From assembly GCF_029873635.1 (NCBI RefSeq), contig NC_080428.1:69771101-69835100 (forward strand): 64,000 bases of DNA, read 5' to 3'. The notes beneath the pieces are model-generated. The model was not told where the DNA came from, did no database searches, and saw only the letters and a list, made by a program, of their open reading frames with translations. Position 1 is the first letter of the stretch, and every line of letters starts with the position of its first letter. Source of the stretch: Malania oleifera (lineage: Eukaryota > Streptophyta > Magnoliopsida > Santalales > Ximeniaceae). A program made the position numbers and the translations under genes. Shown here piece after piece: positions 1 through 64,000 of the stretch.

Positions 1-1198
1 ACTGGACTCAAGCCCTTAAATAGAAATTTAACTAATAAGATTGAATGTACCAAACATGTGTATCTACAAAGTTATTATGGTATTTATTATATGGGCTCAT
101 ATGGAAATTTATACAAGAGACCTCTTTCTCTACGTGCTCGTGTGTCTGTGTTTTAAATGTTAGACTTGTGATAAATTGGTCCTATACTCATTAAAGTAGG
201 AGGATTTGTGTCATGGACCTAGTGGTGAATGTGTGTAAATATAATTATTTTTAAAAGTGTACCTACTCTATGTTTAAAGAGATCTTGAATTTGAAGTTGT
301 ATTAGATTTGAATAAGATATAATATAAAATTGTCTTAAAATTTGTTCAAATCTACTCAAATCTAAACTTAAGGTTCGAAATCCATGTTCCTAAATACTGT
401 ATCACTGAAAATGTTTCCACTAAGGTCTAAATTCAAATTAAAAAATTAAGACATGTTATCTCTACTATTAGTTAAAAGGCAGATTATGAATTTTAGTACA
501 CTCATAGATGGTGTTTGGAAGTGTGGTTTCTGATTTTTAATTTATATTTGTATGAATTTGGATGAGATTCAATATAATTTTGCACTATTTTTATTAAATC
601 GACACAAATCTAAATATAAGATTTGAAATCCAAACTCTTAAGCATAGTGTTAGTATCCTAAAATATTCTATTTCCAAAGATTTTTACCTATAGTAAAATT
701 TTCACTTATGGGCAATTTAGTAAATATAGATCATGCAAATATAATTATTCAATGACTATCAATGACTGTCCATATTCTCTTATTGAAAATATTCTTATAT
801 AACTAATCATACGATAACTGAAAATCACAAAATATACACATCGCATGTACTTGTAATTAGCAGTTATGATGACTCACAATTAACCAAAGATCTTACATAC
901 GCCCCACAATGTTATGGTTTAAACTTTGAACAAGGGATATTATTTCCAAGTTATTAAGTGTTAACCTTAAAAGTTTCACGAAAATAAAAAATAGAAAGAG
1001 AGATAAAGCACTCTCTTGCATACTTTAATCTCAATAAATTTCTCAAAAAAAAAAAACACAATAAATGACATTAAAATTATTTATTCTGGAAACAAAAATT
1101 CAATAACCAAAAGTTGGAACTTTTATATCAAATATTAATACTCGAATCTTAAAAAGAATAATAAATATATGAAACAAAAATGAGTTATTTTCTATTAT
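1..1198. other. AT-rich intergenic DNA, no gene seen
   Basis: No reading frame with coding character and no recognisable gene signal is visible here. The only structure noted is the diverged direct repeat listed separately. Confidence 0.6.
305..640. repeat. Diverged direct repeat, two copies of about 90 bp
   Basis: The stretch at about 305-398 recurs in the same orientation at about 553-640. Shared blocks include AATATAA, CAAATCTAAA and GAAATCCA in the same order and spacing. It may be a fragment of an old MITE present twice or a local duplication. The family is not recognised. Confidence 0.5.
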
Positions 1199-1206
1199 AT
1201 AATTTA

Positions 1207-1534
1207 GGGTAAAAGATACTTACCTCCTTGAAATTTGGTAAAAAGAAAAACAAAAAACTTTCTTAAGGTTTCAAAAATGTCAAAAATATTTTCTAAAATT
1301 TTAAAAATACTACATACTTCCTTGAGGTTTGTCAAAAAAAAAAAAAATGCAAATATTTTTTAATTATTTTTTATTTTTTTACAAAATATAAGGAGATGTT
1401 TATGTCTTTGACAAATTTTAAGGGAGGTATCTGAAAATTTTAAAACCTCAAAAGAGGTATATGAAATTTTGAAACCTTATGCAGGTCATTGTCTTTTTAT
1501 CAAACCTTAAGAGAGGTTACTTGTTTTTAATCAC
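1207..1534. mobile_element. MITE with long inverted repeats, copy 1
   Basis: This is a 328-bp foldback element. Its left end (GGGTAAAAGATACTTACC) pairs imperfectly with the reverse complement of its right end, and the similarity runs inward through runs such as TCAAACCTTAAG against CTTGAAATTTGG. It is flanked by a perfect 8-bp target duplication ATAATTTA (1199-1206 and 1535-1542). It has no coding capacity. A second member lies inside an intron of the SnRK1 gamma gene at 55201-55515. The 8-bp duplication fits hAT-like transposition, but the ends are not a textbook hAT terminus, so the superfamily is open. Confidence 0.75.
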
Positions 1535-1542
1535 ATAATTTA

Positions 1543-2711
1543 AACATAAATTTTTTAAAAAAATTCATCTAAAACTGAAAATAACAATAATAGGGCTTGG
1601 TTTTGGTTTATTTGGAGGTTGGAGGACTCCTTGTCCTTTGCATCCAAACAAGTCTTCTAGCTATTAAATTACAAGTGGAACAAGATAATTAAGAAAGGAG
1701 GAAAGAAAGGGATTGGGTGGTACAAACCCGTTGTTAAAGTGCAAATTGACAAAGGGTACCCTTCTGGCTTTCCCCAAACTGGCAAACTTGAAGGGACAGT
1801 CCCGGCCGACAAAGGTCATTCCAATGGGTATATTTGTAATTTCAAATCCCATTGCCCGCATTATATTTTGTGGACCGTTACAATTACATTATTATGCTGA
1901 TATTGACGTGCGTAGGGGCATTATGGTCACAGTAAATCAAATATTGAATATGGGACGGTTGTCTCGTGAGCACATGACCGGTTAAAGAAAATAAATAACA
2001 GAGGGTCCCATCACGAGCTGCACGTGCCCTAGGCACGTGCGATTTAGAGGTACTCGCGGGTCTACTGTATTAATATGGTCAACACCTAGGAGCTCCCGAC
2101 GCGCGGATCTCGGGTTCACCGATGGGTTGACTTTGGGGTCAGTATATCGGATCTGCGGTCAATGGAAGCCGGTTGCAATTTAATATGATTGGCCGCGTAG
2201 CGTGGGATCAGGAGCTCCAGCTTTTCTTAGTGCGTTGGACGGACAGCCACCATGGCTGAACTTGATTGGTAGCTTCATTGCCATTTTTCTCTTCGAAGTT
2301 CACCCTGGTCAGATCTCTGTTTGTCTTACCAGAAATGGGTTCTATGATTCTCTCCATTTTCCCTTAATTCTTTCGATTTTCTCAGCATCTCTCAGTTCCC
2401 GAGAAAACATTTTCTAGGTGCTCATGAAGTTATGAAAACAGAGCAAAGGCTCCCACTTTCCATGCTTCGTACTTCGCAACCATTGCCTTTTATGTGTCTG
2501 CAGCTCAGAGCCTCTTAGCTGTCTCTGAGCAAAATACGAATTGTGCCGTACTAAAATTTCATCTTTTCAGGCGAAAGTTTAAAATATATGGTCATCCATG
2601 CGATGACGTAATTGCAGCAGAGCAGAGCTCGTCAGATGTATCCTCAAATGTATTGAGTTCAATCGCTCTGTTTTGCTAATTTACTGGAAGAATTTAGAAT
2701 TCATCTGGGAA
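1543..2711 (+). promoter_or_regulatory. Upstream and 5' leader region of the LRR pseudokinase gene
   Basis: This region is more GC-rich than the flank before it. It contains two G-boxes in a palindrome (2020-2040). Short frames at 2202-2417 and 2494-2679 start and stop before the main ATG and could be upstream ORFs if they lie in the leader. No transcript start can be fixed from sequence. The frames around 1664-1985 on both strands show no recognisable protein. Confidence 0.4.
2020..2040. promoter_or_regulatory. Palindromic double G-box
   Basis: Two CACGTG motifs (2021-2026 and 2034-2039) sit inside a perfect inverted repeat: GCACGTGCC, three bases, GGCACGTGC. G-boxes bind bZIP and bHLH factors in plants. 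The two sites are 13 bp apart, a little over one helical turn. They lie about 670 bp before the pseudokinase ATG. Confidence 0.55.
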
Positions 2712-5579
2712 ATGGGAAATTCTCGGGCTCTTCTCTTTTTCTTGATTCAATTTCTCATTTTCAATTTTCTCATTCCGGCCTCCGTCGGGCAATTGAGCCG
2801 ATCAGAAACCCGAACCATTTTCCGACTCCGACAGCTTCTTGAACACCCAGAAGTTCTTAAGGGATGGACGAACTGGACCAACTTGTGTTATCTCCCTCCC
2901 TCGCCTTCTCTCGTGATTGTCTGCTCAGAAAATCGTGTAACTGAATTAACCGTCGTCGGGAACAAAACCTCCCCTGCTCACACTCCAAAACCAGCTTCTG
3001 GGAATTTCGCAGTTTCTCGGGAAACTCTGTCTGAGAAATTCTCCATTAATTCTCTCTTCACCACTGTAACGAGGCTCGCAAACTTGAGAGTTCTCTCACT
3101 TGTGTCGTTGGGAATATGGGGTCAATTGCCCGGAAAAATCAATCGGCTCCGGTCACTTGAAGTTCTGAACATCAGTTCGAATTACATTTACGGCGAAATG
3201 CCGGCGTCGATCGCCTCCTTGAAGAACCTCACAAGTCTGAATTTTGCTGATAATTTGTTCAATGGGAGTGTTCCAGATCTTGGGAGCTTAGCAGTTCTCG
3301 AAGAATTGGATTTGAGTTACAATCAACTTGGAGGTAAATTCCCCACTCTGGGGAGCAATCTAGTGAGTGTTATATTGAGAAACAATTCTCTGAGATCAAA
3401 TGTTCCGAAAGGACTAGCTAGCTTTGATCGGCTCCGGCGATTGGACATTTCTTCGAACCATTTCGCCGGTCCTATTCCCTCTCCCCTGTTTTCTATGTCC
3501 TCAATTCAGTACCTCAACTTGGCTGAGAACCAACTCACTGGAGTACTCCCGAAGAACACATCTTGCACTGATGAACTTGAATTTTTAGACATTTCTCACA
3601 ATCTATTAATAGGAAAATTGCCTTCCTGCATTGAATTGAAGTCCGCAAATCGGACAGTAGACTTTTCATGGAACTGCTTAACCAGTGGAAACTCAAATTA
3701 TCAGCATCCATATTCATTCTGCAACAGAGGAGCATTGGCTGTCAAGCCTATTGTAGAGGCAGAGGAGCAAAAGTCGAGCATCAAACTCCGTTCAATACTT
3801 GGCATCTGTGGAGGCATTTTGGGAGCCATTCTGGTTATGGGGTTGCTGATTTTTGCCATTTTCAGAAGAGCAAAAGCAAAGAAAGCTGAAAGCAAAGAGT
3901 CGGAAGGTCCCAGCGCCGATAAGGCTTTCGTTCACAGCTCGCCGAGAGCGATCTTCAATGCAGGTAAGGCCTATTTTCTGCCATTCTTACTTTCTTACAG
4001 TATGATGGATAGTAATAGTCGATGAACTTTTCTTCCAATTTGATCATTTCCTGAGATATTGCTTAACTTTCGCTGTTGTTTTGAATTTTGCTGGTTATGT
4101 GATTGACACTTGAGCTCTGCATTCCTAAGGGCATGTGCCTCGAACAATGAGGTCGGCGTCACTCGGGTTCACACCGTATCATGTTTTCAGCTTGGAGGAA
4201 ATGGAAGACGTAACGAACAACTTTGATCCATCAAATTTTATGGGGGAAGGACCTCAGGGACAGGTATGGCCATGGGTTCAACTGTCTGTAAGATGGAATT
4301 CCCCAGTACCAAACCTAACAGAATTCTCTTCCAATGTACAGATTTATAAGGGTTGGCTGAGAAATGGAGCAATGGTTTCGGTGAGATGTCTCCAGTTAAA
4401 GCAGAGGCATTCGCCTCAAAGCTTGCTGCAGTATGTGGCAGTAATTTCAAAGCTGAGGCATCAGAATTTGGTTAGTGTTCTTGGACACTGCATTGTCACA
4501 TATGAGGACTATCCTGCTAGCACCGTCTTTATAGTCCTCCAACACATTTCAAATGGGTCACTGAGGGATCATCTTGTAGGTAAAGCCAACTTCTCTGACT
4601 AATTTCAGCAAAGCCTTAGAACTCTGTAGTGTAGTAGGATCATGACACATTTCTAATCTCGCAGATGAGAGAAAGAGGGAGGTGCTGAAATGGCCCCAAA
4701 GAATGGCAATCACCATTGGTGTCGTGAGGGGAATCCATTTCTTGCACACCGGGGTTGCGCCCGGCATCTTCGGGAACGATTTGAAGATAGAGAACGTTCT
4801 GTTGGATGAGAATCTCACTGCGAAGATCAGTAACTACAACGTGCCCTTGCCATCTAAGGTCAGGACTCAAAAAGTCGTGAATCATATTTCGGGCATAACA
4901 TCATTGATCAATTCAGTCTGTTGTCTGAAGCTGTTCTTAATGCTGATCTTGAATTCTGCAGGTAGGCTCAGAAAGCCCTTTGAATGGGAAAGCCATCGCC
5001 AATCGTCTCAACGGGTATTCCTTTTTCTTCCTGCAAATTCTCTTTTTATGTTCCTTTCAACCGTCTATCCCAAATCCCAAATCATCATAAAAAGTTCAAC
5101 TTGCAGTGCTGAAAATTCAGAAAAGAAGGATGTCTATCAGCTGGGTATGATTCTCGTGGAAGTCATTACGGGCAGACGGATAACCTCGGAGGCCGAATTG
5201 AAAGACCTGAAACACCAGGTATTGGCTCATTTCATTCTGATTTTCACGAAAACTCTTACGTCAAAACAAAAAATCCTCTGCCAATGCAGCCATACGACAC
5301 TTCTGAAACTTTTAACTGGTTTGAACTTGGCTGTTTACCTTACAGCTAGAGAATGGTTTAATGGAAGCACCAGCAGTTCTAAGGGCAGCTGCAGATTCAT
5401 CTATTCAGGGCACTTTCGCATACCAATCATTGAGAACCACTGCTGAAATCACCATTAATTGTCTCTCTGAAGATCCGAGCAAGCGCCCATCACTGGAGGA
5501 TGTTCTATGGAATTTGCAGTACTCATTCCAAGTGCAGGAGGGATGGACCAGCAGTGGAAGTCTAAGCACAAGGCTGTAG
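2712..5579 (+). CDS. LRR receptor-like pseudokinase, seven exons
   Basis: Proposed exons are 2712-3963, 4130-4263, 4342-4579, 4665-4858, 4962-5014, 5107-5218 and 5346-5579. Every intron has GT-AG ends and the phases agree, giving about 738 residues. The order is a signal peptide (hydrophobic residues 5-25), an LRR-N region, about eight leucine-rich repeats (consensus LxxLxLSxNxLxGxxP), one membrane helix (near GICGGILGAILVMGLLIF), a basic juxtamembrane stretch, and a kinase-like domain from FSLEEMEDVTNNF. The family matches Arabidopsis At1g14390, At2g02780 and At3g03770, annotated as probable inactive LRR kinases. Seen here: the VAIK lysine position reads VSVRCL, the HRD loop reads GNDLKIEN, and the DFG position reads SNYN. 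Catalysis is therefore unlikely, and it probably acts as a membrane scaffold or co-receptor. An in-frame ATG at 2673 would add 13 residues ahead of the signal peptide; 2712 gives the cleaner signal peptide. Confidence 0.9.
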
Positions 5580-5669
5580 TGTCATGGTGCTTTAATTAAA
5601 TTGTTCTTATTTTGCTTTTAAGTCCTTGTAGTTTGTCTTTTCTTTGTAATATAGTTCAGCGAGTTTCTG

Positions 5670-5675
5670 AATAAA
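5670..5675 (+). terminator. Polyadenylation signal AATAAA
   Basis: A canonical AATAAA lies 91 bp after the pseudokinase stop codon, following a T-rich stretch. It is the likely 3' end signal of that gene. Confidence 0.55.
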
Positions 5676-5699
5676 ATTGCATACAAGTTTGTATTTACT

Positions 5700-7100
5700 T
5701 ATCTGATCTCCACGTATTAATCTGTTCTGCAATTTCCAACAAACCATAAAATATTCATGAGGAATAATCATATTTTTTAGAACAAAAATGTATTGAAAGT
5801 ATGTACCAAAATGAGTTCATGTTCCAAAATTTTAGGCCATCAAATTGAATCAACTGGAAGAATGGGGGACGCTATATTATTATTGTTCATTTATTTATTT
5901 ATTTTTATTTTGTTATCATAGCAACTTATTTATTATAGATGCGATAACAGTGTTTAATGAACAAAGAATATTAAATCATGAGAAAAATAAATAAATAAAT
6001 AAGGTAGGGAGAAATTGTTTCAAAAAGTTAAAAATTCACGTGGGAATGAGATTCTCATGTTTTGCAAGAATTCCTCTTTTGAGGTAAATTCCAAGTTAAC
6101 CCACGGAAAACAGGTGATGAATATCAAATTTCTGGAAATATTCATGCATCCACCACACAAAATCATACTTGATTCCTTCAAAAATTTCCCTTTGAAAAGT
6201 GATACTATATTTTTTCAATAATCACATTTTGACAAAGTGAAGCGTAACTGGCGTCCCAATACCATTCAGTATTTATATTTCATGTATTAACTTCTATTTT
6301 TCTCAATGAAATGGTGTATTTGTCCTCAATTCTTTTTTTAACATTTTTAAGGCATTTTGAGGGTATGGCATTAAAGAAATCACATCTAAGTAGATGATAT
6401 ATATGGAGAGCTTTATTTATTTTGAACGTTTATTGAGTGATCTCCATTGTTATTTTTGGAAGTCCACAATTCTCTAGCCGCAACAAGATATTGTTGTAGT
6501 AGCACAACAAAAGATTTAGAATCTGAACAACCTTTTTTCTTTGGTTCATCACCTATGAAAATAACGTGTTAAAAAGTCACCATAAACAGGAACCCAGCTT
6601 TGCCTGCCGCATTATTCTACAGATTACATTGAAATTTCGAGGCAATCAATCATTCATCATTATGCCACAGCTCAATGCTCATCAGAAAATTGATTATTGA
6701 TGTATATTTTTTGCACAGTGAGATTCTCAAAATTTGACCACATTCATAAAGTTAACGAGCAAATGACCAAATTCATATTAACAATGATAAAAAACGCAAC
6801 TATCCTTGACCCGACAGTGCCTATAATAATAATATATATATATTGAGTTGCAAGTTGGGACATTTGGAGCTAGGAGACGTATTAGTACACGCATTAACGA
6901 GGACCCATGCCAGGCTTGCCGCAGCCAGGAATCATATTTTCTAGGAAGAAGTTGCAGAATCATTTAGTAATAAATAATACTTGATTTTGCCCTCAGCTCC
7001 AACCCTAGCAATACAAGAAATTTGTTCCATTTACATCAGTTTAAAGACGATTGCACACAGCAAACGCAGACGCAGGGGATTATCACATCCGTCCTACCTA
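5700..7100. other. Intergenic region between convergent genes
   Basis: AT-rich sequence lies between the pseudokinase (+) and the E2 gene (-). It holds simple A/T repeats (TTTATTT near 5890, AATAAATA near 5985, AT near 6830). The short frames 6015-6221 and 6778-6963 have no recognisable product. The part nearest 7239 is presumably the 3' UTR of the E2 gene. Confidence 0.5.
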
Positions 7101-7238
7101 AGGTGGCAAGCAAACATTTGTAGGTAGGGGGGGTGGGGGGTGGGGGTACTCAATAGTTCTTGAGACAATTCATTATTGAGTCTTGATGTCATTCAAACAA
7201 GCCATTATACTATTTTCACAGTGCCCTACCAGGGGTAG

Positions 7239-10200
7239 TTAGTCAGCTGTCCAACTCTGCTCAACAATTTCCCTCACTCTCCTGTTGTACTCGCGCTTGT
7301 TCTCGCTGAACATACGTGCAGCCTCGGAATTTGCAGGAGAATTAGGGTTTGGGTCGCAGAGCAACGACTGCAATGAGGGAACAAAAGGGACGGATTAAAA
7401 ACTATGTTCATGGATCACCATCATTATAACAAAAACAGGAAATTAAACACCACCAGTGGAATGTTAATATAAAGCCGTGGAAGACAACCAAACCACGGGG
7501 CAAAGAATATTGAATCTCAAATAGAGGCAAGAATACAGAAATCATGAGAAAAATGAGAGACAATATAACGTCCAGTTTAACTGCATGTCATGGGGAATCT
7601 TTATTATTTACAAGACTACACAAAATTATCATAAAAACAAGGCCGAACATTGAAGATAGTGTGTGGGTATTGTAGGGCTAACCAGCCCCATTGTGCAACC
7701 AATGCATAATGACAGAAAGTGCTTTGCAGAGTACTCATCAACTACGTCGACCCATAAGAACTGGTCTCATCCATGTCAAAAAGAGACACCATTTCCAATG
7801 AGCTCTAGACAACTAGGATTGGAAGGGAAGACAATCTACACAATCTGGATTGCAAAGGAAAATAATTTCCAGAAAAAGAATTATCATGCAAATTTATGTG
7901 CCTGGTTAAAAAGTACATTGTGTGTTTCTAGCTCCCACTAACATCATAAAGCACATACCATGTATATGGCTATGCTGCGAATACATTTCAAAATGTAAGA
8001 AACAAAAAGAACATAGCATGTTGGCATGAGACAGGAATGTGCTCAACAAGTTAAGGTGAACTTGGGCTGCTGGAAGGGACTTAAAAGTGCAAAAGCTACC
8101 TGTTGTGTGTGTGTGATCTGCTAGTTCCTCATTTCTAGCAACCCAATATCATGGAGGCCTAAAGTCACTCTCTAATTCAGCCACCTTTCCAATGGGGGTA
8201 GAAAACATAGTTTTGATGGGTAAAATAGATTATTCTGTAAAACAAGATGTCAGCTTTTCATTGGCTCATCACAAATACAAAAAGAAAAATATTTCAAATT
8301 TCAAACCCATAATACAGAATTAGAGGACGCTTCTTAAGCCAAAAGTCACACATCCACATTTGTAAACCATCTGAATCATGCCCAGATTTGTGGTGTTGTT
8401 TTTTTTTTTTTTTTAATGTCACATCATATTGGTAATTTAAATGCTTTAACTTAGTAACGTAAACTGATGAGTAAATAATGTAACAGTATATGTGATTTAT
8501 AAGCTAAACTGATGCACTAATAATTAAAAGCTAAGCTGTGACTTAACTACTTACACAGGGAGTCTTTTAAATCCTTATATTGGCCATCCATTAAATATGT
8601 ATGCATTTCGGTGTTCTTTATATTAAGACAATCTGCATTTTTTAATAAAATTATGAATATTAGAAGCAAGATTATAAACATCATTGCAACTGTCTCAGTG
8701 AATTGGTGAATGTACTCTTTGGTGCAGGTCCTCACATCCTCACATGAAAGAGATAAACCCCAATACCCAATTTCAATTCATATCATTCAACAATAAAGAA
8801 AAATATTTACAACCATATATTTATAAGCTTGGTATGCTTAGGAATCAAGAAAATAAAGAAACCTAAATACTACTAAGATAAGTTTTTTCTCAATAACTAG
8901 AGAATCCTAAAATCTATTGATTTATTACCTAATAAAATATTACTATAAAATGCTATGAAAATAGCTATATATATATATAACAATAAAATTACAAGATTTC
9001 CCCAAAATCCAAAATTTCCAAATGAATTTTTCTGCAGGCCAGAAAGCTCAAATAACATCTCTGTTTTTAAGAAAGAATGAGACATATCTGCACTGATAAC
9101 AGAAACATTTCAACTCAAAATAAATAAATAAATAAATAAAGCAAACACAAATAAAACTTTAAATAAGAAAAAAAATAGGCACGTGTATTGACCGGTTTTT
9201 GGCTGTTATGACCCCAAATCTATCAATATTGTTGAGGATTGAGGAACCAAGGTATGAAGGATGATAATATTGTGTTGGTTTATGACTGAACAGTGTGTAC
9301 CAGGCAATACAAAACCGTATTTACAATATCCTTGGAAGCTACGACTAGCACTCCTTTCTCACAAAATCCAAAACAAAAAATACACACACACAAAGGTTGG
9401 GAAGGGGGGGGGGGGGGCCTGGGGAAGAGACAGATGAGCTTATTCTCCAAACTGCATGTGTTTGCCCTGTCCAGAGAAAATGCAATCAATTTTTCAATAC
9501 TTAGATCTTGCATTAATAATTTAGTACATAATCAAAAGCTTGTCAGACTTCTAACTTCTAACCTTGGGCCCTCACATTGCCACATGTTGATTAGGCAATA
9601 ATCAATTGCCAGCTCATTAGTAATTATAAGGTAAAGACTAGGGTTACATTTTGTTCATGGAATGCATATTCCTAGGAATAGGTTACTTATAGTATATTAG
9701 TTATATATAGAAAAATGTTCTTACCGTGAAGCCAATAATAATGTGAAACCTTTTATGAATCCCTAACAAGGAATATGCAGGGAATAACTATTCCCAACAA
9801 CACCATAGGAACTTTTATTCCTTTCTTATTGCATGTTGTATGAAATAATAAGGAATATATAAGGAATAGCAATTGCCCTTTACTCCCCAAATTTTCATTA
9901 TATTCCATATTATTCCAAGGAATAACTACTCCACCAAAACCAAACATAACCTAAAGATATATTCATGGTCCAGAGAAGACACAAACTATTAAGTGAGATA
10001 CACAAACTCTCAATTTGCATCTTCTAAACATTTTGATTCACAGAATTGATAGGTATAGTACGATTAACATTCCTTCCTTTATGCAACGCCACAGCTCAAG
10101 TTTGATGCAACTACCAAACAGTAACTGAAAAATCTGGTACCTGGATAGAGGTAAGTATAGCAGCCACATCATAAATTGGACTCCACTGGTTTTGTAGAAT

Positions 10201-13200
10201 GTCCAAACAAATGCTTCCATCCGCATAAACTGACAAAACGTCATGAAAAGAAAGGAAATTAGAGTGAAAAAAAAACTGGAATAATATCAAACATTTAGGT
10301 GCATTTGGGAAAAATCTGGTTTGTGGTGTTCCCTATTTTACTTCCCATGTTTTTAAGAAAATCATGAATCCAGTTTCATCTGATTCCATAACTCCCCTTT
10401 TCAAAACATGCCTTCCTATTCTGGAAAGTAAAACACGTCACCAACATATTACACGAGGCCAGCTTACCATAAGTGGCCAAGAGAACAGAATCAACCTATT
10501 TCCAAATAGGGCAAATTTCAAAGAAAATAATTAGAACTGAGAGCTGGGGAGTGGGGAGGAGAAACAAAAAAACATAATCACAAAAGTTAATAATAATAAT
10601 TATAATTATAGATGTTAATATTATTATTATTATTTGGGACCACAACCATCAATCAAATTTTTTTGAAATGGTGTAGTGGGTAAAAGTATTAATTCTACTT
10701 CTATTACTCTATGCCCAAGAACGATTGGAATTTTGGGGTTATGGATTTTTGGCCAAATAGTTTGGTGACAGATGTTAATGAATTTTGGTTACAGTCCCCT
10801 CTAGCAATCTTCCCAGAGTGCTGGACACAGCCTCTCAAACTTGAGAGCTTTTCTTGTTTGCCATCAAATTTTCAGATGATACATTGGCGGCTAAGGAGGT
10901 GATTGTCCTGGATGGGGATGCTAATAAAAAAAGAAAGAGAGATATATTTTTTTTAAAACTATATTTTGAGAAGGTGTATGATTGTCTTTGTTGAGGTTTT
11001 CTAAATAAAGTTTCAGAGAGTAAGAGTATTGGGATAAGATGAAGGGAGTGGGTCAGAGGATGTGTGCTTTTTTCTATTTATTGTGTAGGACCAAGCTTTG
11101 GTTTAAAGTCTCTAAAGGTGTTAAACGGGATCATCTGCTTTTTTAAAATATATATATATATATATTTCCACCCTTGTGTTTGATGCTTTGAGTAGAATGG
11201 AGGACCAAAGGATTTTTTTTTTCTTTTTTCCTTTTTCTTTTGGGAGGGACGGGTGTGTGTGGGGTTTCAAAGGATTAATCTATCTCCCTCCTAGATTTGT
11301 CAATGACAAAGGTAGTTTCCTCAATGTTTCAACTATTTTGCAGAAAGTGTCGTGCGCTTATGTTTTGAGAATTAATTTGTCCAAGAACAGTAGAGGGCAT
11401 AATGTAGTGTTCTTTCACGGTATGCTAGGGTCGCCAGGCATTGCGTCTTGAATTGGCCTATTACTCAGGTGTTCCTTTAGGAGGTTAATTTTTAAGGCAT
11501 CGTATTTGAGGACTTGTTGCATGACAGTATTTGGGAGAATGGATGGGTGGAGGGGAGCTTTTTCTTGTCAAGGGATTGGATTACTCTCAATTCTCAGTTG
11601 TCTATCTTCTATCCCTTGCACTATTATTTCCCATTTAAAATTAGAATGTGGGTGGCTGGTAATTTAATAAGTTTAAGAGGGCAATGAGGGACCTTTTATG
11701 GTCCAGGGTGGGGGACAGGGTTTAACAGCTTGTGAATTGGAATTGACAGGTAGTCTAAAAAAGAGGAAGGTTTAGGTTTCGGTAATTTGGTGTCAAAAAA
11801 AAAAAATCTTGGTAGAAAATTGTTACAGCAGTGTACTCTAGATGCAGACTCCCTTTGGCAAAAAGTGATTTCTAGTAACTATGGGTTTCAACAAAAATGG
11901 AATATTGTGAATATGAACCCTTGGATATTTGCTTCACAGATATCCCCTCTATGAACCCTTGGAAATTTGCTTCACAAATATCCCTTCATAATGCTCCAAT
12001 CTCAAACTTCTTTTTATTTAAGGGAATGATGTTGTGGAACTTTAATTTCATGACGAACTTGAATAAGGGGGAAATAAGTGATTAATCCTTTTGATGAAAT
12101 GTGTCTAGTCCATATAATTGCTCTTTGCAGAGTGATAAAAAGAGTTGCGCATTGGCTGGCTCTAGAACTTCTGTTGCATGTCTTTTTCTTCCCACTAGGC
12201 TCATGCCCCCAACGAGCAATACACATCCCTAAGATATAAAGGCTTTTATTTGAAGTAAAATCTTTAATAAAATCAATGCTAATGATTTGCTTCCGAGGAG
12301 AAGGACCAGTAAAACACTTCCTCTCAATGTGTGTTGTATTACAAGAGTAGTTAGACTTGTTCTCATTTATTTTTGCATTATTCATTTTTTATTTTTGCAT
12401 TGGTCATTTTCATGGAGTTCGCTAAATAATCTATTTGGGGCTCTTGGGGAGAGTTGGGCTCACTCATCTTCTTTGAATAGCTTCTGTATCCTTTATTTTA
12501 CGGGTTCAGGGAAGACAAAGAAGAGGAGGGCCCTCTGGAGAAGAGCTCTGCAATTACTCGGTGCATGAAGGTTGGGCTATAATGATTGCATCTTTTAAGG
12601 TGTTGTTTACTCCTACTACTTTAGTTTGAAGTGAGGTGGTATTTATTACATTGCCTTGGTGCTTTATGAGGGGTTAGTTTATAATTCCTTACTGGGTTGG
12701 TTTGGGTTGGGCTTTTTATTGACTAACTGTGTTTTGCTTTTCTTTTCTTTTTCAGTTTTCACTCTTGCTTTGCTTCATTAATGGTGTTTTTTTTTTTTTT
12801 TCCCTTCTTTTTCATTTTTTTTTCCCAGTTTCTTTCTTGCATGGAGGACAGCATGTCCTCCCACATGCATCTTTCTTTGCTTCCAAAAATTTTCTTCATT
12901 TATCCAAAAGAATAATAAATAAAAAAATGTACGCACCCTCCCAGGGAGCGGGGCAGGAGTGTGAAGAACTCAGCTGGCCATAGTGGGTTGAACTTGAGAC
13001 TTGACACCTATGCTTCCTAAAACAGTTAGCTCAGCTCACCTGACCACTAAGCTAGCCTCTTAGGGTTCACAACAACAACAATGATGATGACAGGTGACCA
13101 GTGCAGACGGCTCTCACTTGCATTCTAGTATGAGAAGGATAGATGTGCAACTTGAACCCATTTCTAAAGATATAATAATGGCAATAGTAGTTGTCATAAT

Positions 13201-16200
13201 AAAATTCAAAGATAAAATTATCAAAGATTATGACTGGACAGTAGGGAGTAGGATAGATGCAAATATTGTCTGGAATAAAATGACTAAATCTATCATAAAG
13301 ATAGCAAGAGATATTTTAGGTGATTCCAAAGGAAGATAGTCAGTTAGAAAGTTGGCAATGAGATAAAGAAGTCCAAAAAACCGTTAAGACAAAAATAAAC
13401 TGGAAAAAAATATGGCAAAGTTATAGAAATATAGAATATTTCGAAAACTATAAAGAGGCAAGAAAAGCAAAATTAGTAAAGCTAAACATAAAATTTATGA
13501 TATTTTATGTACTAGACTAGATACAAAATAAGGAGAAAGAGACATTTATAAACTTGCTAGAGCTTGAGAGAGAAAATGCTAGGTGATGTAAAATATATAA
13601 AGGACGACAATGATAATGTCTAAACTAGAAATGAAGACATAAAAGAGAGGTGTGAAAGATACTTTGATAAGTTATTTAATGAAAACCAAAATAAAATATT
13701 GAATTTGGAAGTAACAAATGAGGAGAACACTAAAAATAGAAAACTTATTTGCAAAATTAGAGTCCTTGAAGTTAAGATGATGTTAAAAAAGATGGAAAGT
13801 AGGAAATCTATAGGACCCAATAACATACCTATAGAAGTTTGGAAATGTTTAGAGGATAAAGGAAATATTTTGTTTAATTGATATTCTCAACATTATTGTA
13901 AAAACTAAGAAAATACTAGAAGAATGGAGAAAAAACACATTAATACATTTATACAAAAACAAAGGCGATATTCAAAATTGTAATAACTATCGTGGAATTA
14001 AGATCATGAGTCATATTATGAAATCATGGGAAATGGTAATTGAACAAAGAATAAGACTAGAAAATGAAGATTTCGGAAAATCAATTTGGTTCTATGCCTA
14101 AGATCAACAATAGAAGCTACTTTTAAGATAATTAATAGAAAAGTTAAGGAAAGAAAGGGACTTGCCAATGATTTTTATTGTCCTAGAAAAAGCATATGGT
14201 AGTACCTAGAGAAGTTCTTTGGTGGGTCATTAAAAAAAGGAATTTTCAATAGATATACTAAGGTCATTAAGGATATGTATGATAGAGTAGTGACTAACAT
14301 TAGAACTGTAGGAGGGGAATCTAGAGATTTTCCAATCACAATAGGTATACATCAAGGCTCCAATTTGAGTTCTTATATTTTTACTTTAGTGATTGATGAA
14401 CTTACTAGGAATGTCCAAAATGAGATCCCTTGGTATGTGTTGTTTGCAAATGATATTGTGTTGATTGGTGAAAGTAGAAGCAGAGTGGAAACTAAGTTAG
14501 AACTTTGGAGAACCGCATTAGAGTCCAACAATTTTAGGATAAGTAGAAATATGATAAAATATATGAAATGTAATTTCAGTAACATAAGGAGTAGTAGACA
14601 GAAGATTAAACATGATAATTAAGAAATTATTAGCACTAACAAATTTCAATATCTTGGATTTTCAAGTAGAAGGGAAAATTGAAGAAAATGTAATACATAA
14701 AATTAAAGCAGGTTGGATGAAATAGAGGAATGCATCACGCATGTTGTGTGATCGTAGAATATCCTTAAAATTAAAAGGAAAGTTTTATAAGACGTTTATA
14801 AGGTCGGCTATGCTTGGTTCAAAAATATTGGGTAACTCTGAAACAACATGTACAAAAAGTAAAAGTTTCCAAAATACAAATGTTAAAGCGGTTGAATGGT
14901 ATAACATGAAAAGATAAACTAAGGAATGAGCATATACGCAATAATTTGGGCATAGCACTGGTTGAAGACAAGTTAAGAGAGGGGCGATTTAGATGGTTTG
15001 GGCATTTGAAATATAGGCCTAGTAGAGCACTTGGGAGGAGGAGTGAGTTAATTATTATTTCAAGCATAAAAAGGGGTAGAGGGTAAGCCTAAAATAACTT
15101 GTAATGAGGTAGTGATGAAGAATTTAATGACCTTTAACCTAGTTGAGGAAAATGCTCTTGATCGTGTGAATTGGAGAAAAAGAATTCATGTAGGCGACCC
15201 ACCTAGTGGGACTTGGAGACTTGTTGTTCTTATTGTTGTTGAGTAGTCATAGCAGATTATATTAATGTTGTCGTTGCATGAACAAAGAAACAAGAAGGAG
15301 AAGCCAGTAGCATTAAGAAAGAAAACAAGTCTAGGCATGGGAATTGTATATGCCAATTAAAAAGTTCACGAAGCCACAATGGAAACAAGTATTACCGCTT
15401 ATTGAAAGCAAAAAACCTCCCAAGTCAAGGCAGGAAAATTTATCACAAAAATGGAAACAACTATATGAAACTGGGCATAAGAATAGCAACAAATTTGAGT
15501 AAATTTATCTGAGAGAACCAATGTTTTGCAAAGGTGTTCAGCCATACACAAGCAAAGTTCGAGTAAGTTATGCATTAGATGCATGGTAAGAAGATGCCAT
15601 CAATTATCTTTTATCAAGTATTTATCACTACTGAGAACTTAAGATCTGAATAAATATCATTTGTAAATAGATTCAGACTTTGGAAGTTGAAAGTGTGAAA
15701 GAAAAAAAGAAGGCATGTAGTTCTAGATTCCAACTTACTATTAGGATGGAACATTCGTGAAACAAAGCGCACTGTTGGTGGCTTATTTGGGTAATCCTCT
15801 GTAAACTGAAGAGTCAATTTAAACGTACCTGAAGGACTCAAATATATTACTACAGGCATAAGTTAAAAAAGGAAGGAAACAAAACACTCACATGCAAACT
15901 AAGAACAACATTAATAACAACTATCCTGATGTACATGAAGAATATACTGAACTGAACATAAGATGCAGCAAAGTTAAATACCATTTGGTCATGTTTTAGT
16001 CCTTACTAATGATGCTCTCATGCCATTTACTTCAAATTTGCCTTACTAATGACGTTATAAGAATTAAAGCTCAAGAACAGAAAATGACAGTTAAATCAGT
16101 GTTCAAGTGGCAAAATGCAATTATTCACAGCATTGGATATATAATAATGCGCCCATTCTCAGAAGCAATATTTTGGACTCTAGCGCTTTCATTTCGAGCA

Positions 16201-16948
16201 AATGAAAGTATCTATTATACTGACATAGGGAGGGCTAAATAATCAAGATAAAGAATTTCAAATATCAGTACAAGTGGGAAGATTTCCTGAACAACACCAC
16301 TCACAATAATTAATGAAGATGACCAAATGCAGCAGAAAAGTCTATTATGAGATTGAACAATGTACCATAAAATTTTGCCATCCAAAGGGAAAATAGATCT
16401 TGTCAAAAATAAATCAAACTTGAACTCAATCAGGTAGAAAACTCTCAATTGTATCAGCAGCAGGGAAAAAATTGCAGTTTTGAAAACAAAAAAGGGTTGT
16501 ATAAACACAGACAAAGAAAATGGATTGCACAACACACACATCAGCAGAGAAAGCAGTGATATTTGTTCCAATAGTTCATTATTCCCAAAATACATACAAT
16601 ACAATAAAAATGACCCAATAGCAAAATGATTAACATCATCGATCATTGTCAAATTAAGTTGGGTCAAGATGCCTCCATACCTCCATCCCAGGGGGTATCA
16701 TCAGGACTGCAATCAATCAACAGAGCAAGTCTTAATACAACTAATCCAAAACTTCCAGGTTTCTAAAAATAATATCGGTTTAGAAAATAAGGCAATCAAA
16801 ATTTCATATATCTCCAAACATACCCAAATATAACAGCATTCCAAAGCATGATATTATTGTCTTGAGGGGCGCCACTGATGCCAGCAGGTGGATCTTGCTG
16901 CAACCTTTTGAAATCCCTCATCAATCTCTTCCTAGCAGGGGTCGACAT
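7239..16948 (-). CDS. UBC2-like: RAD6-type ubiquitin-conjugating enzyme E2, five coding exons
   Basis: Coding exons in transcript order are 16948-16824, 16706-16681, 15828-15739, 10229-10141 and 7367-7239. All junctions are GT-AG, phases match, and the joined length is 459 nt (152 residues plus stop), the exact size of Arabidopsis UBC1/UBC2. The start reads [13 protein letters not shown]. The HPN motif (FHPN) ends exon 3 and the active-site cysteine (SICLDILQ, residue 88) opens exon 4. The protein ends EQSWTAD. RAD6-type E2s take ubiquitin from E1 and, with RING E3s such as HUB1/HUB2, monoubiquitinate histone H2B; they also act in DNA-damage tolerance. Two exons are embedded in kilobase-scale introns. 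The 5.5-kb intron between exons 3 and 4 holds two LINEs and a SINE, and the next intron a MITE, yet the coding frame is intact. Exon 2 is only 26 nt. Confidence 0.95.
9642..9950. mobile_element. Tourist-like MITE in the last intron of the E2 gene
   Basis: The ends are imperfect inverted repeats. The left end begins GGTTACATTTTGTTC, and the reverse complement of the right end begins GGTTATGTTTGGTTTTGG. Both continue into a copy of TATTCCT(A/T)GGAATA, and more GGAATA palindromes occur inside. Flanking trinucleotides TAG and TAA suggest a 3-bp TWA-type duplication typical of PIF/Harbinger MITEs, with one base changed. It is non-coding. Confidence 0.5.
10700..12570 (+). mobile_element. Decayed L1-like LINE fragment in intron 3 of the E2 gene
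   Basis: Conceptual frames retain the order of plant L1 ORF2. An RT segment near 10955 reads [10 protein letters not shown] (family FEKAYD), followed by [11 protein letters not shown] and LSCLSSIP (family LDGWRKAFLSRGGRLTLI..VLSSLP), then KMR/RDLLW and SKN..LGKW-type blocks to about 11900. A C-terminal block near 12425-12545 ([18 protein letters not shown], then [13 protein letters not shown]) fits the LINE zinc-knuckle tail. Many stops and frame changes break the frame, and poly-T tracts interrupt it. A 38-bp tandem duplication lies at about 11915-11990. The 5' end and target duplication are not visible, so this is an old truncated copy. Confidence 0.6.
12910..13062 (-). mobile_element. tRNA-derived SINE
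   Basis: On the minus strand, a pol III box A (TAGCTTAGTGG, 13054-13044, a perfect fit to TRGCNNAGTGG) is followed at normal spacing by a box B-like AAGTTCAACCC (12995-12985). A body and a T-rich tail near 12930-12910 follow. Box A, box B and a homopolymer tail are the standard layout of plant SINEs. It sits between the L1-like and RTE-like LINE copies. Exact ends and target duplication are not resolved. Confidence 0.6.
13085..15247 (+). mobile_element. RTE-clade LINE, 5' truncated, in intron 3 of the E2 gene
   Basis: Frames on + follow plant RTE polyproteins. A linker (about 13500-13660) with [11 protein letters not shown]-like and [13 protein letters not shown] blocks is followed by [18 protein letters not shown] near 13790. 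The RT core at 14275-14622 contains [20 protein letters not shown] and [16 protein letters not shown]-terminal part follows to about 15220. The element ends in a TTG-rich tail (15223-15242), the RTE hallmark. The catalytic FADD reads FAND. Numerous stops and frame changes break the frame, and no endonuclease domain is recognisable at the 5' end. It is dead and moderately old. Confidence 0.75.
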
Positions 16949-17905
16949 CCTCACCTCCTGTTATTCATTCAGAGGCCATCCACAGAATACTAGTTAGTAA
17001 TTAACACACATAAACACACATGCACACTCACAAAAACACATATTAAGAGACTATATAAGCAGAACAATACTTTACTAGGATCATGAGCTCTTTAAACCCT
17101 AAAATATCATTGTCTAGCAAAACTACCAAACCAGGCTGAAGATCCAATCAATTAGAGGCTCTTCAAGATATGTGCGAGGAATTTCATAGGTCAATATGTT
17201 TTAATCCAAGTCCCAACCACTCAGCTAGGGTCAGACTCAAATAGAGTTGCGTCAACTACAATACTCCAGTATGATTATCTGACCAACTAGAATAGTTTAG
17301 CGTTTCTCAACCCAAAACAGCAGATAAATTAAACAGAAGCTACAACCAGAAACTCAATCAATTTAGAGTATTGTTTAATTAGCATTTTGTAAGTTCTTCA
17401 TGAGCCAAAATACATGACAATTTTGCTTATGAAAGCAATAAATATGGTTCAGCAATTGTACAAGGTTTATCTCCTGACAGTTTGACACCTCCCACTAGAC
17501 TAGGAACTCAGTGTAGCGGCTCAAGAATTGGGCAGTCAGATAGCAATTTTGAAATTGTTGGTTGTATTCAACTGCCACAAATTCTTGTTTCAGCTTATAT
17601 TGCGCTAAGACCACGGGCACAAGAAAAGACATATAATTCTAAAAGAACAAAATCGGAGGAGTCGCGTGCAGCACAAACGCACATCCTCCAAGCTAAAAGC
17701 AACCAGACAAACAAAAGCCCTAGAGGCTAGATCCACGATCTGGTTTCCACTGAAGCTCCAAACAAATAATCAATTAAAACTAGGGTTTGTTCACCCGAAC
17801 CAACATATTACCATCCACTCTTTGGCCTTTGCGCCAAAATCCACCGTACCAACCGCAAATCAAATCAAATCAAATCAAACATTACAAAGGCACAAGAGCT
17901 CTCAC

Positions 17906-18240
17906 CCGCAAGCAAACGCGACGAGTAGCTGTGATTCTCCCGGAAGAATTCAGAAGAACACCAATCGCCGGTCCAAGGGAAATGAGAGAGAGAGAGAGAG
18001 AGAGATGCTATCAGAGAAAGTTTTCCATGGCGGAAAATCGATACAGATCGATCTACTGATCCCAGAGAGAGAGAGAGAGAGAGAAGGAGATTTATAGGGA
18101 GCCGAAGGGGCGATTGAGGTCAGCGATTCCCATTTCTTTTCCTAGTTTTCTCTTTTCTCCCACTTGCTGGTACAGCTTCTGTTGCCTCCTCGCCCATGCG
18201 CCTCTCATCTCTATACATCCATTAAGTTATAATTATTATA
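17906..18240 (-). promoter_or_regulatory. 5' UTR exon and promoter side of the E2 gene
   Basis: On the minus strand a consensus donor (GG/GTGAGA, exon end 17906) suggests a non-coding first exon upstream. It would join an acceptor just before the ATG (AACAG, near 16965) across an intron of about 950 bp. The presumed leader holds two GA/CT tracts (17983-18004 and 18064-18085). A TATA-like TATAAT run near 18230 on the minus strand could be the core promoter. Leader introns and CT-rich leaders are common in plant ubiquitin-pathway genes. Confidence 0.45.
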
Positions 18241-18244
18241 CGTA

Positions 18245-19626
18245 TACAGAATACACTATACGGTAATACTGTATACTGCGTACGTGTATTTGTATTTTGT
18301 CGTTAGTATACTACGCGCACACACCATGTCTGTGAGGTACCTAAATCCTAATCATCGTCCTTTATTTTTATTTTATTTTTATTTTTCATTTTTCCCTAAG
18401 AAAACCTCACATCTTTTTGGTGTCTTCATTTTTTCTTACCTTGGAAAAAATTAGAGAGGGAAAGAAAAAGAGACAGAGATGTTAAGGACAATTAGTTGGT
18501 GTTAATCCCTTTTTAGGCGTGATTAAAGGAGTTTATATTTTGACAAAGAAAAAAAAATTATCTAAAACGGTATAGAGTTACTATGTCATTTTTTTTAACT
18601 TGTGATTAGTGAAAGTAAAATTTTTATGAATTTAGGTTGATTTACTTTAATTTTTGTGGACAATTTGAATAAGTTATACTAGAGAGTTATTAAAATAGGA
18701 TCTTTTGTAAATTTTAAAAAATAAATAAATAAATTAGCCTATGTTAAAATTAACTACTATTATTATCATTTATTGTCTATTTATTTATTGACCATTAAAT
18801 TAAATTTTATAATTAATATATGTATCAAGTACAATGAATAGACAATGTTACCTTCTTTTACTTTTTTATTCTTTTTAGGTCAAATAACGCGAGACAGTCA
18901 TCGCCATCCCCTACAAAATTTGAATATAAGATTCTCAATCCTCAACCTTCCCAAATATCCTTTAAGGGATCTCCACAAACAATTACTATGATTTATGGGT
19001 ATTCGACGAATTCCATGAGATAGAAGAGCAAACATACCAGCAGCAACAGAAACAAAAACCACATACGCAAATACTTTGCTTAAAGTACTAAACAGTCAGG
19101 AATGTAGGTTGAACTCAAAGTATGCAAACATCTTCAACAAGAAAACAAATGCACCTAAAACTAGGGGTGAGCAAACGGTCAGTTCGGTCAAATTCGGTTA
19201 ATTAATCAAATTAATTGAAATTTTCGGTTAATGATTTCTATTAACTGAGCCGACCGAATAAGGGATGTTAATCAAACCTCGTCCAACTGAATTACCTTTT
19301 CGGGTAATTCGGTTAATCGAATTTAACCAAATTTATTTTAAATTAATTATTAAAAATAAAATATAATTATAATTTTTTTACCAATTCTATAGCTCATTTA
19401 TTAATTTTATTAAAAAAAGATATTTTGCATCTATTAATTTTATTAATCAAAAAAAATATTTTACTATTAATCTATAAAAGTGGAATTTACAAATCATGTT
19501 GTCCAAAAACTATTGTCCAAATTATGATATGCGGTCATGAAACTGAATGCATTCCCCCTGGTGATTTATGGTGGAGTTACTGCAACTCAATTCCATAATT
19601 CTAAGAGAGCAATGGACATGAGCTCA
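18245..19626. other. Intergenic region left of the LTR cluster
   Basis: AT-rich DNA with no gene. At about 19163-19345 it contains a CTAGGGGTGAGCAAACGG end followed by repeated TTCGGTTAAT motifs, the look of a common non-autonomous hAT-like plant repeat. Its right end is not clear. The rest shows no structure I can name. Confidence 0.35.
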
Positions 19627-19704
19627 TGTAGAGACTCGAAAAATTATAGTAATTAAATAATAAAAGAAAAAAAAAACAGGAAATTTTTAAAAGGGGACTT
19701 ACAG

Positions 19705-20160
19705 AGTCTCGTTGACGAAAGCAGGGCGCTCGTTGACGAACATCCTTCTTGGGTTCGTCGACAGGGACATTCGTCTCATCGACGAGAAGTTATCGAGAGG
19801 GCCGTTTTCAGGGCCTAAATCTCATTGACTAGGAGTAGGCGTTCTATAAGAACCCGACTTGTGAGATCTGAAATAAATAAATAAGAAAAGGGTAAAACAG
19901 TAAATTGGGTAGGCTTCGTTGACGAAGTCAGAGTTCGTAGACGAAGGCCCTTCTGCTGTTTGGTGACGAAATGCAGGTGCTCATCAATGAGGAGAAGCCA
20001 AGAGGTTTCGAGAAATCTGGAAATCTCAGGCTCGTCAATGAGGCCACCGCTTCGTCGACGAACTCCCTTCGTTGACTCGTCGACGAACTCACTTTGTTGA
20101 CTCGTCAACGAAGACGACGCCTCGTCGACGAAGTTGGCCGAGTCAAAGGTGCTATAAATA
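19705..20160 (+). promoter_or_regulatory. Palindrome array and TATA box in the U3 of element B
   Basis: At least ten copies of a 10-12 bp palindrome with core TCGTCGACGA and C/T or G/A variants (such as TCGTTGACGA and TCGTCAACGA) lie between 19705 and 20132. TATAAATA at 20153-20160 follows about 20 bp later. Equivalent arrays precede the TATA box in elements A, C, E and F. Confidence 0.75.
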
Positions 20161-20242
20161 TCCATTGGACTGCTTCTAAGCTAAGTTATCAAGTTTTCTC
20201 TCTTTCTCTCTCTCTCTCTCTCTAAGAACTCGAAACTCTCTC

Positions 20243-22511
20243 TGTAACGCCCCAAACCCTTAAACCCGGGTCCGGCTCGTTATACCTGATAAAATCCCTG
20301 ATAATCCATAATCCATAATATATGCAGCGGAAATATAATCATAATCTCCGTATAACATAATACCAAAGTTTACTAATTCTAACTACCAACCATAATAAAT
20401 TAATCATCCACCAGTATTCAAATATATACATGTCTCCAAAACATTATCCACTAATACCAGTATATTTCACAACTATCCTTTCATAACTGAGTTAAAACAT
20501 AAAATATAAAATATAAAATATACATATCAGAATTAACATAAAAATATACCCTTTTTCTTATATCTTCAAAAAATGTTATAAAATCTCGAGCTCTCAAAGC
20601 TCGATCCTGAGAAATCCTGAAAAAAAAATGAATTCATATTCGGGTGAGACACATCTCAGTAAGGGAAGAAATAATATATTAAACTCAGAGTGTGACTATC
20701 ATGAGATTATACATGACATATTATTTAACATTTGAAAATCGTTAACATAATTTTTTGAAATCATTCCCTGAACCTAATCAATCACATGCAAATATTTAAC
20801 CCACGAGATTACCCGAGGATAGGGGTGATTACCTGCCCATACAAGTAGCACCCATCTGCTCTGATACCTAGACAACCCAGAGGTCATAGTTAAAGCGTAC
20901 CAAGGCACTCACCTTACTCAGTAAGCCCTCAAGTGATGAATTAATCTCGTACTCACGCATTCAACAATAGTTTACTAGCAAAGGCCCTAAGGATAGGGAA
21001 TTCTACCTGCCCATACAAGTAGGTTCCCTCTGCCCTAGTGCGTTATACAGCTACTGCCACATCTGAAGCTACTAGTGCACTCGCCTTACTCAGCAAGCAC
21101 TCAGGCGAAAGGTACGCCTTGCCCAATCGTAACATGTTCTACATACATACATACTTCTAATATCATAATACATCATTCTTTTCTGTCATTATACATTCAT
21201 GCACATTCATTCCTGTTCATAACTTAACTTTGCATTTCATTTCACTTTAAGTGACTCTTTCTCATTTACATCATTTACCTTTGTCATTTCATTTCATTGT
21301 CATTTCATTGCATAACATTTCATTTCATTACTTCGTACTACAGCTAGTCTTTAGCCATCATCAGTTAGTCTACGTAGAAATGTGCTAGATCTGCTAACAT
21401 AGCTCCTTTTAGCTGTCATCAGTTAGTCTACACAGAAGTGTGCTAGATCTGCTAACATGGCTATCTTTCAGCTGTCTTACATTTACATGGTTGCATTTAA
21501 CATACACAGGCAATATTGTCCATATCATATTTTATTTTCATTGTTTTACTTACTTAGTCTGCATCTCATACATTTAACATATATTTGCACAGAATCTCAT
21601 GCCACACAATTTAGTAATAAAATTCATACACTGCCTGTAAAATAAGCCAACCAACATTTAATGTTTCATTTCTTACTTAATTATCCTGAAAAAATTTCCC
21701 ACTTTCATCAGTTCATTTTTGCATATATATATATCTAATAAACAACCCTAAACTCGAAAAAAAATATAATTTAAACAGTTGGCATTTTACCCATACTGAA
21801 ACATATACACGTACATATAACACAATTTATTTTTCCATTAAATTCATAAAAATTCTAATTTAATATATATTTTTTCCCTTACCTGGTTTCTTGAACTACG
21901 CCAACAGAGACTCCGAAAAATACCTGCGGCGCTCACCCGGACCCTAAATCAAAAATTCCTAACTCCAATAAATTATTTCTGAATAAAATATTATTTAAAT
22001 ATTTCCTAGGGCTATAATTCCTAAATAAATAAATATACCCTTAAATTTAGCCAAATTGTCAAATTTCCCAAATCCCACTCTCGCTTTGGAGTAGGGCTTA
22101 GAAAACTTCAACTGAAAAATTACCAACTCCAAAATGATGACAACGACGATTAGGACCCCGTGGTGGTGCCTGATCGTCGATTTAACAGCAAATTTAACCA
22201 AAAATTGAGAAATTGGGGAAAAATTATATTTTCCTAGGAGTAGTGCCTAAGTCGTTCCCATGACAAATCTGCTCCAATAGAAATGTCGACAGGGGAACTA
22301 GGATTCCAATGGCACCTTCTGTTTCCCGATCCGTCACAAACTCACCGAGTAATTGAGAGAAAGAGAGAAGCGGAGACGAAGGAGTGGCTTCGCGTACTGA
22401 ACGCAGGAAAGTTTGCAGGGGGGTGCCTGACATCTTCTCTGTTCTTCTTCCTTTTTCTTTCTTCTTCTTCTTTCTTCTTTCTTCTTTTTCTTCTTTTACT
22501 TATACTTATCT

Positions 22512-22574
<63 letters not shown>

Positions 22575-22856
22575 GTATATATATATTTATATATTATATT
22601 AACTTACTATATAAGTGTATATATGTATATTTCTCTTATTTCAATTAGTTTTTTTTTTTAAATCCAATGTAAAAATATTTAATTTAATAACAAATTATTT
22701 AATTATTTAATTCATCTTATTTAATTTAATTTCTTTAATTTTAATTTAATTTTTTTTTCTTTTCCCCCGCCATTCCTTTTATTTAATTATCTGTTGTTTT
22801 ATTTATTTATTTTTTTCTAAATTATTTTAATCCTTTTAAATTTTTGGGTCTTTACA
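20243..22856 (-). mobile_element. Solo LTR D inside the LTR of element B
   Basis: It runs TGTAACGCCCC to GGTCTTTACA (2,614 bp), with a 5-bp duplication CTCTC on both sides, though this lies in a CT tract and so carries less weight. The GGGGCGTTACA end and the GTGAGACACATCTCAGTAAG module place it in minus orientation. It has no internal region. It carries duplicated CTGCCCATACAAGTAG modules near 20850 and 21010, a TA microsatellite (22514-22575), and no TCGTCGACGA array. Confidence 0.75.
22514..22575. repeat. TA microsatellite
   Basis: About 60 bp of near-perfect (TA)n within solo LTR D. Reading frames with long YIYIYI runs across it are repeat artefacts. Confidence 0.9.
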
Positions 22857-23522
22857 CTCTCTCTTTCTCTAGATTTTTTTGTCGTACGTTGCTAGAATCA
22901 ACGATTTGATGTTACTACGAGAATCAGGGAAGGATTCTTTTCAAAATTTGTGGAACGGATCTTCGTTTCGAGAATTTTCAGGATTTGACCCAAAATCGAG
23001 GTAAGGCTCATTTTTCATTTCCGTTTTGGTAGTTCTGTAGGGAATGGAATTGTAAGTATGTTTTGTACTGTGATTTATAGGTTTTGGCAACTCGGTTCGC
23101 TGTTTAGGAGCCATAGAGTTTGGGTTTGGATTTTTGGGAAAATGTAAGGGGATTCTATTTATATCAGTTATTTTCGAAATCGGATTCGATAGAATTGTGG
23201 TTCACGGTTCTGTGTGTGTTTTGACTACTTAGTTGGAGAAATCTAATGGGTAAAATTATGGGATTTTCATATTACAGTTTTGGGAAAAATAGGCCATTGG
23301 GTTGCATCTCTAGTTTTGTTAGAAAACCGTGGATATATTGTGATATATATTGTGTTATGGAGATGACCGTGCTTTGACTTGTTTTGAATTGTATTTTGAA
23401 AATCATGATTGTTGAGATTACCAAATGAGTGTGGAATGACTTGTTATATGAACATGCATGAGTTGTGTTTTGATGAAATGAGATAGGAACGGGGTTCCAA
23501 ATTGTTCCAGGCTTTGATGTCC

Positions 23523-23765
23523 AGCTTTTGCCGAAGAATGCGTAATACCACTAGATCGACTGGTTTTTATCGAAGGGTGTGAAAACACCAGATCTGCATT
23601 GGTTCAACGCTGTGAGGCTTAGGCTATGTCAGGTTACCAGGGGCACCAGCTTTTGCCAAAGGGTGTGAAATACCACCAGACAGTTCGGCTTTTGCCGAAG
23701 GGTGTGAAATATCACTAGACAGTCCGACTTAGGCCAAAAGGTGTGACGACACCAGATCGTATTGC
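23523..23765 (+). repeat. 39-bp minisatellite in the element B LTR
   Basis: About five copies of a 39-bp unit with the core TTTTGCCGAAGGGTGTGAAA followed by an ACCA(C/G)(C/T)AGA block. The first two are adjacent, a gap of about 47 bp follows, then three more adjacent copies. It is specific to this LTR. The matching part of element A's LTR shows only traces of the unit. Confidence 0.75.
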
Positions 23766-24296
23766 TTTGTATCGTTGGTATACTGGAATTATTTTTGTGA
23801 AAATACTGGAACTGTATTGAACTGTGTATGTTTTATATCATGATAACACTCATATGCCACACACCGATATAACCTGATTCTTCCTTACTGAGAGGTGTCT
23901 CACCCCTATTGTACGTACATATTTTCAGGTCCTTCGAGTAACCGAAACTAGCATCCTTGTGTTGGGAGCGTAGTGGTTGGTATACTACGTGAAGTACTTC
24001 TGTAAGTACTAGGACTATATCGGGTTGTCGTTTTGGGTTTTGGCTGGCACCCGGGTTTATGTTTTGTATTATGGAGCTTAGACTCCTTCTGTATAGACTC
24101 TGGTATGGTACAATATATGTATAGAAAGAACCGCTGTGTATATGTCATGTATGTGAATGTGTATAGGGTGTACGGGAACCCCATGGGATCGGACCCTCAT
24201 TCATTATTGTATCATTGGTGTATTGTATGATACAGGGACAGGTTAGGTTACTAATTCACCCCTAGGTCCCATTATCGAGTTCGAGGCGTGACAATT

Positions 24297-24308
24297 TGGT
24301 ATCAGAGC
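24297..24308 (+). other. Primer-binding site of element B
   Basis: TGGTATCAGAGC lies three bases after the LTR end. It is the classical plant initiator-methionine tRNA primer site and fixes element B's orientation as +. Confidence 0.85.
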
Positions 24309-24514
24309 TAACTAGGTTGTTAGGTCCTGTAGACTTTGTTAGGCATAGATATGTGTAAATACCAGAGTATAGGAGGTAGGAAATGGGTAGAGTAGGTCGA
24401 GAGTTGTTTTGTTGCTAGATAGGGACTCGTTGGCTGTGTTATATGTTTTTCCTAGAATGACAATTTTAGTAAAATCATGGTAAACCATTGATGATTTTCG
24501 TGTCGGTGTGATAG

Positions 24515-26204
24515 TGTCACGCCCCGAACCCCGAAATGGGACCCAGGGGTGAAAAAGTAACCTAACCTGTCCCTGTATCATACAAATCATCCACAGATAC
24601 AGAACAAAGAATGAGGGTCCGACCCCGTGGGGTTCCCTGGCACCCTAAACACATCAAATCACAAACATGTACGCAGCAAAAAAAGTATTTCTATATCAAC
24701 ATATGCAGTACCATACTAGATTCTATACATGAGCCAAACACAGCTCTATCAAAACGTACAATGGGTGCCCAAATACAACCCAAAATGGCAACCCAACAAA
24801 ACTACAGTCCTAGCACTTACCCAAGCGCTAACGCAGTACACCGACCATTACGCTCCCTACATTAGGACGCTAGTTCCGGTTACTCGAAGGACCTATAAAA
24901 ATGTACGTACAGCAGGGGTGAGACACCTCTCAGTAAGGAAGAATACAAGTTATATCGGTGTGTGGCATTTGAATGTTATCATGACACAACATACATGCAG
25001 TTGAATGGAATCCAGTACTAATTCACACAGTGCGTTCACGCACACATACGGCAACCATTTATACGCAGCCTTGTCACAATACACACACATGATCAGTAAC
25101 GCTCAGTGTCGTCACACTCTTCAGCCCGAAGCCGGCCCGCGATATACTGTGTTGGCCCTTAGCCAACCCGCGAACACGGTGCCACCGGCACATGGCTAGT
25201 CCCCCGACTCCCATGGCATCGTACCTGGAATCAATTCGGAACCGCGTTACTACTAGCATTTCAACATATCACACACACATGCATGCTCATATAACCAAAC
25301 AAACCACACTCATTTGGTAATCTAAATCATGGTTTTCCAAACAAATACAGTTTAAACAAAGTCAAGGCACGACCATCCTAATATCACAGTATAAATCACA
25401 CATATACTTGGTTTTCAACAAAACTCGGGATTCATCCCGTCGCCCCCTTTTCTTCCAAAACTGTAATAATGAAAAACCTATAGTTTTTCCCGTTAGATCC
25501 CCCCAAATGAGTAGCCAAAACACACGCAGGACCGTGGACCACAGTTCCACCGAGTCCAATTTCAAAAACAACCAATATAAACATAGTTCCCCTTACCTTA
25601 ACCCCATATAACAAAACCCGAACTCCAAGGCTCCTAAACAGCGAACCGAGTTCCAAAACCTACAAATCACAGTACAGAAAATACTCACAAGACCATCCTC
25701 TACAAAACTACCAGATCATAAATGGAAATCAAGCCTTATCTCCATTTTTCGCCAAAACCCGAAAACCTCCGAAACGAGATTCCGATCCATAGAAGTTGTA
25801 GAGAATCCTTCCACGATCCTCGTGGTAACTTCCGTTTCACGATTCTATCAAAGATCGGCGAAGAAATCTAGAGAGAGAGAGAGTAAGGAAAGTTTAGAGA
25901 GAGAGAGAGATGAGATTGAAGTAACTTAGTGATTAAGAAATGAAAATTTCCATTTATAGACCTTTGACTCGGCCCAATTTCATCGACGAAATGGTGTCTT
26001 CGTCGACAAAATATCGGGAATTTCGTTGACGAAATGGTGCCTTCGTCGACGAACCCTGATATTTCCAACTTCCGCCTCTCGGCTTCTCTTCATCGACGAA
26101 CTTCTGAATTTTGTTGATGAAAAGCCTTCTACCTTCGTCGACGAATTTTGGCTTCGTCGACGAAATCTGCAAAATTCCAATTTCTCATGGTTCGGGTTCT
26201 TACA
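24515..26204 (-). repeat. Element A 3' LTR
   Basis: On + it runs TGTCACGCCCCG to GGTTCTTACA (1,690 bp). A purine-rich tract on the minus strand (26205-26218, read TAAGGATGGGAGAT) adjoins its inner edge. It holds the GTGAGACACCTCTCAGTAAG module (24920-24939), a TATA box read on - (25968-25963), and the palindrome array (25979-26165). Confidence 0.85.
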
Positions 26205-26473
26205 ATCTCCCATCCTTACAAAAATTTCGTCCTCGAAATTTGCCATCTCTCATTCATAAAATCATACATACAATCGAACACATAGACACAACTCAAGAGT
26301 GACCTGACGATCATCACAGCGCAGTCCCATCATACACATACACATACATACCCTCACTTATGGCGGAGGAATATCGTGGTTACATATACAACGGTCTCAG
26401 GAGTTCACAATACACACACACTCTCGATGACTAACCACCTATCCCAACCCACAGTAGGATTATGTACAAGTGC

Positions 26474-29400
26474 TCAAAACAATTGTGGATACTTCCGGCG
26501 TATTTTCGTTTCTAGTTCCCAAGAAGCTTCCTCAACCTCGTGGTTTCGCCACAATACCTTCACTAATGGTATCTCTCTGGTACGAAGCTTCTGAACTTTA
26601 CGGTCCAGAACCTGAACAGGTATCTCCTCATACGCTAAAGTATCCCCAATTTCCAACTCATCATAACTAATAACATGTGAAGGATCCAACACGTACCTCC
26701 TCAACATGGAGACGTGAAACACATCATGGACCCTCGAAAGTGCTGGAGGTAATGCAACTCTATAGGCTACCAGACTCACTCGTTCAAGTACCTTAAATGG
26801 TCTAATATACCTCGGGCTCAACTTTCCCTTTCTGTCGAATCTCATCACCCCTTTCATCAGAGCAATTCGCAGAAATACCTTACCTCCCACTTCAAACTCT
26901 AACTCACGGCGACGAACATCTGCATAACTCTTCTGCCGACTCTGAGCTGATCTAATCCTCTCCCGGATCAAACCCACATTCTCAGACTCCTTCTGCACAA
27001 GTTTAGATCCTAACACCTGACGTTCACCAACCTCATCCCAATTCAAAAGCGATCGACACCTCCAACCATACAAAGCCTCGAACGGTGTCATCCTTATACT
27101 AGACTGAAAGCTGTTGTTATAAGCGAACTCCACAAGTGGCATAAACTGTATCCAGCTACCATCGAAGTCTAACACATAAGCTCGCAACATATCTTCTAAT
27201 ATCTGTATCGTCCTCTCCGACTGTCCATTAGTTTGGGGGTGGAATGTTGTACTAAAAGTAAACTTCGTTCCCAATGCCTCCTACAAGCTTGTCTAGAATC
27301 GAGAAGTAAACCTTGGATCTCGATCTGACACAATGGACACCGGTACTCCGTGCATTCTCACAATCTCATGCACATACAATTCTGCTAGCCTACTCAAAGG
27401 ATAGCTAACTCTCATCGGTATGAAATGAGCAGATTTCGTCAATCTATTCACGATCACCCAAATAGCATTCTGCCCGTGAAGCGCTGGCGGCAATCCGGTT
27501 ACAAAATCCATGGAAATATGCTCCCATTTCCACACCGGAATATACAAAGGCTGCAACGGCCCTGCCGGCCTCTGATGTTTAGCTTTCACCTGCTGAGACG
27601 TCAGACACTACTCCACGAATTGAGCAATTTGCCTCTTTATACCAGACCACCAAAAGGTCTCACGCAAGTCCCGATACATCTTCATACTACCAGGATGTAC
27701 CGTCAACATAGAACGATGCGCCTCCTCTAGAATCGTCCTTTTGATATCATCATCGTTCGGAACACACAATCTGGTCCCAAACCTCAGTACACCTCCCTCA
27801 GAAATGTTAAACTTCATAGCCAGTCCCTGCTATACCTTTTCCCTAACCTCTGCCAACTCTGCATCACTAGCCTGCGCGGCTTTTATGCGCTCAAACAAAG
27901 TTGATTGGACCACCAAACCAGCAAGATAAGCCTGATGATCACCAACCACCAACTCTATACTTGAGCTTTCCAAATCTCATCTAATATGACACTGAGTTAC
28001 AACCGCAGATACAACTGTAGGCTCTAACTTCTGACTCAACGCATCAGCTACCACATTAGCCTTCCTCGGGTGATAACTGATTGTGCAATCGTAGTCCTTA
28101 ATCAACTCTAGCCACCGCCTCTGCCTCATGTTCAACTCCTTCTACGTAAAGAAATACATAAGGCTCTTATGGTCAGTGAAGATCTCACACCGCACCCCGT
28201 ACAGATAGTGTCGCTAGATCTTCAGTACATACACAACAGCAGCCAACTCTAAATCATGCATAGGGTAGTTCTTCTCATATTCTTTCAGTTTCCTAGAAGC
28301 ATATGCCACTACCTTACCCTGCTACATAAACACACATCCCAGGCCTTTCAGAGACGCGTCACTATAAATCACAAACCCACCATCCCCCGAAGGAATGGTC
28401 AACACCGGAGCAGTAACCAACCGGAGCTTCAACTCCTGAAAGCACTGCTCGCAATCACTAGTCCACTCAAACTGTACTCCCTTCATGGTCAATCATGTCA
28501 GAGGTCCAGACAATTTAGAGAAACCTTCTACGAACCGACGATAGTAACCTGCCAGTCCTAGAAAACTCTGAACCTCCTACACATTCTTCGGCCTTACCCA
28601 GTCGACCACAGCTTCAATCTTACTAGAATCAACTGATATTCCATCCCCAGTAACCACATGGCCTAAGAACGCAATCTGACTCAACCAAAATTCACATTTC
28701 TTCAATTTAGCATACAACTTCTTCTCCCTTAAAATTTGTAACACTAACCTCAAATGTTCCACGTGCTCTTTCGTACTCCTTGAGTATACCAGAATGTCGT
28801 CAATAAATACCACCATGAACCGATCCAAGTACTCATGGAAAACCCTGTTGATCAGATCCATGAACACCGTCAGAGCATTTGTCAATCCAAAAGGCATGAC
28901 TAAGAACTCGTAGTGGCCATATCTGGTTCGGAAAGCTGTCTTCGCTACATCTTCCGCTCTAACTCTCACCTGATGATATCCTAACCGCAAGTCGACCTTC
29001 GAAAAGACCTGCGTCCCTTGCAACTGGTCAAAGAGATCATCTATACGAGGTAAAGGATAGCGATTCTTCATAGTTACCTTGTTGATCTCATGGTAATCCA
29101 TGCACATCTGCATCGACCCATCCTTCTTCTTCACAAACAGTACTGGAGCTCCCCAAGGTGAAACACTAGGTCGAATGAATCCCCTGTCCAATAATTCCTG
29201 CAACTGCTCCTTCAACTCCTGAAGTTCTGCTGGAGCCATCCGGTACGGAGCTTTAGAGATCGATGCCTTACTGGGCAGCAACTCTATCGCAAACTCCACC
29301 TCACGATCCGGAGGTAAACCGGGTAAATCATCTGGAAACACATCTGAGAATTCGCTGACTACCCGATTGTCCTCGAGTCTCAACTCATCCCACGGTGGTT

Positions 29401-30967
29401 CCTTTATACAAGCTAGGTACCCCTGACATCCGTCTAAGAGTAGCCTTTTCGCCTGTAGTGCTGACAGAATTTGTGGCACTGAACGCACACACGATCCCAC
29501 GAATTTGTACTCCTGCTCCCCAGGAGGTCTAAAAACTACCACCTTCCTACGACAATCGATTACCGCATAACTGGAGAACAACCAATCCATCCCCATAATG
29601 ATATCGAACCCTGACATGTCGTATACCACAAGATTCGTCGGTAGCAGCTTCCCCTGAATTTTCACTGGGCAGTCTACCAACATCTTCCTATAGAAAGATA
29701 AGCTCCCAGATGGCGTAGTAATAGATAACACCTCCTTTATATCTCGGGTCTCAACCCCACACCGTCCCACAAAACTCACAGATACAAAGGAATGGGTTGC
29801 ACTCGAATCAAACAATACAGAAGCTTTAATCGAAAGCAATAATAAGGTATCTGTCACCATGTTACCTACATGCTTAGCGTCTGCTGGAGTAAGAGAGTAT
29901 ACTCTGGCTGGGGCTGTATTCGTTTGAGTGGTTCCCCAAGGTATCTAGTTGCTCCCTCGGTCCCCACTAACTGTAGGCATGTCTCGCCTTGATGCTCGAC
30001 AATCATGAGACTTGTGGCCTGTCTGGCCATAGTTGTAGCAACTGCCTCCAAATGATTGGCACTCACCATCGTGCCATTTGTGGCATCTGGCACAACATCC
30101 ACGAGTCTGGCTCCCCTGAGAATCCTGATGCTCGGTATTCTGGCAGTAACCTGAGCCCTTGCTCATCTTCTTCCACGATCCCTGACGAGATCCTGTCTGA
30201 GAACCAGAAGGTATTGTCCTCTTCCTCGATTCCTGATCCACCTCATCCTCTTGAATACCAATCTCGATCACCGTGGCCTTATCCACCAATACCGAGAACT
30301 TGCGGATCTGAAGCATACCCACCAGTCTGCGAATATCCTTCCTCAAACCCTTCTCAAACCTCTGAGTCTTCTCATACTTGCTCGAGATCATACATGGTGC
30401 AAAACGGGATAGCTCTATGTATCGAGCTGCATACCCCTGCACCGTCATACCTCCCTGCATCAGTGCAGAAAACTCATCTGCCTTCGCATCACATACGGAA
30501 GCCGGGAAGTATCTATCAAAGAACACCTCCTTGAAATGGCTCCACATCATCTCCTCAGGATCGGCTCTCTGCTTCTCCAGCAGACTCACCGCAGTCCACC
30601 ATCGACCCGCCTCCCCAGACAGCTGGAAGGTGGCATAAAGGACTCGCTGCCTATCCATGCAGTGCAGGACCTCTAAGATCCTCTCAGTCTTCTCTACCCA
30701 ATCTTCTTCTGTTGTCGGGTTAGGTCCCCTAGAGAACGTCGGAGGATGCATGCGTGTGAACCTTTCAATGGTGCAGCCCGTAGCAGTAGGAGAGCGCTCG
30801 CATCTCCCCACACTCTGCCTGATCTCCCATAATACCTGCCTCGTTAAGCCCCGAGGCACATAAGGAGACTCATCACTCACAGTCTCCTCGGAGCCACTTC
30901 TCAGGTTATTATCCTTAGGCTCCTTGCTGCAACACAATAGGAATCTATCAGTATCCTTACAACACAT
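26474..30967 (-). mobile_element. Element A gag-pol region
   Basis: Gag (about 30967-29945) has a CCHC-type zinc knuckle (CYNYGQTGHKSHDC). It is followed by an aspartic protease segment ([10 protein letters not shown]), reverse transcriptase with FIDDILVYS, RNase H with a [13 protein letters not shown]-like block, and integrase with HPQTNGQSERTIQ. The C-terminal segment PLVKVLWRNHEVEEASWE is typical of chromovirus tails. Gag and pol lie in consecutive frames on the minus strand. As a whole it is broken and non-functional. Confidence 0.85.
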
Positions 30968-31234
30968 ATAGTTAACACAATGATCTACACTAATCGTGTT
31001 AACTACTTCCTACCAGGTCTAGGTTTGTCCTATCACACCGACATGAAAGTCATCAATGATCTGCCCTGCTTTTACTGGAATCGTCATCCCAAGAAAAACA
31101 CGGAATACCGTCGACAAATCTCGGTCTGGTAACCGAACAACCCTCAACCAACTCTACCCATATTCACATCATATACTCTGGTATGTACTCATAACTAAGC
31201 CTAACCAAGTCTATAAGATCTAGTAACCTGGTTA

Positions 31235-31246
31235 GCTTTGGTACCA
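31235..31246 (-). other. Primer-binding site of element A
   Basis: On the minus strand it reads TGGTACCAAAGC, three bases from the 5' LTR edge. It is an imperfect match to the initiator-methionine tRNA site. Confidence 0.7.
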
Positions 31247-31249
31247 AGC

Positions 31250-32866
31250 TGTCACGCCCCGAACCCCGAAATGGGACCTAGGGGTGAAAAAGTAACCTAA
31301 CTTGTCCCTATATCATAAACATGTATGCAGCGGAAAAAGTGTTTCTATATCAACATATGCAGTACCATAACAGAGTCTATACATGAGCCAAACATAGCTC
31401 TATCAAAACGTACAATGGGTGCCCAAATACAACCCAAAATGGCAACCCAACAAAACTACAGTCCTAGCACTTACCCAAGTGCTAACGCAGTACATCGGCC
31501 ACTACGCTCCCTGCACCAGGACGCTAGTTTCGGTTACTCGAAGAACCTGTAAAAATCTACGTACAGCAGGGGTGAGACACCTCTCAGTAAGGAAGAACAC
31601 AGGTTATATCGGTGTGTGGCATTTGAGTGTTATCATGACACAACATACATGCAGTTGTATAGAATCCAGTACTAATTCACATAATGCGTTCACGCACATA
31701 TACGACGGCTATTTATACACAGCCTCGTCACAATACACACACATGATCAATAACCCTCAGTGTCATCACACTCTTCGGCCCGAAGCTGGCCCACGACATA
31801 CGGAGTTGGCCCGTAGCAAACCCGCGAACACGGCGCCACCGGCACATGGCTAGTCCCCAACTCCCATGGCATCGTACCTGGTATCATTTCAGAATCACGT
31901 TCCTACTAGCATTTCAACATATCACACACACATGCATGCTCATATAACCAAACAAACCGCACTCATTTGGTAATCTAAATCATGGTTTTCCAAAAAAATA
32001 CAGTTTAAACAAAGTCAAGGCACAACCATTCCAATATCACAGTATAAATCACATATATACTCGGTTTTCAACAAAACCCGGGATTCATCCCGTCGCCCCC
32101 TTTTTTTCCAAAACTGTAATAATGAAAAACCCATAGTTTTCCCGTTAGATCCCCCCAATTGAGTAGCTAAAACACACACAGGACCGTGGACCACAGTTCC
32201 ACCGAGTCCAATTTCAAAAATAACCAATATAAACATAGTTCCCCTTACCTTAACCCCATATAACAAAACTCGAACTCCAAGGCTCCTAAACAGTGAACCG
32301 AGTTCCAAAACCTACAAATCACAGTACAGAAAATACTCACAAGACCATCCTCTACAAAACTACCGATCAGAAATGGAAATCAAGTCTTACCTCGATTTTT
32401 TGCCAAAACCCAAAAACCTCCAAAACGAGATTCCAATCCATAGAAGTTGTAGAGAATCCTTCCACGATCCTCGGGTAACTTCCGTTTCCCGAGTCTATCA
32501 ACGATCAGCGAAGAAATCTAGAGAGAGAGAGAGTAGGGAAAGTTTAGAGAGAGAGAGAGAGAGAGAGAGAGATGAGATTGAAGTAACTTAGTGATTAAGA
32601 AATGAAATTTTCCTTTTATAGACCTTTGACCCGGCCCAATTTCGTTGACGAAATGGTGTCTTCATCAACGAAATATTGGGAATTTCGTCGATGAAATGGT
32701 GCCTTCGTCGACGAACCCTGATATTTCCAACTTCCGCCTCTCGACTTCTCTTCGTTGACGAACCTGTGAATTTCGTCGACGAAAAGCCTTCTACCTTTGT
32801 TGATGAATTCTGGCTTCGTCGGCGAAATCTGTAGAATTCCAATTTCTCACGATTTGGGTTCTTATA
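31250..32866 (-). repeat. Element A 5' LTR
   Basis: It is about 1,617 bp, homologous end to end with 24515-26204 apart from an internal gap of about 90 bp near its left edge. TATAAAAGG (minus, 32620-32612) lies about 20 bp downstream of the palindrome array. A GA tract (32519-32570) lies downstream of the TATA box. Confidence 0.85.
32641..32826 (-). promoter_or_regulatory. Palindrome array in the U3 of element A
   Basis: Eight sites resembling TTCGTCGACGAA start at 32641, 32661, 32684, 32704, 32751, 32772, 32796 and 32815. Spacings are 20, 23, 20, 47, 21, 24 and 19 bp, close to two helical turns or a multiple. The differences between sites are mostly C to T or G to A, as expected from decay of methylated CpG. 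Confidence 0.75.
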
Positions 32867-32978
32867 AATAGAACAGACCTGGACCCGTGAGATGGATAGT
32901 TAGCATGATTAGATGTAAATGATTGCATTAACTGTATGTGATGTAGGAGTGCTAATAGATTCCTATCATATTTTCATA

Positions 32979-33125
32979 ATGGAGCCCAAGGATAACAACT
33001 TGGAAAGTGGCTCCAAAGAGACTGCGAGTGACGAGTTTCCTTTTGTCTCGAGGGTTGACGAGACAGGTTATGCGGGAGATCGAGTGAAATGTTAGGAGAC
33101 GTGAACGCTCTCCTATTGTTGCGAG
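32979..33125 (+). mobile_element. Element B gag, first part
   Basis: It begins MEPKDNNLESGSKETASDEF, clearly homologous to the start of element A gag, and is cut off by the insertion of element C at 33131. The rest lies to the right of C. Confidence 0.8.
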
Positions 33126-33130
33126 GTGTA

Positions 33131-34418
33131 TGTAACGACCTCAAAATTAAATCATTTTTTTTTACATATGAACTATTCTGATACCCCCTGCTCTGAAACT
33201 CGGGTCACGGAAGGCACTGGGGTAATCCTGTAAACAATAATCATACCTACGCAGCGGAAACATAAATTACACAATCCCATATACCATACAATACTAGAAC
33301 TCAGTATTTCCATCACATAGTCACAAAATACATCTCTCCCCAATAAAATCTATCTAAAAAATACAAGACTCTACACCATCTTACCCTGTAACAAGGGTAA
33401 TCAAGAAATCTCTATCCGCGAGCCTGATCTGCTCGCCTAACTAGCTCACCTGAAAAATGTTATAATAATAGGGTGAGACGACGCTCAGTAAGTGGAAATA
33501 TGCTATTACTAGTGTGTGGCGACTAAGTTACATATACTTTAAATAACATCTGAGCTGTAATAAAGGATAAATCTGTAAAGCATATCTTACATTTTTCTCA
33601 ATTTAAAACATAACTGTATCATCTGAGTTTTATACTTTTCATACTGCTAATATCATACTATATTTATCAAATACTGTAAAACTGTATATATATACATAAC
33701 TATGCTTTATCACTGGAACTCTGTATGTCATGATTTGACCCCTCATGACAGGGTTGTGCGGCCTGTAGGCGGGACTTAACCTGGTCGGCCCTCCAGGAAA
33801 GTCACTATACTCTACACTACCTTAGCCCGGCCAAACTGCATACTCTCCTAGACGCGGGACTAGCTGCTACCTCGTCAAACTAGCCCCCTCAACCCAGCAA
33901 ACTAGAGAGCTGCATACTCTCCGAGCACAATTGACGATGCCCACACACTATCTAAGATATGTGGTTGCACTCTATCTGTATTGGCAACGGTACTATGCTC
34001 TGTATTCTGTATCTGTATCTGTATCTGTATCTGTCTGTAATCTTTTCACAGGGATCTGATAGTATATATATACATATATACTCTTTTACTGTTTTCATCA
34101 TGTTTCCAAAATAACCATAACACTATAACTTTGTACTGTACATACTGTAATATCTGTAGCATCTTGATGCTAAAACTGTATCATCTGTCTGTATACTCTG
34201 TTTGTATAATTTATCTGTATACTCTGAGTGTTATGGCATTTAGAAAAACATAACTTTCTATATACACTGTATATGTATACACATTCTGTCTGTAAATATC
34301 TCACTATATCTGTACAACTTGATATACTAAAAAATTGTGTAAAACTCCATATCAGATAATATCTACTCAGGCCACACATACTTTAAAAATTCGTATTCTG
34401 TATAATAACTGGTATACA

Positions 34419-34467
<49 letters not shown>

Positions 34468-35113
34468 TGATAACGTAAGTAAATCTCCTAGCATAACATA
34501 TTTCCCTTACCTAGTTTCTGAAAAGCCCCAACAATACTTTAGCCCTACACCCGCAGAGTTCTTCACTCAACACCCTGAAAACGACATCCACGAGAACAAA
34601 ACATCAGTATTTTCCTACATACAATATTCTCTATAACTGTAAGGAAAGCATATTCTAAATAAAACACTTTACTCTGAATTTGGGATGAATTTCAAATCAC
34701 CTCCACCAACGATCTGCTTAAGTAGACTTGCAGAGAACTTCCCAAGGAGCATCATGGTGGCTTCAGATCGTCAATCCAGTGAGAGACGAGTCTGGATCAA
34801 AGAGAGAAAGGGAGAGGGGCATAGAGAGAGAAATAGAGGGTTTCCTGCGCAAGTTTCGTATGAAAAATCTAGGTTTTCACTGTTTACAGGCTCGGATTCG
34901 CCGATGAGACACGTCATCTCGTCGACGAGTCCTTAAGGAATTTCGTTGATGAACTTCCTCCCTCATCGATGAATTTCATATTGCCCCAAAAACCTCTCTC
35001 GGTATTTTCTCGTCGACGAAACTTGTCCACGTCGACGAGCTCCTCTTATATCCTTGTCGACGAATCCCCTGTGTTCGTCAATGAGAACCCTTCTAATTTT
35101 TTGGGTTATTACA
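33131..35113 (-). repeat. Element C 3' LTR
   Basis: TGTAACGACCTC to GGGTTATTACA, 1,983 bp. It contains a GTGAGACGACGCTCAGTAAG module (33473-33492), CTGTAT repeats (34010-34036), a TA microsatellite (34422-34460) and a palindrome array (about 34895-35095). Confidence 0.9.
34422..34460. repeat. TA microsatellite in the element C 3' LTR
   Basis: About 39 bp of (TA)n. The other LTR of C carries two longer TA tracts (about 41675-41705 and 41897-41937), showing length change after insertion. Confidence 0.9.
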
Positions 35114-35357
35114 TTCCCCCCTCCTTATAAAATTTTGTCCTAGAAATTTTCTATCTGGATTGAACACCATTATACACTCTATCATCTCGTAAAGGTAAAG
35201 GGTCTACTTATTTTATTACTTACCCTCACTTATGGCGGAGGAATACCATGGTTACAATCTAAGTTCTAGGAGATTATACATATGAAACTAAAAGACTACC
35301 CACTAACTAACTCAATACATGTACCTGCAAAAGAAAATTTACCTAATTATTTATACT

Positions 35358-38300
35358 TTACCTGCTATCACCATCCTCTTGGAACAACTGCGAGTATCTT
35401 TGTTTGATCTGCTCCTTGAGCTCCCAAGAAGCTTCCTCTATATCATGATTTTTCCATAAAACTTTTACTAATTGAATCTCTTTCGTGCGCAGTTTCTGAG
35501 TCTTGTTATCTAAGAATAGAATTGGCATTTCTTTATAAGCTAAAGATTCTTTAAGCTCTATCTCTGCATAGCTAATTATGTGGGACAGGTCTGGGACGTA
35601 TTTCCTTAACATAGCTACATGAAACACGTCATGAATTATAGCCAGAGCTGGTGGCAAAGTTAGCCTATAAGCAACTTACCCTATTCTTTCTAGTATCTCG
35701 AAATGACCAATATACCTAGGGCTCAACTTGCCCTTCTTCCCAAATCTCATGATTCTTTTCAGGGGAGCTACTTTAAAAAATACTCGGTCCCCCACTTTAA
35801 ATTCTAATTCCCGACGATGTGAGTCTGCAGAACTTTTCTGCTGACTCTGAGTAGTATTAATTCTTTCTCTAATCAGTCGGACCTTATCACACGCCTGCTA
35901 TACAATCTCTAGACCCACACTTGCCTTTCACCTACTTCATCCCAGAAGAGAGGAGAATGACATCTTCTACCATACAATGCCTTGTAAGGTGTCATGCCGA
36001 TGCTAGTGTGATAGCTATTATTATAAGCAAATTCAACTAATGACATAAATTTAATCCAACTTCGGTCTGTCCATTTGTCTAGGGATGGAAAGCAGTGCTG
36101 AATGCTAATTGTGTACCCATAGCCTTTTGAAAACTCGTCCAAAATCGTGAAGTAAACTGAGGATCTCGGTCGGAGACTATGGATACCAGCACACCATGGA
36201 CGCGAACTATCTCCTAAATATATATTTCCACCAATTTGTCCATGGGATAACCGACTTTAATCAGAATGAAATAAGCGGTCTTCGTCAAACGATCAACAAC
36301 CACCCAAATCACATTCAACCCCTGTCGCGCTAGTGGTAATCCCACAACGAAATCCATCGAAATGTGATCCCATTTCCATTTTGGAATAAACAATGGTTGC
36401 AACTGCCCTGCTGGTCTCTGATGCTCAGCTTTAACCTGCTGGCACGTCAAGCACTACTGTACAAATTCAGCTATCTCTCTCTTGATTCCACTCCACTAGA
36501 AGTACTCCTACAGATCTCGATACATTGTAGTGCTACCTGGATGTACAATGTATAGGCTGTGAGTCTCCTCCAATATAATTCCCCTGATCTCAGTATCTGC
36601 GGGAACACAAAGCCTAGTACAGAACCATAGGACTCCGTGTTGAATTCCTCACCCTGACCATCTCGCACCCTAGCCATTACCTTTGCCAACTCTACATCAT
36701 CACCTTGAGTAGCTTTAATCCTCTCGCATAGCGTAGGATGAACCACTAGACTGGCAATGACTGCTTGAGGACTCTCCTCTATCAATTCTATGCTGAGCCT
36801 CTCCAAATCCATCAGAATTGAGTGCTGAATCTCCATAGCTGTCAGTATGGTTCCTACTGATTTCCTGCTCAGAGCATCTGCTACCACATTCGCTTTCCCT
36901 GGGTGGTAATTAATGGTGTAGTCATAGTCTTTAATGAGTTCAAGCCACCTTCTTTGCCTCATATTTAGTTCTTTTGGGTAAAGAAATATTTCAGGGTCTT
37001 GTGATCCGTGAAGATCTCGCACTTCCCACTATATAAATAATGCCTCTAGATATTAGGAGCATAAACCACAACAGCTAACTCCAAATCATGCACGGGATAG
37101 TTCTTCTCATACTCTTTAAGCTGTCTAGACGCATAAGCAATAACCCTGTTGTGCTGCATCAACACGCATCCAAGACCCTTCAAAGAGGTATTACTATATA
37201 TTACATAACCATCCTCCTGTTAGGAATATACGATCAAATTCCGAAACCTGTGAGAAACAAATAGAGAAAGAATAACGCCAAAGAAAAATTCAATCACACG
37301 CACAAGACAATATTTACGTGGTTCGGCAATTTTGCCTACGTCCACGGAGTTGCAGGGATTTCAATATTATCAGGAAGAAATCACAGAGAGTGTGGCGATA
37401 CAATTCTCTCGCTCTCGTTCTCTCTCGCGGATACAACCACCGAAACCCTAATCACCCGAAAGCACCCTTTTATATGTTGCGCCTAGGGTTCCGTTCCGAA
37501 TGGGCTCCAAAAAAATTTTCCCCGCCCCCGGCCCAAGCCTTCGCTCCATGGACTAAGCCTTAGGATAGAAATCTCTAATTAAATAAAGGTCGAGTCGTCA
37601 TCCAAATCAAAACATAACCAGGCTCCACAAAAGCCCAACACCTCCCCTGATGGAATAGCTAGTACCGGAGCTGAAACTAACCGCCGCTTTAACTCCTGAA
37701 AACTCTGTTCATAATCAACGATCTAATCAAACTTCATGTTTTTCTTCGTAAGTTGTGTTAATGGACTCGATAATATGGAGAAGCCATCCACGAAGCGTCG
37801 GTAATAGCCTGCCAATCCTAGAAAACTCTTGACTTCTTGAATACTTCCCGACCTTTCCCAACTCACCACTACTTCTATCTTACTTGGATCAATTGATATA
37901 CCTGCCTCAGAGATCACGTGACCGAAAAAGGTAACTTGCTTTAGCCAAAACTCACATTTCTTTAATTTTGCATACAATTTCCTTTCTCTCAACATCTGTA
38001 ACACCAGCCTCAAATGATGTTCGTGCTCATCAAAACTTCTCGAGTAGACTAGTATATCATCAATAAATATAACCACAAATTGGTCCAAATATTGATGGAA
38101 CACCAGATTCATTAGATCCATAAATACTGCTAGTGCATTAGTCAACCCAAATGGCATCACTAAGAACTTGTAATGCCCATATCTGGTTCGGAACGCGGTC
38201 TTCAAAATATCTTCTGCTCTAACTTTCACCTGATGGTAACCTGACCGCAGGTCAATTTTAGAGTAAACCTGGGTCCCTTGAAGTTGATTAAATAAATCAT

Positions 38301-40201
38301 CGATCCTAAGGAGAGGCTATTTATTCTTGACTGTCAGTTTGTTTATCTCCTTATAATCGATGCACAATCTCATGGTTCCATCTTTCTTTTTCACGAACAA
38401 AACTGGCGCTCCCCAGGGCGACACACTGGGCCTGGTAAATCCCTTGTCTAGCAATTCCTGTAACTGATCTTTCAATTCTTTCAACTCAACTAGAGCCATA
38501 CGGTATGGTGCTTTAGATATCGGTGCAAACCCTGGTAACAGATCTATAGTAAACTCAATCTCACGGTCAAGTGGAAAACTAGGTAATTCTTCTGAAAAGA
38601 TGTCTGGGAATTCCCTTACTACTGGTATGTTAGCTTGTTTCAATTCTTCTTTTGGCAATTCTTTTATGGTTGCGACATACCCCTGACAACCACCTTGTAG
38701 CAGTATCCTCACCTGAATAGCCGACACTAGCTGTGGTGAGGCACGTATGCGTGAACCCACAAATTTATATTTCTACTCACCTGGAGGTTTGAAAATAACT
38801 TCTTTTTTATGGCAATTTATACTGGTATGATGAGTATCTAGCCAGTCCATACCCAATATTACATCAAACCCCTACATATCTAGGACCACTAAATCAGCTG
38901 ATAATACTCTCTCCTGAATACTTACTGGAAATTCCGAAGTACCCTCCTGCATCTCACCACAGACCCCATCAGTGTACCCACAGATAGTTCTATATCTAAT
39001 GGTTGTGTCTTTATTCTAGCTATTTTCTCATATCCCGCCGATATAAAGGAATAAGTGGTACTTGTATCAAACAAAACAAAAATTTTATATTATAAAGTAG
39101 TAAGGATACCTGTAACTATGTCTCCAGTCGTCTCAGCGTCACCCGACATCAACACATAGACCCTCGTCAGCATAGTATTCCTCTACTGACCCCTGCGGGA
39201 CGCCTGATATCCACCTCGAAACGGTATAGGAGCCAGTGCATAATTCGACGGCATCTGACATGATCGAGCCATATGGTTGGCCCTCCCACAACAATAACAG
39301 ACATTCTCCCCCAATTGGCACTCACTTGAGTGTCTCCGTCCACATCTAGGACAAATGGCATGAAACTGTCCGCCTTGAAATCCACCGTGCTCTACTATCT
39401 GCCTATGACCCCCGCTAGATCTACCACCTCTCCAAGGGCCTCGGTTGGGACCCTCCTGAAAACCCGAGGGTGCAGTCCTCTTCTTTTGACTCTGCATCTC
39501 AGTCTCCCTTAACAAACTTTCCTATGCTATAATAGCCCTGACAACCAACTCTGAGAAATCATGGATCCTCAGTACTACCACCTGTCGGTAAATATCTCGC
39601 CTCAGGTTCCTCTCGAACATTCTTGCCTTCTTCACTTTGTCTGAGATAATATGGGGGCAAAAACGCGATAGCTCGATAAATCTCGCACCGTACTGCTGGA
39701 CAGTTAATGATCCTTGAGACAAACTCAGAAACTCCTATACTCGAGGCTCTCTGACTGAGGCAGGATAGTATCTATCGAAGAACACATCCTTGAATCGTGC
39801 CCAAGTCATCGGTACTGGAATCGTCCTCTGCTCCTCCAATAGTCTGGTGGCTAACCACCATCTCTCGGCCTCCCTCGCCAGCCTATACGTAGCATATAAG
39901 ACTCTTTGCTCGTCAGTGCAGTGAAGTACTGTTAGAATCTTCTCACTTCCTACAGCCAATTCTCTGCAACCGCAGGGTCAGCTACTCTAGAGAACGCTGG
40001 CGGGTTCATCTTCATAAATTTCTCTATGGTACATCTCTAAGCTGGAGATGGATCTCCCTGCTCTCTAGAACTCCGCGCTATTTTAGTCATAACTTGCCGA
40101 GCCACACTGCGTAGAACAACATCTGAATCCGCACCTCCTACGTCAAAAGGCCCAACACCATCGCCCCCACAAGTGTGAGCACTACTGCCTCCTAGGTCCA
40201 T
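35358..40201 (-). mobile_element. Element C gag-pol region
   Basis: Gag starts near 40201 and contains a CCHC knuckle (CYCCGRANHMARSC, about 39310-39265). Protease and reverse transcriptase (FIDDILVYS near 38070) follow, then RNase H (about 37680-36870, split by solo LTR G), integrase (about 36560-35900) and a chromodomain-like tail (LVKVLWKNHDIEEASWE). It is related to A and B but distinct in sequence and LTR. Broken. Confidence 0.85.
37218..37640. mobile_element. Solo LTR G inside element C
   Basis: It is 423 bp, TGTTAGGAATA to AAGCCCAACA, with a perfect 5-bp duplication CCTCC (37213-37217 and 37641-37645). It carries the ACGTGGTTCGGC and CCTACGTCCACGG blocks common in short plant LTRs. 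It interrupts the RNase H region of C and is therefore younger than C. Whether it is a copia-type solo LTR or a TRIM remnant cannot be decided here. Confidence 0.85.
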
Positions 40202-40522
40202 CTTGCAAATATATAGAACACCATTTCAAAATCCTATTTCCCATACATACTCAACTTATTCCATTTAATTAAAACTTCAAATCCTCTATTAACCATCTCT
40301 CATAATCCTAGCCCTAAAATAGCAACCCAAACACACGACTCGTTGATAGTTTACTGTGGCTTTCCTGAAATCGTCACCCTAGGAAAAACACAGAAACCAC
40401 CACAAAAATCTTATATCTAGACCACAGAACAAACCTCAAATTTTTTTCCTATATTCTGGTATTGTTTTCTCGCTACAATCTAGAGTCTGCAGAACCTAGC
40501 AACCTAGGCTCTAATACTAAAC

Positions 40523-41673
40523 TGTAACGACCTCAAAATTAAATCATTTTTTTTTACATATGAACTATTCTGATACCCCCTGCTCTGAAACTCAGGCCAC
40601 GGAAGGCACTGGGGTAATCTTGTAAACAATAATCCTACCTACACAGCGGAAACATAAATTACACAATCCCATATACCATACAATACCAGAACTCAGTATT
40701 TCCATCACATAGTCACAAAATACATCTCTCATAGTTAAATCTATCTCAAAAACTCAAGACTCTACACCATCTTACCCTATAACAAGGGTAACCAAGAAAT
40801 CTCTATCCGCGAGCCTGATCTGCTCGCCTAACTGGCTCACCTAAAAAATGTTAGAATAATAGGGTGAGACAACGCTCAGTAAGTGAAAATATACTATTAC
40901 TAGTGTGTGGCGACTAAGTTACATATACTTTAAATAACATCTGAACTGTAATAAAGGATAAATCTGTAAAGCATATCTTACATTTTTCGCAGTTTAAAAC
41001 ATAACTGTATCATCTGAGTTTTATACTTTTCATACTGCTAATATCATACTATATTTATCAAATACTGTAAAACTGTATATATATACATAACTGTGCTTTA
41101 TCCCTAGAACTTTGTATGTCATGATTTGACCCCTCATGACAGGGTTGTGCAGCCCGTAGGCGGGATTTCACTTGGTCGGCCCTCCAGAAAATTCACTATA
41201 CTTTACACTACCTCAGTCTGACCAAACTGCATACTTTCCTAGGTGCGGGACTGGCTGCTACCTCGTCAAACTGACCTTGTCAACCCAGAAAACTAGGGAG
41301 CTGCATACTTTCTGAGCACAGTTGACGGTACCCCCACACTATTTGAGATATGTGACTGCACTCTATCTGTATTAGCACGGTACCGTGCTCTGTATTTTGT
41401 ATCTGTCTGTAATCTTTTCAATGGGATCTGATACTATATATATACATATATACTCTTTACTGTTTTCATCATGTTTCCAAAATAACCATAACACTATAAC
41501 TCTGTACTGTAAATACTGTAATATCTGTAGCATTTTGATGCTAAAACTGTATCATCTGTCTGTATACTCTGTCTGTATAATCTATTTGTATACTCTGAGT
41601 GTTATGGAATTTTGGAAAACATAGCTTTCTATATACACTGCATATACTGATCTAAATAAACATTTGTATATTG

Positions 41674-41708
<35 letters not shown>

Positions 41709-41896
41709 TATGTAATCATTTGAATAAAAATTGTATATGTATACACATTCTATCTGTATAAAATCTGTAAATATCTCAATATATCTGTATAACTTGATAT
41801 ACTGAAAAACTGTGTAAAACTCCATATCAGATAATATCTACTTAGGCCACACATACTTTAAAAATTCGTATTTTATATAATAACTGGTATATATGC

Positions 41897-41928
<32 letters not shown>

Positions 41929-42591
41929 ATATATATAAAATTTTTGATAACGTAAGTAAATCTCCTAACATAGCATATTTCCCTTACATAGTTTCTGAAA
42001 AGCCCTAACAATACTCTAGCCCTACATTTGCAGAGTTCTTAACTCAACACCCTGAAAACGACATCCCTCAGAACAAAACATCAGTATTTTCCTGTATACA
42101 ACATTTTCTATAACTGCAGGGAAAACATATTCTAAATAAAACAGCTTACTCTAAATTTGGGATGAATTTCAAACCACCTCTACCAACGATCTGCTTCGAC
42201 AGACTTGCGGAGAGCTTCCCCAGGAGCATCGTGGTGGCTTCAGATCATCGATCTGGTGAGAGATGGGGCTGGGATCGAAGAGAGAAGTGGAGAGGGGCAT
42301 AGAGAGAGAAATAGAGGGTTTCCTGCGCAAGTTTCGTATGAAAAATTTGGGTTTTCACTGTTTATAGGTCTGGATTTGTCAACGAGACACGTTATCTCGT
42401 TAATGAGTCCTTAAGGAATTTCGTTGATGAACTTCCTCCCTCGTCGACGAATTTCAGATTGCCCCAAAAACCTCTTTCAGTATTTTTTCTTCGACGAAAC
42501 CTGTCTTCGTTGACGAGCTCCTCTTATATCCTCGTCGATGAATCCCATGTGTTCGTCGACGAGAACCCTTCTAATTTTTTGGGTTATTACA
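40523..42591 (-). repeat. Element C 5' LTR
   Basis: About 2,069 bp, homologous to 33131-35113. Read on minus it has a TATA box (CCTATAAA, 42367-42361) just downstream of the palindrome array (42376-42570). It ends next to the primer site. Confidence 0.9.
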
Positions 42592-42596
42592 GTGTA

Positions 42597-45500
42597 CCAT
42601 CGAGAGGTTCAAATGTATGCACCCTTCGACGTTTTTAGGAGGACCCGACCTGATGATAGCGGAGGATTGGGTCGATAAGATTAAGAGGATTCTAGAGGTT
42701 CTACACTACACAGATAAGCAGAGATTCCTCTACGCTACCTTCTAGTCGTTTGGAGAGGCGGGCCGATGGTGGACTGCAGTGAGTCTGCTAAAGAAGCAAA
42801 GAGCCGGTCCTACAGAGATGACATAGAGCCGATTCAAGGAAATGTTCTTTGAGAGATACTTCTCGGCCTTCACACGCGATGCTAAGGCGGATGAGTTCTC
42901 TCCTCTAACACGGGGAGATATGACAGTGTAGGGTTATGCTACTTGGTATATAGAGCTATCCTGTTTTGCGCCGTGTTTGATTTCGAACGAGTACGAGAAG
43001 ACTCGAAGGTTCAAAAAGGGCTTAAGGAAGGATATCTGCAGATTAGTGGGTATGCTTCAGATCCATGAGTTTTCGGTTTTGGTGGATAAGGCCACTGTGA
43101 TTGAGATGGACATCCAGGAGTATGAGGTGGATCAGGAACCGAGAAAGAGGCTAGTACCTTATAGTTCTTAGTTTGGATCTCACTAGGGAGCATGGAAGAA
43201 GAAGAACAAGAGCTCAGGTTATCGTCACAATACCGAGTGTCAGGGTTCTCAGGTGAATCAGTCGCGTGATCGTTGTATTAGGTGCCACAAATGACATGAT
43301 GGTGAATGCCAGCTATTTGGGGGTAACTACTACAACTGTGGCCAGTCAGGTCACATGGCTCGAGATTGTCACGCACCAAAGAGGGGTACGCATGCTTCGA
43401 ATCAGAATCAGGGGAGTAATCAGGTGTCCTAAGGAACTTATCAGGCGAACACAACTCTGGAAAGGGTATACTCGCTTACTTCAGTGGATGCTGAGCAAGC
43501 GGGGAATGTGGTGATAGGTACTATGATGTTGCTTTTAAATAGTGTTGTGATTTTATTTGATTCGAGTGCGACCCATTCCTTTATATTTGCTAACTTTGTA
43601 AAACTATGTGGGGTTGAGACCTGATTCATGAATGAAGAATTGTCTGTCGTTGCACCATATGGGAGTGTATCATTCTATAAGAGGATGTTAGAAGACTGCC
43701 TAGTGGAGAATCTTGAGGTATACGACATGTCTGGGTTCGATGTCATATTGGGGATGGATTGGTTATCCTCCAGTTATGCTGTGATCAATTGTCATGGATA
43801 GGTGGTAGTATTCATACCTCATAGGAAGCAGGAGTATGAGTTTATAGGATCGTGTGTGCATTCGACGCCACGGGTTCTATCGGCATTACAGGTGAGGAAG
43901 TTACTCTTGGACGGATGTTAGGGGTACCTAGCTTGCATGAGAGAACCACCGTGGGATGAATTGAAGCTTGAGGATATTCGAGTGGTTAACGAGTTCCCAG
44001 ATGTGTTTCCCAAAGACTTACCCGGTTTACCTTCGGACCGTGAGGTGGAGTTTGTGATAAAGTTGCTGCCTAGCAAGGCACCGATCTTCAAAGCTCCGTA
44101 CCGGATGGATCTAGCAGAACTTTAGAAGTTGAAGGAGCAGTTGCATGAATTACTAGACAAGGGCTTTATTCGACTAAGTATTTCGCCCTGGGGAGCTCCA
44201 GTTTTGTTTATGAAGAAGAAGGACGGGTCGATGCATATGTGCATTGATTACCATGAGATCAACAAGGTGACTGTGAAGAATAGTTACCAGTTGCCTCATG
44301 TCGATGATCTCTTTGACCAGCTGCAGGGGACACAGGTCTTTTCAAAGATCTACCTACGGTCAGGGTATCATCAGGTGAGGGTTCGATCTGAGGATGTAGC
44401 GAAGACTGCTTTTCGAATCAGATACGACCACTATGAGTTTTTAGTCATGACTTTTGGGTTGACGAATGATCTAGCAGTGTTCATGGATCTGATGAATGGG
44501 ATTTTCTATGAGTACTTGGATCAGTTTGTAGTGGTATTTATTGATGACATTCTAGTATACTTGAGGAGTTCGGAAGAGCATGAATACCATATGAGGTTGG
44601 TGCTATAGATTCTACGGGAGAGGAAGTTGTATGCCAAGTTGAAGAAGTGTGAGTTCTGGTTGAATCAGGTTGCATTTTTAGGCCATGTGGTGTCTAAAGG
44701 CGGTATCTCAGTTGATCCTAGCAAGATCAAAGTTGTGGTCGACTGGGTGAGACCGAAGAGTGCGCAAGAGGTTCGGAGTTTCCTAGGACTGGCGGGTTAT
44801 TATCGTTGGTTCGTGGAGGGATTCTCTAAATTTTTTGGACCTCTAACACAATTGACCAGGAAGGGGGTAAAATTTGACTGGACCGAGGATTGCGAACAGT
44901 GTTTCCAGGAGCTGAAACAGCGATTAGTTACTGCTCGGATTTTGGTCATTCCTTTGGGGGCTGACGATTTTGTGATCTATAGCTATGCATCTCTGAAGGG
45001 GTTGGGAAGTGTGCTTATGCAACAGGATAAGGTAATAGCTTATGCTTCTCGGTAACTCAAGGAATACGAAAAGAATTACCCTACGCATGATTTGGAATTG
45101 GTTGTTGTAGTTTATGCACTGAAGATCTGGTGACACTACCTGTATGGTGTTCCATGTGAGATTTTCACTAATCACAAAATTCTTAGGTACTTTTTCACGC
45201 AGAAGGAGTTGAACATGAGTCAGCGGAGGTGGCTTGAGCTGATCAAGGACTATGATTGCACCATCAGCTATCACCCGGGAAAAGCCAATGTGGTGGCTGA
45301 TGCGTTGAGTCGGAAGTCAGAGCATGTGATAGTATCAACAGTGGTAGCTCAACATCATATTAGACGGGATTTGGAAAGCCTTGGTATAGAGTTGGTGTTC
45401 GGTGATCATCAAGCTTTCATTACTAGTTTGGTGATTTAGACGACTTTATTTAAGCGTATTAAAGTCACACAGGCTAGTAATGCAGAGTTAACCGAGATTG

Positions 45501-45665
45501 TGGAGAAGGTGCAGCAGGGGTTGGCAACGGATTTTAACATCTCTGAATGAGGTGTGTTGAGGTTTGGAACCAGGCTGTGTGTTCCAAACGACGAGAAGAT
45601 CAGAAGGATGATTCTGGAGGAAGCGCATCGTTCGTTGTATACAGTACATCCTGGTAGTACAAAGA
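42597..45665 (+). mobile_element. Element B gag-pol, second part
   Basis: Gag resumes right after the GTGTA duplication (CTIERF, about 42596 on). A zinc knuckle (CQLFGGNYYNCGQSGHMA-like, near 43310-43370) is followed by protease, reverse transcriptase (FIDDILVY near 44540), RNase H with [16 protein letters not shown] (about 45270-45320) and the first part of integrase. It stops at 45665 where LTR E begins. Highly similar to element A and broken many times. Confidence 0.85.
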
Positions 45666-47094
45666 TGTAACGCCCTAGACCCGCCAAGTGGGGCCCGTGG
45701 TGTTATGAGACTATACATACGTCTCTGATACCATTCATGCAATAGAACTAACTAAACAATTCCAAATAAATACCAGAGTACTATATATATTTACATATGC
45801 AAACCCATAAAAAGGTACAACCATATTCACCATATTACATAACTAGGACAAAATATTAAACATAAAGTTGTACACATATCCGTTCTTTTATCCACCCCCA
45901 AAATCTAACCCCGCCCTGGAACTTGCTAAGCTCGATCACCTGAAGGACCTGAAAATATTAATAAATCGTCGGGGTGAGACACCTCTCAGTAAGGAAGAAA
46001 TAAGTTACAACAGTGTGTGGCTAAAGTGTAACAACCCTGGTAATTTTTAAATAATTTAAGATAATAAAGAAGATGGAAAGGGAAGGAAGAACAAATTCGA
46101 AAAGGCGAAAAGGTGGCAGCAATCGTTCATCGACGAATGGATTGGTCTCGTCAACGAATGTTCTTCTGAGCTCGTCGACGAGGGTATGTGTCTCGTTGAC
46201 TAGGAAATACCACAAGGGGTTTTTATAGACTGAAATTCATCGACGAGTTGGCTGTCTCGTCGACGAACTGTGTACAAGACTCGTCAACGAATTGACATGT
46301 CTCGTCGACAAATCCTTGGGTATAAAAGAGAACTTTTCTTTCATTTTAGCATAGAATTCTTGCATGTTCACCTTCTCTCTCTAGAAATTCAGCACTACCA
46401 CCTTCTCTCTTCGATTTCGAGTCGAATTTTTGCTAGTTCGACAATTTGAGGCCACCACGACACTCCTGGAAGAGTTCTTTACAAATTTGCTAGAGTGGAT
46501 GATTGGTGAGACTAGTTAGGAATTCATTCCAGATTTAAGGTAAGACTTTTTATGTAAAATTTGGCTTTACCCTAGTTGTAGGAAATATTATATGCGAAGA
46601 AATATTGAAGTTTAGTTCTAGGAGATGTGGTTTTCAGGGCATTGAACGGGGAACCTTGTGGGTGTAAGATTGGTTATTTTAGGAGGTTTTTCAGGAATTA
46701 GGTAAGGGGAAATATTTTATAATAGCTTTTTCATAATTATAAACGACTAGTTTCGAGTATGAATTCTTATATACATACAGGTATAATTTTCTAAACTTTG
46801 CTGGTATGGAAAATAATGTTTTCGGTAGATAAATTATATTAGGAAAATTCGTGTGGTTGAAACCATTTTGATCATTAAATGATTGTTGAGCTTAGTCAAA
46901 TGAGGAAATTGTTGAGATTGTGAATGTCATTTGACTGAAATTCTTGTATGGCTGAATACATTGATTGGATTGTGAACATTGTTTGGTTGAAAATATTGGA
47001 TGGTTGAGTATACTGTGGTATTTGTGTGGACATAATTGATTGGTCAGGTTATTGATTGATCTGTGGTGTGGTTCATGTAAATTATGACATAATG

Positions 47095-47246
47095 TTGGCA
47101 GTGGTATGAGGAGGTTGTTATATCGTACATGGTATAACCGTCATATAACGTTGGCAGTGGTATGAGGAGGTCGTTATATGGACGTTTATACTAGGAGATA
47201 AACATTAGCAGTGGTATGAGGAGGTTGTTTACCTATTTATCATGAA
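47095..47246 (+). repeat. Triplicated block in LTR F
   Basis: GGCAGTGGTATGAGGAGGTT-like blocks occur three times at about 60-bp spacing, each ending in GTTATAT or GTTTACC. LTR E holds the same trio in reverse (48855-48990), so the triplication predates the split of E and F. Confidence 0.7.
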
Positions 47247-47479
47247 CGAGGTGTTTGTTTTGTAATTTGTGTGGTTTGAGTAGTCCTGTGTGGACATTTA
47301 TACTATGTTTGATTAGTCTTGTGTGGACATTGATGCTGCGTGATTTGATTAGTCCTGTGTGGACATTGATGCTGTGTGATTTGATCCTATGTAGATTGAT
47401 TATGTGAAGAAATTTTGTGAAGAGATTGTGTTGGCTGTGTATGAATGTTAATTAATTAAGTATTTAGGGTAAAGTAGAT

Positions 47480-47702
47480 TACAACCCGAGGGCTTGCTGA
47501 GAAAGGCAAGTACGCTGGTAATTAATTGTGGGTACCAGAGTAGAGGGAAGTCACTTGTATGGGCGGGTGATCTTCCCTATTCTCGGTGACTTTACCTGAA
47601 TACACAACTCGAGGGTTTACTGAAAAAGGTGAGTGCCCTGGTGTTAGCACTAGAGCAGAGGGAACCCACTTGTATGGGTAGGTGGATTTCCCTATTCTCG
47701 GA
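47480..47702 (+). repeat. Tandem module in LTR F
   Basis: A module of about 100-110 bp occurs twice: CGAGGG(C/T)TT(G/A)CTGA(G/A)AAAGG, then a CTGGT block, then AGAG(T/C)AGAGGGAA, then CACTTGTATGGG, then CCCTATTCTCGG. The same pair occurs in reverse in LTRs D and E. Confidence 0.75.
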
Positions 47703-49992
47703 AACTAACATTAAAATACTGATTGGTTATGGGTATGTGATTGGATGATAAGGACGTTGATCTTGTGCGATTATAGGCATGTTATCTGGCTTCTTGTGAA
47801 TTGTGTGTACACCTGAGATGGATATTTTAAATTGTATTATAAACACTTCAGCCACACACTATTATAAATTATTTCTTCCTTAATGAGAGGTGTCTCTCCC
47901 TGTCATATGTTAAATCTTTTCAGGTTACCCAGGTGATCGAGCTAAGATAGCTCCAGGGCGGGGTAGTTTTGTGAGTTAAATATAGTAGATCGGATATGTA
48001 TTTAGTTTATGTTCAATATATATATTAATTTTGGATTTATAATATTAAGGATTAGGTTGTAATTTTTATGGATCAATGTATGTAAGTATAGTACTCTGCT
48101 ATTTTCTGTTGAAGACATTTATTATTTCCATTGTGTGAATGGTATTAGAGACGCGTGTCGGTCTCTTAATGCACCGGGCCCTGCGTGGAGGGTCCGTGGC
48201 GTTACATGAAGTGTTTAATATATAATTACAAAGTATACATACATTTGTGTTTCACTATCAATAGCAGTTGAGAAAAATAGATCTAAAATCACATCATTAT
48301 CGACTTCTCTATTACCCAATCACATACACACATACATAATTACTTTTACTGATAATTCTCGAGAATAGGGAAGTCTACCCAACCATACAAGTAGCTCTCT
48401 TATGTTCTAATACTAAAATCAGGGCACTCACCTTCCTCAGTAAGTCCTCAGGATATGTATCTAGGTAAAGTCTTCGAGGTTAAGGAAGCTTACCTGCCCA
48501 TACAAGTAGCTTCCCTCAACTCTAGTATCAACAAAAAATTACAAGAGCACTTGCCTTCCTCAGCAAGTCCTCGGTGGAAAGTTCTACTTTACCATAAATA
48601 CCTATGCAATTAAAGTTACATGCAACCAATGCTAATCACTTCGCAAAGTTCCACATGTACACACATATCACAATCAATCCACACAGGATATACGCATACC
48701 TCATTCACACCCACACAGGGTCCATATCCACACAGAATACAACGTCCCCACACAGGACTCTAATCCATATAAAATACACATCCACACAGGACTATCAATC
48801 ACACAGGTTACAACACATACCACTCTGTTCATGGTAAATAGGAAAAACAAACTCCTCATACCACTTTCAATGTTTTACCCCCTAATATAAACGCTCATAT
48901 AACGACCTCCTCATACCACTGCCAACATTATATGACGGTTATATCAGGTATGATATAACGATCTCCTCATACCACTACCAACGTTATATCGTAATTTACA
49001 TGAACCATAAAACAGTACACATCCAGTACAGGTAAACACATCATTACATTCCCATTCACAGTATTTATTTATCCAAACAGCATCACAACCAAACAAAATT
49101 CGCAATCCAAACAGTAACCACAACTGAACAACAAATGAAATCAAGCAGTACTCACAATCATTTAATTATCAAAGTTATTTTCATGCCACATGGTTTTTTT
49201 TCCTAATATAATATATAATCAAAAAAAGAATTTCCAATGCCTGCACTGTTCAGGAAATTATACCTAAATTTATAGAATTTATACTCAAATTTACCAGTTT
49301 AAAATTAATAAAAACTATTACAACGTATTTCCCCTTACCTACTCCTCAAGTTCTTGCCTAAATCGAACGAAAAACGAGACCCTGTAATCCAAAATTCCCA
49401 ACTCACTCAAATCTCAGAAAAATTTTCATTTAATACTCCTAGGCTCCATATAATTATATTTAACAAGAAAACTCCAAAATATGTCACTTACCCTGATTTT
49501 GGGATGGTGCTCTAAAATCCCAAATCAACGATCTGCTTCTACAGCTTTGCAGAGAACAATCTTATGAACCTCGTGGTGGTTTCAGATCATCAAACCGGGC
49601 TGAATCCAAGCCGGATTCGAATAGAGAAGGCAGAGGGGCCGTTTTTAGAGAGAGAAAATGAGAGGAGTGATTTCTTCACTAAAAAATGAAAGAAATCGCT
49701 ATTTATAGGCAGAGACTCATTGACGAGACAAGTGGATTCGTCGACGATCCCATAAAGAACATTCGTCAACAAGACTGCGAGTTCATCGATGAGTTTCAGA
49801 ATATCTCAAACCCTCTCGGTAAATCCTCGTTGACGAGACATGTGCCCTCATCAACAGGCCAAGGAAGAATGTTCGTTGACGAGGCCTTGCTGACACTCCT
49901 TTTAAAAATTCCTTTTTCTTCTCTTCTCTCTTTCCTTTCCTTTTATTTTGTTATTTTTATTAATTAAATTTTTCGGGTCGCTACAATATATA

Positions 49993-50526
49993 TGTTATTG
50001 TCAAAAATCAAACAACTTTTGTGCATTGTCCTTCGACCGTGACAACCTGAAAAGAATCAAATAGTAATGGATCGAAGGGCTCGGGGTGTACTCCGAAGAT
50101 CACTTCGATGCCTAAATTAGGAACAATGGGAGGCTTTAGGTTGTAATAATAATAGAAAAGTGAAAGAGAATAAGATGCTTACCTTCTCCTAGAATCCCCT
50201 TTTTATAGTGGTGAAGGCAGGCCTTCCTTCAGTTTGAGATTTATGAACGTACATTATATCTTAGAGGGTTATGAGTAACTCAAGGATGGTTATGCAGGAC
50301 ATTAATAGCAACTCTTGTAACCGCATCAAGGATTATGGATAACCTAAAGGCAGTTATGCAAGATACCAAATGCTATTAAATGCTGGCCTTACAAGTGCTC
50401 GCATCTATGTGTTAGGTGGTTTAGGGTCTTCTTAACTCCAAAAACTAACTCATAGGGTGAAGTTTTCCCTCACACTTAATAACTGACCACCAGCCCCTTC
50501 CACAATCGATGTGGGATAACCCAACA
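49993..50526 (-). mobile_element. Probable LTR H of another retrotransposon family
   Basis: Read on minus it begins TGTTGGGTTATCCCACATCG and ends GACAATAACA (534 bp). A TATA-like CACTATAAAAAGGGG lies near 50210-50195, followed by a GGCATCGAAGTGATCTTCGG block and TTTTCAGG. The block resembles the R/U5 of Tat-type gypsy LTRs. No internal region and no matching target duplication is seen. The ends are inferred from the TG...CA rule. Confidence 0.45.
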
Positions 50527-52240
50527 CTATGAGCATGCCTATCAACTTTGGGCATACCAATTTTGGGCCTATCAATATATATATACGTGTGTCCGAAAGA
50601 ATCCAGACACCATCGTTTCAAAAAACGAAAAAAAAAAAAACAGACGATGTATATGTACAATTGCTATAAGTCTCAAATTTTCAATGAAATACATTACTTT
50701 CACTTCTCATATTTACACTACCGAAAAGTCTGAATCTAATAGAACTCTGTGATGCATGAATGAGGTCATTATAATTTAGGGAAAATGAAAATACAAGAAC
50801 GAATCCATTGCTTAGTGCAAGCAAAAAATGCATATGTTGGTGCAAAATTATTTGCAAACAAAATGTTAGAGAGATTATTAATGGACTCATTTTATGATAT
50901 TTGATTCTTCACTAATATTTATTTATAATTTTTCATAAAAAAATTATTAAACATGTGATGCTGACATTTTATTTATTTTTAAATAAAAAACTAACACAAT
51001 GACAAATAAATTCCTTTTAAAATCTTAAAATACAAATAGAAAAAAAAAATTGTAACATCTTATTTTAAAAATTAGAATTCCAACGTATACCCACTACCCA
51101 CCACATTTCATTTTATGCTTTCTGCACAAAACAAAAGAAACACGAAATGGGACAGATGTTGAAGACAATAATTTGAATCTGCTAGTGTATAAAATAATTA
51201 AATCAATTATGATTTGCTTCATGTAGATAGGCATGGACCACAAAACATTGCGGTGCCCCATCCATCATTCATTTGGCAGTGCTCCACATATTCTTAACCC
51301 ATTTCCCCATTGAGGAAGGGTACAAGTAAATCGGATTGATTTTTCCTTAAAAAGTACTATGTAAAATCTTTGATTTTTTTTTTAAAATCCTGTAATTATA
51401 GTGTTTGAATCAATAAAAAACTTTCTTTTATGAATGAATCGATATTATTACATTTCAATTTCGTTTCGATTCTTCTCATGAAAGATCTTACACACTTTTT
51501 AAAATTTGATGTCTAGCATCTTTTTTAAGTTAAATTTTGAACTATTCTTAGTAGAGATTTTAAAAAAAGTAAGAAGGGTTACAAGATGAGATATAGACTT
51601 TTCCTATCATCCATGTATTAAATATAGTGAAGATAAATTTTTTAATTTCTTGTTTTATGTATCAAAAAACTAAGAAATATTAGCACTTAAAAAGGATTAG
51701 CAGCACATATAAATCAGGTAAGCGCTAGGTATCAATGTAGCATGAAAACAACTTGGTATTTAGGCAATATAAATTTTTTTTGATATTATTATTCTTATCA
51801 GATTTTAAATAATAAATTTGATGCCAAAAATAGAAAAATATTATGTGCTATTGACCCATATATATATATATATTCACTTATATGACATAATAGCTATCGA
51901 TATTATCTTTTTAGTAATGTCCAGCATATGTCCTAATCGATTAAGCAAAAAAAGTAAATTCTTCCTATTTCATTTCATATTATTCTAAAAATATTTAGAA
52001 TCGATTACTAGAAAAATGAAATATTACCTGATCATATCTTCCAACTTACAACAACCCATTTATAAGTCAGAGAAAAAATGTCAAAAACATATAAGTATAA
52101 AAACAAATAAAAATGAAAAACTCAAGAAATAATTAAATTTAAAAAATGTAATAAAAATATATTATACAATTATTATTTGTGTATAACAACTAGCAATTGA
52201 GAAGGACAATTGAAAAATCAAATGATTAATTTTAATATTT
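50527..52240. other. AT-rich intergenic DNA, no gene seen
   Basis: It has short poly-A/T tracts and a short TA run (51859-51876). Frames are short and lack coding character. Confidence 0.5.
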
Positions 52241-52257
52241 AATCTCATTCTTTGATT

Positions 52258-52312
52258 TTTTTTTAAAAGAGGATGCAATAAGAGGACTTCCTAGACAGCG
52301 CTGCTCTAGTCC
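52258..52312 (-). mobile_element. 55-bp retro-inserted sequence with 17-bp target duplication
   Basis: A perfect 17-bp direct repeat (AATCTCATTCTTTGATT, 52241-52257 and 52313-52329) flanks 55 bp. On the minus strand the insert starts GGACTAGAGCAGCGCTGTCT and ends in seven A residues. A long target duplication plus A tail is the mark of LINE-mediated reverse transcription. The source RNA is not recognised; the insert can fold into a hairpin (GGACT pairs with AGTCC). Confidence 0.65.
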
Positions 52313-52784
52313 AATCTCATTCTTTGATTGCAACTACATGTATATACATTGGGTTTGATGCTCTATAATGATATACATTACGTCCTCTTTCATTACTTAT
52401 CCCTTTTCATTGGGTTTTGGATTGATAATTATTGCTTTAGTACTTTTTTAAAACTAATCTTTAAAAAATAAAAAAAAAAAAAAAAAAAACACAACTGGAA
52501 ATTCAGAGCCTTCTAAGCCCAATAGATTCTCTATACACGAAAACAGATGGCTCACTTCTTGATTCATTCCAAACCCTAGCATTGGTTTTTGTTTTGTTTT
52601 TAGCAAATAATTTGACTCCCAAATCAAAGCCACGAAGTGCATTGATTTAAACTCAATTCAATTCTACTCCTAGCATTAAGCTATGAACAAGAAAGGGTCT
52701 TAAACCCTTCCATGAGGATGAACACCAATTCTGCTTCCTTCGCTCTTCTTCGTTCCCAAAATTTTCGTCTGATTGCCGATTCTG

Positions 52785-54656
52785 ATGCTGGCCATTTTGA
52801 GCTTGAGAGCATCCGATATAGCAAAGCTGGTTGCCGATCGACTTTACAGAGAAGCTCTCTTCTTGTACTCCCACCTCCACTCTGCCTCCTTCCGACCTCA
52901 CTATTTCACATTTCCTTCTCTTCTCAAAGCATGTGCGAAGCTTCAAGCAGCTTCTCAAGGCAAAATGCTGCATGCCCATCTCATAAAAACTGGTTTTCAT
53001 TTGCATGTTTACACCGCCACAGCTCTGACTGATATGTACATGAAGCTTCGGCTATTGGATGATGCTATGAAGATATTCGATGAAATGCCCGACCGAAACT
53101 TGGCCTCTATCAATGCGTCTATTTCTGGGTTTGCCCAAAATGGTCGATGGAGGTACGCCTTGTGGGCGTTCCAACAAGCGGGGACTGGCACCTTTAGACC
53201 GAATTCTGTATCTATTGCTGGCGTATTGCCTGCCTGTGAAATGGTTGAACATGGTGTGCAAATACATTGCTGGGCAATCAAGCTAGGGGTTGAGGAAGAT
53301 GTGTATGTCGCAACATCGATTGTAACCATGTATTCGAATTGTGGGTTTTTGATTTCTGCTATGAAGTTGTTTGAACGGATTCCCCGTAAGAATGTGGTGA
53401 GTTACAACGCTTTAATTTCGGGGCTTTTGCATAATGGGGTGCCTCGTGTGGTGTTGGACGTGTTCAAGGACATGAGAAGATCTTCCAGTGAAGAACCCAC
53501 GTCGGTGACTTTGATTTCTGTTCTTTCCGCTTGTTCAAATCTTTTGTATATTCGGTTTGGCCAGCAGGTTCATGGGATCATTGTGAAAATTAACATGGGT
53601 TTTGATGCAATGGTGGGAACTGCACTTGTAGACATGTATTCGAAGTGTGGTTCTTGGCAATGGGCTTACCAAGTATTCAAAGAACTGAATGGATGCAGAA
53701 ATTTAATAACATGGAATTGCATGATTGCCGGAATGATGTTGAATAGCCAGAGCGAGAATGCTGCAAGTCTTTTTGAACAGTTAGAATCTGAAGGATTGAA
53801 ACCTGATTCGGCAACTTGGAATTCAATGATAAGTGGGTTTTCACAGCTAGGGAAGGGAGCTGAAGCTTTTGCATTCTTCAAGATGATGCAATCAACTGGC
53901 ATTGTCCCAAGTTTGAAGTGCATCACAAGTCTTTTACCAGCTTGCTCAGATATGTCTAATATGAGGTTTGGGAAAATGATTCATGGGCATGCTATTAGAA
54001 CCAATATCAGCAATGATGAATTTATGACTACATCTCTCATTGACATGTACATGAAACGTGGACACTCAGTGTGGGCACATAGGATTTTCAATCAATTCGA
54101 GGTAAGATCAAATGACCCAGCAGTCTGGAATTCAATGATATCTGGATATGGAAGGAACGGAGAGTATGAATCTGCATTTGAAATTTTCTACCAGATGCAG
54201 CAAGAGGGGATAGTACCCAATTCTGCAACTTTTAGTTGTATTCTATCTGTATGCAGTCAGTCAGGTAATGCTGAGAAAGGAGGTGAAATGTTTAGGATGA
54301 TGATCAGAGATTATCGTTTCTGTCCCACTCTTGCGCATTTTGGTTGCATGGTTGACCTTTTGAGTCGATCTGGCCAGCTGCATGAAGCTCGAGAACTTAT
54401 AGAAGAAATTCCAGAGCCTTCATCTTCTGCCTTTGCTGCTTTGCTTAGTGGTTGTCAATGTCATTTAGATTCTGAGCTGGCAGAAGAAATGACTACGAAG
54501 CTACTGGTGTTGGAGCCCGAGAACCCAACCCCTTTTGTTATTTTGGCCAACATATATGCTAGGCAAGGAAGGTGGGGAGATGCTGAGAAGGTTAGACGGA
54601 TGATGAATGACATTGGATTGAAAAAAATCCTTGGTTGGAGTATTGGAGTGACATAA
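52785..54656 (+). CDS. PPR protein, PLS subfamily with E domain (At2g02750-like)
   Basis: One intronless frame from ATG 52785 gives 623 residues. About fourteen PPR motifs follow one another in PLS order. Examples are FTFPSLLKACAKL (about residue 42), VVSYNALISGL (about 205), LITWNCMIAGM (about 309), ATWNSMISGFSQLG (about 345) and AVWNSMISGYGRNGE (about 448). The C-terminal part (ALLSGCQCH, ENPTPFVILANIYARQGRW) is an E domain; no DYW domain follows. Spacing and text match Arabidopsis At2g02750 (613 residues). PPR proteins of this class bind organellar RNA and often specify C-to-U editing sites with a partner deaminase. Targeting to mitochondrion or plastid cannot be decided. The start is uncertain: another frame from 52712 (MRMNTNSASF) overlaps the first 100 bp. 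The gene is tail to tail with the SnRK1 gamma gene. Confidence 0.92.
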   Translation: MLAILSLRASDIAKLVADRLYREALFLYSHLHSASFRPHYFTFPSLLKACAKLQAASQGKMLHAHLIKTGFHLHVYTATALTDMYMKLRLLDDAMKIFDEMPDRNLASINASISGFAQNGRWRYALWAFQQAGTGTFRPNSVSIAGVLPACEMVEHGVQIHCWAIKLGVEEDVYVATSIVTMYSNCGFLISAMKLFERIPRKNVVSYNALISGLLHNGVPRVVLDVFKDMRRSSSEEPTSVTLISVLSACSNLLYIRFGQQVHGIIVKINMGFDAMVGTALVDMYSKCGSWQWAYQVFKELNGCRNLITWNCMIAGMMLNSQSENAASLFEQLESEGLKPDSATWNSMISGFSQLGKGAEAFAFFKMMQSTGIVPSLKCITSLLPACSDMSNMRFGKMIHGHAIRTNISNDEFMTTSLIDMYMKRGHSVWAHRIFNQFEVRSNDPAVWNSMISGYGRNGEYESAFEIFYQMQQEGIVPNSATFSCILSVCSQSGNAEKGGEMFRMMIRDYRFCPTLAHFGCMVDLLSRSGQLHEARELIEEIPEPSSSAFAALLSGCQCHLDSELAEEMTTKLLVLEPENPTPFVILANIYARQGRWGDAEKVRRMMNDIGLKKILGWSIGVT

Positions 54657-54778
54657 AAAAAAGTAGTACATATAGACACGCACTAATAGAATAACTACTT
54701 GATTGTTCTCTGGTCTGGAGCCAGATTTAATTACACCTCTGCCTCTCATGAGGTACATATCTATTTTAATGACAAGCA

Positions 54779-57681
54779 TCACTGGTTCAACATTTCTTTC
54801 ACTGCAAAGCCAAAATAGTTATCAAAATGGTTAGGTGGTTCAAAAATGAAGCAAGAAATCACATCTCTGAGAGTAATCACTCCAGCAACTTCATTGTCAT
54901 CGCCTGTGACATAAATTCTATGGACTGAATTGGAAGCAAGGCTGTGGATCACACTGCCAAGAGTTGAATCAAGCTTGCATGTTATGGGTGGAACAACTTT
55001 TCCAGTTTCTTGGGTGGAGGCCACAGTGTTCATGAAATCTGTAACAGTTAGCTGCCTGAAAGGAGAGTAGGGACAAAGGTGAGTCAGAAAGACATGCATT
55101 GAGCACGCAACTGCAACTAAGGTTATGTTTAGTTGACAGAGTGTTGTTCTTATAAATAAAATAGTAAAAGGATTTGATAGTTTACACAAAATAAATGTAT
55201 GACAAAAGACACTGACCTTCCCTAAGATTTGGTAAAAAGACAGACATTCCTTGAGGTTTCAAAAATACCATAGACCTCCCTAAGGTTTCAAAAATTTCAC
55301 AAATCTGTCTTGAGATTTGCTAAAAAGACACAAACATCCTTTAAAAAAACTCGTCTTTTTGTAAAATACAAGAGTTTTGTGTCTTTTTAACAAACTTTAG
55401 GGGAGATCTCTAAAATTCTTGAAACTTCAAGGAATGTCCCTTGAATATTTGAAACCGCAGGAGAGATTATTGCCTTTTTGCCAAATCTTAGAAGAGGTTA
55501 GTATCTTTTGCCTAAAAATGTATTGTTATCATAAAATAAATAACACTGCAAAATTCTTTTATGAATTCATAATGCATAGTTGTTCTCAAATTTTACCATG
55601 AAAATATTTATTCCTTTTCTATTCCAGACAATGCAAATTTTTTTATGAATTTCTAATAAAGAATATCTTTTCTCAAATTTCAGAGTGTTTATTCTTTCCT
55701 GTTTCAGAAAATTTTTGCACTGGTGTCTTCTTTCTTAATTATTACATTCCTATATAATTTTCAATGCGTTCTCAATATATTCCATCATATTTCTAGGAGT
55801 AGGTACTCTGCAAACCAAATGTAACATGGAGAACAAGATTATGGCTATAACTGCTGCATTTCATACTTTGTTTTTACCCTAGTTGCTGGTGTGTATCCTG
55901 AAAAGGGATTAACTATGATTACAACCCTCTTTGAATTGGTTGATCATTTTTTTTTACTGAAAGCAGTGCAATAAATTTTGCAGTGATTTCTTTTGAAACA
56001 ATTGAGATTGAAAATTGAAATTGGAGCATTTAACAATTTAATCTGGCAACAAGTACAGCAACCACAGCATGTGCTGGTTGAAAATATTGCCTTTTCGGGT
56101 TTTACTGTACCTGAAATTGGAGAAAAGATCAGGCTTCAGCAACAGGTGTCTGATGTCTCTTATGCTTACGTTCCCAACAATCTTCTTCTTAGGCCCCTCT
56201 ATAACCGGAAGGCCTCCAATTTGGTTATCTCTCATTCGCTTGAAAGCTTCCAGAATCATTTCATCACTCTGGATGCTGATAACCTGAACAGTGGAGAGAC
56301 ACATATCATTTGAACTGCAAAAATGAACAGATAGCTAGAAGAATATGTATTTTCAGTAGTTGTGGAAATCCCACCTGATTAGAAGACATGAAAGGGAGTC
56401 CCATATCAGAGATTGGATATGCAGCAATGCAATCGAACCAATCCCTACCCTTGCATCCTTCAAGCCCCTGAATAACAGCAGATTGAGTAATGAAATTTGT
56501 TATAAAAGGCTTTCCTGATTCAATCACTGGAACATTCCTCAGCCTGTATTTTGAGAGCAGCAACAACACACTCAACATAGAACTATCAGTTGAAGCCGGA
56601 AGAAAAGGAGCCCAACGGAAGGATTTAAGTATTGACTTCACCTGAAACATAGTTCAACAACAAATACATCACAATATGTATATGTGCACCAACCAAAACA
56701 AAGCGGGCGATGGCACTTCTGCTCCCCATTTTTGTATCCTGCTCAGTTCATGATCACGGTACTCCAGGGTAGCATGCGGGGGTAAGTCATCATATCACTA
56801 AAAGAAGTTAATTACGTTAACCACTAAAATGGCCATGTGTACAGTACTTTAACAGGCATAGTCACTGCATCAGCAGGGCAAAGCAAAACACAAAAATGGG
56901 GTGCTGAAGGTGATCCAACCTTTAAAAGAATCCCTATTTGTGGAGCTGAGCTTACCTTGGTGGACTTAAAAGGTTCTTCTTGAAGGATAACTTTGTAAAA
57001 ATCATCACCCAAATGACTGGCAGCTGTGGTAGCATCTTTTCCCACCCCCTTTTCTGCAGCCGCACCACCAGCCACAGCAGCACCAACTGCAGCAACAGTG
57101 AGTCCAGCTATTGCGGCAGGACCCGTTGCACCCAATGCTAATGCTCCAAGAGCGCCAACTGCACCCGCACCAACTCCGGCAGCCGTTGCAGAACCAGCTG
57201 ATAGAGCAACAGCTGCAACTTCTGCACTCTCCAGCACCCAAAGAATGATGCCAGCATAATCTATGATTCCCAGGTACCTTTCCCTCCAATCATAACTATT
57301 TTCTTTATCTGGGTTTTTCACTGGAGCAGACATGATGTTGCATTCGGATAGGACTTTGACTGCATCAGCGACAGATGAGTCTGCTGAAATTTCGATCACT
57401 TCAAATAAATGTTTCAAGGCATTGTTTTTTAGTGATTCAAGTATATTCATTGACTTGTACTAAATGCACATAATCAATAAAAAAAAACACCTGTAATAAA
57501 ATTACTGCTCACCTTTGCCACCAGGAACTTCTGGGAAGGATGAAACTGGAATCCTTGCAAATGCACCTGTTAAACTCTCTTGTATTGAAAATGGCACTTT
57601 CTTTCTGGATTGAACGGTCTCGAAATAAGCATCACAGCTGGGAGTTCTTGGACTTTCATTGGCCTTCTGTGCTTGTGCCAT
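54779..57681 (-). CDS. KING1: SnRK1 gamma-type regulatory subunit with CBS domains (KING1-like)
   Basis: Coding exons in transcript order are 57681-57513, 57398-56956, 56641-56375, 56283-56111 and 55055-54779. All have GT-AG junctions and consistent phases and total 442 residues. The start is MAQAQKANESPRTPSCDAYF. Four CBS-type modules follow: ISADSSVADAVKVL (from about 60), LPASTDSSMLSVLLLLSKY, IQSDEMILEAFKRMRDNQIG and KLDSTLGSVIHSLASNSVHR. The protein ends FGFAVKEMLNQ. A glycine- and alanine-rich insert (about residues 110-165, with ALSAGSATAAGVGAGAVGAL) splits the first CBS module, as in Arabidopsis At3g48530. Gamma subunits bind adenine nucleotides in AMPK; in plants KING1 associates with SnRK1, the energy-stress kinase. 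Intron 4 carries MITE copy 2. The ATG is preceded by a leader intron. Confidence 0.93.
55201..55515. mobile_element. MITE with long inverted repeats, copy 2
   Basis: 315 bp, flanked by a perfect 8-bp duplication AAATGTAT (55193-55200 and 55516-55523). The left part (GACAAAAGACACTGACC, then CTAAGATTTGGTAAAAAG) is the reverse complement of the right part (TTTTGCCAAATCTTAG, then GGTTAGTATCTTTTGCC) over about 140 bp. It is the same family as 1207-1534, better preserved, and sits in intron 4 of the SnRK1 gamma gene. Confidence 0.8.
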
Positions 57682-57699
57682 CTCCACAATTCTACCACA

Positions 57700-58052
57700 T
57701 TTTTTGCAGAATTACTAGATTGGTACTGTAACTCCTTCCAACAATAAACTCATATAAAACTAAGAGGAAAGGAGTCCCTATTCCCTCCGTCTCATCCTAG
57801 TGGATTTTTGAGTTTGCATACAAATAATGGCTTATCCCTTAGAAGGGACCCGAACGTGAAAACCAAACTCATTGTTTCTATGAAACTCGCCATTCATCAC
57901 AAATGGTATAGGCATTGTGGCCGAGGGAGAAATCAGGGCAGTTGGGTCTACAACCCATCTCCTTTTCTTTTCTTTTCTTTGCCACATGAGCTCGTGAATC
58001 TGGTTGTCATGCTTTTTCCTTTTTAATAATAGTTTTTCAAGAGATGGATATT

Positions 58053-58091
<39 letters not shown>

Positions 58092-58186
58092 ATAATGCAC
58101 AATCTCCATTGCACAAACAGTCATGGTTTAATAATTGTTTTTCCCAGATTGGGTATTTAGGCACCTCTCTCTCTCTCTCTCTCTCA

Positions 58187-58231
<45 letters not shown>

Positions 58232-58703
58232 TCCATTGCACAAACAGTCATGGTTTAATAATTGTTTTTCCCAGTTTGGGTATTTAGGCTCCTCTTTCTC
58301 TCTCTCTCTCAACAAATCATTGAACAAACATGATATCCAAATAATCATGGCTTCTAGCAACGATTTCCTACCAGTGGGTTTAAGCATCTAGGGTTCCTAG
58401 GAAATCCTCTCTCTCCCTCTTTCTCCCCCTCTCCAAATCTGCACAAACTCACCCAAAAAGCAGTCAAATCAAAGGGGTACCCATGTGAAACACTGATTGC
58501 CGAACCAGGGAACTGCTGAGAATCATGACAATCATGCAACTCACCAATAAATTTCCTTCACAAAATACTTCAATTTTTTGTCCACTAATTTGCACACAAA
58601 ATGGATAAACACAGAGCAAAAGAAACCATGTTCATAGTTTGATAGCAACTAAAGATGGCATTTAAAGAAATGCAAGCACAGATCATTCACTTTCAAAACG
58701 TAC
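57700..58703 (-). other. Leader intron of the SnRK1 gamma gene (proposed)
   Basis: A consensus donor on the minus strand (AAGAG/GTACGT, exon end 58704) and a T-rich acceptor side (TTCTGCAAAA region near 57705) suggest a leader intron of about 1 kb. It contains the microsatellite duplication at 58024-58310. Confidence 0.45.
58024..58310. repeat. Tandem duplication built on CT and CA microsatellites
   Basis: A unit of about 125 bp is present twice with a partial third. Each has a (CT)n run, a (CA)n run, CAATCTCCATTGCACAAAC, TCATGGTTTAATAATTG and TTTTTCCCAG(A/T)TTGGGTATTT. The (CA)n run is about 20 bp in the first and about 40 bp in the second copy. The unit recurs down to its flanks, so it is a segmental duplication, not just slippage. 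Confidence 0.85.
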
Positions 58704-58960
58704 CTCTTGGTTCCGATGGCCGTGGATTAGATTCGGCGGACGAAAGGGAGGTTCTGATTTGCAGAAACTATATGCTCATCTTCTTGCGGCAATCAGTTGT
58801 CGTGGTTAAACAGAGCAACGAGATTTGGAGGCGCCATCCGTAAGGTCGGCCAGGTGTCACCTCTCTGACGGAGCACGTGTAAGCGCACCGTACTGCTTTC
58901 GTGTTTGAAGTGGTCTTTGAAGTAACTAAACGGCGCCGTTCCGCAGTTATTCGGCGGCCC
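58704..58960 (-). promoter_or_regulatory. 5' UTR exon and promoter side of the SnRK1 gamma gene
   Basis: GC-rich relative to the flanks. It would hold a non-coding first exon ending at 58704 and the promoter. A G-box CACGTG lies at 58874-58879. No TATA box is clear. The assignment rests on the donor site and gene orientation. Confidence 0.4.
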
Positions 58961-59059
58961 ACATGATATTTGTGCCGCCTGCTGAAAATATTCCGGGCCC
59001 CAGGAAAACATTCGCCGTTCCACAGTTATCCATTTCCCTTTCAAGCCTCCTTTTCAAGG

Positions 59060-60051
59060 CGTCAAGACCAAGTCCGCGATTCGAATATATTTTAGAGTCG
59101 GTTTAATAGTGAAAAATATATGTTATTTTTTTTATTTTTAATTAAAACACAGCTCATTTTCCAGTTTTTTTTTTTAAATTTTTATTAGAAATTTAGAAAA
59201 CAAAAAAAATTGTTTATTTGAAAAAAATAATTTCCATTTTTTTTATTTTTAAATTTATGAATGATTACAAAGTTGCACTTTGTTTTCTAATTTTTAAAAT
59301 TTTGTATAAGAAATATTTAGAAAACAATTTAAAAATATTTTTCAAGTTTCCTATAGTTGAAAATGGAAAATAGGACTTTTTTCCAAAAGAGAAGTGTCAA
59401 AATATTTTATTCTTTTCTATTTTTTATACAGACAAGGAAAGACTGAAAAAGGAGTTGAATTTTTTAACAAGTGTCAAAATGAGCATTTCTTTTTAACGAA
59501 GAGGATTTTTATTTTTATTATTATTTTTGTTAAATTTGGTTTCTAATTATTAGTTTTCATTTTTTATTATTGTTTTCTTAATTTTTAACATTGATACTAA
59601 ATGATTGTTTGATTTTTTGTTATACAAAAATAGTAATTTCTAATAAGTTTTTATTTGAAAGGATTAAGGCATTCAAGGCTTTTTTTTTTTTTTTTTCTTC
59701 CTGAACATGATTTGTTATAAGATAATAGCACTAGCCAATAAAAAGAAAAGATTGGGTCAGAGATAATTAAGAACTCTTCTCTCACAAGAGAAGAGACTTG
59801 GATAGTTCCACCATCCTCATTTTCTTCATTGAAATTTGCCGAGTGATAATTCTACATTTTGCCTACTCTTCAAGTCTTCAAATTTAGTAAGCCTTTTTAT
59901 ATGGAAACGTGCTAGAGATAATAAAGAAGCTTTACTTTTAAGTGATCTTGTTGGTTCACATACACCATAAAATAATTTATAGATATAATCCCTAAAAATG
60001 AAAATTATATATACACACATACACACACATAGGAATGAAACTATTAATTTT
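59060..60051. other. AT-rich intergenic DNA
   Basis: It is dominated by T- and A-rich runs, including a 21-bp T tract near 59680. No gene, RNA or element is recognised before the copia LTR. Confidence 0.5.
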
Positions 60052-60716
60052 TGTTGGGTTATTTCCTTTCACGTGGAGGAAAGCCCAAGTGAGCTTTATT
60101 AAAAGTTCAAAACCCAACCCTTTAGTGTGATAACCTAAAGAAAGTTATAAAAAGATAGGGGAGAATGCATGAGCCGTCATTTCTCAAAAGAAAGAGAGAA
60201 AAACGTGATTTTTCTTATACTATCCATATTTAATCAAATTCTGATCCCGCTTTGTCTGTGGTCCGATCATACTGATATTTGGAGGAGAGGTTCACGACTC
60301 AAGGAGCTACAATCTGAACGGTGAAGATCGGATTTTGAGCTCGAGAGTTGGAATTTTTTCCTGTGAATAGTAATCGCGATTTTAGTATATTTTCTTCAAT
60401 TCTCTTTGTATTTGTCAAAATTGTTGATATCTTGATGAGATATATTTGTAACCTCTAATTGCGATTAGAGAAAACTTGGTGTACCAATTATTTGGTTGAT
60501 AGTGAAAGTTTCAACTGTACTAGGTCCCATGATTTTTCTTCCTCACACTGGGGAAGTTTTCCACGTAAAAATTGCTTGTGTTCTTGTGACTTGGTATGAT
60601 TGATTAATTTTATTATTATTTTCAGCACATATAAAAGTAAAGATATACTATATTTGTTTGCATATAGGGAGAAAAATTATTTCGTTGTGGTTGTTTGTTG
60701 TTATCTTTCCCAAAAA
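60052..60716 (+). repeat. Left LTR of the copia element
   Basis: About 665 bp from TGTTGGG to a TTTCCCAAAA-type end. The right edge is soft because the expected CCCAACA end is not intact. It carries a GCTTGTGTTCTTGTGACTTG stretch near 60570. Confidence 0.6.
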
Positions 60717-63700
60717 AGTAGTATCAGAGCCAAGTTAATAGACTGTCAGGTTAGCAGTTTGAGTTATGGAAGTAAATACTAGTAGAATGAATAATCTCAA
60801 TGGTTCAAATTATCACATATGGAAAGGAAAAATGAAGGATCTTTTTTATGTGAAAGATTATTACCTACCGGTGTTTAGTGCTGAAAAATCAGAAAAAAAG
60901 TTTGATGAGGAATGAACTTTGTTACATCGACAGGTGTGTGGGTATATCAGGCAGTGGGTAGATGATAATGTTTTGAACCATATTAGTGGAGAGACAAATG
61001 CACGTTCTTTATGGAGTAAGCTTGAACAACTATATGTTAGAAAGATTGGAAATAATAAGTTGTTTCTGATTAAGCAAATGATGGCTTTGAGGTACCAAGA
61101 TGGGACTCCTTCATCTCATCACCTGAATACATTCCAAGAAATTATTAATCAGTTTGTTGGAATGAGTATTAAGTTTGATGATGAGATATAAGGGTTATGG
61201 TTGCTTGGTTCATTACCGGACTCGTGGGAGACGCTTAGAACTTCATTATCCAACTCCGCTCCAGAAGGTGTAATCTCAGTAGATATGACCAAGAGCTGTT
61301 TGCTAAATAAAGAGATGAGAAGAAAAACACAGGGATCCTCTTCACAGTCAGAGATCTTGGTTACAAAAAAGAGGCGGATAAGTAAGAGCAAAGGTCTAAA
61401 GAATAGAGATAATAGTAGAAGCAAGTCCAACAAGTTTGCAAATGTTAAGTGTCATCATTGCAGGAAAAAGGGGCACATTAAGAAATATTGCAAGCAATTG
61501 AAGAAAGAAAACAAGAATGAGAAAGGGAAGGGTATGAAGAATGGAGATGACAAAGATGGTGATGATAGAGTTGCTACCACGACTCCTGCAGAATTCCTCA
61601 TTGTTTATGATGATGAGATGATGAATGTTGCATACCATAAGACCAACTGGGTGATTGACAGTGGTGCCTCCATTCATGCTACATCTTGGAAGGATCACTT
61701 TACATCTTATAGATCTGGTGACTTTGGAACAGTAAATATGGGCAATGATGGCTTGGTTAAAGTCATTGGAATTGGGGATGTGTATCTGAAGACAAATAAT
61801 GACACCAATTTAGTTCTTAGAGATATGAAGCATATTCCTGACATTCGTTTGAATTTGATTTCTGTAGGTAAACTTGATGACGAAGGGTACTACAGCACTT
61901 TCAGTAATAGCCAGTGGAAGCTTACTAGGGGTGCTATAGTTGTGGCTTGAGGCATGAAGCACTCTGCATTGTACGTTCTGCAAGCAAAGATCTCCAACGA
62001 CATAGTTAATGCGATGGAGGATAATGGTGCAATAGCGTTGTGGCACAAGAGACCGGCCCACATGAGTGAGAAAGGATTAGTTATATTGGGGAAGAAAAGT
62101 CTACTATGTGGACTAAAAAGTATACTTCTGAAAAGGTGTACCCATTTTTTGTCAGGGAAGCAAAGTAGAGTTTCCTTTAAGAATTCCCCTCATTCAAGAA
62201 AGTCAGAGATACTGGATTTGGTACATTCGAATGTGTGTGACCCTATGAAGACGAGAACACTTGGTGGCTCCAGATACTCTGTGACCTTCATAGATGATCA
62301 GTCAAGGAAGTTGTGGGTATATACCTTGAAGTCAAAAGACCAAGTGTTGGCTGATTTCAAGCAATTTCAAGCCCTAGTTGAGAGACAAATTGGGAAGAAA
62401 CTGAGGTGCATCCGTACTGATAACAGTGGAGAGTATTCTGGTCCATTTGATGAGTATTGTAGACAATAGACTCCTTCGAAAACTCCTCAATTGAATGGCA
62501 TAGCAGAAAGGACGAAGAGAACACTGGTTGAGAGAGTGAGATATTTGCTTTCATAAGCTCGGTTGCCAAAATCCTTTTGGAGGGAGGCATTGAGCACTGC
62601 TGTTCATGTGTTGAATCTTACATCCTGTGTTCCTCTTTAGTTTGATGTGCCAGATTAAGTTTGGACAGGTAAGGATGTTTCCTATAATCACTTGCGTGTT
62701 TTTGGGTGCAAAGCATTTGTGCATATTCCAAAAAATGAAAGGTCCAAACTTGATGAGAAAATGCGATAGTGTATATTCCTTAGCTACGGTTAAGATGAGT
62801 TTGGATACAAGCTTTATGATCCAGTTGAGAAGAAAATTGTGAGAAGTAGAGATGTAGTGTTTGTAGAAGATTAGACGATTTAGGATATTAAGAAGGCAGA
62901 GAAATCTATGTCTCAGCAGGGTGACAGTTTGACTGATATGGATCCAGTTCCTCTAAAGATTTTTCTATCTCAGGTTAAGAATGATGTTCAAGATGACCAC
63001 CAGGGTAGAGGTAATGTGGATGTTCCCTTATAGGTTCCGGGAGATGTTGAGACTAATTAACAGTTGACAGTGTTAGAGATTCCACTAGAGATTCCATCCA
63101 GGAGGTCAGAGAGAGACCGACATCCTTCCACTCGGTATTCAGCAGAACAATATGTGTTATTGACTGACGAGGGAGAGCCTTAGTGCTTTGCAGAAGCCAT
63201 GGAAGATGAACACAAGACATAGTGGGTTAAGACCATGCAAGATGAGATGCAGTCATTGCATGATGACCACACCTTTGAGTTAGTGAAGCTACCTAAAGGA
63301 AAAAGAGTTTTGGAGAACAAGTGGATTTACAAGAAGAAACCAAATGAGTTCTCTTCATGGCCATAGTACAAAGCTAGATTGGTTGTAAAAGGGTTCGGTT
63401 AGAAAAAAAGGTATTGACTTTGATGAGATCTTCTCTCCAATTGTAAATATGTCATCGATCCATATAGTACTCGGCTTAGAAGCTAGTCTTGACTTGGAAG
63501 TTGAGCAGATGGATGTGAAAACTATCTTCCTTCATGGTGATTTGGAGGAAGAGATTTATATAAAGCAGCCAGAGGGTTTAAGAGTGAAATGGAAAGTGGA
63601 TTATGTGTGCAAGATGAAGAAAAGCCTATATGGTTTGAAACAAGCACCGAGACACTGGTATAAGAAGTTTGAGTCTATTATGGGGGAGCAAGGCTACAAG

Positions 63701-64000
63701 AAGACAACTTCAGATTACTGTGTGTTTGTTAAAAAATTCTCTGATGATGATTTTATTTTCCTACTACTTTATGTGGATGACATGCTGATTGTTGGCAGGA
63801 ATGCTTCAAAGATTGACCAGTTGAAGAAGCAATTAAGTAAGTCATTTGCTATGAAGGATTTAGGGCTAGCAAAGAAAATTCTTGGCATCAGAATCAGTCG
63901 TGACAGGAGTGCCAAGAAGTTATATTTGTCACAGGAGGAGTACATTAAGAAAGTGCTTCAGAGGTTCAATATGGACAAAGTTAAAGTGGTTAGCTCTCCT
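60052..64000 (+). mobile_element. Ty1/copia element, Tnt1-like, runs off the right edge
   Basis: A left LTR starts TGTTGGGTTATTTCC at 60052 and ends about 60716. A primer site (TAGTATCAGAGCC, 60719-60731) follows. The internal part has gag with a zinc knuckle (CHHCRKKGHIKKYC, about 61449-61490), protease (WVIDSGASIHATS, about 61649), integrase (about 62000-62560) and reverse transcriptase (YVDDMLIVG, about 63770), in copia order. The text resembles Tnt1-94 of tobacco (Tork lineage). It is broken in more than ten places. The rest of RT, RNase H and the 3' LTR lie beyond the window, so LTR age cannot be read. Confidence 0.85.

Follow-up and report, generated by a model that had tools for sequence, protein, structure and literature searches.

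Palindrome arrays of fixed layout upstream of the TATA box in LTRs of Del/Tekay-like Ty3/gypsy retrotransposons

Elements and arrays in the window

The window, i.e. the whole stretch of 64 kb that was analysed, contains several LTRs whose U3 regions hold arrays of the 10-bp palindrome TCGTCGACGA. The palindrome arrays reported in a preliminary description were present in the window, with the motif being more abundant than reported and each palindrome containing three CpGs rather than two. The carriers are Ty3/gypsy elements that appear Del/Tekay-like (see below). The following features were found (plus and minus denote the strand):

19709..19785, plus: first half-array with four sites, in an older LTR broken at about 19844 by LTR B
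19845..20243, plus: start of LTR B (U3 and beginning of R), beginning with TATAAGAACCC at about 19845
19916..20131, plus: array of LTR B, seven sites with ≤2 mismatches and weaker ones, one 25-bp unit duplicated
20153..20159, plus: TATA box of LTR B, 21 bp past the last site
24658..26204, minus: 3' LTR of element A, sharing 91.8% identity with the 5' LTR
25980..26163, minus: eight-site array of the A 3' LTR, TATA start at 25958, gap 21 bp
26477..31009, minus: gag-pol region of element A
29948-31009, minus: gag of element A
28580-29944, minus: PR-RT of element A
27281-28579, minus: RNase H-integrase stretch of element A, with stops
26477-27280, minus: integrase C-terminus of element A, with SH3_Tf2-1 and a weak Chromo match
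31312..32867, minus: 5' LTR of element A
32642..32825, minus: array of the A 5' LTR, TATA start at 32620, gap 21 bp
34898..35084, minus: array of eight sites in the left C LTR, the TATA box having degenerated to TGTAAA (TATAAA in the partner LTR)
42376..42562, minus: array of the right C LTR, TATA 9 bp past the last site
46127..46311, plus: array of eight sites in LTR F, 9 bp before the TATA box at 46321
49717..49882, minus: array of LTR E with some decayed sites, 9 bp before the TATA box at 49707

What had been taken as a single array of LTR B (19705-20132) turned out to be two arrays in two nested LTRs, and the TATA box of the A 3' LTR starts 10 bp away from the position given before (25968).

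Element A has the gypsy-type domain order Retrotrans_gag, RVP_2, RVT_1 and integrase C-terminus, and the sample loci hold homologues of every piece of it. The Chromo match was seen in element A only and lay under the curated cut-off (E 0.0013; 19.1 bits, cut-off 25.1). Matches with ≤2 mismatches to TGGTATCAGAGC, which we take to be the tRNA-Met primer site word, directly follow LTR ends at nine places, amid many scattered matches. The type A U5 att defined in PMC4029996, which has GGG at -8 to -10, fits element A, locus L017 and the window at 24297; C, L005 and L006 are one letter off this type. Overall, by domain order and primer site, the array carriers appear Del/Tekay-like.

Abundance, spacing and coupling to the TATA box

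Genome-wide (1.49 Gb) we counted 132,361 exact copies of TCGTCGACGA versus 1,383 of the same word read backwards. The window holds 15 exact copies and 63 matches with ≤2 mismatches, where 8.3 were expected and none of 100 shuffles equalled this number. In a 200-kb sample 20 motif clusters were found versus 0.1 expected, which rules out a chance origin of the arrays. A simple microsatellite is likewise ruled out: the spacers differ, and the sole TCG run among the 20 clusters (L018) is no array. With 26 copies in 200 kb, TCGTCGACGA is exceeded among palindromic 10-mers only by ATATATATAT and TATATATATA, and the remaining 57 palindromic 10-mers with at least three CpGs sum up to 2 copies.

The common layout comprises eight sites with steps of about 21, 25, 20, 46, 20, 24 and 21 bp and a conserved linker in the middle. 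In the 24 arrays that we aligned, steps of 19–22 bp alternate with steps of 23–25 bp, and a step of 44–51 bp lies mid-array. The alignment omitted the second LTR of the pairs A, C and L005, the wrong strands of L001-L003, both strands of L004, and the fragments at window 19709-19785, L013:8523-8642, L018 and L020; it included L001-L003 (3 of the 24), which were found via exact motif pairs and are hence non-random. Triples of exact motifs alternated between short and long steps 2,921 times genome-wide and were short-short 158 times, the comparison covering these two classes. A search pattern built on the rigid layout gave 0 matches with the backwards-word control. It had been proposed that starts in A are 19–24 bp apart, about two helical turns. 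This did not hold, as two alternating step classes and the long middle step were found and the pooled successive spacings exhibited no 10.5-bp phasing (R=0.27, n=136); a general phasing across all sites was rejected on these values. The spacers also carry words at particular places: a word near CCGAGAG was found in 13 of 19 linkers but in none of the 116 other spacers; ACGT was confined to the last spacer (6/21 versus 0/114 elsewhere). Spacer words of the W-box or ACGT type may be additional sites.

The arrays are coupled to the TATA box. The order motif, 0–30 bp, TATAAA occurs at 11,059 + 9,970 places genome-wide versus 1,604 + 1,700 places for the reverse order. The location of the motif upstream of TATA boxes, for which a genome scan had been suggested, was borne out by 21,029 places, although the reverse order still accounts for 3,304. 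In 18 of the 24 aligned arrays the TATA box lies 9 bp (11 arrays) or 19–21 bp (7 arrays) past the last site; five have no recognisable TATA, and L013b has one only if a site with six mismatches is allowed. Among the first 100 of the 21,029 places, all from one end of contig C1, the gap was 9 bp in 38 cases, 11–12 bp in 11, 19–21 bp in 17, 30 bp in 24 and another value in 10, with none at 10 or 13–18 bp. The gap of 30 bp corresponds to 9 bp plus one 21-bp step. The distance between array and TATA box had been given as 8–25 bp. While the gap is indeed short, it does not form a continuum: wherever a TATA box was recognised in the window, the gap was 9 or 21 bp.

Alternatively, the array could act as RNA, with any two 3' U3 palindromes of the genomic RNA pairing into hairpins or dimers, or providing dsRNA that is made into small RNA. 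The latter was proposed for the palindromes of maize Sireviruses, whose palindrome regions are described in the available text of PMC5311732 and PMC10760457 as small-RNA hotspots with strong predicted structure. All three arrays that we folded were more stable than shuffles (z of -2.43, -6.61 and -5.82), a result that does not discriminate, as self-complementary repeats of any kind fold well. The predicted folds differ in topology, nothing at the RNA level evidently calls for fixed, alternating steps or for discrete gaps to the TATA box, and attracting small RNA would by itself give the element no cause to keep the motif. We consider a role as RNA improbable.

The internal region of element A (26205-31311) is filled by gag-pol except for about 0.3 kb at each end, such that a factor binding the arrays would probably be encoded by the host. 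Beyond gag-pol there is neither room nor a long ORF for an extra gene in element A. This argues against an anti-silencing protein of the transposon itself that binds the motif array in the style of VANC and VANDAL. As in the VANC targets of VANDAL elements described in parts of PMC5735166, a short motif forms dense tandem arrays in non-coding DNA of one transposon lineage; the VANC targets are recognised by one protein. VANDALs, however, are DNA transposons with a transposon-encoded protein, and their arrays vary much in copy number among related copies according to the same parts of that paper, whereas the TCGTCGACGA array is rigid. We thus regard such a protein as very improbable.

Divergence between families and decay of inserted copies

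The LTRs of elements A and C share motif and array geometry, though they gave no blastn alignment at E 1e-3. The DNA of the integrase region is 63–78% identical in 27 of 28 pairs among eight elements. Both observations support the earlier idea of an old conserved promoter module. Between arrays, identity amounted to 49% in the spacers and 80% in the motifs, the latter value being inflated since sites were picked by motif likeness (≤3 mismatches, 167 of 192 model positions). One recent shared duplication of the arrays is ruled out by this low spacer identity. Spread by recombination, the other origin that had been considered, is unnecessary with these values. What speaks for a transfer of the array between families, through recombination or through gene conversion, is that the elements are abundant and nested and that their LTRs are often unalignable beyond the array. 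A swap would, unless old, bring the spacers along, yet the families share the steps at 49% spacer identity and also keep the linker and the position within the LTR. We give such a transfer little more than a marginal chance.

Within the motif, changes concentrate on a particular type. At CpG positions 177 of 187 changes (167 sites) were C to T or G to A, as the preliminary description had stated for most variants, and at non-CpG positions only 16 of 668 letters were changed across families. Divergence within LTR pairs was similar inside and outside the motif. For the three pairs together, CpGs differed at 34/122 motif positions versus 79/292 in the rest, with the L005 pair alone running opposite (5/30 versus 36/127), and non-CpG letters differed at 7/104 versus 230/3441 positions. 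Since the motif CpGs diverge like other CpGs in LTR pairs, conservation seems to act on the transposing lineages and not on the inserted copies. The excess decay of CpGs suggests methylation of inserted copies. The array may also be a silencing target, as had been considered before.

Alternatively, the array might chiefly be a CpG-dense platform, a CpG island that methyl-binding proteins or demethylating ones recognise in methylation or anti-methylation, with the CpG density counting more than the exact word. Indeed, in five LTRs the array contained 9.1–10.9 CpG per 100 bp (observed/expected 1.62–2.06) versus 1.7–4.0 (0.58–0.93) in the rest, the CpGs of the motif are lost through C to T and G to A changes, and 5' CpG islands are described for monocot Del LTRs in the available text of PMC4029996. 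However, the non-CpG letters T1, T4, A7 and A10 are 96–99% conserved and other CpG-rich palindromic 10-mers are nearly absent (57 words, 2 copies in 200 kb), so the exact sequence matters. Mere density would also not predict rigid spacing. A platform of this kind appears distinctly improbable to us.

Related arrays and the proposed promoter module

The array is similar in kind to the palindromic repeated motifs (RM) that lie before the LTR TATA boxes of Sireviruses (Ty1/copia), the closest case known to us. In the parts of PMC2829016 available, RM consist of many short-palindrome copies, at least eight per RM-bearing element, in the upper LTR half shortly before a conserved TATA box, where they make up a CpG island; the arrays here likewise have eight sites, some of them decayed, a short way before the TATA box and in CpG-island-like sequence. 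The Vitis RM CGGTCGACCG and TCGTCGACGA have the GTCGAC core in common. The present array nevertheless belongs to another superfamily, Ty3/gypsy, and has another core and a stricter layout. It lacks the CGG-CCG signature present in 12 of the 13 RMs listed there (the Tnd-1 RM lacks it as well), and a single word is shared by many diverged families, in which eight sites have fixed places and the gap to the TATA box takes discrete values. The same parts of PMC2829016 describe RM as Sirevirus-specific relative to classic copia elements and give no such fixed layout for them. The Del (Tekay) LTRs with 5' CpG islands of PMC4029996 appear to belong to the same lineage by the features tested. In the available text their island varies in length and sequence, unlike the rigid array, and Del elements of five eudicots have none; the string "palindrom" is absent from the main text. 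A further analogy, and only that, is the CGCG element TCTCGCGAGA, known from CpG-island promoters in vertebrates. It is also a 10-bp CpG palindrome and is reported to be methyl-sensitive (PMC6192621), but acts as a single element in TATA-less vertebrate promoters.

Among the matches listed, a literature search with exact TCGTCGACGA gave no plant-retrotransposon paper by title, and one for palindromes with Tekay, chromovirus and Del gave the Sirevirus and Del papers, with the array not described in the text available. The search for GTCGAC with DAP-seq was empty. We know of no plant factor for TCGTCGACGA.

The best mechanism appears to be one suggested in the preliminary description, namely that a dimeric plant factor would bind the array. 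In particular, we propose, with a probability of roughly 0.7, that the array is an inherited enhancer-promoter module of Del/Tekay-like Ty3/gypsy elements that is bound by a dimeric host factor and recruits Pol II. The module would fill most of U3 in a large lineage of such elements. Its eight palindromes would form four close pairs flanking the conserved linker, and each palindrome would bind a putative host factor that is dimeric and sequence-specific. Kept at fixed distances from each other and from the TATA box, these factors would recruit Pol II for the initiation of the genomic RNA. Lineages that keep this grammar would keep transposing, while inserted copies would be free to decay, fastest at CpGs.

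More speculatively, Del/Tekay elements and Sireviruses may have independently reached a GTCGAC-like CpG palindrome array that serves as a fixed-geometry enhanceosome for one family of dimeric host factors binding unmethylated DNA only. We consider this unlikely. If true, the array would be a methylation-sensing switch, with new unmethylated copies firing and methylated ones being shut, and 10^5 arrays would make the genomic binding landscape of the factor mostly retrotransposon.

The rigid layout provides a search pattern, essentially without chance matches, for annotating and dating such LTRs. If host factors do assemble on the array as an enhanceosome, one regulatory grammar would have outlived the surrounding sequence across diverged retrotransposon families and would accompany a main repeat class of this 1.5-Gb genome. 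It would also become testable which host factor plant LTR retrotransposons need, and whether the CpG-rich palindrome design of Sireviruses answers silencing in general.

Abundance and layout of the palindrome

In the window, the 10-letter palindrome TCGTCGACGA was matched 63 times at up to 2 mismatches compared to 8.3 times expected by chance, and the motif scan recovered the arrays at the coordinates of the preliminary description. Throughout the genome (1.494 Gb searched; the window is 69771101-69835100 of contig C12) we found 132,361 exact copies versus 1,383 for the backwards reading. Twenty 10-kb stretches at regular places on contigs C1-C4 contained 20 clusters of at least three sites (one being a TCG run) versus 0.1 in simulated controls. 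Within this 200-kb sample 24 of 26 exact copies lay inside clusters, and just two palindromic 10-mers, both AT runs, were commoner. If the sample is typical, the density of about 1 array per 10 kb corresponds roughly to the order of 10^5 arrays in the genome.

Read in the direction of transcription, the palindrome sites M1 to M8 are arranged as M1-M2-M3-M4, linker, M5-M6-M7-M8, TATA. Successive steps, obtained from 24 aligned arrays using well-matched neighbouring sites only, were 19-22, 24-25, 19 or 21, 44-51 (mostly 46), 20-21, 23-25 and 19-21 bp. Genome-wide, exact short-then-long triples on either strand numbered 2,921 versus 158 short-short triples, many of which, among those listed, lay within local duplications. 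Pooled spacings lacked 10.5-bp phasing, so the sites follow a set pattern and not a simple helical repetition. In the aligned arrays a CCGAGAG-like word occurred in 13/19 linkers versus 0/116 other spacers, and ACGT in 6/21 last spacers versus 0/114 others. Words such as GGTGACGTGGC or GATGACGTGTC, whose ACGT core we take to be bZIP-like, were seen between sites 7 and 8 at loci L005, L011, L002 and L003 and in window element C, in that spacer only.

The proposed placement ahead of TATA was borne out genome-wide, with 21,029 places against 3,304 for the reverse order, which is thus six times rarer. Among the first 100 listed of the 21,029 motif-TATAAA places, gaps were 9 (38), 11-12 (11), 19-21 (17), 30 (24) and others (10), with none of 10 or 13-18. 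Of the 24 aligned arrays, 18 had a TATA behind the last site, at a distance of 9 bp in 11 arrays and of 19-21 bp in 7. In one more, L013b, the coupling depends on accepting a site with 6 mismatches, and 5/24 had no recognisable TATA. In the longer gap class a GGGTCAAAGG-like stretch often precedes TATA.

Elements carrying the array

Element A of the window has gag, protease and RT regions, and its integrase C-terminus includes an SH3_Tf2-1 domain and a weak chromodomain match. Its LTRs are:
24658-26204, minus strand, LTR of element A
31312-32867, minus strand, LTR of element A

Protein comparison found relatives of its proteins beside arrays in the sample. In our reading of the combined results, there are ten elements whose gag-pol lies next to an LTR of matching orientation that bears the array: A, C, L005, two in L007, L008, L010, L013, L017 and L023. 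Most LTRs open with TGTAA.(A/G)ACCC-like words. Nine LTR ends are directly followed by a tRNA-Met-type primer site. By these sequence features we provisionally label the carriers Del/Tekay-like Ty3/gypsy elements. No TCGTCGACGA array of their own was seen for the Copia pieces of L018, L024 and the window or for a distant gypsy gag in L022, as judged without defined LTR boundaries.

At 19709-19845 of the window and near 3340 of L006, a TATAAGAACCC-type LTR has inserted into another LTR, either within its promoter array or immediately behind it. With at least two cases in the DNA examined, a preference of such LTRs for promoter arrays is possible. Ordinary plant genes flank the nested retrotransposons (LRR and protein-kinase ORFs and a PPR protein with E motif; window 2607-5446, 52773-54656).

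Conservation and a putative binding factor

A and C share the module in their LTRs though blastn aligns nothing between those LTRs. For integrase-region DNA of eight carriers, identity was 63-78% in 27/28 pairs and 90% for A and L023. Between arrays, motif identity was 80% versus 49% for spacers, where site picking by likeness favours the motif figure. Departures from TCGTCGACGA affected 187/1,002 CpG letters and 16/668 other letters; as described before, variants are mostly C to T or G to A (177/187 differences at CpG letters).

Between paired LTRs of three elements pooled, divergence at CpG was 34/122 in motifs versus 79/292 elsewhere, and at non-CpG positions 7/104 versus 230/3,441. The L005 pair deviates (CpG 5/30 versus 36/127; motif non-CpG 4/30). 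In these small pooled numbers, motifs of inserted copies seem to decay like the remaining LTR. Whatever keeps the word across families must therefore act on transposing copies, and we infer, from few positions, that the word is conserved through them.

Dyad symmetry of the word, constant spacing and a constant distance to TATA are what one would expect if a dimeric factor bound this DNA as part of a promoter complex. Element A leaves no space for a gene encoding a regulator, which makes a host-encoded factor likelier. A role of the array as RNA remains a rival: three arrays fold strongly (z -2.43, -6.61, -5.82), but they differ in topology. In composition the array is a CpG island.

Relation to known palindrome arrays

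Sirevirus LTRs are described as having at least 8 palindromes ahead of TATA, bordering CpG islands, and the Vitis Sirevirus palindrome CGGTCGACCG has the core GTCGAC in common with TCGTCGACGA (PMC2829016). In maize, Sirevirus palindrome regions are reported as small-RNA hotspots (PMC5311732, PMC10760457). For Del LTRs, variable 5' CpG islands are reported in monocots and none in five eudicots studied; the main text of that study does not contain the word "palindrome" (PMC4029996). Two further arrays were found in the sample:
L016:2861-3079, CAGACGTCTG-like palindrome array upstream of a TATAAA, with a Copia RT piece (RVT_2, E 6e-43) ~2.7 kb downstream
L021:9532-9804, YGGTCGACCR palindrome array with a TATATATA stretch downstream

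The L021 word resembles a C-to-T decayed CGGTCGACCG, and both arrays look like decayed Sirevirus-type motifs.

The TCGTCGACGA array is a genuine, rigid, genome-wide module of a gypsy lineage, with a probable promoter role. Palindrome arrays as such are already known, and the gypsy module is a new variant among them. Given the Sirevirus-like arrays of L016 and L021, copia and gypsy elements may run parallel palindrome designs side by side in this genome.
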